From NCBI GenBank assembly GCA_021234155.1, contig JAJEKV010000075.1, positions 1,738,001 through 1,802,000 on the forward strand: DNA of 64,000 nucleotides, in the 5' to 3' direction. Each line of letters starts with the position of its first letter. Positions within the stretch are counted from its first letter, which is position 1. Under the pieces are notes generated by a model. It did not search any database, was not told where the DNA came from, and saw only the letters and a list, made by a program, of their open reading frames with translations. This stretch comes from Isoetes taiwanensis. Its lineage: Eukaryota; Streptophyta; Lycopodiopsida; Isoetales; Isoetaceae. Positions 1 through 64,000 of this stretch are shown piece after piece. Position numbers and translations under genes: made by a program.

Positions 1-3000
1 TCCCCAATTGCATAAACAATGCCTTCCAGAATTTACTAGTAAACTTTGTATCACGATCAGATATAATAATCTTTGGCAACCCATGTAGCCTAAATATCTC
101 TTTGATAAAGAGCGTAGCCGCACTATAAGCCGTCAACTTATCCGAACAAGGAATAAAATGAGCGTGCTTAGTTAAACAATCAACAATTGTCCCAATGACA
201 GTGTTCTTGCGAGAACTGGGAGGAAGACCAACAATAAAATCCATAGTGATCTGTTCCCACTTTGCCTCCGGAATAGGCAAGGATAAAGGAACACCATGAG
301 GTTTTCTTGTTAAGCTTTCTTTATCCGTTGACAAGTAACACAATGCCGAATATGAACCAAAACATCTCTCCGCAATCCAGGCCAAATAAAGTATGGTTCA
401 AGCTTTGCCAAAGTTGCCCCCACGCCCCGATGACCCGCAGTAGGTGCATCATGGACTTCTTTAAGAATAAGTGATCGAAAATTCCGAACAATGCATAGCT
501 TTGGACCTTTATACAAGAACCCATTAACGATCTTATATCCATATGCATTGCTATTTTGAGCTAACAACCAAATATCCTTATAATCGTGGTCGGGTGGCAT
601 ACGATGGCTTCATTTCCTCCAAATGGTTGGATTGTGTTATAGAAAGAGAACAAACCGCATAACGCCTACCACTTAAAGCATCAGCTACAACATTCTCTTT
701 ACCGGACGATAATCTTTTGAGAAATCATATTGTTTGCATAAAAGCAACCCATTTCAACCTGCCTTTAGATAATATTTTCACGTGAAACAATGTGCCTAAT
801 GCTTTGGTGGTCAGTCAAAATATGAACTGTTGACCCTATAAGATAGTGTCGCCACACTTTCAAAGCATGAATGACAGCCAGAAATTCCTTATCATAAACA
901 CTATATCTACTTTTCGTGTCAGAAAACTTCCGACTTGTCATAAGCAATAGGATGACCATCCTGCATCAAAACCGCGCCCAAAGCCACACCACTTGCATCA
1001 ACACATAACAAGAAAGGTAGACCAAACTTTGGCAAACGCAGAACAGGAGGATTAACCATGGCATCCTTTAAAACTTGGAAAGCAAACTGATGATTATGAT
1101 TCCATTGGAAAGGAACATCTTTTCGTAGCAACAAATATAAATCTGAAGCTAAACGAGCAAAATTCTGTACAAACTTCCTATAATAACTGCATAAGCCCAG
1201 AAAAGAACGCAATGCAGCAACTGAAGTAGGTACATGCCAATCCACAATTGCTTGTACCTTACTGGGATCAACTTTAAGACCCTCAGCGCAAACAATATGA
1301 CCCAAATATTCAATTTCCGATTGGAAAAAGATACTTAAGAGTAATAGACTCTTCCCTCAACCGACGGAAAACCTCCCGCAAATGCAAGTAATGATCTTCC
1401 TCGGACTTACTAAAAACCAATATGTCATCAAAGAACACGACAACATAAACGCCATGCACATCTTCAAATATTCGCCCCATTAGCCTCGCAAAAGAAGCTG
1501 GCGCATTTGTAAGTCCAAATGGCATGACCAAAAACTCATAATGTCCAAAGGTTGTCCTAAACGCAGTCTTATGAACATCTTCAGGCGCAACCTTAAGTTG
1601 TCAATACCCTGACTTAAGATCAAGATGGCTAAAAACTGTGGCACCTTGGAGTTGATCAAACAAATCATCCGCCCTTGGTATAGGAAATCGATTCTTTATG
1701 GTTATCTTATTCAAAGCGCGATAATCTATACACATGCGCCAGGAATTATCTTTTTTCTTAACCAACAAGACAGGAGCACCAAAAGGTGAAGAACTATGGA
1801 TCAATCCAGCTTGAAGTAACTCATCAAGCTGGCGCCTAATCTCAACTTGTTGGCCATGCATTCTCCGATAAGGAGCTTGATTAGGAGGTTCTTTCCCAGG
1901 AAGAAGATCAATCCTGTGGTCCTCCAAACGTTGGGGTGGCAAAGTTTGTGGAATTTCATTTGAAAAGACATCATCAAAATAATGCAAAAAGATTGTTTGA
2001 CGCTCATTTAATGGGGATACATCTAACTTAGAACGCAAAACCACCAAATACACAAAATGAGTTTTCATTGCCAAACGTTTAAACTGTACAACAGAAACTG
2101 TTGGAATTGGGAAAACAATATCATCCTTCACAAACTTGAAGGTCTTTTTACCCCCTTCCAAGGATAACATAACAATACCTGCTTTCCAATCTATAAGAGG
2201 AATAATAGCCTTATGCCATGGCATGCCGAGAATAATATCCATACCTCCAAGGTCAGAAACCATGAAAGAACGTTTACAGATATATCCCTGCAATTGAAAT
2301 TCAACATCCTTGACCATAAATGAAGAAGGCGGAGGGGCAACATTCAAGAAAGCAGAAGATAATTCTACATCACTTGATAAAGGAATAGAAGTTAATTTTA
2401 GTTCTTTTACCAAGGGAGCAGAAATAAAATCAAACTCACTGCCCGGATCGAATAAGACATGTACTTTTTGATCTTGAATAGTAGCCCAAAATCGTAAGAG
2501 ACTACTATTCTCAACAGAATCCATATTCGATTTTTCCCAGACTGTAGCCACCTTCTTCCCTTTTCCATCTCCGCGAACAGAAGCTACTTTCTTACTTTTA
2601 TCCTCTTTCTTAGTCCCAGACTTAAGAATAGGTGTAGCTTCCTTTCTGTCCCCTTTCTTCTTTTCCAAATAAGTAGGGCATTCATAAAACTTATGGTCAG
2701 TTGAATAACAAACAAAACACTTATTCTCCCTCATCAACCGCTTTTTACGCGCTTGATAAGATTCCTTTGGCTCTTTGGCCCTAACAGGTTCATTATCTGC
2801 AACGTCTGTGTGCGGCCGTTTGAATGGCCCAGACCCGGGAGAAGATCCCATTGATTTATCACGAAAACCACTCGCCTCTTTCATAGAAACTTTGAGGCCA
2901 CGTTGAGCATTAATGGCTTCAGTAAGGGCCAAACCTTCCTCCTCTACTTTCTCTGCCATCTTACAGAGCTCACCAAAAGAAACATTGGCAACTTGCAGGT

Positions 3001-3643
3001 CGAGCTTTGCCCGTACCCAACGATGAACCCCACCCATGAGTTTTTCAGACTTCTCAGTATCATTTTTACTAAGCTGAAGTCCTTTCTTTAAAACTCGTGC
3101 AGCAAAGGCTCTAACAGTTTCCGTGTTTTGTTGGGTCAACTTATTCCATTCAGCGATAAGCCGCTCCCAATTATGACCCAAAAAACGATTTTTGATTTGC
3201 TTTTCAAATTCCGCAAAGGTAACAATAGGTTGATCGACTGGCTGGTTCTTCTGGATATCCAGCCACCAGTCCTTTGCAACCCCATCCAGATGACGCTCAG
3301 CAAAATATAACTGAGTGTCTTCGTCATCTTTAGTCTTAGCAAAATATGAATTCAAATCCCGAAGCCACGCGAAAAGTTCATCCGCATCATTAGTGGCAGC
3401 GGAATACTTTTTGAATTCAATTTTGACGTTGGCACCCGTTTTGATGCCACTACGTGGACGCCCTGCAGCTTGCTGCAACTGCGCCACCTGCGCTTGCAGC
3501 GAATCCAGTTCTTGCAGCTCCGCAATTCAAGCCTCGACAGCTGCAAGTTTTTCTCTCATGAGCGAATTATCATGCTCTAACTCAAAAAGTTTTTCCTTGA
3601 GCTCTTCATCTTCCAAGTTAACATTGGCAGGGGAACCGGCCAT
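1..3643 (-). pseudogene. Ty3/gypsy retrotransposon gag-pol, decayed and cut by the left edge
   Basis: Read on the minus strand from an ATG at 3643, the domains run Gag, zinc knuckle, protease, reverse transcriptase, RNase H, integrase, which is the Ty3/gypsy order. Gag starts with a coiled-coil-like segment. The CCHC knuckle (C-x2-C-x4-H-x4-C) lies near 2685-2730, the protease motif is a variant D-P-G-S near 2445, and the RT active site reads FFDDILVFS near 1420-1445. RNase H covers about 765-1100. The integrase zinc region (H-x-C-x2-C end) is at 310-480 and the integrase core runs off the window at base 1. A TGA interrupts gag near 3529, another lies in RT just after the SGY motif near 1609, and frameshifts follow near 1330, 960 and 600. 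The element is therefore non-functional as written. No 3' LTR is in the window. Confidence 0.93.
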
Positions 3644-3654
3644 CGAAACTTGTT

Positions 3655-3666
3655 GCTCTGATACCA
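3655..3666 (-). other. Retrotransposon primer-binding site (initiator Met tRNA)
   Basis: On the minus strand these 12 bases read TGGTATCAGAGC, the classic primer-binding site complementary to plant initiator tRNA-Met. It lies between the putative 5' LTR end (3673) and the gag ATG (3643), exactly where reverse transcription of a gypsy element would be primed. Confidence 0.9.
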
Positions 3667-3672
3667 CTAAAA

Positions 3673-4623
3673 TGGACTCTTGACGTGGCACGCTATCTCA
3701 CCACCCAACCACGAGCCCTCAGCTATGACACAGCTGCCCCAGAGCTCTCCCCCAAGCTACTATATAGCATGCACGCCCCCTTTGGTCCTTCTTTGGACCA
3801 AAGGCCCTCTTTGGACCCAAAAGCCCTTTTTGGACCAAAAGGCCCTCTTTGGACCAAAGGCCCAAAGACACGTCCTTGGCATATAGCAGCTATGTTTGTC
3901 TTCTAGCTCAATTCCAGTTTATCCTATAGCTCGCCAAGAAACCAGAAGTTCACCCATAGTAATGGGAACAGTATGCGCCTGATAGATTGTAGGAACCCAG
4001 TTCCGATGACATGGTAAACCCAGTTTTCGTATAAGGGGGATGCGCCCTAAGAGGGCAACTTCGGTAGTTTTGCATTGAATCGGATAGAATTAAGAAATTA
4101 CAAGACTTCTCACTAAACTATGCTCTGGAATCTTGAATCTGCCGACATTACAAAAACAAGATGCCAACTTGAAGATAAACAAGAGCTTCTTCTAGCAAAT
4201 CACTGTAGCACTTATTTACTCAAAACTCAAACAAGCAAAGCTTTTATACACCAGGGGACTCTTCCTTTGTCTCCTTGCACATCTTATTCGGTTCACTTAC
4301 AAAGTTGTATTTGTTTCACCTGCACTTTAATCCGGTTTACAAAGCTATATGACCAAAATAACATACATCACAACCTTGATTTTGAACCAAGGCAAATGGC
4401 CTTGAAGTACCCTGTTCCACTTGGCCGCCATAGTCTTCACCATCATCACGCCTGTATCCGCAATCTTCACCCTGTCCACCATAGCCAATGCACTTCACGC
4501 CATCGCCTGTGCACAGGAATAGAAATTGCAAAAAAATAAGGAGACCTTGCCACTGTAGAGAATTTGTGCCCGACCTAATTGTTTTTCAGATTATTGTATT
4601 ATAAATCAGATTATTGTATTACA
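3673..4623 (-). repeat. 5' LTR of the Ty3/gypsy element (outer edge tentative)
   Basis: The LTR must begin just right of the primer-binding site; the first plus-strand TG is at 3673 (CA on the element strand). A minus-strand TATA box, TATAAAAG, lies near 4238-4247 and would start transcription about 30 bp further toward gag. The outer end is not proven because the other LTR is outside the window. A candidate ends in ACA at 4621-4623, giving TGTAATAC as the LTR start on the element strand. Inside, 3781-3870 holds a short minisatellite, and 4587-4622 holds a doubled 'cagattattgtatta'. Confidence 0.6.
3781..3870. repeat. Minisatellite in the gypsy LTR (about 20-bp units)
   Basis: Variants of 'ctttggaccaaaggccct' repeat about four times with small length changes. 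Each unit is itself a partial dyad (ttggacc / ggccca). The block sits between the LTR end and its TATA box, in the transcribed R-U5 part. A diverged version is at about 29637-29715 in copy 2. Confidence 0.8.
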
Positions 4624-5786
4624 AAGGAGCAAGGTATAAATGCTATTCTGCGGCATTTGGCTAAAATTTAGGCTAGGTTTATTTTATGAGGGAAAATTTG
4701 CAAGAAATAAAAAAGTTCAACCACGCATAGATGAGATTCACAAAACAATTTAGTAGATACACGAAAGTACCTACATTTTTTTAAAGTAATTTTCTTACTT
4801 TAGCCAAACTTATGTAGTTCAACGTTTATAAACTTTTCAACTGAATTCCAAATTGGTGGGTTGGCTAATATTTGGATAGTTCTTTTAGAAACTTTAGCGA
4901 ATATATTAAGAATTAGAAGCCTTTCAAAAAGTACTAGGGAAAGTTCCAGTCGAGGAAATTCCACGAGGGAATTTCCTGAGGCGGCATCGTCAGACGAGGC
5001 AACGCCCAAGCGGGGAAGCCACAGTGCTGCCGAGTCTGGCGCGTCGCCGAGGGATATTCCCGAGGGAATATTTTGAGACAGGGAACTTTCCCTTACGTAA
5101 TAAACAGTTAGTCAAATTACGTGCAATACCTTGTTGCCACATATGGTTCCTCTCTCAGCTGTGGCGAGCAACGAATCTATTGCCATCGCCAGAGTTGGCT
5201 CTAGAAAACACAAAGCCTAGCAATAGAAGCTCACAGAGCAAAGCCCCATACCGCGGCACAGGAAGCTTAGATTTAGAGTATTATATGAACTTTTTATTGA
5301 AGCAAAACAGAGATAAAAGTTACTGCCTTGAAACAGGGCAAGAGCTAGGAAAGGAAACACAAAATGCTTTGATTCTAATCGGTTCTATTGGAAACATGGC
5401 TGGAAAAATGGCCCAACGAATTGCTCGCAAGCTCCTTTTAGCGCATTCATGTGACCAAGAATCTCTGTAGCTTATCGCTCGGAAAAAACTGGTAGAATAG
5501 AAGGCAGAAGAATGATGTTGATTCTTGTTCCTGCACTGTAAATTTCACAGATGAATCGTGTTCATCCTTGCTTCCATAGAGCATTTGTAAGCATTTAAGC
5601 AAAACGGGGGGGGAGGAGGAAGGGGGGGGGGCATGAATCTTCCTCTTCAAGGGCGATGGCAAAACCCTAAACGACGATGGCAATGGACTTCTAAACCTGG
5701 GGGAAACCTTGTGGACGCTTGAAACCATGTGGATTCAGATATTAGACTTGCAGAATACAAACGTCGGTGTACAGAATCCTACACCA
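4624..5786. other. Flank between gypsy LTR and MULE, with palindromes and G runs
   Basis: I see no supported gene here. Two imperfect palindromes stand out: GGAAATTCC-(acgag)-GGAATTTCC near 4953-4976, and a related GGATATTCC/GGAATATT pair near 5052-5073, separated by a GC-rich stretch. Poly-G runs interrupted by aggagg occur at 5606-5631. The reading frames at 5024-5470 and 5447-5728 match nothing I recognise and are probably chance. The 3' end of the MULE probably lies in this interval, but I found no terminal inverted repeat. Confidence 0.5.
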
Positions 5787-5867
5787 TTAACTTATCGGCT
5801 CTCGACAACTCTTTCGGTTATGCCCTGCTTTACTGCAACAACTGCAATGAAGAGGACGTTTTTCCTT

Positions 5868-5872
5868 GCCAT
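5868..5872. other. Target-site duplication, left copy (GCCAT)
   Basis: GCCAT here and at 8278-8282 flanks the gag-only LTR element exactly outside its TG and CA ends. Removing the element and one copy brings the two halves of the MULE frame together, which independently confirms both ends. Confidence 0.92.
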
Positions 5873-6589
5873 TGTTAGATTAATAGATAGACAATTTCTT
5901 AGCAAGGATGTAAAGTTCAATACAACTTTCACTCACAGTTGTAGACTAACATTTTTTTTTTCAATAATCAAATAAGTCTCAAACTTCAAGTACAAGAAAA
6001 TCTAGCACCAAGGAAGCCAAGTTGTGGTCACTAATTCTTTGGTGCAATTATGAACTTCACAACCCAATTTCAAGGCAATGATCAATCACTATTGACTATT
6101 AAGTTCAATAGTTACCACCTGGATATAGTCAATAATTATTTTAACCATTGAAATAACACTGTTCATTCAGCATTGACTTAAACACTATTTAACAGTTGAC
6201 CGAGCTCGCATTCACCCATTCCGGCATGCTTCGACCTCAACTTTTCTGTTCACAGTTACCTCGGCACCGTATACAACTGCTTATTCTTCCTATATAGCTT
6301 CAACCGACGGTTTCGGCTAGATCCAAGTACATTAGAATAGTATTTCAATCGGTTGCATATATCCCACATGCCAATAGCAGAAATATGGCCTTTTGGTCGA
6401 CCATTGAATTTGGCATTTTCCTTTTGCTAGAAATAATGTGAATAAGAACCTTTAAATTCAAACCTATTACCCTTAGCAACTTACATGGATCAACCTTCAA
6501 GAATATGCTTGCCTCAACTTTGTGTGCTGCCTCAGCTTCTAAGCCTGCAACTAATTAATGCATATAATATAACCTGATATACCTTCACA
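5873..6589 (-). repeat. 3' LTR of the gag-only element
   Basis: This repeat starts TGTTAGATTAAT and ends CCTTCACA on the plus strand. It differs from the other LTR by scattered substitutions and an about 20-bp indel near 6550. A minus-strand CTATATAG near 6291-6298 is a candidate TATA box, shared with the 5' LTR. The divergence shows the insertion is not recent. Confidence 0.9.
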
Positions 6590-6600
6590 TCCTCCTTCAT
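6590..6600 (-). other. Polypurine tract of the gag-only element
   Basis: The minus strand reads ATGAAGGAGGA directly before the TG of the 3' LTR. This is the expected place and composition for the plus-strand primer of an LTR retrotransposon, and it fixes the element's orientation. Confidence 0.85.
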
Positions 6601-6623
6601 GTTATATTTATATGCATCCTTTT

Positions 6624-7607
6624 CTATTTCAGATAATTAAATTTTCTTTCTGCCACCACATTCAAGCTAGGATTATTCCTTCCTCCTTTGATCTTGCCCT
6701 CAAAATATTTCTTATCTTTTCCTTTATTTCTTTTTGGACTTGGACACTTGTTTGCCATATGACCCTTTCCTTCACAGTTATAACAAACTATTTCTTTGTC
6801 TTGATTAGGACAATTTATCTTCAAATGTCCATAACTGTCACATTTAAAACATGGACCAATCTTCCCTTTATCATAAGATTTCTTACCTTTCTTACCAGCA
6901 TACAAAACTTCTGCCTCATCATCATCAGCATCTTTCCATTGCTCAAACTCAGTACGAATCATTTTGATGGCTTGTTCCTTGGACCTGGCAACATTTCTCA
7001 ACAGAGTAGCAAGTTGTGCATTATGAGATACAGCTCTAGATATAGCTAATAATTGATAATCCTCATTAAGAACAACCCCTGCACCCTCAAGATCAGCAAT
7101 GACGGACTCAAATTTCTCTAAGAATTCTGTAATGTTGTTTAACCTTCTTAGCTGTTTTTCCAACACATCTATTTAAGACGAGGATTTAATCTCATAATTT
7201 TCAACCATATATTTCCACATGTCTGCTGGAGATTTACCTCTTAGTTTCAATTTAATTACAGTACCAACCTTGTTGCTAATTATTGATTGAGCCTCCATAA
7301 TCTTTGTTTTCTCATCTGCACTTGTCCTCAAGGTTGTACCTCCACCAACACTTGCACTAGCATCTCCTCCTGCACTTGGAGATCCTGTCTGTGCATCACC
7401 TGCAACAGAGCTAGCACTGGCACTAGGTCCTCCTGTGCAATCACCACCAGAGCCCTCTATGCCTGCTCCTGCACCAGTTGTATCACATAAATACCACAAA
7501 TTTTCAAATTCCAATACCTCCTTTATGCTTTGTTTCCATAACTGAAAACCACTATTAATAGATAGACAATTCCTTAGCAAGGATGTAAAGTTCAATACAA
7601 CTTTCAC
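6624..7607 (-). pseudogene. Copia-type Gag with two CCHC zinc knuckles
   Basis: The N-terminal part (7607-7173) contains the copia-type segment F-Q-L-W-K-Q-S-I near 7530 and a long low-complexity Gly/Ala/Ser insert at about 7480-7330. A stop follows at 7173, and the frame resumes at 7166 with a helical capsid segment (about 7160-6960). Two nucleic-acid-binding knuckles then appear, CFKCDSYGHLKINC (about 6860-6815) and CYNCEGKGHMANKC (about 6785-6740). The ATG at 7607 and about 18 residues lie inside the 5' LTR, so this start is probably an accident of a deletion that fused LTR to gag. The protein would form a capsid-like particle and bind RNA; enzymes would have to come from another element. 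Confidence 0.88.
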
Positions 7608-8277
7608 TCACAGTTGTAGACTAACATTTTTTTTTTCAAATAAGTCTCAAACTTCAAGTACAAGAAAATCTAGCACCAAGGAAGCCAAGTTGTGGTCACT
7701 AATTCCTTGGTGCAATTATGAACTTCACAACCCAATTTCAAGGCAATGATCAATCACTATTGACTATTAAGTTCAATAGTTACCACCTAGATATAGTCAA
7801 TAATTATTTTAACTATTGAAATAACACTGTTCATTCAGTATTGACTTAAACACTGTTTAACAGTTGACCGAGCTCATATTCACCCATTCCGGCATGCTTC
7901 GACCTCAACTTTTCTGTTCACAGTTACCTCGGCACCGTATACAACTGCTTATTCTTCCTATATAGCTTCAACCGACGGTTTCGGCTAGATCCAAGTACCT
8001 TAGAATAGTATTTCAATCGGTTGCATATATCCCACATGCCAATAGCAGAAATATGGCCTTTTGGTCGACCATTGAATTTGGCATTTTCCTTTTGCTAGAA
8101 ATAATGTGAATAAGAACCTTTAAATTCAAACCTATTACCCTTAGCAACTTACATGGATCAACCTTCAAGAATATGCTTGCCTCAACTTTGTGTGCTTCCT
8201 CAGCTTCTAAGCCTGCATAATCTTATCATGCAACAGTGTTAATTAATGCATATAATATAACCTGATATACCTTCACA
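7554..8277 (-). repeat. 5' LTR of the gag-only element (3' end deleted)
   Basis: This LTR is nearly identical to 5873-6589. On the plus strand it ends CCTTCACA at 8277, followed by the GCCAT duplication. At its inner end the match stops at ATTAATAG (7554); the expected terminal TG side (CTAACA on the element strand) and the primer-binding site are missing, and coding sequence begins at once. Confidence 0.88.
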
Positions 8278-8282
8278 GCCAT
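8278..8282. other. Target-site duplication, right copy (GCCAT)
   Basis: This is the partner of 5868-5872. It abuts the CA end of the 5' LTR inside the codons of the MULE transposase after R-T-E-D. Confidence 0.92.
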
Positions 8283-9915
8283 TATCTTCTGTTCGAATTC
8301 TTCTCTTCCTTGGGCGTCTCGGAGGTCTACGTGTCTTTGGTGGGAGCAATTTCTCATCCCCTTCTTCTTCTTGCCACTGTTCTCTTAGAAGAAGAGGATG
8401 AATAATGTGAGAATATGTGTCACAGTATGCTCTCAATGTATATGCATGAATTGCATATGATTGGATACGATCTTTCTTGAATAAAATAGCCGCAATTACA
8501 TGTGAGCATGGTAATCCACTTACTTGCCACACATTGCAAGAGCAAACTCCTGTTTCCATGTTCACCACGTGACTAGACTTTTGTGACACAATCTCAAACT
8601 CATGATAGGTGGCAGAAATAATCCGATAATGCCTAGCACGTTCATATGCATTCTTGATTTGAAGTTCTGCACTAGCCACAAGCATATATGATCCTGCTTT
8701 TCTTCGGCAGCCTGTAGGTCAACTGGGCTTGTTCTCTACGTTCAAAGAACCATTTCATCAACTTCTGACGTATCAACTCCATCATTGGTAGAACAGGTAA
8801 TTCCCTAGCTTCAAGAATCCATGAATTGACTGATTCTGCAATGTTGGATGTAAGATGGTCATACCGGGATCCCTAAAGTGTGCATTTGACCAATGCATGG
8901 GTTGGGCCGTGTTAAGACGCCAAGTAGCAACTTCTGGTTTCGTAGCCCGCATTTCTGATATGGCAACATCAAAATCTGATATTGTTGATGCATAGACAGC
9001 TTTCCAAGCAATTTTATCAATTCCAAATTCTTGAATTCTTTCCTCATATTTTCAGATAAGTGACTCATACAATAAGCATGAGGAACATCTCCAAAAATAG
9101 TAGAGACACCTTCAATCAATCCCTTTTGCCTGTCAGATAAGAAGGTTATAGTGTTTGTTGCAGCAAGACTATCACGCAAGTTTTGAAGAAACCACAACCA
9201 GTTATTGTCATTTTCAGCAATAACAACACCAAAAGCAATCGAAAGCAATTGCCCAGCTGCATCTATACCTGTAGCGGTCATCAAGATACCCAAATATCTA
9301 TTTTTCAGATGCGTTCCATCCAAACCTATAACTTGCCTGCAATTGGCAAATGCAGAAATGCATGCTGCATATGATATGTACATGCGTGTAAACCTGTGAT
9401 CATCATCATGCTCCACCAAAACTAATTTGCCTAGATTACTGCGCATTATTTCACGGCAATACTTTTTCAATAAGGAATAACTTTCCTCCTGATTTCCGTT
9501 GATCCTCTCTACTGCTAATTCCTTTGCCTGCCATGCTCTCTTGTATGGCACAGTAATACCATCTTCACGCCTCAAATCACCAAGAATTGAAATTGGGCTA
9601 TAAGATTGGTCATCAGAAATCTTTTCCACAAACCGTGTTGCTATCCAATTTGCAGTCGCCTCTTTGTTTCCCAAATGCTTAGTGCCAACACAATTATGAT
9701 GTCCTGATAACTTTTTAATTGCACAACTAGGGCCATTACCTACAAGGGAAGCATGCAACTTCCATAGGCATCCTTGAATTTTGCACTTTACTGTGTACCT
9801 CTTCCTGTCGGATGCAATAATAGGGAGCTCTACCGCAGAGGAAATGCAAACATTCTTGACATGTGAACGAAGATCTTGCATGGAATCAAACTCCAATCCC
9901 ACTTCCAAATCCATA

Positions 9916-10437
9916 CTGCAATATGAAACAAACATTGATATAAACACATTGATTTCGACCTATCATTAAAATGTGATATATCTCCATATCTAATGAAAAT
10001 CAAAGAAGGCAAATCAGCTAAACATGGAACAGAGTGCATGTATGAACTTCTATATGGCAGAATGCCATTCAAAGGCATAAGTCATGAATTAACCCTGTTA
10101 AATGCAAAAGGGATTATGAAGGCTGTGCTTGCCAAAGATTCCAACATTTTGAGAGCTGAAAGAGAATAGAATTATGAAACAAATTGCTTACCTGGGGTCG
10201 AACAAAAGGAAGCTGAATTAGGGGCCCTTCTTCCTTGGTAAAATCCTGAATGTCTGATCTTAATCATGGAAGAAGATGCAATTTCGAAATTGAAAAGGCA
10301 CATTAGAACCTGAATTAGGAGTCTTTTTTCTTGATAAGATCATGAATGCCTTGATCAAAGGCATGGAAGAATAGATAACAGTCATGCAATTTCGAAATTG
10401 AAAAGGGAGATTTTTGTTCCTGTAGAAATAATAATAA
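9916..10437 (-). other. 5' leader region of the MULE, with a doubled about 100-bp block
   Basis: A splice acceptor precedes the transposase ATG. Further upstream, on the minus strand, CCCCAG|gtaagc near 10193 is a good splice donor, so a 5' leader exon probably lies around 10194-10240. A tandem duplication is visible: 'tgaattagg...aatttcgaaattgaaaagg' at about 10212-10300 recurs at about 10311-10407 with changes. No TIR was found before the Helitron begins at 10438. Confidence 0.5.
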
Positions 10438-10621
10438 TCCTATCCTCCTATATAATAAAAAAATAGCATGTCTGTCACGCCCTATCGACGGCCAAGAAAG
10501 CGCCATGTGGCATATCCTGAACCCTCGGATGTCGAAAACGTGTAAGCTTCAAAATTTGTAGGAAGCATTGAGAAGCTTCCTTTCGTTTCACCTTGCAAGT
10601 TCTGGAAGCCTCTTTGACTTC

Positions 10622-10630
10622 GTATAAAAA
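10622..10630 (+). promoter_or_regulatory. TATA box inside the Helitron
   Basis: GTATAAAAAG occurs in a GC-richer context, about 185 bp from the Helitron 5' end. It would start plus-strand transcription near 10655. The same box in copy 2 is degraded. Whether it drives the spliced frame further down is inference. Confidence 0.5.
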
Positions 10631-11206
10631 GGGGCAGGGCGAGTTATGCAAGGTTGCTAAAGTGTGGAACCAAAATTTGCTTCAGAGTGCTGATTCCGGA
10701 ACTTTAAAAACCATATTTTTTCTCTCTCTTTGCTCCCGCAACGAGCAGACACATAGGAGAAGAGTCGGTTTAAAGAGAAGGTTTTTTTTTGAAATGGGTG
10801 CTTTAGGGCGCTTAAGGTATATGTTCGATTTTTTCTGTTGCTTATGCTAGCAGCGTCTGTTCTGTGTCTGTTCTGATATAGATTTATCAGAGCGCCTCTT
10901 GATTTGGGATTGAAGATACGCGGTTGAGCTTGGTCATTTAAATTGAAGCTGTGCTTTATTGAAGATAAATGCAAAACAAAGATACATACTTGGTTTTTGT
11001 CAGAGAGTAGAAATGCTGAAATCTTTCCGAGCTTGCAGTATGAATCTGAATCCTGTTACTGGAAGCATTGACGTAGGTGTCAGACAGATTCCGTTGATAT
11101 TCAAGCAGAAGAGAGGTCACTAAAACTACTGTTTTTGGAATTTTTGTATCATCTGGGTCTTTCGGAAGCATGCCCATTTCTGTATATAGGAATTTTTGGG
11201 TGGTAA

Positions 11207-11274
11207 GGATTCCGGCCTAGAAAATTGGCTGACGCGCGTCCGACGCGCAGAGGCCAATTTTCTGGCCGGAATCC
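11207..11274. repeat. Long perfect-looking hairpin in the Helitron
   Basis: The left arm 11207-11229 (ggattccggcctagaaaattggc) pairs with the right arm 11253-11274 with one extra base, and the loop holds a second dyad, GCGCGTC/GACGCGC. The total stem is about 30 bp and lies in transcribed-looking sequence. In copy 2 the same place is scrambled. Confidence 0.85.
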
Positions 11275-11361
11275 TAACACCCGAACATTCGTGTGACATG
11301 AAATTTGTGGTGGGTCATTTTCTGCACTGTTCACTGTTCATTTTGGCTGGCCGAGCTCCGG

Positions 11362-11638
11362 CTATGGCGCCAGGCCTCTAGGCGTGTTGCATGCACCGAT
11401 TCTTTCCCTTTTCTTACACGGCTTGGCCTGCTCGTTCCTTTGATCTCATTTTCATACACAGCGCCATAGATTTGAAGAGTTTTTGGTGGATCTTGCATTC
11501 CCTATGGCGCCAGGCCTCAAGGCATGTTGCATGTGCCGGTTCTTCCCTCTTACACGACTTGGCCTGCTCGTTCCTTTGATCCCATTTTCATACAGAGCGC
11601 CACAAATTTGGAGAGTTCTTGGTGGATCTTGCACTTCC
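11362..11638 (+). repeat. Tandem duplication, period 140 bp, in the Helitron
   Basis: The unit starting CTATGGCGCCAGGCCTC at 11362 recurs at 11502 with about 90 percent identity by eye. Both units hold the same sequence from the GGCGCC palindrome to 'ggtggatcttgca'. Confidence 0.88.
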
Positions 11639-12214
11639 TTGTGTGAATCTGGAATTTTCTGGACCTTTTTCGACTGGAGCGCCTCCTTTCAGTAAGAATG
11701 TTTGATTCTTGCTTGATTCTTGTTTGATTCTTGTCTGGCGTCTTATTATTGTTTCTTTGTTTTAGCAACTGCACCTTCAACTCGGAGATTGAGACTGCTT
11801 GGACGACTCAGACTACTTCTAAGAACCTGGATTTTGATATAGGTAAGCATTTTTGTTTAGAATATATATATTTTTAGTGCCTAATGCCTTTGTTTTTCTT
11901 GCATGCAGAATCTGAAGTATGTTCAGAATGTCTATGGTAGTATTTTTGTCCTTTTTGTTTTATTGTATCAAAATATGATTGGAAGTCTCGAGTTTTTAGG
12001 AATGGCAGATCTGCCCAGATTCAATGTTTTGTGTGATATTACCAATGGCCAGAATAAGGATGGAAATGACTCTGGCAGTTTGGCAAAGAAGGCAAATGTG
12101 GATTTTGAGGCAGAGATTAGCAAAGAGTTTTCAGAATCGGTTATATCTGATTACATCACCAATGCACAAGTTTCCGGAATCGAGAAGAGAAACAAACTGC
12201 GTAATTCTCTGTAA
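11483..12214 (+). CDS. Possible spliced coding fragment carried by the Helitron
   Basis: A frame from ATG 11483 runs to a good donor (TTTCA|gtaaga) at 11690, skips to an acceptor (ttttag|CAACTG) at 11765, continues to ATATAG|gtaagc at 11841, and rejoins after tgcatgcag at 11909. The three pieces stay in frame across both introns, and the joined frame ends at a TAG near 11940. A second frame downstream (11903-12214) encodes an acidic stretch around RFNVLCDITNGQ; the L-x-DITN motif is seen in some mitotic proteins, but that likeness is weak. I do not recognise the product. Helitrons often carry host gene pieces, so captured exons are the best guess; chance frames are possible. Confidence 0.35.
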
Positions 12215-12917
12215 TCTCTGGAATCTGGATCAGAAATCTCTGTAATCTCTTTAATTGAATGAAAAACTGAATTGAAAAACTGGAGTGTTCTCGAATTGGA
12301 TGAAAAACTGAATGTTCTGATTTTATAATTGTAATGGTATAACTGTGTTTTAATATAACTGGTATAACTGTGTTTGGAAAACATATTTTTGAGTTAAAAA
12401 CATACCAGAGAAAATTTGGAGAATCAGTGATTCTGAAAAAATAGACTCGAAGAATCACTGTTTCTGGGAAAGAATGTGTGCCACGTGGCACACAGGGATT
12501 GGCGGATGGGGCAGAAAATGCCCCACCCAAATTTACGTTACACAGGCTAGAACATGGCTGTTGATTATGGGATGATATTGGCTTCTCCATGCTCGGATCT
12601 GAATCCCGATCTAGCTCTCTACGTCTAGAAAATTTTCGCTGTAAAAACCCTTGATTGTATTCCATATTTCATCTTTGGGATTAAACGAATGACGTGCAAC
12701 ATGAAGAAACAAGGCCCTATCAGGGAACAAATAATTCAGAGATTTTCTAAGCCATCGGAGCTATGAATTCTGTGTTGTGGAAATATATCCATGTAATATT
12801 TTTCATTAATTCCTGCTAAAGGCGTGGTTTCTCCATCATAGCTCAAACCTGCATGCTGTCCGGACCTCTCACTGATTCTGATTTTTTTCCCCACTGATCT
12901 TCTTCGGCATCTACAGA

Positions 12918-13190
12918 CAGAAAGAGCTAATCGGCGTAAGGGTATCAAGAAAACGTGGCCATTTCCTCAGAAACACTTGCAGTGGTGGTTTACCACCGCT
13001 TCAATCCCCTCGCAAACCTGATCACTTGAATACAATGGCAAACAGCCGCCATTGCCCATACACTTCAATGTGGCCAACTGTGAACCCACAAATCGGGGGC
13101 TTTCATGGAAACAATCTCTCCCATCCACGTCAAATAGGCATTCTCAGCAGCCTAACAGGTTTACAGCCACTTAATATTATTTCAATGGTT
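12918..13190 (+). pseudogene. Unrecognised gene-like fragment in the Helitron
   Basis: Around 12925-13020 one frame reads RANRRKGIKKTWPFPQKHLQ and then a stop. An overlapping frame from about 12985 continues to about 13180 with a Pro/Asn/His-rich segment (MWPTVNPQIGGFHG near 13065-13110). The switch suggests a frameshifted coding fragment. The composition hints at a transcription-factor-like tail, but I cannot name a family. Confidence 0.3.
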
Positions 13191-13204
13191 CTAGCTATCT
13201 AAAA

Positions 13205-13680
13205 GATGGTTATCCCAATTTCAATTAAATTATGACCATCGCAATTTCAATGGTTCAAATTAAATCAAAAGTTAACATCAATACAACACCTAGGGACTCG
13301 CAAAACTTATGAGGCAACCAATAATTGTAGGCCCTTTAACAATGTTAGAACTCCTAATACCTAAGTAGGGACTAATGCGCATTTTGGAGCACTTGGTGTT
13401 AGCAATTTCGACAACAATGTCAGGTTCTTGCTACCTAGACCATAGGCATCCCAATTTCAATGGTTCAAGTTATGTCAATCCGAATGTTGATGTTAATAGA
13501 ACACCCATCATCCAATGATTATGGGCCAACCAATAATTGTAGGCCCCCAAATGATTTTGGAGCTGCTAATATGTACAAAGAGTGTAATGCGCATTTTGGG
13601 CCTAGGTGCTAACAATATCTATTTGGAACAATAACAACAACATCATGGGCTTTCTGCCCCAAGCTAAGGTATAAAAAAAT
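13205..13680 (+). repeat. Diverged tandem duplication, about 240-bp units
   Basis: The block 'cccaatttcaa...ccaataattgtaggcccnnnaa...taatgcgcattttgg...tgnnagcaat' occurs at about 13205-13435 and again at about 13448-13620. Both fall inside the Helitron's last kilobase. In copy 2 this part is almost unchanged and marks where copy 2 becomes clean (about 38.9 kb). Confidence 0.8.
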
Positions 13681-13748
13681 GGCAATTTCTTTTCATATTG
13701 CAAGTACTTCAGACAAGAGGGAGTCTAGAAAAAAACATGTCATGAATA

Positions 13749-13785
13749 GAAAAGAGGCCGCCCGTTAGGGCGACCGCTTTTCTAG
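13749..13785 (+). terminator. Helitron 3' hairpin and CTAG end
   Basis: GAAAAG-aggc-CGCCC-GTTA-GGGCG-accg-CTTTTC-TAG forms an outer 6-bp and inner 5-bp stem ending on CTAG. This is the replication terminator of rolling-circle Helitrons. The copy 2 version near 39475-39509 has lost the C of CTAG and part of the stem. Confidence 0.88.
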
Positions 13786-14717
13786 TTTTGCAATAAGAAA
13801 ACTGAGATTGCTTGCAAGTAGGTAATTATTTGGAAAGAAACGAAATGAGAACACGTTACCTGCATGCAAAATCGTTGATGAATCGGGAGCTTCCAAAGGC
13901 TAAGAATTCCAGTTTTCTCCATCGACAACGCGACAACGCGCTTCTGCTCTTCTGGTGCCATTTTTTTTTTCTTAACTATCTTTAACGGCTATAGGTTAAT
14001 TTGGTTAGTGAAGGGTGTATTTAGAATCAAGGAAAATTGAAGGGCAAAATTGGAAATCTCATTAAGTTCAAGGGTATATTTGAAAGTTTCCCATCTACTT
14101 CTAGTCTTTGAAAAAATTCTTCTAAGTGTTGAAATCATTATGAACGCAAAGATGGGGGGTAAAAGTGAAATTTGCAAGCAAGCTAGACTTAATATGAGCT
14201 TGTTTACTACACCATGTTTAGGGTGCTTTCCCATGAATTTGCAGACCTGAAAAAGCCGTACTAAGGTAAAAAACCTGAGGCTCAGAATTGCGTGGAGAAT
14301 ACTTTGCGACTCAAGTCCTAAACCTGAATCAAGCAAGTAAGGTGCTCATGGGAACACTAGAGCCTTCGGCCTGACCTCAAGAAAATCTCCGGGTTTTAGT
14401 CCCATGGGAAAGCACCCTCACCAATCAGGGTTTCCAATAAAATGAACTTCGAAATGAGCGACATCTTCGCTTCTATTTCCTCTTAGTACTTTTATACTCC
14501 AAGGCGATTTGACAGGACTCTTAGTAAGCGTAATTTACATTCAATTCGGTGCACCGTGTTGACAATGGCGAAACTTCATGCGTCGGTTTTGACTGGTCAA
14601 GTAGATGTTTTCTAGGCTGTTCCTCGAGTGCCAGTAATGTAAAGTAAAAATGTCGGATGACCATGGGAAGATGTACATTTTGTAATTGCCCAGAACTCAA
14701 CACTTATATTGAGTTGA
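13786..14717. other. Spacer between Helitron and UTP25, with a possible orphan 5' exon
   Basis: On the minus strand an ATG at about 13922 opens about 20 codons that end at a good donor (GCATGCAG|gtaacg) near 13861. It could be a first exon of the MULE now separated from it by the Helitron, or chance. A MITE-like element lies at 14221-14417. A poly-T tract is near 13961-13972. No other coding evidence was found. Confidence 0.4.
14221..14417. mobile_element. MITE-like element with 15-bp terminal inverted repeats
   Basis: GGGTGCTTTCCCATG at 14221-14235 is the perfect reverse complement of CATGGGAAAGCACCC at 14403-14417, giving a 197-bp unit with no coding capacity. The flanks read TTA on the left and TCA on the right, close to the 3-bp TTA/TAA duplication of PIF/Harbinger elements but not exact, so the superfamily is uncertain. 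It sits about 300 bp beyond the UTP25 stop codon. Confidence 0.7.
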
Positions 14718-17700
14718 TTAGACGAACATAAACGTCTTACTTTGACGTGCCAACAGTTGCTTAGTCCGTTCGCTGCCAATAATGCGCTCCAGCTGTGAAC
14801 AACCGTCTCAATTAATGCAATTATACGTCTAAGAAAGCTTATCAATCATCAAAAAGGCACTTTACCTGTAAATTGTCAAATTGCGAGAATATTACCCGAC
14901 AGCTTGGGTTGTCTACACCCTCCAACATGTTGACCAGCTGGTGATAAACCCCACAATCAAAGAAAGAATAGAATTAATGTCTGAAAAGAAGGTACAACAT
15001 GTTGACCAGCTAGTGAAAAGCCCCAGAGACAGTGAGATTTGAATTAATGTCTGAAAAGAAGTTAATCTTACCTCACTATAGAAATGAGCATGGTCTGGCA
15101 GCGAATAAAATATTAGATCGCGTATACCACGTATCTGCATAAAAATTCCAACTAGATAATCCCAGGCAACATCTTATGAATACAAAACAGATAAGATAGA
15201 AACCTTGTAACGGTAGTAGAAGTGCGCTCGCTCTGTGTATAACATCATCCTCCGTTCTCCATGGAAGAACCACGTACGAGAGCGGGAAATATCACTTTGC
15301 TTTGTATAGCTGTAAAAATCGTGATCTCTCAATAATAAGCTCGCTTGGAACAAAACCCATATGAAATACTCACTCTCCGATTGCACAGAACGATGCGTTT
15401 TGCGACTTCAAATAATTGCGCAATCGCACAAAATCAAAATAAGATCGTACAAACAGCATTGTTCCTCCCTGCATTTAATTGCAAGTCTAACATGAAAAAT
15501 AATGCTAAAATCAAGCCCTTCCAGGAGCTACAAGATGGATACTAACCTGAAGTGAATCCTTTATCCTTGGAAATACCTGCAAATAGAAGAAAAAAAATTA
15601 AGTTGCCATTTATGACGTTGGACCCTTACTGTTCATATGGCTAATGTTAATATTATGGTAAGATGAAATAGAAATCAAGATAAAAAGCCTTTAGCCGAAG
15701 CACATAAATTATGTTAGGATCTCGTAAACATGCAGTAGGATCTCGTAAACATGCAGCGAATTATATAGTGTGAAAGTAAGCATCATATTTTAGATTCCTA
15801 AATGCTCAAGAATTCCAATCAATTTGTTTGGCATGCCATTACTGTAAACAACACTCTCTTTATTATGTTGCTCCCAATGTTCTTGCCCAACATAAGTAAA
15901 TCTCATTGATACTGAGGATCACGGCATCATGACAATACGCCCACAAAAGCTTTACATCCACAAATACAAACCTGTTTGATGAAAAACTCAAAGCGAGCAT
16001 CATCCACGCCAGCGATTGAGCTGCAAACTAGCCGATCATAGACCTGGTAAATATAACATGTTTATCTCAGAATGCATACATTGCATATAATCTTCGAGAA
16101 TATATATGCCGCATTGGATTAAACAGTAGCTTCCCATTCAACAAGAAAATACTGCATCATTGGTGGGTTCTAGACCCCAAGCATTTTTTAAAGGTGTCCA
16201 TTAATGATGCTCTTTTCACATGAACTGCTGCAATTACACGGTCAAAAGATGAAGCTGATTACCTGCTGCACTTGAGGAATCACACTTGACAGAACGCCAG
16301 AATATTCACTAAACAAACGTATCTGTGTTATGTATCTAGCTTAATTAGTGATCGAGAAAAATCACGAAGCTGTAAAAAAGAATGCAACCTTCCCAGCATG
16401 ATTTGTGCATGATCGGAGAAACAACGCACTAACTCCTGCATCCATAAGACTTCAATCAATTTCAGTTGAATATTTCAACAGACTAAATAAATGACTCTTG
16501 TTGTATGAACCGAGACAAGGAGGGAGGAAGCAATTGTCCTCCGTCAGCATTTTACATAACTAAGTTAGATAAAAAAAGACAAACATAATGCTAGTTAATT
16601 ACTTTTAGATAGATTCTGATATCAACTTTTGATCCTTTGCTGCCTTTTGAAAAGACTGCTTTTGCCTTTGTATTACAGAACGCCTTATTCTTTCGGAACC
16701 CCGATAACGTCACCCATTTTGGATCAGGGGGCTTCCTTTTCTTTTCTGGACTTTCCTCCACACTATCTTTCTCCTCCAATTCTTACTTAACAGTACAGAA
16801 AAAAGTTTTCCCTGCTTGCCTAAGGCCTTTAAGATTGGATTTGTCCTCTCATTTTCTTTAAGGATATTCCATTTTTAAGCGAGTTCGTGGATGAACAGGG
16901 CTACACATTTCTGGTCATAATATCTCACAGGCCGCTACAGAGTTTGTTGAAAGAGGCAGTGACATCTTCCTCTCATGATGTAATAAACAGAGCAGCTGAA
17001 AACTCAGCTAAGCCCAAGTTACACAAAGGACAGTTCCCTTAACCTCGATTTTCAATTGGTGAGATGACACCCTTGATAACAAAGCCCATCTGAGATATTC
17101 AAAAAAACGTCCGAGTAACCTCTCCTTTTCATGGACAGCTCCTTGCTAGGACGTGACGATGTATTTGAAACATAATGCAGCTCACGTAGTCTATGCATGT
17201 ACACCCCACTGACAGGCCACTTCGAGCCATAAGGGTTTAGCATAAAGAACATCTACTAAAGACCCATAGGGTCTACGAACCAAGAACATAAAGTATGGAG
17301 AATCTTCAACGAGGGTGAAAGCCTTCAAAACACTAAAACAGTCTAATAAAAAATTAATAAAAAATTGATGACAGATTCCAGCTCACTTTCCCACTGATAG
17401 AAGGACCCTGAACTGCCTCGTTGAGAGTCTTTGCGAGGTCAGTGTCAAGATAACCCAGTCTCATTATAAACCCATGAGCTAAAATGTTTGGAAAGTCCTC
17501 ATTGTAGAATTTACTTTTGGAAGACAAGGATTTAGCCAAGCGTTTGATCCATAAGTTGCTACAAATTATATTTATAAGCTAGTTCATCTACTGCCCCATC
17601 AGTTTTAGATTGGATGTTGCCAAGTTATATTGGAATGGAGATATTTTATCCATCGCGAAGCCACAAACATCTTAACTGTTCTTGCAACCACCTCGAGCAG

Positions 17701-20700
17701 CCACTGCTTTTGATGAGACATATAAGCCAGCCAAGAAAGTCTTAGCTGGCCCTGCCCCAAAGTGGCGCAACTTAATCTAAAAAAAACACTACTTGGAAAG
17801 CCACTTCAAACTGTTGAGGGTTTAGCACTAAATTAAGACGTGCAGGGTTGATAAATTCCCGTACCTGGATCAGGATATGCAGAAAGAATAATTGTCTGTC
17901 GATAATAACGAGCATGCCCATTTAAGTACCTGCAGACATTTGCACTCAGGATTTATTAATCCCACAAATATGAATCAATAGTAGAGGGCATCAGATATAC
18001 ATACCATTCTCTTACACGCATGAAATCAGTTCTGTGTTGCTTAGAAGGGATGCAATTCAGGTGTTCCATGGCGGTACAAACATGAGACCAATTCTGAATA
18101 ATGTAACCCTCATGATATAATTAATAAGCCCAATATAACAAGAAAACAGAACACTTGAGGGTTCAATACATAGAATATTATACACTTTGAAAGGGTATCA
18201 AGAATGCACCTGCATCAATATTACGTCTGTATAATCTACCAGCAAAATCTGTAAAATCATAATATTATAAAACCTTCAGACAAACCTCATATTTACAAAT
18301 GATACGCCATAGGCATCAAAAAATTAAATGAAGATGTGTTTTCTTTTTCCTTTTATTTTTTTGAGAAATACAGCTGCTTTTCTAGAGCCTTCTCTCACAA
18401 AATAAATATAGTAATTCAAAAACGTATTACCTCAATGGAAGACAGAAAATCCACATCCTTTTCTTTGTCATTTTCAGCTTCTCCAATGCACTATCAAATG
18501 TAGCAACAGGAGTTAGCTAGGAATGACAGCCATTGAATACTTACTGCTTCAATTTCTTAGGCCTTAGTCTACAAGTCAAGTTTAAATAAATCTCTTCAAT
18601 CTGCTAGATTCTAAGTAAAGGAATCATCATTTGAATTACTCATGTTAGCAAGCACTGCAATATACATTCCCTTTATTTCAGGTCAATAAAGTCGAACAAT
18701 CTAAGAGCAGTTTCGATAGGCCAATACAGCTGGGCAATTTAACTAATGTACCATTTGATGCCAGTCAGCAACTACCCAGCTAACCTACATCACCTGATAG
18801 TATGCATTTACTGAATGCAAGAAAACTTAAGTTAGCCGCTTTGCAATCAGATTCTAAAACCTCATAATGCTGACTTTCACTTTTAAGAAGTGTTCTTTGA
18901 CTTCGCTGGTGTTATAAGGAACATGAAATTTCTAGTTTTCACTTTTACTGTTTCAGCTCTAGAATAAGTTTCTACATTATCTGATACATACAGCAGACTC
19001 ATTATCTGCATTTGAAGAAAAGAGGACAGTCCAACCATAGAAACACAACAATCGTCACATACCGTCATGAGCCCAAGCGGTGATGCAACTATTATATCCT
19101 AAGAATATAGATCATTATAGATCTTGATGCTTTTCCTGCAGCCCTAAGATCCCCACACTTAGTAATGAGTTGACAAGTAAAACAAGGTAAGAAGCCTATA
19201 GATATAAGCACCTTGTAAGCTTTAGACCAAGACGAAAGTGGTCATCATTGTTCCCACTAAAAAGCAACTTGTAATCTGCAGGTTTCATTGTTTTGGTAGC
19301 TTTTTTACCATCCACTTCATCATTTTCACCTTCCTCCACTCCAAAGTCATCAAAAAACCTTTGTTTGTGATCTACGGTAGCCTGACAGAATCATATCCAA
19401 TTTAAGTATTCAAAATATAGACTAAAAATGAACTATGACCAGGTTGGAGATTCTATTAACGTTTTAACATTTAAGTATTCAAAATATAGACTAAAAATGA
19501 ACTATGACCAGGTTGGAGATTCTATTAACGTTTTAACATTTACAAGACAAATTGGTATAAACTTGATATATAGCCAGGGACGAATAAGATGTAGTCCAGA
19601 ACTTAAATCAAAATAAGTCAGTCCCTTTGTTTGATGAAATGCTTAAATTCTGCCGTATTCCCTGTTTTGCCTCTTCTGGGACCCTGAAGCAAATGGATCT
19701 AGAGTGTGTTGCCTATGAGAGGGAGTCTCCCATTAGAGGTCCGGGTGAAGTTTCCAATTGAAGCCACTGCTTTTTTGTCACTAACTGCCTACATGGACCA
19801 TACTTCCAGTTAAATTCCTGCATTAAGTTGTTTGTTGCAGATACACGTTTCTGGTCTGGAAAGGACGTATGAAAACAAAACGATACAGTCTAATGGCAGA
19901 ACTTGCAGGCCCATTCTGAGCAATCAACCCAGGCTTGGCTGCTTGGCCAATCTCAATCTCACGCTGTTGAGAGGAGACTCTAAACGGTTTTCTAGCAGAT
20001 GCAATAAAACCAGGGCATTGAATGAAACTATCATTACTAGTATTAAGGTAATGATCCTTGTAAAACTGCAGACCTGTGGAAAACTTTTCTGGAATAAGCC
20101 GTGTAGATCTAGATCATGCCGAATGAGCTTATTACTTTCTTGAAAAGAATGTACCTTTAGTCCTAATGGCTGATTAATACCAAAGGACAAAGGGAAAACC
20201 GAATGCCGACGGTTTTTCCAAATTGCTGAAAAAGTCATATGAAGGGGCAAACTAAACCTACTGTCTATGAAATCTACAGAATACTATTATTCTAGACTAA
20301 TATCATTAAAAACCAAGTAGACATTTCATTCACTAATGTGCCAGTAAAACCTACACATAAAGAACCATCTGGACATTTTTATTTGCTAATGTGCCAGTAG
20401 AACCTTATCTTTTGCAGCTGTCCAGCAATAGCAGAAAGGCCTTTTGTAGGTAAATCATGATTTCTTATACTGATAATGCAAGATACTACCCAAATTATTT
20501 ATAATTTAAGCAGCATGTAAAAAAGCCAAACTCACCTTCTGAGAAGGAGGAGATAACTCTAACAACCGCCACCTAACTTAAGTGCAATACTCCTCAGAGG
20601 CAAAAGAACAAGTATCTGTTGCATCCAGAAATCTCAAGAACAATCTAACATGGTACAATAAAAAATCTAACGGTGTGCATTCTTGCCATTGCTTATTCCA

Positions 20701-22487
20701 AAGGTTACTTGCATGTACTTGAAAAGGAAAGACAGAACAAAGTTGCATGTAGTAATGACTTAAGACCTTAGGACGAGTGAATCCTTGGTCACGAGGAATA
20801 TGAGAAACATCTGAAACAGCTGCAGAATTTGGTTGGTTCAACTTTTCATTGTTTTTAGTGATTATATCCCTTGTCTTCAAAACATGGTTTAGCTGCAAAA
20901 CAACTGCATGATGAGTAAAGTCCGATATTTCACACTTGACTAACCAACCTTATAACACATACCAAGTGAAGAATGTATGCATCCATAATTACTTCCTTGG
21001 CGTGTGTCCGTGTGTGTAGAACATCCTGATAGCTGTTGCCTGCTCATAGCATAACCAGCAAGTAAAGTTTTTCAATGCTATGGCAGAAGATGATGTGGGA
21101 AAAAGGTCACAAACGATAGAATGCATTTTTATTATGTTGCAGCAACAACTTGAGAGAAGCAAAAAAAAGGAAGAATAATAGAAGCAGGAAACTTTATTAT
21201 CTGCATAAGACTTACATAAAGCAAAAAACTGGCATTGTTCTTCAGACATGAAATTGCCCCATTTAGTTGCTGCACGAGCTACATGATCTTCCCAATGCTT
21301 TCTAAGCCGTAGCTTTACTCCATACTTCACAAGCTTTTTCTCCACCTATGAGATATCAATCAGCATAAGAACCCTTTGACAATTAGGGATTGCATCAGGG
21401 ATCTTTGGATTCCCTGTAGTGCTGCATACCATACATTATTGTATGAAACAAACAATATCACCTGTGGCAATGGAGAAAGGCTTCCTCCCCAATGAGCATT
21501 AGCAAATCCTGATGCTGGAAATTTCAATTTAAACTTCACCTTCCCGGATTCCAGTCTTGAAATTTCTTCTTCCGTGACTAAATGGCTAAGATGTGCCTTG
21601 AAAGAGCTGAAAAGTGATAAAAACATGAAGATTATCCAGGGAAATTCATTCATATCAGTTTCTAGAATACTGCAAATGAACATTGCTATATTTTTCCATT
21701 AAACTGCACATAAATACTACAAGTTTACGTACTCAAAAGAACAATCAGCGGGAGCAGAGGCTGTAGATGCGATTAAGTTCTCACCAATGCCTTGCTCTTC
21801 ATCTGACTGTAAGTCAAGTTCTGCATCGGCATCTTCATCTTCCAAGTTGTCTACGCCTACCTGACCTGTAGTAAGAGGCCCTTGTTAATCAAGGAAATGT
21901 ACATTGTAAACATGAAAAAAAGAGGATCACCATCTCTGTCAGCATTTTTGTCATTTTCTTCTTCCTGATCATCTTCACTTATCCCAGCAACATCTAAATC
22001 CTCAGTTTCGCTATTTGGATCACTGCCATTTTCTGCATCCTCCCCGCTTTCTTCACTACCATCCCCATCGTCTTCATCATCACTACAGGGCTGCATTCTG
22101 TGTGCATTATATATCCACAGGACAAAGATAATTAGCTAACTTAACCTACGATATTTGAACTTTGTAGACTCGAAATTATATCACCTTTGGGCATATGCCT
22201 GTGCAAATGCCCCTCCTTTGATTGCAATGATTGCAAAGGGGCAACATAAGCTGATGCTCCATCTATTTCAACAATTTCTTCTGAACCTCCATCACCACGT
22301 TCTTCATCGCTTTCGACATCTTTTTGATCTACAGGATAGCGCAGCCAGAAAAACGCGGAACTCGGTAAAATTAAGGACCATGACAAGAGAATGACAATGA
22401 CAACTTACGAGTTTCTGGTGTTTGAGGCTGCCGTTGCTTAAAGCGACGATTCTGCGTACGAGGCAATCTACGCTTTAGTCCGGCCAT
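14718..22487 (-). CDS. UTP25: U3 snoRNA-associated protein UTP25 (digestive-organ expansion factor homologue), copy 1
   Basis: UTP25 works in the nucleolar small-subunit processome, in 18S rRNA maturation. I read 24 exons: 22487-22409, 22328-22185, 22097-21931, 21865-21733, 21606-21462, 21345-21216, 21039-20963, 20892-20767, 20615-20536, 19381-19212, 19135-19063, 18490-18431, 18248-18210, 18093-18005, 17929-17865, 16435-16389, 16322-16263, 16043-15972, 15576-15547, 15468-15374, 15309-15204, 15134-15072, 14937-14866, 14792-14718. All introns are GT-AG; the full length would be about 732 residues, normal for the family. The N-terminus is basic (MAGLKRRL), then very acidic (exons 2-4). Family motifs include HLSHLVTEEEI, KTRDIITKNNEKL, RDQGFTRPK, SIAGVDDARFEFF, FVRLRNYLKS, SDISRSR and LERIIGSERTKQLL. 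As written it is broken: one base missing in exon 2 (about 22210), one missing plus changes in exon 9 (about 20570), and a stop in exon 11 (T at 19100). Copy 2 is intact at these three places. Confidence 0.93.
14925..15065 (-). repeat. Duplicated exon-intron edge in the UTP25 gene
   Basis: 'caacatgttgaccagctggtgataaacccc...attaatgtctgaaaagaag' at the exon 23 boundary is repeated about 73 bp upstream with a few changes. The second copy carries the acceptor changed from CCAG to CTAG-like context, so a decoy partial exon 23 lies inside intron 22. The duplication is also in copy 2 (about 40640-40775). Confidence 0.8.
16436..17864 (-). other. Intron 15 of UTP25 (1.43 kb) with unrecognised frames
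   Basis: Three minus-strand frames lie here: 16591-16779 (Lys-rich, EKKRKPPDPKWVTLSG), 17052-17252 and 17354-17539. A further open stretch near 17790-17690 begins HFGAGPAKTFLAGLYVSSK. None matches UTP25 or a family I can name, and they are not joined by obvious splice sites. They could be remnants of an inserted gene or transposon. The region is almost unchanged in copy 2. Confidence 0.4.
19401..19538. repeat. Perfect 69-bp tandem duplication in UTP25 intron 9
   Basis: Two identical 69-bp units start at 19401 and 19470 (tttaagtattcaaaatatag...). They lie just upstream of exon 10 in gene orientation. The same pair is at about 45100-45237 in copy 2, so it predates whatever made the two copies. 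Confidence 0.92.
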
Positions 22488-22518
22488 AAGATTGCTCGGG
22501 GTTCAAGCTTCAATTTTC

Positions 22519-22526
22519 TAGGGTTT
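22519..22526 (-). promoter_or_regulatory. Telo-box in the UTP25 promoter
   Basis: The minus strand reads AAACCCTA about 32 bp upstream of the UTP25 ATG. Telo-boxes are common in plant promoters of ribosomal-protein and ribosome-biogenesis genes, which fits the gene's function. Its position close to the start places it in the 5' UTR or core promoter. Confidence 0.7.
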
Positions 22527-22588
22527 TGCCCGCGCAGATACAGGACATGGTGGCGATGGGTTTAGGCTGGGTTCACGTGCAACCATGG

Positions 22589-22847
22589 CTGTGTAAAAAG
22601 GCTCGCCCTTTTACACAGACCTGAACACCCTGCTCCTTGGGTTTTTATGTTTAAAACAGTCATAAACGAAGGCTCGTAACACCCTCGGAGCAGGGTGTTA
22701 AGGGAGATAACGTCCTAGCCCTCGAGCGTGAATGGGAATAAAATTTTCAGTATGGCCATGGCCAAAATGTCTCCCGCCTTCACCGAGCCATTTTGGCCAT
22801 GGCCATATTAATTTTATTCCCATAACGCCCTGGGCCAGGGGGCGTTA
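22589..22847. repeat. Four consecutive inverted repeats upstream of UTP25
   Basis: IR1 is ctgtgtaaaa...ttttacacag (22589-22618). IR2 is AACACCCTGCTCC (22624-22636) with GGAGCAGGGTGTT (22687-22699). IR3 is gggaataaaatt plus tatggccatggccaaaatg (22733-22770) with cattttggccatggccata plus aattttattccc (22790-22822). IR4 is aacgccctgg (22825-22834) with ccagggggcgtt (22836-22847). Together they could fold into a row of hairpins. They may be a foldback element or several MITE remnants. Copy 2 has them at about 48292-48545, with a differing IR3 loop. Confidence 0.85.
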
Positions 22848-23128
22848 TCTACCCACGGGGGCTGGGTAAAACAAGGCCCCTCTCCATCGATGCCAATGGT
22901 TGCATGTGAATCCACTTAATTTTTAGCACTTTTGCATAAACGCCCGTCCCGGGCTTCCAAAGATTTTGAGACTAGGTATCCACGTTGTAGCCATGTGGGT
23001 ATTTTTACCACATGTTTTGACCCTTTGACCACATCTACGGACATGAAAATTAGAGAAAATTCAAGTCAGTTATACTTTTCATTCCATGCATCAGCCATAA
23101 AAAAGGTGCTCAAAAAGGCCGAGGCATA
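22848..23128. other. Non-coding spacer right of the UTP25 promoter repeats
   Basis: I see no convincing gene. A plus-strand frame at 22932-23129 has no recognisable motif. Differences between the two copies begin to accumulate here. Confidence 0.4.
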
Positions 23129-23325
23129 GAGACACAATAACACGAGACATTATTTTATGAACTTATACCATAAGTGGGGAGCGTAAAAAACGAGAAGCCC
23201 ATGTATTAGTTTTGCTGGACTTCACCAACTACTCAGCAGATAAACTTGATTTGCTGTTGAACATACTTGGAAGAAGAAGAAGAGTTACAGATCTCACAAT
23301 GCAAGATCTGATTGATGCTCAGTAA
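23129..23325 (+). pseudogene. Orphan C-terminal coding exon (broken in this copy)
   Basis: In copy 2 the same sequence stays open for about 63 codons after a splice-acceptor-like gcatag and ends in TAA. Here GAGCAGAAA is replaced by GAGCGTAAAAAA, creating a stop, while the downstream half (TNYSADKLDLLLNILGRRRR...) is intact to TAA at 23323-23325. I do not recognise the protein. The breaks follow the CAG/CTG error signature seen elsewhere. Confidence 0.4.
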
Positions 23326-24250
23326 ATTAATGATCTCACTACCTTCTCCAAAACCTGCTATTACTATATTTCGATGCATTTTGACAATATTAAAAAATCC
23401 AGACTATAGTTCCCTCGATTTTTCTTTTTACATATGGTGCTGATCTATATTATCCGTATCAAGTATACCTCTGTGGTGTACTATATGATGTAACTTTGAG
23501 ATATGAATACTAAGTTTCACCTTGCCTTAAAAAAAAAAAAAAAAAAAATTAGGGAAGGAGGAACTCCGACCTATTTTCTCTGGATGATGCATAGCAGTTT
23601 AGTTTGTCCATGGAGGCCGCGTTACATCTTTAGAAGCTACTCGCACTATCCTTTCCTACAAGCGGCGAAGCAAAGGTTAAGATTTGAGTTCCAAAAAATA
23701 TGCGAATATAAATGGTCGCTGCAGAGCTGTTGGAATTATGAATACCATAAAAAATCCAGCATCTTCCCTAAATGCTTCTCTTCATATCCTTATGCAAGGT
23801 TTGAAAATTGCAAGCCATTTGACATCTTTAACCTGATAAATTGTTTGTGGTAAGTTTGCAAATTGATGATGAAAAGCAATCTTGTTTGCTCAAAGTGGCA
23901 ATATAGTTAGGTCTTGCTTTGTTATTGATATGCATAGACAGACAACCCAGGACTCCATTACCTGCCTTTTTTTTTTTTTTTTTGGGGGTAATGTTGTGCA
24001 TTTTATCTTCACTATTTTTGTATAATGTGTGTAAATCCGTGAAATGTATGTATAAATGGAGAATCATATGGATGTAATTTGATGAAAATGTCAAAAATGT
24101 GCAAATATTATGGAGGAAGCATTTATATTGTATTGAAATGGAATTTATGGACTTGGATCTGAGTACTAAAGTCCTTATTTTCAATGGTTGATATTTTGAT
24201 GATGTGTCGAATATATAGGAGCATGGTAGTTGCAAGAAGTTTAGATGGCC
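23326..24250. other. Non-coding stretch with poly-A and poly-T tracts
   Basis: A run of about 18 A begins near 23529 and a T run of about 19 near 23968. The plus frame 23503-23853 spans the A run and contains a Tyr/Phe-rich segment I cannot assign. An A tail plus a short frame could mark a processed insertion, but no target duplication was found. Confidence 0.35.
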
Positions 24251-24599
24251 TAGATTTGATGTTGAGATGGCAAAATCTAGTGTTTATGGTAGTTATAATT
24301 TAGATCTAGGGTTGTGATTTGCCCAGATCCGTGGCTAGGATCAAGTGCGCTTTTGTATAAGTTAGCCAAAATTCATGTAGAAGAGAGGCCAATTTTGGAA
24401 GACTAATGGAAGTTGAATAATATTACGTTGAAGTATGATATTTTGAGTATGATTATGCGATTCTCTCATGTGCTATTTCAATTTCTAATCTCAAATAAAA
24501 TTAATAAATGGTGCAAGAATTATGATGGTATGAACTATGTTGGTGATGTATGATGCCAAGAGAGTGAGGCTTAGCCTATCTCATATATCCCCGAGATTT

Positions 24600-25505
24600 G
24601 CTTCAGCCTTTGGTCTTGACTTTGCCTTGGGTGCTTGATCAAGCTAACAAAAGGATTCGGGTGTGAGACCGCACCGCCCAACCTCAATCACCGGGCAAAC
24701 TCCCCTAGACTACCTAATGGCAAACTCTATATGAACGACTTGTGTTTGGATAAGAGATCAACAATGGATCGAATGAATCGTAAATAGTGGTAGACTAGTA
24801 GGGACTCTGACACGATAAATCATAGAATTCTCATGGACATGTTAGAGCTCATGGCCGACATCTTAAAGCTACCTCCAATTCACTTAATTTTCTCTCGAAG
24901 CATTGCTCTCAACTCATCGTTATTTCCGACTAGATTGGATGCAATCACGCATTTGGAATTGGATTTCCGATGATGAATTCCACCGTTTTATCCAAATCTA
25001 AACTGGATTAAAATTGAAAACTAAGAAGAATAATGATGATCTAGTTTATACAAGAAAGAGACCCAAGAGAAAGAATTTAATTGAATTGACTTAATTTTAT
25101 CGTCCGCATGAAGACCAATTGGCCTATGGGACCCAAATAAGGAATACACCAAATGTATCGTCAGGCTACTTCGCTAAAAACCCCCGCCTGGAGGGGATTT
25201 TTTAGGGTCCAAACTCTAGAGGCATCAAAATGCATCTCATCATAAAAAGATGAAGTGTGGAATAAAAGTTGTTTAAGTTAAGGCCGGTCATGGCTTTTAC
25301 CATTGTATCCCTCTACACACTCAATGGATTCCAAGATATTCCTGTGGTGTCTCTTCTTAAAGCATCTCCACCATTTTTTTCCCGGCCCATCCTTCAAACA
25401 AGTCACACGAAGTTATGCACGATTCCCAACTTTTTCCCCTTAGCAACCAAGGTCACCCCGGGTCACTCCTCCGCCCTCATCCCCATTTCAAAGCACCATC
25501 TAATT
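24600..25505 (-). pseudogene. pogo/Tigger-like transposase fragment, truncated at the duplication edge
   Basis: This corresponds to 50300-51210 of copy 2 and covers the middle and C-terminal part of a CENP-B/pogo-type transposase on the minus strand, with many frame breaks. The N-terminal DNA-binding domain seen in copy 2 is absent because homology ends at about 25505. The copy differs from copy 2 at many sites, and it is not clear which version is correct here. Confidence 0.6.
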
Positions 25506-25897
25506 AGCAAAATCTAGACCCAAATTAATTCATGTTAGAAACCAACCAAGAATCATATATGCCCTAAAATAATGCAAGAATAAACTAGCCCTAAATTCAT
25601 TCCCAAAAGTTTATATGGTTTCCATAAACAATACAAAATTTCATTCTTAATTTCAAAGATTTAGCTAAAGAGCTCCGGTGGATGGTGCACCCAAAAGCGG
25701 TTAAAATTATTATTTTTTTTTCCAATTTTTTCCATTTCTATTTTAGCCAATTTTTGAAAAATGTGCTTAAAATCGCCAACAGCTGTTTAGTTTCTTAAAT
25801 TATTCCATGCTTAAGATGTAACAAATAACTCTATTTACTCACTTTGGACATTATTCATCGGGCCAGTGTTCCGCAGTTGGAGAACCTTTTTAACTCT
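25506..25897. other. Junction segment between the two large copies
   Basis: About 390 bp of AT-rich sequence occurs only once in the window. It does not resemble the gypsy integrase or LTR that should lie left of the integrase fragment, nor the single-copy sequence right of 51210. No gene is seen. Its left and right edges are the best places to test whether the duplication is real. Confidence 0.7.
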
Positions 25898-28800
25898 CAT
25901 TCCCAATTGCATAAAATACGCTCTGTGGACTTACGCAAATCCTTTGTAATGACGATATAATAATCTTTGGCAACCCATGTAGCCTAAATATCTTTCGAGC
26001 AAGAGCGAGTCGCACTATAAGCCGCCAACTTATCCTAACAAGGGAAGTTAAAATGATGGGTTTAGTTAAACAATCAACAATTGTCCCAATGACAAAGGTT
26101 CTTGGCGAGAACCGGGAGGGAAGACCAACAATAAAATCCATAGTGATCTGTTCCACTTTGCCTCCTATCAGGCAAGGATAGCGAACACCATGAGGTTTCT
26201 TGTTCGCTTTTATCCAAGACAGTAACACAATGCCATTATGAACCAAAACATCTCTCCGCAATCCAGGCCAAATGCGGCATTCCTAAGCTTTTGCCAAAGT
26301 TGCCCCTACTCGGACATAGACCCGCTAAAAAGAGGTGCATCATGGACTTTTAAGAATAAGTGATCGTAGTAAAAATTCAACAATGCATAGCTTTGGACCT
26401 TATACAAGAACCCATACCCATCTTATATCCATATGTACTGCTATTTTGAGCTAACAACCAAATGACAACCTATAACTGTAATGGCATAATGACAGGTTTC
26501 CATTTCCTCCAAAATGGTTGGATTGTGCTTATAGAAAGAGAACAAACCCCATAACGCCTATACTAAAGCATCACCTTGGCAAGACATTCTCTTTACCGTG
26601 ATCTATAATCTTTTGAGAAATCATATTGCCGCATAAAAGCAACCCATTTCAACTCCGCCCGACAATATTTTCTGTGAAACAATGTGCCTAATGCTTTGGT
26701 GGTCGTAAATAAAATATGAACCTTGGACTTATAAGATAGGTCGCCACACTTTCGTGCTTAGTTTTAGAACACGTTCTTAAATTCCTTAATAAACACTATA
26801 TCTACTTTCGCGTCGTAAACTTCGACTTGTCATAAGCTACAGGATGACCATCCCATCAAACCGCCACGCTTCAGCCACCAATTTGCATCAACACATAAAT
26901 ACAAAGGTAGACCAAACTTTGTAAAACGTAGAACAGAGGATTAAACTATGGTATCCTTAAAACTTGAAAGCAACTGAAGGGATTATGATCTAATGGAAAG
27001 GAAACATCTTTTCAAATAAAATATATAAATCAAGCGTTCCAGCAAATTGCATAAAACTTCCTATAATAACCGTGATAAATCGTAAAAGAACGCAATGCAA
27101 AGAATCGGGCGGTAGGTACATGCCAATCCACAATTGCTTGTACCTTACCGGGAATTTCTCAATCTTAAGACCCTCGCAAACAATATGACCAAATATTCTA
27201 ATTTCCATTGAAAAGATACTGCCAAGAGGAATAGACTCTTTCCTCACCACTTAAACCTCCCGCGAAATGCAAGTACTGACCTTCCCATACGCAAAACCAA
27301 TATGTCATCAAAGAACACGACAACATAAACGCCATGCACATCTTCAACATTCACTTAATAGGTCTCTCAAGAAAAGAAGCCGGCGATTGTGAAGTCCAAA
27401 TGGTAATAATGACCAAAACTCATAATGTCCAAAGGTTGTCCTAAACGCGCCTTGCGAACATCTTCAGCGCGAACCTTTAAGTTGTCAATAATTCTGACGA
27501 AGATCAAGATGGCTAAAACCGTGGGTAGCACCTTGGAGTCGACATCAAAACAAATCATCCGGGCCTTTGGTATAGAAACGATTCTTTATGGTTATCTTAT
27601 TCCAGTTGATAATCTATACATGCCAGAATTATCTTTTCTGAACTAACAAGACGTATGCACCAAAAAGGTGAAGAACTATAGATCAATCCAAATTTTGAAG
27701 TAACTCTCATCAAGCCGGGCCAATCTCAACTTGTCATTGCCATGCATCTCCGAGCAAGGAGCTTTGATTAGGAGGTTCTTCCCGTGAAGAAGATCAATCC
27801 CGCGGGTCCTCCAAACGCTAGTGGCAAAGTCTGTGGAATTTCCAAAAGACATCATCAAAATAATGCAAAAGATTGTTTGACTTCATTTAATGGGGATACA
27901 TCTTAACTAGAAGTTCCAAACCACCAAATAAAGTTTGAGTTTTCACTAGCTGTAAACGCTTAAATCCAGATAACGTAAACCTGCTGGAATTGGGAAAACA
28001 ATATCATCCTTCTCGGGCTACAAACTTGAAGGTCTTTTTACCCTTCCAAGGATAACATAACAATACCGCCTAATCTATATAAGAGGAATAATAGCCTTAT
28101 GCCAGCGTGCATGCCGAATAGACATCCATACCCAAGGTCTAAACCATGAAAGAACGCTATTGCATATATCCCCTCAAGTAATTGAAATTCAACATCCTTG
28201 ACTATAAAATGAAGCATGAGGCAATATTCAAGAAAGCAGTATGATAATTCTTACATCACTTGATAAAGGAATAGAAGTTAATTTTAGTTCTTTACCAAGG
28301 AGCAAGAATAAAATCAAACCCACCGGACTTAATAAGACATGTACTTTGATTCCTGGAATAGTAGCCCAAAATCAGAAGAGACTACTATTCTCAACAATCC
28401 ATATATTCGATTTTTCCGCATCAGAAATAATTCTTCCTTTTCCATCTCCGCCAATCGTGTTTTTACTTTACTTTATCCTTTCTTAGTCCCGTGACTTAAG
28501 AATAAAATTTTCTGTCCCCTTCTTCTTTCCAAATAAGTATTCATGTACCGGTATTCTACCAGCTCAACGCAACAAAACACTTATTCTCCTCATCAACCTA
28601 CGCTTTGATGGAAGGATTCCCTTTGGCCCTTGGCCCCTAACAGTGCCCATTATCCTAACGTCAGGTGCACGCTTGAATGGCCCAGACCGAGAAGATCCCA
28701 TTGATTTGATCATCAAAACCATCAGCTTCTTTCATAGAAACTTTGAGGCCACGCGAGCATTAATGGTCAAGAAGGGCCAAACCTTCCTCTACTTCTCCGC

Positions 28801-29510
28801 CATCTTACGTAGAGCTCACCAAAAGAAACATCGGGTAACTTGCGTGTCGAGCTTTGCCTGCATCTATAACGATGAACTCCCACCCATGAGTTTTCTCGGG
28901 ACTCTCAAGATCATTTTTACTGTCAAGTCCTTTCTTTAAAACCTCGTATGTTGAAAGGCTCTATCAGCTTCGCGGTTTTGCTTGGTCAACTTATTCCATT
29001 CAACATGTCATCTCAGTTCATGACCCAAAAAAATCCATTTTTGATTGCTTTTCAAATTCGCGAAGGTAACAATAGGTTGATCGATCGGGTCGGGTTCTTC
29101 CGATAATCCAGCCCACTACCCTTTGTAACCTCTGGTATCCGTGATGACGCCAAAGAAAATATAACCGGAAAAGTCTTCGCTATCTTAGTCTTGTAGGCAA
29201 AATATGAATTCAAATCCCGGCCACGCTGAAGTTCATCCGCATCATTAGTGGCACCGGAATACTTTTGAATTCAATTTTGACGCTGGCACTGCTTTTGATG
29301 CGCCACTACGCGGACGCTTCTCTCGCAGCCTTTTGTCACGTGAATCATACACTGCCTTTGCAAATAATCCAGCTCTTGCATTCAATTCAAGCCTCGATAC
29401 AAATGCAGTTTTTCTCACGAGCTAATTGACAGTGCTCTAACTCAAAAGCTTTTTCCTTGGAGTTTTCATCTTCCAAGTTAACATTGGCAGGGAACCTACC
29501 ATCTAAACTT
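25898..29510 (-). pseudogene. Ty3/gypsy gag-pol remnant, copy 2
   Basis: This is the copy 2 counterpart of 1-3643. Short recognisable pieces remain: an integrase segment near 25890-26261 (QITMDFIVGLPSR), an RNase H/RT end near 27000-27250, and gag patches near 28700-29300. Indels break the frame every few dozen codons. The left edge falls inside the integrase core at the same codons as the window edge in copy 1, and what lies beyond (25506-25897) is not integrase. Confidence 0.85.
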
Positions 29511-29513
29511 GTT

Positions 29514-30500
29514 GCTCGATACCACTAAATGGACTCTTGATCGGCACGCCATCTCACCACTCCAACCACGCAGCCCTCGCCTATGACACATACACGCGTC
29601 TCTGTGAAGTTTCCCCCAAGCTACTATATAGCATGCACTTTGGTCCTTCTTGACCAAAGGCCCTCTTTGGGACCTAAAAGCCCTTTTTGGACCAGGCCCC
29701 TCTTTGGGACTAAAGGCCCAAAGACACGCCCTGGTGGTATATAAAGTGCTCTTATGTTTGTCTTCTAGCTCAATTCCAGCTTTATCCTATATAGGCTCGC
29801 TAAGAAAAACTGTAAGTTCACCCATAGTAATGGGAACAGATGTGCTACTCGGGATAGGATTGTAGGAACCTGGGCCTCCATGACATGGTAAACCCGGCCA
29901 GATATAGGGATGCTCTAAGAGGGCAACTTCGGTAGTTTTGCATTGAATCGATAGAATTAAGAAATTACAAGACTTCACTAAACTATGCTCGAATCTGAAT
30001 CACGACATTACAAAAACAAGATGCCAACTCTGAAGATGTAACAAGAGCTTCTTCTAGCAAATCAATCGTAGCACTTTATTTACTCTAAAACCCAAACGTG
30101 CTTTTATACAATTGTGGACTCTTCCTTTGTCTCCCTTTGCACATCTTATCTCGGCTCAATTTACAAAGTTGTATTTGTTTCCCACCTGCACTTCTTTAAT
30201 CCCATAAAAGCCATATGACCAAAATAACATACATCACAACCTTTTGATTTTGAACCAAGGCAAATGGCCTTGAAGTACCCTCGTCTAATTTGGTCACTTA
30301 TAGTCTTCACCGAATATCACGTCACAGATCCAAGAATTCACCCTCATTATAGCCACGGCCTCACGCCATCACCGGGTGCGCATCAGAATAGAAATGGTAA
30401 AAATAAGGAGACCTTGCCAATCGTGAGAATTGTGCCCGACCTAATTGTTTTTCGCCAGATTATTGTATTATAAATCACCGACATACTACAAAGGAGCAAG
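29514..30500 (-). repeat. Primer-binding site and 5' LTR of the gypsy element, copy 2
   Basis: The primer-binding site at about 29514-29524 has lost one base (gctcgatacca on the plus strand). The LTR follows from about 29531 with the degraded minisatellite (about 29637-29715) and a TATA-like tttatacaa near 30100. Its outer edge is unresolved, as in copy 1. Confidence 0.6.
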
Positions 30501-31637
30501 GTATAAATTTACCGCATTTGGCTAAAATTTAGGCTAGGGTTTATTTTATGAGGAAAATTTGCAAGAAATAAAAAAGTTCAACCACGATAGATGAGATTCA
30601 CAAAACAATTTAGTAGATACACGAAAAGTACTCTACATTTTTTAAAGTAATTTTCTACTTTAGCCAAATCCGCAGTTCCAGTTTATAAACTTTTCAACCT
30701 AATTCCAAATTGGTGGGTTGGCTAATATTTGATAGTTCTTTAGAAACTTTAGCTTAATATATTAAGAATTAGAAGCCTTTTCAAGTACTCAGTGGAAAGT
30801 TCCAAATGTGAGGAAATTCCATCGGGTTCTTCGAGGCGTGATCGCCGACGAGGCAACGCCTGCTGAAGCCACAAGCTGAACCGGGCGCTGTCACGAGGGG
30901 ATAATATTCCCGGTGGAATATTTTGAGACAGGAACTTTCCCCTTACTGCACAAACAAATTAGCTTCAAAATTACGGCAATACCTTGTTGCCACATATGGT
31001 TCCTCTCTCACTGTACAGCAACGCATCTATTAAGAATGTAGTTGGCTCTCTAGAAAAACACAAAGTAGCAATAGAAGTTCACAGAAAGCAAAGCCCCATA
31101 ATCAAGTAATGTGAAGCTTAGATTTAGAGTATTATATGAACTTTCATCAAGCAAAACAGATGTAAAAGCACGCGCCTTTGAAACAAAGGGAGCTGGGGAA
31201 AGGAAACACAAAAATGCCTGATTCTAATCGGCTCTATTGGAAACATGTATCGAAAAAATGGCCCAACGAATTGCTCGCGAAGTCTTAGCTATATTCATGT
31301 GACCAAGAATCTCCTCGGTATTTATCAGCTCTAAAAACTGGTAGAATAGCGCGTAAGAATGATGCTGGATTCTCTTGTTCCTGACTGTAGCCTCACTGCA
31401 TGACCAGGTTCATCCTTGCTTCCATGTAGCATTTAGGCATTTCGCAAACGGGAGGGGAGGAGGAAGGGGGAGGGGGGGCATGAATCTTCCTCCTCCTTCA
31501 AGGGCTTATGGCAAAACCCTAAACTGTATGGCAGCACTTTAAACCCTGAAACTCCTTCAGGACGCTTTGAAATCCATGGGTGGGATTCGTGATATTAGAC
31601 TTGGTAGACATGAAACGGTACGTAATCCTACACCATT
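30501..31637. other. Flank between gypsy LTR and MULE, copy 2
   Basis: This corresponds to 4624-5786. The palindromes are disrupted (aggaaattccatcgggttcttcg near 30815). G runs lie near 31440-31480. No gene is seen. Confidence 0.45.
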
Positions 31638-34600
31638 AACTTATCTGGGCCTCGACAACTCTTTCTGCTATGCCTCATGCACAAGTAAATAACCTAGAAT
31701 GAAGAGGTGACGCTTCCTTGCCATTGTTAGATTAATAGATGTAACAATTTCTTAGTGCGGATGTAAAGTTCAATACAACTTTCACTCCACAGCTTGTAGG
31801 CCCAACATTTTTTTTCAATAATCAAATAAGTCTCAAACTTCAAGTACAAGAAAATCTTAGCACCAAGGGAAGCCAAAGTTGTGGTCACTAATTCTTTGGT
31901 GCAATTATGAACTTCACAACCCAATTTCAAGGCAATGATCAATCACTATTGACTATTAAGTTCAATAGTTACCACACGGATATAGTCAATAATTATTTTT
32001 AACCATTGAAATAACACCTGTTCATTCAAAGTGATTGACTTAAACACTATTTATCAGCTTGGCCAAGCTCGAGATTCACCCATTCCCAAGATACTTGACC
32101 TCAACTTTTCTGTTCACGCTTACCTCGGCACCAGATATACAACCGCTATTCTTCCTATATAGCTTCAACCTAAGCGGTTTCGGCTAGATCCAAGTACATT
32201 AAATTAGTATTTCAACCTTGCATATATCCCACATGCCAATAGCGTAAATATGGCCTTTTATTTATTGAATTTGGCATTTTCTTTGCTAGAAATAATGTGA
32301 ATAAGAACCCTTTGAATTCAAACCTATTACCCTTAGCAACTTACATGGATCAACCTTCAGAATATGCTTGCCTCAACTTTGTGTCTTGCCCTCGACTTCT
32401 AAACACCTATCTAATTAATGCATATATTATAACCCGATATACCTTCACATCCTCCTTCATGTTATATTTATATGCATCCTTTCTATTTCGTGATAATTAA
32501 ATTTTCTTTTCCGGCCACCACATTCAAGCTGAATTATTCCTTCCTCCCTTTGATCTTGCCCTCAAAATATTTCTTATCTTTTCCCTTTTATTTCTTTTGG
32601 ACTTGACACTTGTTTGCCATATGACCTTTCCTTCAGCTATAACAAACTATTTCTTTTGTCTTGATTAGGACAATTTATCTTCAAATGTCCATAATCACAC
32701 ATTTAAAACATGGACCAATCTTCCCTTTATCATAAGATTTCTTACCTTTCTTACCGGCATACAAAACTTACGCCTCATCATCATCGACATCTTTCCATTG
32801 CTCAAACTCGATGCGAATCATTTTGATGGCTTTTCCTTGGACACAGCAACATTTCTCAACAGTAGCAAGTTGTGCATTGCGAGATACAGCTCTAGATATA
32901 GCTAATAATTGATAATCCTCATTAAGAACAACCCCTCGCACTCGAGATAAGATCGCCAAATGACGGACTCAAATTTCTCTGAATTTACGTAATGTTGTTT
33001 AACCTTTTAGCTGTTTTTCCAACATCTATTTAAGACGGCGGATTTAATCTCATAATTTTCCAACCATATATTTCCACATGTACCTTTGACCTTACCTCTT
33101 AGTTTCAATTTAATTAGCATACCAACCTTGTTGCTAATTATTGATTGTTTCCATAATCTTTGTTTTTCTCATACACTTGTCCTCAAGTTGTTATGCCTCC
33201 ACCAACACTTTGCACTAGCATCTCCCCCAGACTTGAGATCCATACATGCATCACACCTGCTTGAGCTAACTAATCGCACTAGGTCCCTCTGTGCAATCAC
33301 CACGTGAGCCTCTATACTGCCTCCGCACCGGTTGTATCACATAAATACCACAAATTTTCAAATTCAATACCTCCTTTATGCTTTGTTTCCATAGCTGAAA
33401 ACCACTATTAATAGATAGACAATTCCTAGCAAGGATGTAAAGTTCTAATACAACTTTCCTCCACAGCCATGTAGACTAACATTTTTTTTCAAATTAAGTC
33501 TCAAACTTCAAGTACAAGAAAATCCTAGCACTAAGGAAGCCAAGTTGTGAGGTCACTAATTCCTTGGTGCAATTATGAAACCACAACCCAATTTCAAGGC
33601 AATGATCAAATCACTATTGACTATTAAGTTCAATAGTTACCACTGAATATAGTCAATAAATTATTTTAACTATTGAAATAACACTGCTCATTCAAGATTG
33701 ACTTAAACAACTGTTTTAACGGTTTGACCGAGCTCATATTCACCCATTCCTAGGATGCTTCGACCTCAACTTTTCTGTTCACAGCTAATTACCTCGGCAT
33801 CAGATATCTAACCTGCTTATTCTTCCTATATAGCTTCAACCGACGGTTTCGGCCAGATCCAAGCACCTTGTAGAATAGTATTTCAATCGGTTGCATATAT
33901 ATCCCACATGCCAATAGCAAGGTAAATATGGCCTTTTGGTGGAATTCATTGAATTTGGCATTTTCCTTTTGCTAGAAATAATGAATAAGAACCTTTAAAA
34001 TTCAAACCTATTACCCTTAGCAACTTACATGGATCAACCTTCAAGAATATGCTTGCCTCCAACTTTGTGTGCTTCTCGAATTCTAAACCCATAATCTTAT
34101 CATGCAACAAAGGTTAATTAATGCATATAATATAACCTGATATACCCTTCAATGACCATTATCTTACATTCAATTCTTCTCTTCCTTTAGGCCCCTGAGG
34201 TCTACGCGTGTCTTTGGTGGGAGCAATTTCTCATCCCTTCTTCTTCTTGCCCTTTGTTCTCTTTAGAAGAAGAGGATGAATAATGTGAGAATATGTGTCA
34301 CAAGATGCTCTCAATGTATATGCATGAATTGCATATGATTGGATCGCATCTTTCTTGAATAAAATAGCCGCAATTACATGTGAGCATGGTAATCCACTTA
34401 CTTGCCACACATTGCAAGAACAAACTCAAGCTTCCATGTTCACCGTGACTAGACTTTGTGACACAATCTCAAACTCATGATAGGTGGCGTAAATAATCCG
34501 ATAATGCCTAGCACGCTCATAGCATTCTTGATTTGAAGTCTCCAGACTAGCCACAACATATATGATCCCGCTTTTCTTGACAGTGGTCAACTCGGGCTTG

Positions 34601-35740
34601 TTCTCTACGTTCAAGAACCATTTCATCAATTTCTATCAACTCCGATTGGTAGAGCAAATTCCCATCCATGAATTGGTGGCAATGTTGGATGTAAAATAGT
34701 CATCCCTAAAGTGTGCATTTGACCAATGCATGGGTTGGGCGTGTTAAGGCGCCAATGTAACCGGTTTCGTGACGCATTTACGATATGGCAACATCAAAAT
34801 CGTATTGTTGAGCATGGGCATTTCAAGCAATTTTATCAATTCAAATTCTTGAATTCTTTCCCCCTATTTTCGGATAAGTGACTCATACAATAAGCATGAG
34901 GAACATCTCCCAAAATAATAGTAGAGCACACCTTCAATCAATCCCTTTTGCACATCCGGATAAGAAGGTTATGAGTGTTTGTTGCAAAGAAGACTATCAC
35001 GAAGTTTTTGAAGAAACCACAAACGAGCTATTGTCATTTTTCAAGAATAACAACACCAAAAAGTAATCAAAGCAATTCGCCCACCGCATCTATACATGTG
35101 GTCATCAAAAGATACCCAAATATCTATTTTTCGATGCCTCCATCAAACCTATAACTTGCACCGTGAATTGGGCAAATCTGCAAATGTATATGCCGATATG
35201 ATATGTACATGCGTGTAAACCTGTGATCATCATCATGCTCCACTAAAACCACTTCTTTTACTCGCAAGATTATTTCACTCGGGCATTACTTTTCAATAAG
35301 GAATAACTTTCCTCCCGATTTTCGTTGATCCTCTGCATCGCTAATTCCTTTTGCACCGCCATGCTCTCTTGTATGGCATGTAATAATCTTCAAATCACCA
35401 AGAATTGAAATTGGGCTATAAGATTGGTCATCGTGGAATCTTTTCCTCAATAAACCAGCTATCCAATTTTGTGCACTTTCTTTGTTTTCCCAAATGCTTA
35501 GTGCCAACACAATTATGATGTCCTCGAGTTAACTTTAATTGCACAACTAGGGCCATTACCTGAAGCAAGGGAAGCATGCAACTTCCATAGGCATCCTTTG
35601 AATTTTGCACTTCTTGTGTACCTCTTCACCGCTCTGGATGCAATAATAGGGAGCTCCTACCCAGAGAAATGCAAACATTCTTGGACATGTGAACTAAGAT
35701 CTTGCATGAATCAAACTCCAATCCCACTTCCAAATCCATA
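31638..35740 (-). pseudogene. MULE transposase split by the gag-only element, copy 2
   Basis: This counterpart of 5787-9915 has its start codon at about 35739, the SWIM region near 34380-34480, and the C-terminal knuckle remnant left of 31720. Frame breaks are far more frequent than in copy 1; for example a CAG-to-CGT type change lies near 34482 and several indels disrupt the DDE domain (34900-35500). Confidence 0.8.
31725..34153 (-). mobile_element. Gag-only LTR retrotransposon, copy 2
   Basis: LTRs lie at about 31725-32449 and 33407-34153, with gag fragments between (for example 32768-32959). The left target duplication GCCAT is intact (31720-31724); on the right it reads accat and the LTR end is altered (cttcaatg), consistent with sequence noise. 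The polypurine tract at about 32450-32460 is intact. Confidence 0.82.
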
Positions 35741-36255
35741 CTTGCAATATGAAACAAACATTGATATAAACACATTTGATTTCGACCTATCATTAAAAAT
35801 GTGATATATCTCCATATCTAATGAAAATCAAAGAAGGCAAATCAGCTAAACATGGAACAGTGCATGTATGAACTTCTATATGGCGAATGCCATTCAAAGG
35901 CATAAGTCATGAATTAACCTGCTGTTAAATGCAAAAGGTTATGAAAATTTTATTAACGCAAAATTCCAACATTTTTGAGAGCTGAAAGAGAATAGAATTT
36001 ATAAACAAATTGCTTACACTGGGGTGAACAAAGGAAGCTGAATTAGGGGCCCTTCTTCCTGGTAAAATCCACGAATGTCTTAATCATGGAAGAAGATGCA
36101 ATTTGAAATTGAAAAGGCACATTAGAACCCTCCTCAATTAGAGTCTTTTTTCTTGATAAGATCATGAATGCCTTGATCAAAGGCATGGAAGAATAGATAA
36201 CTATCATGCAATTTCGAAATTGAAAAGGGAGATTTTTGTTTCTGAGAAATAATAA

Positions 36256-39200
36256 TTAACCTATCCTCCTATATAATAAAAAAGCATTGTCCATCAATGC
36301 CCTATCGACCTGCCAAGAAAGCCATGTGGCATATCCCCAACCTCGGATGTCAAACCGTGTAGCTTCAAAATTTGTAGGAAGCATTGAGAAGCTTCCTTCG
36401 CTTCACCTTGTAAAGTTGGAAGCCTCTTTGACTTCAGATAAAAGGGGCATGCAGTTATGCAAGGTTGCTAAAAGTGTGGAACCAAAATTTGCTTCAGATC
36501 TTTGATTCTAACTTTAAAAACCATATTTTTTTCTCTCTTTGCTCCATGCGACACACATAGGAAAGCCGGTTTAAAGAGAATAGTTTTTTTGAAATGGGTG
36601 CTTTAGAGCTTAAGGTATATATTCGATTTTTCCATGTTTATGCTAGCAAATGGGCGTCGTTCTTGGTTCCGCTCGATATAGATTTATCGGGCGCCTCTTG
36701 ATTTGGGATTGAAGATACGCTTGAGCTTGGTCATTTAAATTGAAGCCGCATGCTTTATTGGAAGATAAATGCAAAACAAAGATACATACTTGGTTTTTGG
36801 TCGTATAGAAAATGCCGAAATCTTTCCGAGCTTGCGTATTTAATCAACTCATAATGTTACGAATGAGGGTGTCGCATGATTCGCTTGATATCCGCTGTAA
36901 GAGAGGTCACTAAAAACTAATGCTTTTGGAATTTTTGTATCATCTCGGTCTTTCTTAAGGCCGCCCGAGCTCGTATATAGGTACCTTTGGTAGATCTACC
37001 AGTAATCATCACGCCACCGCAATGCCAGAAATAATTTTCTCGCCGAATCCTAACACCAACATTCGTGGTGACATGAAATTTGTGGTGGGTCATTTTCCGT
37101 GACCGCTTCACCGCTCATTTGGTACGGGCCGGCCTGGCGCCCGCCTATGGCTGTTGCATGCCTGCTTTTTCCCTTTTCTAGCGGCTTGCATGCTACGTTC
37201 CTTTGATCTCATTTTTCATACCGCATAGCCATAGATTTGAAGAGTTTTTGATGGATCTTGCATTCCCTCTGGCCCCGGTCCCAATGTTGCATGTTGGCTT
37301 CCCTCTTACCGCTTGGCTTTGCTAGTTCCTTTGATCCCATTTTTCAAGGCCGTAGCCACAAATTTGGAGAGAGTTCTTGGTGGATCTTACTTCCTTGTGT
37401 GAATTTTAAAATTTTTTCTCGACCTTTTTTCATTTGGAGGCGCCTCCTTTCGAAGAATGTTTGATTCTTGCTTGATTCTGTTTTGATTCTTGTCGCAAGG
37501 CTTATTATTGTTTCTTTGTTTTTAGCAACCACCTTCAACTTTAGATCAGGACCGCTTGGACGAGCTTCGTGACTACTTCTAAGAACCGGACGGATATAGG
37601 TAAAACTTTTGTTTGTAGAATATATATATTTTTAGTGCCTAATGCCTTTGTTTTTCTTGCATTTAGAATCTGAAGTGCATGTCTTAATGTCTATGGTAGT
37701 ATTTTTTTGTCCTTTTTGTTTTATTGTATCAAAACATGATTGGAAGTCTCGAAGTTTTTAGGAATGGCGATGCACTTGATTCAATGTTTTGGTGATATTA
37801 CCAATGGCGAGAATAAGGATGGAAATGACTCTTGGCGGTTTGGCAAAGAAGGCAAATGTGGATTTTGAGGCGAGAGATTAGCAAAGATTTTCAGAATCAG
37901 TTATATCTGACATATCACCAATGCAATAAGTTTCCGGAATCGAAGCAGAAACAAACTGCGTAATTCTCCGTCCTCCGAATCCGGATCGTAAATCTGTAAT
38001 CTCTTTAATTGAATGAAAAACCGAATTGAAACTGGAGTGTTCTCAATGGATGAAACCCATATTACGATTTTATAATTGTAATGGTATAGCGTGTTTAATA
38101 TAACCGTATAACTGTTTGGAAAAACATATTTTGAGTTAAAACATACAGGAGAAAATTTGAGAATCGATTACGAAAAAATGAACCTAAGAATCATCATTTA
38201 CGGGAAAGAATGTGTGTGCCACGTAAGTAATACGTGATTAGCCGGATGGGGCGTAAAATGCCCCACCCAAATTTTACGCATACGTGCTAGAACTTATGGT
38301 ACCGCGATTATGATATTGGCTTTACTCCATGTTCGGATCCGAATCCCGTCTAGCTCTCACGCCTAGAAAATTTTCATTTGAAAACCCTTGATTGTATTCC
38401 ATATTTCATCTTTGATTAAACGAATAATGACGTGCAACATGAAGAAACAAGGCCCTATCGAGGAACAAATAATTCATTTTCTAAGCCGCCGGAGCTATAG
38501 ATTCTCATGGTTGCGGAAATATATCCATGTAATATTTTCATTAATTCCTGCTAAAAGCGGTTTCTCCATCATAGCTCAAACCGCGATGTTGTCCAGGACC
38601 TCTCATCGATTAGACATTTTTTCCCCAATCGATTTCTTCTGCATCTACGACACGTAAAGAGCTAATTCCACGTAAGGGTATCAAAATGGCCATTTCCTCG
38701 GAAACACTTGCGGTGGTTTTACCAACGCTTCAATCCCCCAAACCTGGATCACTTGAATACAATGGCAAGCAGTAGCCATTGCCCATACACTTCAATGTGG
38801 GCTAACCGTGAACCCACAAATCTGGGGCTTTCATGGAAACAATCTCTCCCATCCCGTCAAATAGGCATTCTCGTGACCTAACAGGTTTGATGACCATAAT
38901 AATATTATTTCAATGGTTCTAGCCATCTAAAGATGGTTATCCCAATTTCAATTAAATTATGACCATCGCAATTTCAATGGTTCAAATTAAATCAAAAGTT
39001 AACATCAATACAACACCTAGGGACTCGCAAAACTTATGAGGCAACCAATAATTGTAGGCCCTTTAACAATGTTAGAACTCCTAATACCTAAGTAGGGACT
39101 AATGCGCATTTTGGAGCACTTGGTGTTAGCAATTTCGACAACAATGTCAGGTTTCTTGCTACCTAGACCATAGGCATCCCAATTTCAATGGTTCAAGTTA

Positions 39201-39509
39201 TTTCAATCCGAATGTTGATGTTAATAGAACACCCATCATCCAATTATTATGCGCCAACCAATAATTGTAGGCCCCCAAATGATTTTGGAGCTGCTAATAT
39301 GTACAAAGAGTGTAATGCGCATTTTGGGCCTAAGGTGCTAACAATATCTATTTGGAACAATAACAACAACATCATGGGCTTTCTGCCCCAAGCTAAGGTA
39401 TAAAAAATGGCAATTTCTTTTCATATTGCAAGTACTTCAAGGAAAGAGGAGTCTAGAAAAAACATGTCATGAATGAAAAGAGGCACGTTAGGGCGTGACC
39501 GCTTTTAGC
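36256..39509 (+). mobile_element. Helitron, copy 2 (ends damaged)
   Basis: This corresponds to 10438-13785. The 5' end reads taacCTATCCTCCTATATAATA, with the initial TC lost. The 3' end has cttttagc instead of cttttctagt and a shortened hairpin. The internal 140-bp duplication and long hairpin are scrambled (36960-37340). From about 38900 the sequence suddenly matches copy 1 almost base for base. Confidence 0.78.
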
Positions 39510-39944
39510 TTTGCAATAAAAACTGGAGATTGCTTGCAAGTAGGTAATTATTTGGAAAGAAACGAAATGAGAACACGTTACCCATGCAAAATGGTTGATG
39601 AATCGGGGAGCTTCAAAGGCTAAGAATTCCGGAGTTTTTCCATTAACGACAACGCGACAACGCCGCTTCTGCTCTTCGGTGCCATTTTTTTTTTAACTAT
39701 CTTTAACGGCTATAGGTTAATTTGGTTAGTGAAGGGGTGTATTTAGAATCAAAAGTAATTGAAGGGCAAAATTGGAAATCTCATTAAGTTCAAGGGTATA
39801 TTTGAAAGTTTCCCATCTACTTCCTAGTCTTTGAAAAATTCTTCTAAGTGTTGCGAAATCATTATGAACGCAAAGATGGGGGTAAAAGTGAAATTTGCAA
39901 GCAAAACTAGACTTAATATGAGCTTGTTTACTACACCATGTTTA

Positions 39945-40135
39945 GGGTGCTTTCCCATGAATTTGCAGACCTGAAAAAAGCCGCACTAAGGTAAAAACCT
40001 ACGGGCTCAAACTGCGTGGAGAATACTGCGACTCAGGTCCCAAGCCTGAATCAAACAAGTAAGGTGCTCATGGGAACACTAGAGCCTTCGGCCTGACCTC
40101 AGAAAATCTCAGGGTTTTAGTCCCATGGGAAACCC
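39945..40135. mobile_element. MITE-like element, copy 2
   Basis: The left terminal repeat GGGTGCTTTCCCATG is intact. The right one has lost about four bases (catgggaaaccc), so the perfect inverted repeat of copy 1 is broken. Confidence 0.65.
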
Positions 40136-40434
40136 TCACCAATCAGGGTTTCAATAAAATGAACTTCAAAATGAGCGACATCTTCGCTTCTATTTCCTCT
40201 TAGTACTTTTATACTCCAAGGCGATTTGACAGGACTCTTAGTAAGCGTAATTTACATTCAATTCGGTGCCGTGTTGACAATGGCGAAACTTCATGCGTCG
40301 GTTTTGACTGGTCAAGTAGATGTTTTTCTAGGCTGTTCCTCGAGTGCCAGTAATGTAAAAAGTAAAAATGTCGGATGACCATGGGAAGATGTACATTTTG
40401 TAATTGCCAGAACTCAACACTTATATTGAGTTGA

Positions 40435-43400
40435 TTAGACGAACATAAACGTCTTACTTTGACGTGCCAACAGTTGCTTAGTCCGTTCGCTGCCAATAAT
40501 GCGCCCAGCTGTGAACAACCGTCTCAATTAATGCAATTATACGTCTAAGAAAGCTTATCAATCATCAAAAGGCACTTTACCTGTAAATTGTCAAATTGCG
40601 AGAATATTACCCGACAGCTTGGGTTGTCTACACCCTCAACATGTTGACCAGCTGGTGATAAACCCCACAATCAAAGAAAGAATAGAATTAATGTCTGAAA
40701 AGAAGGTACAACATGTTGACCAGCTAGTGAAAAGCCCCAGAGACAGTGAGATTTGAATTAATGTCTGAAAAGAAGTTAATCTTACCTCACTATAGAAATG
40801 AGCATGGTCTGGCAGAATAAAATATTAGATCGCGTATACCACGTATCTGCATAAAAATTCCAACTAGATAATCCCAGGCAACATCTTATGAATACAAAAC
40901 AGATAAGATAGAAACCTTATAGCGGTAGTAAGTGCGCTTTCGCTCTGTGTATAACATCATCCTCCGTTCTCCATGGAAGAACCACGCACGAGAGGCGGAA
41001 ATATCACTTTGCTTTGTATAGCTGTAAAAATCGTGATCTCTCAATAATAAGCTCGCTTGGAACAAAACCCATATGAAATACTCACTCTCCGATTGCACAG
41101 AGCGATGCGTTTTTGACTTCAAATAATTGCGCAATCGCACAAAATCAAAATAAGATCGTACAAACAGCATTGTTCCTCCCTGCATTTAATTGCAAGTCTA
41201 ACATGAAAAATAATGCTAAAATCAAGCCCTTCCAGGAGCTACAAGATGGATACTAACCTGAAGTGAATCCTTTATCCTTGGAAATACCTGCAAATAGAAG
41301 AAAAAAAATTAAGTTGCCATTTATGACGTTGGACCCTTACTGTTCATATGGCTAATGTTAATATTATGGTAAGATGAAATAGAAATCAAGATAAAAGCCT
41401 TTAGCCGAAGCACATAAATTATGTTAGGATCTCGTAAACATGCAGTAGGATCTCGTAAACATGCAGCGAATTATATAGTGTGAAAGTAAGCATCATATTT
41501 TAGATTCCTAAATGCTCAAGAATTCCAATCAATTTGTTTGGCATGCCATTACTGTAAACAACACTCTCTTTATTATGTTGCTCCCAATGTTCTTGCCCAA
41601 CATAAGTAAATCTCATTGATACTGAGGATCACGGCATCATGACAATACGCCCACAAAAGCTTTACATCCACAAATACAAACCTGTTTGATGAAAAACTCA
41701 AAGCGAGCATCATCCACGCCAGCGATTGAGCTGCAAACTAGCCGATCATAGACCTGGTAAATATAACATGTTTATCTCAGAATGCATACATTGCATATAA
41801 TTTTCGAGAATATATATGCCGCATTGGATTAAACAGTAGCTTCCCATTCAACAAGAAAATACTGCATCATTGGTGGGTTCTAGACCCCAAGCATTTTTTA
41901 AAGGTGTCCATTAATGATGCTCTTTTCACATGAACTGCTGCAATTACACGGTCAAAAGATGAAGCTGATTACCTGCTGCACTTGAGGAATCACACTTGAC
42001 AGAACGCCAGAATATTCACTAAACAAACGTATCTGTGTTATGTATCTAGCTTAATTAGTGATCGAGAAAAATCACGAAGCTGTAAAAAAGAATGCAACCT
42101 TCCCAGCATGATTTGTGCATGATCGGAGAAACAACGCACTAACTCCTGCATCCATAAGACTTCAATCAATTTCAGTTGAATATTTCAACAGACTAAATAA
42201 ATGACTCTTGTTGTATGAACCGAGACAAGGAGGGAGGAAGCAATTGTCCTCCGTCAGCATTTTACATAACTAAGTTAGATAAAAAAAGACAAACATAATG
42301 CTAGTTAATTACTTTTAGATAGATTCTGATATCAACTTTTGATCCTTTGCTGCCTTTTGAAAAGACTGCTTTTGCCTTTGTATTACAGAACGCCTTATTC
42401 TTTCGGAACCCCGATAACGTCACCCATTTTGGATCAGGGGGCTTCCTTTTCTTTTCTGGACTTTCCTCCACACTATCTTTCTCCTCCAATTCTTACTTAA
42501 CAGTACAGAAAAAAGTTTTCCCTGCTTGCCTAAGGCCTTTAAGATTGGATTTGTCCTCTCATTTTCTTTAAGGATATTCCATTTTTAAGCGAGTTCGTGG
42601 ATGAACAGGGCTACACATTTCTGGTCATAATATCTCACAGGCCGCTACAGAGTTTGTTGAAAGAGGCAGTGACATCTAAACAGAGCAGCTGAAAACTCAG
42701 CTAAGCCCAAGTTACACAAAGGACAGTTCCCTTAACCTCGATTTTCAATTGGTGAGATGACACCCTTGATAACAAAGCCCATCTGAGATATTCAAAAAAA
42801 CGTCCGAGTAACCTCTCCTTTTCATGGACAGCTCCTTGCTAGGACGTGACGATGTATTTGAAACATAATGCAGCTCACGTAGTCTATGCATGTACACCCC
42901 ACTGACAGGCCACTTCGAGCCATAAGGGTTTAGCATAAAGAACATCTACTAAAGACCCATAGGGTCTACGAACCAAGAACATAAAGTATGGAGAATCTTC
43001 AACGAGGGTGAAAGCCTTCAAAACACTAAAACAGTCTAATAAAAAATTAATAAAAAATTGATGACAGATTCCAGCTCACTTTCCCACTGATAGAAGGACC
43101 CTGAACTGCCTCGTTGAGAGTCTTTGCGAGGTCAGTGTCAAGATAACCCAGTCTCATTATAAACCCATGAGCTAAAATGTTTGGAAAGTCCTCATTGTAG
43201 AATTTACTTTTGGAAGACAAGGATTTAGCCAAGCGTTTGATCCATAAGTTGCTACAAATTATATTTATAAGCTAGTTCATCTACTGCCCCATCAGTTTTA
43301 GATTGGATGTTGCCAAGTTATATTGGAATGGAGATATTTTATCCATCGCGAAGCCACAAACATCTTAACTGTTCTTGCAACCACCTCGAGCAGCCACTGC

Positions 43401-46400
43401 TTTTGATGAGACATATAAGCCAGCCAAGAAAGTCTTAGCTGGCCCTGCCCCAAAGTGGCGCAACTTAATCTAAAAAAAACACTACTTGGAAAGCCACTTC
43501 AAACTGTTGAGGGTTTAGCACTAAATTAAGACGTGCAGGGTTGATAAATTCCCATTACCTGGATCAGGATATGCAGAAAGAATAATTGTCTGTCGATAAT
43601 ACTTGAGCATGCCCATTTAAGTACCTGCAGACATTTGCACTCAGGATTTATTAATCCCACAAATATGAATCAATAGTAGAGGGCATCAGATATACATACC
43701 ATTCTCTTACACGCATGAAATCAGTTCTGTGTTGCTTAGAAGGGATGCAATTCAGGTGTTCCATGGCGGTACAAACATGAGACCAATTCTGAATAATGTA
43801 ACCCTCATGATATAATTAATAAGCCCAATATAACAAGAAAACAGAACACTTGAGGGTTCAATACATAGAATATTATACACTTTGAAAGGGTATCAAGAAT
43901 GCACCTGCATCAATATTACGTCTGTATAATCTACCAGCAAAATCTGTAAAATCATAATATTATAAAACCTTCAGACAAACCTCATATTTACAAATGATAC
44001 GCCATAGGCATCAAAAAATTAAATGAAGATGTGTTTTCTTTTTCCTTTTATTTTTTTGAGAAATACAGCTGCTTTTCTAGAGCCTTCTCTCACAAAATAA
44101 ATATAGTAATTCAAAAAACGTATTACCTCAATGGAAGACAGAAAATCCACATCCTTTTCTTTGTCATTTTCAGCTTCTCCAATGCACTATCAAATGTAGC
44201 AACAGGAGTTAGCTAGGAATGACAGCCATTGAATACTTACTGCTTCAATTTCTTAGGCCTTAGTCTACAAGTCAAGTTTAAATAAATCTCTTCAATCTGC
44301 TAGATTCTAAGTAAAGGAATCATCATTTGAATTACTCATGTTAGCAAGCACTGCAATATACATTCCCTTTATTTCAGGTCAATAAAGTCGAACAATCTAA
44401 GAGCAGTTTCGATAGGCCAATACAGCTGGGCAATTTAACTAATGTACCATTTGATGCCAGTCAGCAACTACCCAGCTAACCTACATCACCTGATAGTATG
44501 CATTTACTGAATGCAAGAAAACTTAAGTTAGCCGCTTTGCAATCAGATTCTAAAACCTCATAATGCTGACTTTCACTTTTAAGAAGTGTTCTTTGACTTC
44601 GCTGGTGTTATAAGGAACATGAAATTTCTAGTTTTCACTTTTACTGTTTCAGCTCTAGAATAAGTTTCTACATTATCTGATACATACAGCAGACTCATTA
44701 TCTGCATTTGAAGAAAAGAGGACAGTCCAACCATAGAAACACAACAATCGTCACATACCGTCATGAGCCCAAGCGGTGATGCAACTATTATATCCGAAGA
44801 ATATAGATCATTATAGATCTTGATGCTTTTCCTGCAGCCCTAAGATCCCCACACTTAGTAATGAGTTGACAAGTAAAACAAGGTAAGAAGCCTATAGATA
44901 TAAGCACCTTGTAAGCTTTAGACCAAGACGAAAGTGGTCATCATTGTTCCCACTAAAAAGCAACTTGTAATCTGCAGGTTTCATTGTTTTGGTAGCTTTT
45001 TTACCATCCACTTCATCATTTTCACCTTCCTCCACTCCAAAGTCATCAAAAAACCTTTGTTTGTGATCTACGGTAGCCTGACAGAATCATATCCAATTTA
45101 AGTATTCAAAATATAGACTAAAAATGAACTATGACCAGGTTGGAGATTCTATTAACGTTTTAACATTTAAGTATTCAAAATATAGACTAAAAATGAACTA
45201 TGACCAGGTTGGAGATTCTATTAACGTTTTAACATTTACAAGACAAATTGGTATAAACTTGATATATAGCCAGGGACGAATAAGATGTAGTCCAGAACTT
45301 AAATCAAAATAAGTCAGTCCCTTTGTTTGATGAAATGCTTAAATTCTGCCGTATTCCCTGTTTTGCCTCTTCTGGGACCCTGAAGCAAATGGATCTAGAG
45401 TGTGTTGCCTATGAGAGGGAGTCTCCCATTAGAGGTCCGGGTGAAGTTTCCAATTGAAGCCACTGCTTCTTTTTTGTCACTAACTGCCTACATGGACCAT
45501 ACTTCCAGTTAAATTCCTGCATTAAGTTGTTTGTTGCAGATACACGTTTCTGGTCTGGAAAGGACGTATGAAAACAAAACGATACAGTCTAATGGCAGAA
45601 CTTGCAGGCCCATTCTGAGCAATCAACCCAGGCTTGGCTGCTTGGCCAATCTCAATCTCACGCTGTTGAGAGGAGACTCTAAACGGTTTTCTAGCAGATG
45701 CAATAAAACCAGGGCATTGAATGAAACTATCATTACTAGTATTAAGGTAATGATCCTTGTAAAACTGCAGACCTGTGGAAAACTTTTCTGGAATAAGCCG
45801 TGTAGATCTAGATCATGCCGAATGAGCTTATTACTTTCTTGAAAAGAATGTACCTTTAGTCCTAATGGCTGATTAATACCAAAGGACAAAGGGAAAACGA
45901 ATGCCGACGGTTTTTCCAAATTGCTGAAAAAGTCATATGAAGGGGCAAACTAAACCTACTGTCTATGAAATCTACAGAATACTATTATTCTAGACTAATA
46001 TCATTAAAAACCAAGTAGACATTTCATTCACTAATGTGCCAGTAAAACCTACACATAAAGAACCATCTGGACATTTTTATTTGCTAATGTGCCAGTAGAA
46101 CCTTATCTTTTGCAGCTGTCCAGCAATAGCAGAAAGGCCTTTTGTAGGTAAATCATGATTTCTTATACTGATAATGCAAGATACTACCCAAATTATTTAT
46201 AATTTAAGCAGCATGTAAAAAAGCCAAACTCACCTTCTGAGAAGGAGGAGATAACTCTAACAACCGCTTCACGAACTTAAGTGCAATACTCCTCAGAGGC
46301 AAAAGAACAAGTATCTGTTGCATCCAGAAATCTCAAGAACAATCTAACATGGTACAATAAAAAATCTAACGGTGTGCATTCTTGCCATTGCTTATTCCAA

Positions 46401-48189
46401 AGGTTACTTGCATGTACTTGAAAAGGAAAGACAGAACAAAGTTGCATGTAGTAATGACTTAAGACCTTAGGACGAGTGAATCCTTGGTCACGAGGAATAT
46501 GAGAAACATCTGAAACAGCTGCAGAATTTGGTTGGTTCAACTTTTCATTGTTTTTAGTGATTATATCCCTTGTCTTCAAAACATGGTTTAGCTGCAAAAC
46601 AACTGCATGATGAGTAAAGTCCGATATTTCACACTTGACTAACCAACCTTATAACACATACCAAGTGAAGAATGTATGCATCCATAATTACTTCCTTGGC
46701 GTGTGTCCGTGTGTGTAGAACATCCTGATAGCTGTTGCCTGCTCATAGCATAACCAGCAAGTAAAGTTTTTCAATGCTATGGCAGAAGATGATGTGGGAA
46801 AAAGGTCACAAACGATAGAATGCATTTTTATTATGTTGCAGCAACAACTTGAGAGAAGCAAAAAAAAGGAAGAATAATAGAAGCAGGAAACTTTATTATC
46901 TGCATAAGACTTACATAAAGCAAAAAAAACTGGCATTGTTCTTCAGACATGAAATTGCCCCATTTAGTTGCTGCACGAGCTACATGATCTTCCCAATGCT
47001 TTCTAAGCCGTAGCTTTACTCCATACTTCACAAGCTTTTTCTCCACCTATGAGATATCAATCAGCATAAGAACCCTTTGACAATTAGGGATTGCATCAGG
47101 GATCTTTGGATTCCCTGTAGTGCTGCATACCATACATTATTGTATGAAACAAACAATATCACCTGTGGCAATGGAGAAAGGCTTCCTCCCCAATGAGCAT
47201 TAGCAAATCCTGATGCTGGAAATTTCAATTTAAACTTCACCTTCCCGGATTCCAGTCTTGAAATTTCTTCTTCCGTGACTAAATGGCTAAGATGTGCCTT
47301 GAAAGAGCTGAAAAGTGATAAAAACATGAAGATTATCCAGGGAAATTCATTCATATCAGTTTCTAGAATACTGCAAATGAACATTGCTATATTTTTCCAT
47401 TAAACTGCACATAAATACTACAAGTTTACGTACTCAAAAGAACAATCAGCGGGAGCAGAGGCTGTAGATGCGATTAAGTTCTCACCAATGCCTTGCTCTT
47501 CATCTGACTGTAAGTCAAGTTCTGCATCGGCATCTTCATCTTCCAAGTTGTCTACGCCTACCTGACCTGTAGTAAGAGGCCCTTGTTAATCAAGGAAATG
47601 TACATTGTAAACATGAAAAAAAGAGGATCACCATCTCTGTCAGCATTTTTGTCATTTTCTTCTTCCTGATCATCTTCACTTATCCCAGCAACATCTAAAT
47701 CCTCAGTTTCGCTATTTGGATCACTGCCATTTTCTGCATCCTCCCCGCTTTCTTCACTACCATCCCCATCGTCTTCATCATCACTACAGGGCTGCATTCT
47801 GTGTGCATTATATATCCACAGGACAAAGATAATTAGCTAACTTAACCTACGATATTTGAACTTTGTAGACTCGAAATTATATCACCTTTGGGCATATGCC
47901 TGTGCAAATGCCCCTCCTTTGGATTGCAATGATTGCAAAAGGGCAACATAAGCTGATGCTCCATCTATTTCAACAATTTCTTCTGAACCTCCATCACCAC
48001 GTTCTTCATCGCTTTCGACATCTTTTTGATCTACAGGATAGCGCAGCCAGAAAAACGCGGAACTCGGTAAAATTAAGGACCATGACAAGAGAATGACAAT
48101 GACAACTTACGAGTTTCTGGTGTTTGAGGCTGCCGTTGCTTAAAGCGACGATTCTGCGTACGAGGCAATCTACGCTTTAGTCCGGCCAT
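40435..48189 (-). CDS. UTP25: UTP25, copy 2
   Basis: The exon-intron structure is the same as at 14718-22487, from ATG 48189 to TAA 40435-40437. The three lesions of copy 1 are absent: exon 2 reads through to A-Q-A-Y-A-Q-R, exon 9 keeps FVKRLLELSPP, and exon 11 has SSDIIVASPLG. Other exons are broken instead: two extra A in exon 6 (about 46922-46929), one extra base in exon 15 (near 43602), one missing in exon 20 (near 41112), two missing in exon 22 (near 40815) and one missing in exon 24 (near 40505). Exon 21 has a local substitution (ERKRTYY for ERAHFYY). Most are homopolymer or short indels, so I infer sequence error rather than two decayed genes. Confidence 0.92.
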
Positions 48190-48220
48190 AAGATTGCTCG
48201 GGGTTCAAGCTTCAATTTTC

Positions 48221-48228
48221 TAGGGTTT
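48221..48228 (-). promoter_or_regulatory. Telo-box of UTP25, copy 2
   Basis: AAACCCTA on the minus strand, at the same distance from the ATG as in copy 1. Confidence 0.68.
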
Positions 48229-48291
48229 TGCCCGCGCAGATACAGGACATGGTGGCGATGGGTTTAGGCTGGGTTCACGTGCAACCATGGC

Positions 48292-48545
48292 TGTGTAAAA
48301 AGGCTCGCCCTTTTACACAGACCTGAACACCCTGCTCCTTGGGTTTTTATGTTTAAAACAGTCATAAACGAAGGCTCGTAACACCCTCGGAGCAGGGTGT
48401 TAAGGGAGATAACGTCCTAGCCCTCGAGCGTGAATGGGAATAAAATTTTCAGTATGGCCATGGCCAAAATGTCTCCGCACGCCCGAGCCATTTTGGCCAT
48501 GGCCATATTAATTTTATTCCCATAACGCCCTCTGGCCAGGGCGTT
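48292..48545. repeat. Stacked inverted repeats upstream of UTP25, copy 2
   Basis: The same four dyads as at 22589-22847. The IR3 loop and IR4 spacer differ from copy 1 (gtctccgcacgcccgagcc; ctctggccagggcg), the first place where the otherwise clean block of copy 2 diverges. Confidence 0.82.
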
Positions 48546-48831
48546 ATCTACCCCACGGGGCCTGGGTAAAACAAGGCCCCTCTCCATCGATGCCAATGGT
48601 TGCATGTGAATCCACTTAATTTTTTAGCACTTTTGCATAAACGCCCGTCCAGGGGCTTCCAAAGATTTTGAGACTAGGTATCCACGTTGTAGCCATGTGG
48701 GTATTTTTACCACATGTTTTGACCCTTTGACCACATCTACGGACATGAAAATTAGAGAAAATTCAAGTCAGTTATACTTTTCATTCCATGCATCAGCCAT
48801 AAAAAAGGTGCTCAAAAGGCCAGAGGCATAG

Positions 48832-49023
48832 AGACACAATAACCTGAGACAGTATTTTATGAACTTATACCATAAGTGGGAGCAGAAACGAGAAGCCCAT
48901 GTATTAGTTTTGCTGGACTTCACCAACTACTCAGCAGATAAACTTGATTTGCTGTTGAACATACTTGGAAGAAGAAGAAGAGTTACAGATCTCACAATGC
49001 AAGATCTGATTGATGCTCAGTAA
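48832..49023 (+). CDS. Orphan C-terminal coding exon (intact in this copy)
   Basis: After a gcatag acceptor-like site at 48826-48831 the frame stays open for 63 codons to TAA at 49021-49023. The peptide contains LRQYFMNLYHKWEQKREAH, a hydrophobic VLVLLDF, then NYSADKLDLLLNILGRRRR and ends DLIDAQ. No start codon or upstream exon could be linked. I cannot name the family. It lies head-to-head with UTP25, about 640 bp from its ATG, so a divergent gene partly lost is possible. Confidence 0.45.
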   Translation, partial: RHNNLRQYFMNLYHKWEQKREAHVLVLLDFTNYSADKLDLLLNILGRRRRVTDLTMQDLIDAQ

Positions 49024-50300
49024 ATTAATGATCTCACTACCTTCTCCAAAACTGCTATTACTATATTTCTGATGCATTTTGACAATATTAAAAATCCAGG
49101 ACTATAGTTCCCTGATTTTTCTTTTTACATATGGTGCTGATCTATATTATCCGTATCAAGTATACCTCTGTGGTGTACTATATGATGTAACTTTGAGATA
49201 TGAATACTAAGTTTCACCTTGCCTTAAAAAAAAAAAAAAAAAAAATTAGGGAAGGAGGAGCTCCGACCTATTTTCTCTGGATGATGCATAGCAGTTTAGT
49301 TTGTCCATGGAGGCCGCGTTACATCTTTAGAAGCTACTCGCACTATCCTTTCCTACAAGCGGCGAAGCAAAGGTTAAGATTTGAGTTCCAAAAAATATGC
49401 GAATATAAATGGTCGCTGCAGAGCTGTTGGAATTATGAATACCATAAAAAATCCAGCATCTTCCCTAAATGCTTCTCTTCATATCCTTATGCAAGGTTTG
49501 AAAATTGCAAGCCATTTGACATCTTTAACCTGATAAATTGTTTGTGGTAAGTTTGCAAATTGATGATGAAAAGCAATCTTGTTTGCTCAAAGTGGCAATA
49601 TAGTTAGGTCTTGCTTTGTTATTGATATGCATAGACGCAACAACCCGTGGGACTCCATTACCCGCCTTTTTTTTTTTTTTTTTTTGGGGGGGGGTAATGT
49701 TGTGCATTTTATCTTCACTATTTTTGTATAATGTGTGTAAATCCGTGAAATGTATGTATAAATGGAGAATCATATGGATGTAATTTGATGAAAATGTCAA
49801 AAATGTGCAAATATTATGGAGGAAGCATTTATATTGTATTGAAATGGAATTTATGGACTTGACGGAGTACTAAAGTCCTTATTTTCAATGGTTGATATTT
49901 TGATGATGTGTCGTGAATATAGAGGAGCATGGTAGTTGCAAGAAGTTTAGATGGCCTAGATTTGATGTTGAGATGGCAAAATCTAGTGTTTATGGTAGTT
50001 ATAATTTAGATCTAGGGTTGTGATTTGCCTAGATCTGGTGGCTAGGATCAAGTGCAGTTTTGTATAAGTTAGCCAAAATTCATGTAGAAGAGAGGCCCAA
50101 TTTTGGAAGACGACAAAGTTGAATAATATTACGTTGAAGTATGATATTTTGAGTATGATTATGTGATTCTCTCATGTGCTATTTCAATTTCTCTAATCTC
50201 AAATAAAAATTAATAAATGGTGCAAGAATTTATGATGGTATGAACTATGTTGGTGATGTATGATGCCAGTAGAGTGAGGCTTAGCCTATCTCATATATCC
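49024..50300. other. Non-coding stretch, copy 2
   Basis: This corresponds to 23326-24600 and carries A and T homopolymers of slightly different length near 49227 and 49667. The plus-strand frame 49200-49550 is conserved between copies but unassigned. Confidence 0.35.
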
Positions 50301-51560
50301 TGAGATTTGCTTCAGTTCTTTGGTCTTGACTTTGCCTTGGGTGCGTTGATCAAGCTAACAAAGGATTCGGGTGAGACTGCAATCTGCCCAACCTCAATCA
50401 CCTGGGCAAACTCCTGCACCACGAATGGCAAACTCTCTATGAACGACTTGTGTTTGGATAAGAGATCAACAATGGATCGAATGAATCAGAAATAGCTGGT
50501 AGACTAGTAGGGACTCGGATTGTCGATAGGCTGGTAGAATTCTCATGGACATGTTAGAGCTCATGGCCAGCACGAAAGCTACCTCCAATTCACTTACTTT
50601 CTGGAAGCATTGCTCTCAACTCATCGTGCTCCTCGACACGAGATTGGATGCAATCACGCATTTGGAATTGGATTTCCAGCCAGATGAATTCCCAATTGCT
50701 GATCCAAATCTAACTGATTAAATTGAAACTAAGAAGAATAATGATGATCTAGTTTATACAAGAAAGTAGACCCAAGAGAAAGAATTTAATTGAATTGACT
50801 TAATTTTTATCGTCCGCAAAGACCAATTGGCCTATGGGACCCAAATAAGGAATACACCAAATGTATTGCTGCTACGGTTAAAAACCCCCTGCCTTGAGGG
50901 ATTTTTTAGGGTCCAAACTCTAGAGGCATCAAAATGCATCTCATCATAAAAAAGATGAAGTGTGGAATAAAAGTTGTTTAAGTTAGTGCTGGTCATGGCT
51001 TTTACTCATTGTATCTCTACACACTCAATGGATCTCAAAGATAGCTCGGGGTGTCTCTTCTTAAAGCATCTCCACCATTTTTTTTCCTGGCAGTCCATCC
51101 TTCAAACAAGTCACACGAGTTATGCACGTATCTGCAACTTTTTCCCTTAGCAAATCCAAGGTCACTCCGGGGGTCACTCCTCTGCCCTCATCAGCCATTT
51201 CAAAGCACCATTTACTATCTCCTCTTCCTCCTCCCGTATCAAACCCTTTGAAATTTCTCCAAATTCTCCTCTGTTTGACCATTAAGCCAATTCCTAAGTA
51301 TTGTGACAGGAATGCCAAAATGAGCAGCAACGTTTATGATGGAAAGCATGCCATCATCAACTGCGTCTATTGCCTCATTCATTTGCTTTAGAGTCCATGA
51401 ACCTCTTTCCACGGACCTCACTCTCTTTCCTCCTAATGAGGTGTTAACAGACTGGAAATGAAGCTTCAACATTTTTTCTTTGTTTCTAAGAGGTTTTGGA
51501 ATGGGGAGAATAAGAGCTACAGGAGGAACAATACCTCTTTTTAGTTGCATCTTGCTTGTG
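50300..51560 (-). pseudogene. pogo/Tigger-like transposase remnant with CENP-B type HTH
   Basis: On the minus strand from ATG 51550 the peptide contains ERGSWTLKQMNEAID followed by AAHFGIPVTILRNWL, a pipsqueak/CENP-B-type helix-turn-helix (about 51410-51260). After a frameshift near 51240 a second binding segment of the Tc5/CENP-B type follows (LKDGLPGKK, then KKRHPEL near 51040-51110). Next come YDEMHFDASRVW (about 50955-50920) and weak DDE-like sequence with many stops down to about 50300. The order HTH, HTH, DDE is that of pogo/Tigger transposases. It is decayed and non-functional. The large direct repeat ends inside it near 51210. Confidence 0.72.
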
Positions 51561-52364
51561 CAAGTAAGAGTTTAAAAACAAACAAGTAGAACAACAGTGG
51601 AATTAGAATCAAACTGGCATGAGCAATTCTGGCCTTATAAACCCAGCCTAAGAATTTCAAAATTGGAGGAGGGAAAGATCTAACCTGGAGGAGAAAAGAT
51701 TTGAGGGCCAATTCTGTAGCCAAGTAGATGATCCTCTATGATAAGATGAAATCAATGGGTCCTAGTGCAGCTCCATATACACGAAATCACTTATCCTTTA
51801 CAAAGAGGGAACCCTGAATCAATTTTGATTAGACAAATATGGAGAGAATTTAGGTGGAGTTTCAGACCTTGGCTGCAAAAATCTGCTGTGAAGAGTTTGA
51901 GGCTCTTAGGGAATTCGATCTTGCATAAAACCATTGCAAACACCCCAAAGAAAAAACCCTATTGCTGAAAACGCATCCCTAATGGTTGGTATGACACATG
52001 CGAATATGCTAGATTGGTGAAAAAGCAGGATATTTGTGAATATTTTGGCATATACCTAGAATATCCCGCATTCTCACATAAGCGAGGTCCTTTGGGGCAA
52101 CCCAAAAAGCAAAGAAAGCAAAGGAAATTGTCGAACAACAATGGTCTGGTTTAGGGTCATGTGATATTAATACGGTGAGTAGCAATGGCAACCACCTTTG
52201 GTGTAACTAACACGACATTTATGACTTGCAGTAAAAATGCGGGGTAATGTTTATCCACGTTGTGGTACTGATATGCTTCTTCACGCGAGTCAAAAGGAGG
52301 CCAAAATAGAAACTCTGCAGGTGGTAGACATTTGCTAAAATCACTGCTCAACCGCCGCATCCGA
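51561..52364. other. Single-copy spacer upstream of the secreted-protein gene
   Basis: No supported gene is seen. Short frames on both strands lack motifs. The last 100 bp hold the promoter of the next gene. Confidence 0.4.
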
Positions 52365-52368
52365 AACA

Positions 52369-52376
52369 CTATAAAT
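52369..52376 (+). promoter_or_regulatory. TATA box of the Gly/Trp-rich protein gene
   Basis: CTATAAAT lies 52 bp before the ATG at 52428, leaving room for a start site near 52400 and a short leader. The leader has no upstream ATG. Confidence 0.65.
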
Positions 52377-52427
52377 TCTCATTTCCCAAACTCCCAAAGG
52401 CATTGTGAAGTAGTTCAGTTAGCAGCG

Positions 52428-52834
52428 ATGAAGGCTCTTGTGTTGATAGCAGCGGCACTTCTCCTTGCGGCACTGGCGAACGCTGAAGCGCAAGTGCATA
52501 ATCAGACTGAAAGCACGGCAGCAGACCAGAATCAGACCATCCCGGATTCCGTCAAGGAAATCCCACAGGCCGCTGCAGAGCATGGCGTTTTTCCGGCCAA
52601 GACGTCTCCTTTGACGATGATGCCGAAGCAGATTCTGGGCCGGAAAATAATTTTATGCCGGACGACACTTTTGAGCAGGAAAATCTTTACCACGGTGACT
52701 CTAGGTTTGGATTTGGACCTTGGAGAGGTGGTTACCGTGGTCATGGTTGGGGCCCTTTCCGTGGAGGATGGCGACGTCGTTGGGGTTGGGGTTGGGGAGG
52801 TCGACCTGGTTGGGGCTGGGGTGGTCACTGGTGA
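52428..52834 (+). CDS. Small secreted Gly/Trp/Arg-rich protein, frameshifted by one base
   Basis: ATG 52428 opens a clear signal peptide (MKALVLIAAALLLAALANA, likely cleaved after ANA) followed by an Asn/Gln/Thr-rich stretch with two N-glycosylation sequons, N25-Q-T and N35-Q-T. At the T run 52588-52592 the meaningful frame changes. Beyond it, an acidic segment (SFDDDAEADSGPENNF) leads to a basic tail of Gly, Trp and Arg repeats (FGPWRGGYRGHGWGPFRGG, then WGWGWGG), ending in TGA at 52832-52834. One more T in the run would give a single product of about 135 residues. Composition supports this reading; the uncorrected frame instead continues to about 52893. The acidic-then-cationic layout after a signal peptide resembles cell-wall glycine-rich proteins or antimicrobial peptide precursors. 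The function is inference and I cannot name the family. Confidence 0.7.
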
Positions 52835-55107
52835 TTTGCTCTCTTGTGTTAAATATGTTGCTCCCCTTTCGTGTACATTTTTATTTTCGTGTTAATAACA
52901 TGATTTTCTAGTTCCATCCTCATCATTCTGTCTGTTCTGTATGTTTTGGACCACCTTGTTCTCGTCTGCTTGAGTTTGGTGTTTGGTTTTAATGCCATTC
53001 TCTGTTTGAGTTGAATGGCACTCTGTAACATGTAAGTAACCAGAAATTTGGATGAACATATTGAAATTTACTTAAAAGGCCTTTAAGGTAACCAGAAATC
53101 TGGCTGAACATATTGAAATTCAAATAATCTTGTTATTAAGGCCTTTATATGCATGATGAGATAGTCCAGGAAAATCAAGCTCAAAATTAAGCTATTGCTA
53201 TATAGATAGTATTATCCTCTCTTTGTGGCCGTTACCTTTCTACTAGCTATTCGCAATTCTAGATGTAGACAAATTAATTACTATAGTTCTAGGTACAAAT
53301 TGATATGTCTCTCTTACTTTAGGTATTTACCTTAGTCTTCAAATTTGAGCATGAGTGAGCTCCAAAGCTTACCTTTATACAGATCAGATGCAGGATAGGC
53401 ATCAACAAAAATGAACGTGATGCCTGAGTACAATTCGGGTTATGCACAGCTTGCATATATTGGTTCACGAGTTTCCAAAGTGCATCATAAAGCATGATAT
53501 TATAACATCTATAGAAGAGTTTATTCATTGTATGCCAAAACAGCTGGACGAAACATTGCAAACCAAAACATGGTGTGGAATGTAATGACCAGGATTGGTT
53601 AAGGATGACGTGCTTTGAGAACATGGTGCATAAGTACTTAAAGCATCAGGATCTGCTGCAGCACCATCTGCATATATAAGAAACAAAGAAAATCAAACAA
53701 TATAGAACCATGTTGTCCCTTTTAAGACGTCAAACAATTAGTTCAGCCCCTGCACTAGAAGATATCATGGCCATGCTCTGTAACACCTTAATCAAACGTC
53801 ATAGACACAATCACTCCACGCCTTTAATTTTCATACAGCTGTTTGGTTTGGTTATGGTCTTCAAACTCCTGCTTCCTCAATAGTTGTACAATATTAGACA
53901 TCCTTACAAACATCTCTTGCCCTGCCTAAGAATAATGCTTGTTTTAACCATCATGTTGATCAGATTATGAACCCTTTATCTCTGTGCACCCCATGATGTC
54001 TAATTAACATTTTTTTAAAGGCTTACGCATATCCAACAAATATGATGTCTTTCTTCATCAGTACTGGTGGGAGGTCCCAGCTGATCTCTAGAATCTGGTC
54101 CTTATGTCTGCATATGCCGGGCATTCACCAAGCATGTGCTTTTTGTCTGCTATTTTTCTAATATCACATATTCAAATTATTAAAGATAACGATATGATGG
54201 GTTGTTTGATTCGTGCTATCTCAAGGAATTATGAAATCTGAAATAAAGAAACAACTCGCCTATCAGAATCGATCTCAGTCATAATACTCTAGAAGCCATT
54301 CTTGAAGAATTGAAAACCTTTCTTCCACTTCCTGAGGTGTGTGACAGGATAATCAAAGGGACCTAGCTGATGTAGGCCCATCAAAAGTCTTTGGACTTCG
54401 ACAATCCACCAAGGCACCTCATGGTATCAAGCAGCAAGGAAAAGAGATAAGCATAATAGGCAACATCTGTTGCAAGCACAATATCAAACCCTTCACATCC
54501 TCTTCTAATTATCATTTCTCCTCTTCACCCCAACAAAGTCTTGCTCACAATCATCCTTATACCCACTACTTTGGCAATTGGATTGTTGTCGATATAAGAA
54601 TACTAAGTAGTAAAAGTGCCCAGCGTTGTTGCAATTTTCAGTAGGAATTATCTCTTGTATCTGTTGATTTTATTAGTTTGGGATTTTTAGGTTTGGGCAA
54701 CAAGTTTTTTGGATTTCCTGAGATTTTAAATCGTTTACAGGCCGATAAAAAATTCCGATCATCCAAAAATTGTAGAGAATTAATTTGATATAATTTGGTG
54801 TTTTGGGATTTCATGGATTTGGATTTGCGTAACCCAATCCTTGCTTGTCCTCCGTATGTTTGCCACTGTTGCTCAGACCATGTTGCTCCTCAGATTCATC
54901 TCTATCTCGCCGATCCGTCATCTACCTTCTAGCTCGATGCATTTTTTCCTTCCTTAGCTTTCGAACGAGCCCATTTTCTGGCCATTTTGGTTTCTATATC
55001 TGCCTTGCTAGATCAACCCCGAAAATTCATCATACGTTGGAGCTTTAGAGTGCTTTAGCATCCTTTATTGACCTATGGTTTGGCGTTTTAGAGGCCAATG
55101 GTAGAAT
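52835..55107. other. Single-copy non-coding stretch with a short tandem repeat
   Basis: Near 53033-53155 a unit of about 60 bp ('gtaaccagaaatntggntgaacatattgaaatt...aaggcctttaa') is tandemly duplicated with changes. The minus frame 53319-53624 and plus frame 54845-55048 lack recognisable motifs. Nothing else can be supported. Confidence 0.4.
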
Positions 55108-56990
55108 TCATTCATTGTGGTGAGAAAATTCTTTATTCTTTGTGATTACAGAGTTGCAGAATGCACGGCTGAGGAAAATCAGAGGACCCAAACCGAGGCT
55201 TTTGAGTTTTAATACAAAAATTGTGCCACTGTAATTTGATGGCATTCTGCAAAGATTTTGACGAGACAAAAACCAAATTATCAAGGAAGGAAGGAAGGAA
55301 GGAAGGAAGGAAGGAAGTTCCACGGAGGCCAACTGGCCTATGAGACAGTTAGACATACAATATATCGGATAGTATCCAAACACAAAGGAAAACCACAAAA
55401 GCCCTATACAATGCTGGGACGAAAAAAACCCCATGTGGGAGGATAAACCCTTGTAGTAGGCGTTCAAATTCCCTATCTGGCCAAATTCCAAGTCTTTGAA
55501 AGGGATTCTCGGACGTTGGAGACTTCTCTTAATGTAGGGCTTTCGAGACGTGCAACCATTGGCGAAGCCAACAGTTGATAAATTGCTATCTCGTTCTAGC
55601 ATCGAGATCGGCATGAGCGGCTCTCGGATGTGTGCATATGCGGACACTCAAATTTGAGCATGGTGTTCATCTTCTACTATCCGCATGTGACAACACCGGC
55701 ATAATCTCTCATCAACAAATTCCCCGCCCTCCATCCGCATTACCCCGGGTTATGCACTGTCTCAGTTATTGATGGTGGGACCCCCGTTTTCATTGCGCTT
55801 ATGGCTCTCCGTTTCTTGGTAGAGATGTGTGCCTTCAAATATTGGTGGGGGCCATGTTCAAACAGCGGACATTAACATTGCGTGTGGTAGTGCTCGTTTT
55901 GGGCTTTGTAAGAGTGGGCACATTCCACGGAGAGGCAAAGAAAGCGCTCATTCAAATCAGGATCTATCCCAAGATATCCATAATGTCTGTTGATAGTCTA
56001 TGGACCATCTTGCGAACCACCCCTTACAATGCTCCCCCCTGCCACACTCTCTTCATGGCCATGCTCCTTGTGCCAATAATCAAAGTCATAGGGAGAATCC
56101 TGTGCATCCATTCTCATACCCTTATGGAAATACTTCAAGGTGCATGTGCATAGCGTTGTACAATCAGACAGGGCTTAAAAAGCCGGCCTCATACAAAGAA
56201 AATCGATATGGCACCGCTCCTTTTTTAGGTCATGTCGTTGAAGGCCTTATGAACCCTCTCTAGCTTATCCCAAGTGTCTTGCTAATCGATGGCCCCCCGA
56301 CCTCTACCCCATACAAATATCTGCTTTCTTCGAAAGTGCTCCGAAGTGTGCTTTGGCTAGTCTCCCAATCGCAGAGATCTATTCTCAGAATGGTCCTATT
56401 CTGCATTGCATGCCGGGCTTTCCATCCCACGCTGAGCCTTCTTTCTACTGCTATTTTAGCATGTTAGCGTAAAAAATCGATTTCATACTTAAAGGTCCTT
56501 ATAACTTCCATCCTTTGTCCTCTGATTCGTAGAAGTCTCGGGATATCATCTTTGCTGAGATAGGATTGGCAACAACTTGGTTTTCTACTGACTGACTGTC
56601 ATTCCTGCTATGTCACAGAATCGACTGAGAGCATCCAAATGTTCCTGCATACTCCTAGCTGTATGGGACAATAAGCCCAGATTGTCTGCATAGAGCAACC
56701 TGTTTTATTGTATATGCCTCTCAACAACTGGGCCACCACCTCCATGTTCTTGCATCCGGGTCTCCAACTTTAACGGACATCCAAAATTTAACACCTATGG
56801 TGCTATTCACCCGGTGACTTGACGCAGACAAAGTGGCATATATTTCGTCATAGAGCCGGTAGATGGCATTCTGCAAATCCTATGGGACATGTAGCTCCTG
56901 CAAGCGTTGCCACAACAGGTCCCGAGGGACCATATCATATCTTAGCCTTAAAATCCACGAGCAAGTACTATCCACGTTGAAGAATGCTTA
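55108..56990 (-). pseudogene. Decayed LINE (non-LTR retrotransposon) ORF2
   Basis: On the minus strand, fragments of a plant LINE reverse transcriptase appear in order. YDMVPRDLLWQRLQEL lies near 56945-56890, then IYRLYDEIY near 56870-56845. The active-site motif reads YADN instead of YADD (about 56690), followed by MQEHLDALSRFC near 56650-56620. GVEVGGPSIS follows near 56310-56280. A C-terminal Cys/His-like segment lies near 55690-55640. Frames shift many times and stops are frequent. The 3' side may extend to about 55108. The 5' part is absent to the right of about 57000. Confidence 0.75.
55282..55318 (+). repeat. (GGAA)n microsatellite
   Basis: About nine perfect AAGG/GGAA tetranucleotide units, inside the decayed LINE region. 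Confidence 0.95.
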
Positions 56991-59400
56991 TATTTGGTCT
57001 TGCACAAATGGTGCATATGCTTAGATTCCCTTTTTTTTTTAGAATGTGATGAAAACCATCAATTTTTTAGATGGGTTTTTAGAGGATCTGTTTTATTTGC
57101 CATCTTGCATGCTCTATGGCTTGTTACTTTAGTATTCACAAGGGCATGGCAGAGGTTTTCGGATTAGAGCGTTTTTAATGACAAGCATGTGGCTCATATA
57201 CGGGAGGTCTCCAAAGAAAGGGATTCTTGTTGAGCATGACGTTTTTGGTCAGCACAAGATGAGAATGGTTGGAAATTTCTATTATTCAAAGATTTGAGAA
57301 TGTTTTTGAAGAGGTCAGTAATAAGTCCTTTCTTCCTTGCAAATCATATCAAGGCTATGCACTTCCTTGCAAAACATATCAACCATGTTTGTTAATAGAG
57401 GGCAAAAACTAAATAACAGATTGCTGCATCAATAAATCTAAACCTATCACGTCATGTTGCAGAAGTGCCCCTTTCTTTGTGAATAAGCTCTCATATTTTA
57501 GCTCAAAAAAAGGACATGTGATTTTTCTTTATAGAATGCTTCAAGGCAAGTGGTTGCATTCTTTTTATTGGCACAACTTCGTAAGCATTTTGCTATGGTA
57601 CTTCCATTGTGACATTTCTACACATGAACAAAATTTTCTGTTTCCTACACAAATACATTGCATGTCTGAAGTTAGGTATATGGAACATTTACCTATTTTG
57701 CTTGCTTAATGAATGATTTCTTCATATTCTTTTTATATATTGCATTCCTTTCCACCCACTTGCATATCTGAAGTAATATTGTGCAGGTGGTCGGAACCTT
57801 GGCTGCCTAGAAAATACTTAACCTAATTTGTTGTAAAGATGATGCTAGGAAAATGCATTGGTTGCTCATTTTTCTTCGATAGAAAAAATTACTCGATAAG
57901 AATTGCATCCTCATATTTTAGACATGTTGTAGCAAATTATTAGGCATCCTAATATTTACACATCAAATATGATGCCTAATAATATATTCTAAGTTCAACA
58001 CCAAGATGGCTTGCAGAAGCTATTTCTACATCTTATTGGAGAAATAATGAGGTTTTTTAATTGTCAAAGCTCTCACCTGCCTCACTCAAATCCTTAACTC
58101 TTTATGAGTTAAAAAGTTGAACTAAAAATGCTAAGAAGCACTTAAGAAATTAATAATCAAGTTCCTAATTATGGGCTTTCTGTTTACCTGAATAGAAAAG
58201 GAGTTATCCTCAACTGAGCTAGAATTCTAGATTCCACTTATAAAGATTGCAACCTTTCCACCATCCAGATGTTATTTGTTCAATATGATTCTACATCAGA
58301 TAGGTTTCTTATATTGGATATTATTTGATTTGGAATCCTATGAAAAATGTGCAGTGCTCTCCACTATAAGCCCATGTCTGCATTGCTCTTCCTTCGAGGC
58401 CATTAATCTATTTTTTTATATTGTTTATGGAAGCTAATGTGCTCATCTTCTTTTTGTCTTGACTCGGATATGATTCTTGAAGGCAAACAACGTAAAACAA
58501 GGACCTTCAATATACTTTCACCGCATGATCAAGATGTAAAGGCCACCCATTGCTAGCGACTTTGATAGGATATTTATGCAAGCACATTTGAAGCTTCATT
58601 GGTGTCATCTACCTAGCTAATGCGGGTTGTTGATGGTGGATATGGATTAGGTTTTGGTGGACTCGGTTTTGCACTATGAACAATAATTGAATTATAGCGT
58701 TTTGTTTTCCACAATGAGAAAACTTATACATTGACATTTTAGATTGTGAAAAATGATTTGAATTGCCAAAATGAATCGAAGTACATTTTTGACATCCCTA
58801 TTATAGAAGATGATATGTCTTATCAAGTCTCCTTCCTTCTTCATTTTCTTGTTCATGTCTTGACCTTATAGTAGTTTAATTCCCGGCAAGTCTATGCTTC
58901 TATGGCCAAGATCTCCATTTCCAAATTCTCCATTATCACGAAATTCCATAGAACAGGTGTAACATGAATAATCTTGGTTGCCCTACCAACATGAATAGGC
59001 AAACCCTTAAGGATCCTAAACTTCTTTTCACTATCCCAAAACCATTCTCCCCACAATACTCACCTCCCTTTGTCAATCCTCTTGTTGAACTTGTCATTAG
59101 GAACCTTCTTCTCGGATATGCTGAATCATTAAAAGCATTGGTGGAATATTGTTTGTTATATCTGCATCAGGGATCTCACATCTATTAATTTTCTTGCCAT
59201 TCATGTGGACAAACAATTCCTATCTTGTATCTGCGAAATACTCCAAACCTAGGAGAACATTACACATGGAAGAAGAATTCTTATTCGTGCGCGTGCGCGG
59301 GCCCAAATATATCTTCCCTAACTTTTGCTAAAAAGTTTGGCTACATAAAAATAGACACGAATGTTTCTTAACGAGAAACCCCTAAAACGAGAACTTTTGC
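56991..59400. other. AT-rich single-copy stretch, no supported gene
   Basis: Plus-strand frames at 57479-57709 and 58964-59188 have no family signature. Around 59340-58900 the minus strand carries patches that look coding-like (for example LGLEYFADTR and HMNGKKINRCEIPDAD near 59270-59170) but are interrupted. This may be an unrecognised decayed element. A GC-rich island, cgtgcgcgtgcgcgggccc, lies at 59286-59304. Confidence 0.35.
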
Positions 59401-60401
59401 ACTCTAGGTGTACCAAATCTTAAGATGATGACATATTCAATAAAATTTGACTATATAGTTAATAGATAGCACTTCAAGAATGCAATTATATGTATCATTT
59501 AATCTTTCTTGATTTTAATAATTTTATAAGTTTTAATTATATAAGTTTATCCTTAAATTAAAAATAATTGTTAACAAAGTATAAAATTGCTTTCTAGACT
59601 AATTTTCACTTGAATATATTTCGAATTTCATCTTTTGAGAATATATAGTTTCAATTTTCGGTGATTTCACGATTTACAAATTCTTAGCACTCTTTAAAAA
59701 TATCTTAAGAAAAGTTTCATGTTAAAGTTAATTAAAATGTTATACTTTAGTTTTAATGACCATTTTTTACATAGTTTATTATTGTTGAAATTTGTGATTA
59801 AATTAATTTTTAACAATTTTATGAGTTACTTCATCAATAATAAACTAGTCAGCCTGAAAGTTTCTTTAAATATAAACATTTTAGTCATATATAGTTCTTT
59901 CTGTATCAAAATTTAATTCTAAATAGATTGAAGCAAAAATTAGTATAGAAATTAGTTCTACACTTTAATAGCCATCATATTTTATTTTATTGATAAACTG
60001 ATGAAATTATTAAAATCAACAAGAACATATAATTTTATCGTGACATCCTTGAAAGCTATCTATTAGATCTGAATAAGTCCAAGTTTTGTTAAACATGTCA
60101 TAATGCCCTTCGATATGGTAGCACACCTTCGAATCTATATTAAGGTTTAATTGCTATAATTACAAAATTTTAAAATGTAGCAAAAGTATATAAGTTCAAT
60201 TGTGTGATACTTAATGACACCAAAAATGTTGATGATTTACTTCAAACCGGAAGCATCTTGATGCCATCTATATGTTTTGTGAAGGCACTTGTTCGTTCTC
60301 CTGGCCGTAGAAAAAGATGTTGCCATTGTACAGGTGCATTCTGACATTGTTTCCTATAATCTAATTGTTGCTAGAGTACTTTTGATAAATGTGGTCATGC
60401 T

Positions 60402-60473
60402 GGATCCATGGCGCAAGGGTAGCACATCTGACTCCAGATCAGAAGGTTGCGTGTTCGCTTCACATTAGGTTCA
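60402..60473 (+). tRNA. tRNA-Trp (CCA)-like gene, probably a pseudogene
   Basis: The 72-bp sequence begins GGATCCATGGCGCAAGGGTAG, has the anticodon arm CTGACTCCAGATCAG with CCA in the loop, and ends TTAGGTTCA. The body matches plant nuclear tRNA-Trp closely. Changes that suggest loss of function are G for T in the D-loop (A box), the T-loop TTCGCTTC where the invariant A of TTCGATTC is C (B box), and a C-A mismatch in the acceptor stem. There is no intron. Confidence 0.75.
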
Positions 60474-60661
60474 ATTTTGTGCGTCAATATCAGAAGCACT
60501 TCTCGTAATTTTTGGTGTTACAGTCAGATGATTCAAGCAAGTAAAACACTCATATTACACTCCAAATGCTCTCGAGCTCTTTAATTCTAGTTTAGTAACG
60601 TTCTCCTATTTGTATATGGGATCTAGTATTAGAGGACTTTAAGGAGCTAAAATGTCATTAT

Positions 60662-60730
60662 GGGGTTGTGGCTCAGATGGTAGAGTGTTTGCTTTCCATG
60701 CGAGAGACATTGGATCGATAAATTTCTCCA
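60662..60730 (+). tRNA. tRNA-Ala-like pseudogene with a UCC anticodon
   Basis: The body (GGGGTTGTGGCTCAGATGGTAGAG...) is that of tRNA-Ala, but the anticodon loop reads TTTCCAT, so the anticodon is TCC (Gly) rather than TGC. The T arm is shortened and does not fold well (total about 69 bp against 73), and the lower acceptor stem mismatches. It is most likely non-functional. Confidence 0.65.
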
Positions 60731-60954
60731 TTGTTTTTGAACATCATTGTTAAATAAGGACATGAAAGACTCAAATGATGTCGAATTAAAATTTAAAATA
60801 ATAGCATTGTCAAATAGTGATATAAAAGACTCACCAACAAAAAAAAGTCAAATTCAAATTTAAATAATTATTTAGCAATATTTGCTAACGCATTGGCTTC
60901 TATCTATATATCAAACTGCTAATAAGAGGCTTTAAAGAGCTAAAGTGTTATTAT

Positions 60955-61027
60955 GGGGTTGTAGCTCAGTTGGTAGAGTGTTCGCATTGCATGTGAGAGG
61001 CATTGGCATCGATATCCATCTTCTCCA
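60955..61027 (+). tRNA. tRNA-Ala (TGC)-like gene, probably a pseudogene
   Basis: The 73-bp sequence starts GGGGTTGTAGCTCAGTTGG, has the anticodon loop ATTGCAT (TGC, Ala) and ends TTCTCCA. The G3:U70 pair that marks Ala tRNAs is kept. Two T-T mismatches in the acceptor stem and a weak T stem (GGCATCGATATCC) argue for decay. The flank 'ctttaaagagctaaagtgttatta' also precedes the 60662 copy, so the pair arose by local duplication. Confidence 0.68.
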
Positions 61028-62604
61028 TCGGCATCATTAACAATGACACACTAGATTATTTCGAGGAGTTTATGGATCATTATTATTATCAGTTACACAA
61101 GAGAATTTTCAAGAAATTTAGGGACCAAAAATATCTGAGATTCCTCAACCTCAAACCGCAACTGTCTTATCTCTTTTTTCTAGAATAGTTAAAGTGCCCT
61201 CCAACTTAGAGGCATATTTAGTAACTTTTGCTAATATTACTTTTCTAGCTCATCAAATTCAAAATTTATCTTCATAACATTGTAGATTAGGATAAGAGTG
61301 TTCCAAAGAACCCCAATTTGTCTAAATCGGAGTTGGAATTCACAAATTATACTCCTTTGAGTTATTATTCAAGAACTTACTTCCGAAAAGTACTATAGCT
61401 TGAAAAATTCAAGAACAATTTGGATGATCTTTCTTCATACCAGAAACATCTTGCTGCCATCTATATATTTTGTGAAGGCACTTGTTCGTTCTCCCTGCTA
61501 TAGAAAAATTTGTTGCCATTGTAGCCAGTAACCTTTTTTTGGGCATTTTGATAATTTTGGCAAGTGTAAGGGCATTCTGGTATTGTTTTCTACGATCTTT
61601 TTACTACTAGAGTATTTTTGATGAACTTGGTCATGCCGAATTCATGGCATTTCGATCGATAACTAGTATTAAGATCTAACAAACCTTCAATACTTATATA
61701 TCTACAAGTAATTTATGATTTGCTTATAAATTATTTCTACTCTTGTTTTCTTGGACCCATTTCTCCAAGAATTCTTCCAAAATCCTATCAATCTTGGCTT
61801 CAAGTTCTTGCTCACCAGAATATTATTTTTTATTGCCAAAATTTTTTCATCTTCTATAGCTTTCATGTTAAGAAGAAACGATTTTATCTCTATAGGGTCA
61901 TTGTCTAGAATATGTTTAACTTTAGTTCTTGGGATAAAATAATAGACATCTGGAAAATATGAAAAATTTTCATAAGCTCTTGAGTTACCGTATCCTTTGA
62001 TGACAAATTCAACAAACTTTGGACCTATCCAAATTTAATAGATAGCACTTCAAGGATGATAGTATATAATCTTTTAACCCTTATTGACTTTTCTATAAGC
62101 TTTAAAAGTTATATTATATAAGTCTATTTTCTAATCAAAATGAGCCTAAACTGGTATCTAAACTAATTTTTACTTGAATCTATTGAAAGCTACATTTTTT
62201 GAATAAATAATCTAAAAATATAAATCCTAAAATTTCAATGATTTAACAAATTTATATTTGACAGAAAACAATTTGTAAATGAATCTTAATAGTTTGATAA
62301 GTGATTAACTCATTGACTTAATACAATTATAAGGATTTCATTATTTACAAACTCTTACCATGTACTATGATAAATAATATATTTATTAAAAATATAAATT
62401 TTAAAATAGTAATATATAAGTCATTTTTGAAAAACTCATAAATAGTGTTTGACAAATAAAAAGAATGCTTATTTGTAAATATTAAAGTTATATATAAAAT
62501 CTAGACTAATCTCTACCTATATAAAGCAGTTTGTTGTTTTTCTTTTTTTCTTGTGCCTTCCAAATATTTTTGCACCTCAATCTAAACGCAAGTCTAGTTG
62601 TTAT

Positions 62605-62626
62605 GTTTTTTTTTTTTTTTTTTTTA
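62605..62626. repeat. Poly-T tract (about 20 bp)
   Basis: An uninterrupted T run that marks the right-hand limit of the AT-rich tract. Confidence 0.9.
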
Positions 62627-64000
62627 TTATGAGAATATCTCGGGTAATGTAAGTAATAATTGAAAACCATTACTCTATCTAACATGATTGGACAAATATG
62701 GACATATGAGGTAATGGTATAAGGGGTATAGTTTTCCCAAATTATAATTAAAAATACAAGAAGGATAACGTAATGGTTTATGCAAAATTGTCTTTTAACC
62801 TTTTAGGGTTATGCATGATCGACATCTACCGTGGCCGGTATCAAGGAACGGCCACAGATGGAGGCGTGACCTCTGTCCGGCAATAAGCTGCTCACAAAAT
62901 CCGTTTTAGGTATGTTCTTTCTCTGCTGGAAACTTAAGGACACAACTTAAGATGTATGGGAGATGTCTAAGTACACGCCATATTCTGCTATAAATATATG
63001 CATGTCAATCCATTCAGATGGCTCTTCCTGTGCTTCTGTCTTGGTGAGGGAGAGATGCTGGATCAGATGTAACTATTGGTTAATGGGTAGAAAGAAGGGT
63101 GATTTAAACATGGCCACTAGGAAGAGGCTGGAGTTTGAAAGGGAAGCGGGGGCCAAAGAACAAGAAATTGTTCGATTTTAGAAGAGCGACCAAAGGCCAC
63201 AGGCGGGAATAGCGATAGAGTTCTTCAATCTCACGGAAATGATGTTAGTAATACCAACATCAAGGAAGGGAATGCTAGCACCAAAGCTACTGAAAAACAC
63301 CGTGCAAGAGGCTGTCGAGAGGTTGAGACTTCTCACAAAGAACCAGATCCTATGAAGGCACCAACCAACTCATCTTTACAATTGGGAGCTCTCCAAAAAT
63401 CGAAGACCATTCAGGTTTTGGGTTTCTTCCTTGTATTTATACTTAATGAGTAATATAGACTTAGATCTAGTGATCTGCTTATGAAAATGAATAAAGCATG
63501 AAATATTTCTGTCATCTTACATTCTGCTTTAAATAGATCTGGTATATGACCATGAAAAGCTGCAGTCTACAAATTTGTTGCTTAAAATTGTCCAGATCTG
63601 AATAATCCAGAGGGTTTTTAGGTAACAAAATGTATTGAGCCTAATAATACATTCTTTAACTTACATTTGATTAAGTTTTTATTCCTAATTATGAAGCAGA
63701 TCTCATGTTCGTTTGACCAGTTCAAGTTACATACTTCTGGCAGGTGTTAACCCATTATATGGACTAAGATCTGGCATGAGATTGATTAGATGATATAAAT
63801 TTGCTCGTATCACTTCGATAGGATGAATGCTCAAGGTTAAATGATCTATGGTGTATATATAGAAATAGCTAAGGTTAGATAAGCCTTGGTAAAATAATAT
63901 GGTAAATGTTTTAACAGAATATACCACTGGACTAAATAAGTAAACTCCATGTGAAGGTATTTAATGGACAGAGGTCTGGATTTACTGCTAGTAATTTGAT
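62627..64000. other. Right end of the window, possible unrecognised transcript
   Basis: A plus-strand frame at 62963-63181 contains a Lys/Arg/Glu-rich end (MGRKKGDLNMATRKRLEFER). A further open stretch near 63180-63350 (NLTEMMLVIPTSRKGMLAPK) follows directly after its stop in the same region. The sequence is GC-richer than its surroundings. I cannot assign a family, and no splice structure is convincing. Confidence 0.3.

Follow-up and report, generated by a model that had tools for sequence, protein, structure and literature searches.

In the window, meaning the whole 64-kb stretch of Isoetes taiwanensis DNA that was analysed (C1084:1,738,001-1,802,000, in an assembly of 1.66 Gb and 1,110 contigs), a unit of 26 kb stands twice in tandem. 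We consider, with a probability of about 0.93, that this tandem is a false duplication produced by the assembly and not a real feature of the genome. An earlier sequence-only reading had proposed that a single locus, or two haplotypes, had entered the assembly twice and had been polished unevenly. This proposal is favoured by the degradation of three assembled versions of the unit toward their ends, together with a strand and context fingerprint of the differences.

Geometry of the duplication

The direct duplication claimed earlier was confirmed. The BLAST self-comparison of the window gave one long direct repeat, 60-25,502 against 25,954-51,214 (26,024 columns, 89.9%, 800 gap openings). When the left flank is included, a unit of about 25.9 kb is seen to stand twice, head to tail, and it starts about 407 bases to the left of the window (C1084:~1,737,593). 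The stretch 25,500-25,953 had been described as a spacer between the copies. It turned out that sequence lying just left of the window (L008:9,593-9,953) matches 25,500-25,848 at 83%. Therefore, the 452 bases between the BLAST copies are the noisy start of copy 2, there is no spacer, and the copies meet at 25,499/25,500. Inspected by eye in the printed letters, this seam is blunt, with no N and no visible microhomology; N letters are absent from the 64-kb window as a whole. As in a false homotype duplication, the sequence is placed twice, adjoining itself, in one scaffold. The parts of the window are as follows.

1..25,499, plus strand: copy 1, which begins about 407 bases left of the window and is good except for its last ~1.2 kb (from the edges and private differences)
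24,291..25,499, plus strand: noisy right end of copy 1, which may be the thinly covered end of the left contig (from private differences)
25,499..25,500, no strand: seam, where copy 1 abuts copy 2 (letters by eye)
25,500..40,310, plus strand: noisy start of copy 2, up to ~14.6 kb of the unit and including 25,500-25,953, which may be the thinly covered start of the right contig
40,310..51,211, plus strand: rest of copy 2, near-identical to copy 1 for the most part and superior to it in the last ~1.2 kb
51,212..64,000, plus strand: right flank, found once each in C1084 and C1060 as far as probed (52,000-53,000)

Transposons and repeats within the unit

Two features inside the unit have counterparts in copy 2.

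5,868..8,282, minus strand: 2.4-kb element with a GCCAT target duplication; its terminal repeats measure ~0.7 kb, and it carries a zinc-knuckle frame on the minus strand; in copy 2 the counterpart begins near 31,720
19,400..19,542, no strand: 69-bp tandem repeat of 2.1 copies; its copy 2 counterpart is at 45,096-45,238, and it is also doubled in C1060

The 69-bp duplication is thus present in both copies, as had been noticed earlier. The GCCAT target duplication had also been ascribed to both copies, and this holds in part: GCCAT stands on both flanks of the element in copy 1 (5,873-8,277) and on its left flank in copy 2 (31,720), but the right flank in copy 2 reads GACCAT. The window also contains a Ty3-like gag-protease frame with a borderline reverse transcriptase match and a MULE transposase frame.

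A retrotransposon lies in the unit at 1,000-3,000. As an outgroup we used the best 4 of its 43 genomic matches, after the window itself. The four relatives differ from copy 1 at 69-77 columns (3.4-3.8%) and from copy 2 at 435-462 columns (20-22%), and the two copies differ from each other at 405 columns over this region. Since the relatives are near copy 1 and far from copy 2, nearly all of the difference between the copies at 1,000-3,000 arose in copy 2.

A third version of the unit on another scaffold

A third version of the unit is found on the minus strand of C1060, where it runs up to a run of N starting at 3,526,354. This N run extends to at least 3,580,000 (at least 53.6 kb) and may be a gap or withheld sequence. 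A probe from the core of the unit (44,500-46,500) gave three near-full-length matches among the 7 listed, namely copy 1, copy 2 and C1060. The same three were the near-full-length matches of a probe from the end of the unit (23,500-25,450; 42 listed). The right-flank probe (52,000-53,000) had two full-length matches among 41 listed, which were the window itself and C1060.

At the place of window positions 58,079-58,095, C1060 carries an insertion of about 5.8 kb (C1060:3,489,901-3,495,696) without a counterpart in C1084. A T run stands at one of its ends, its target duplication is about 17 bp long, and self-comparison revealed no terminal repeats in it. It is probably a LINE that is polymorphic between haplotypes, judging by these features. 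Part of the insertion has many genomic relatives at 89-95%. Given this insertion, C1060 is a probable second haplotype. C1060 also has about 145 bp extra near window positions 16,908-17,053, which match that stretch again and which copies 1 and 2 do not have. Copy 2 lacks 17 bp of the same stretch.

In the clean right flank at 51,215-55,214, C1060 and C1084 differ by 4 substitutions, 6 deleted bases and 2 insertions. At 55,215-57,214, a pocket in an otherwise almost identical flank, the counts are 78 substitutions, 105 deleted bases and 49 insertions; either C1060 or C1084 is noisy there. The two scaffolds also disagree over most of the range 58-73 kb. Within it, positions 60,579-61,578 show 43 substitutions and few indels between C1084 and C1060; this resembles real divergence and contrasts with the noise of the surrounding stretches.

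A probe at 3.0 Mb of C1084 matches the minus strand of C1060 at 2,378,772-2,381,286 (92%), near the expected place, and is a local repeat with many matches; a probe at 1.0 Mb is a high-copy repeat. Because both are repetitive, they inform only partly on the homology of C1060 and C1084 along their length. Two left-flank probes, both lying in repeats, had no C1060 match among those listed. The end of the window at 62,616-64,000, with C1084 up to 1,808,701, forms a stretch that is repeated about 6 kb further along C1084. A spacing of about 6.1 kb between similar stretches is also seen on C1038, C1060 and C1032, which suggests tandem arrays with a 6-kb period.

Private differences along the unit

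For each of the three versions we counted the differences in which it stands alone against the other two. Aligning the versions pairwise to copy 1 with minimal edits gave 24,031 three-way positions, and the first 1,881 positions of the unit, which have no C1060 partner, were counted apart. In the three-way comparison, the private differences of copy 2 number 58-166 per kb over 1.6-14.6 kb of the unit. In successive kb over 12.6-16.6 kb this number is 67, 58, 16 and 2. Copy 2 had been described as dense in indels for 13 kb and then almost identical to copy 1, with the switch inside one Helitron; the pattern was found, but the change is graded. Between 15.6 and 22.6 kb the odd version is C1060 in 646 cases, copy 2 in 29 (16 of them in a single 17-bp deletion) and copy 1 in 2, and all three versions differ at 3 positions.

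In contrast to the earlier claim that only copy 2 is degraded, copy 1 has 95 private differences in the last 912 bases, where copy 2 has 9 and C1060 has 13. Counted in 200-base bins, small private numbers appear in copy 1 from 22.7 kb, and a clear rise begins at about 24.3 kb, with 11-27 private differences in the full bins from 24,291. C1060 is noisy from the edge of its N run to about 23.6 kb. The left part of copy 1 shows 4-23 apparent private differences per kb, and 126 of these 155 are bases absent from both copy 2 and C1060. These bases are probably coincident deletions in the two noisy versions.

Each version degrades toward its own end: copies 1 and 2 toward the seam, and C1060 toward the N run. 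At the seam there are 84 differences in about 800 bases of the end of copy 1 against 142 in 800 bases of the start of copy 2, the two numbers coming from different counting methods. The noise densities of copy 2 and C1060 rise and fall together along the unit (Spearman 0.76, 25 bins). This indicates that the noise depends on local sequence as well as on the distance from the contig end. The consensus quality of the two copies differs, as in a false homotype duplication. In a real tandem the junction should be called as well as its surroundings; the noise, which serves here as a proxy for read support, is high on both sides of the seam.

Type of the differences

Between 1.9 and 14.6 kb of the unit, copy 1 agrees with C1060 at 11,200 sites, and at these copy 2 has 410 substitutions, 365 insertions and 611 deleted bases. 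Without a strand bias, T>C and A>G changes are expected to be about equally frequent. In copy 2 their ratio is 101:30 (p=3.5e-10). In the orientation of the window, the C1060 ratio is 13:116 at 1.9-8.0 kb, 7:38 at 8.0-14.6 kb and 12:61 at 15.6-22.6 kb. Since this asymmetry is mirrored and C1060 has the opposite orientation, T>C is again in excess on the own strand of C1060. The noisy end of copy 1 gave 10:1, and the control, copy 1 against the four family relatives, which are pooled and not independent, gave 29:29. More balanced numbers are seen for other complementary pairs of copy 2, such as G>A 49 and C>T 58, but not for all of them (G>C 27 and C>G 7).

The T>C changes are concentrated in the contexts CTG, GTT and GTC: 64/477 against 50/3,376 elsewhere in copy 2, and 105/902 against 145/5,505 in C1060. 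These contexts were picked after the rates had been seen, and tests on them are descriptive. Over all 16 contexts the T>C rates of copy 2 and C1060 are correlated (0.76, p=0.0007). On the opposite strand, the rates in the three contexts are 0.003-0.019 in C1060, while CTG in copy 2 still has 0.108 (against 0.153). The GTT rate in copy 2 is 0.152 against 0.016 on the opposite strand. Since the CTG error in copy 2 is nearly as frequent on the opposite strand, the asymmetry of copy 2 rests largely on GTT.

We read these differences as a fingerprint of sequencing rather than of mutation. A real tandem would show divergence of the mutational type, strand-symmetric and with substitutions in excess, and the differences found here are of neither kind. 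Ordinary divergence as their source is ruled out by the spectrum, the asymmetry and the family comparison. In the excerpts of two published reports, nanopore reads are said to have an excess of transitions (PMC8486125), and a bacterial methylation motif is described as a site of basecalling errors (PMC6591954); a strand-specific T>C pattern like the present one is not stated in these excerpts. The noise may be of nanopore origin.

How the tandem may have arisen

The edges of the unit, the gradients in the three versions and the noise type are observed; from them we infer a history of two contigs and their read coverage. The left contig would have ended in thin read coverage at about 25,499. 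The right contig, whose start would also have been thinly covered, would have begun in the same locus about 25.9 kb upstream of the left contig's end. Their overlap may have been left unmerged; a probable reason is that excessive noise on one side hindered the alignment. The two contig ends could then have been set end to end, or joined by a gap filler, perhaps with a raw read placed in a small gap. The tandem unit would be the overlap itself, with its left edge at the start of the right contig and its right edge at the end of the left contig, so that microhomology would be unnecessary. Each copy would be of lowest quality at the contig end that it contains and would improve with recovering coverage, and the noise would come from single raw reads. 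Thin coverage at both contig ends would thus make the noise high at the seam. Several observations speak against an artefact: the seam has no N, the noise of copy 2 and that of C1060 vary together along the unit, the CTG error of copy 2 is nearly as frequent on the opposite strand, and noise is also found away from contig ends (55.2-57.2 kb and most of 58-73 kb).

One haplotype or two

Within the probability given above for a false duplication there is the case in which copies 1 and 2 represent both haplotypes of a single locus, left together in one scaffold. It seems to us unlikely, though it takes an appreciable minority of that probability. Clean stretches of C1060 and C1084 differ little, and the near-identity of the copies is therefore compatible with two haplotypes; the copies are also separated by the 17-bp deletion in the clean core. 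But C1060 is the better candidate for the second haplotype, because its ~5.8-kb insertion and its ~145-bp stretch are absent from C1084 where compared. Copies 1 and 2 have 5 private substitutions and the 17-bp deletion in the clean 7-kb core. The small number of substitutions in these 7 kb, and the absence of the ~145-bp C1060 stretch from both copies, incline us by about 3 to 1 to one haplotype assembled twice. This is a lean only. With just 4 substitutions between C1060 and C1084 over 4 kb of the clean flank, the core separates the two cases poorly, which weakens the preference.

Real duplications as unlikely alternatives

A real and recent tandem duplication of 25.9 kb is very improbable. 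Copy 2 and the junction would then have been badly polished, for example through the attraction of reads to copy 1 or through a single raw read across the junction. Such a tandem would be very recent, with nested transposons and a blunt junction masked by its poor consensus, and would be present on at least one haplotype; we give this form, too, only a slight chance. The seam is continuous without N, and the clean cores are near-identical, which would suit a young duplication. An excess of T>C is common to both sides of the seam, as from one bridging read; a single raw read over a real junction could also give noise on both sides and so mimic some of what is seen, although the two sides do differ in noise level by the counts given above. 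The C1060 version breaks off at N within the unit and is compatible there with either a tandem or a single copy. However, reads should span a unique junction at normal depth, and it is not expected to be the place with the poorest calls. Moreover, the noise rises toward the seam in copy 1 and falls away over about 14.6 kb in copy 2, and C1060, a separate contig, degrades likewise toward its own end.

An old real duplication, with decay of copy 2 and a middle part made uniform by gene conversion, would fit the uneven identity along the unit, but it is hardly credible, since indels outnumber substitutions, the substitutions are strand-asymmetric, context-bound and mirrored in C1060, and the odd copy is copy 2 at the left and copy 1 at the right end. 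The odd-one-out counts, spectrum, asymmetry and context rule out gene conversion over an old duplication. The earlier judgement that neither ordinary decay nor gene conversion fits this locus stands; the family comparison also argues against ordinary decay.

Discussion

If the tandem is a false duplication, counts of genes, transposons or segmental duplications in this assembly are inflated by one copy of the locus, and sequencing noise over about 15 kb might pass for decay. Where a third assembled version is available, an odd-one-out gradient toward the seam, together with strand asymmetry of the private substitutions, can distinguish false from real tandems even if reads are not at hand.

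According to the excerpts of Rhie et al. (2021, PMC8081667), a false homotype duplication arises when the same locus is doubled near contig boundaries through an unmerged overlap and scaffolded in tandem, and a differing consensus quality of the copies is its mark. The present case is like those duplications, with the same sequence placed twice in tandem and copies of unequal consensus quality. In the cases described there, a gap lies between the copies and the length is often that of a corrected read, whereas here the seam has no N, a contig boundary is suggested only by the noise to its left and right, and the unit is 25.9 kb long. False duplications were surveyed in three species by Ko et al. 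(2022, PMC9516828), whose excerpts attribute joins to incorrect gap filling. Their classification rests on read depth and k-mers, whereas the present case is known from the assembled sequence alone. It is also like the targets of purge_dups, which, as its excerpted description states, are retained overlaps between primary contigs (PMC7203741): an overlap of contigs would have been kept as duplicated sequence. The majority of the overlaps considered there lie between homologous chromosomes, while here a single haplotype is favoured, and weakly so. The tandem is best placed among assembly artefacts of an already published kind, with its edges corrected here and the degradation of the end of copy 1 added to its description.
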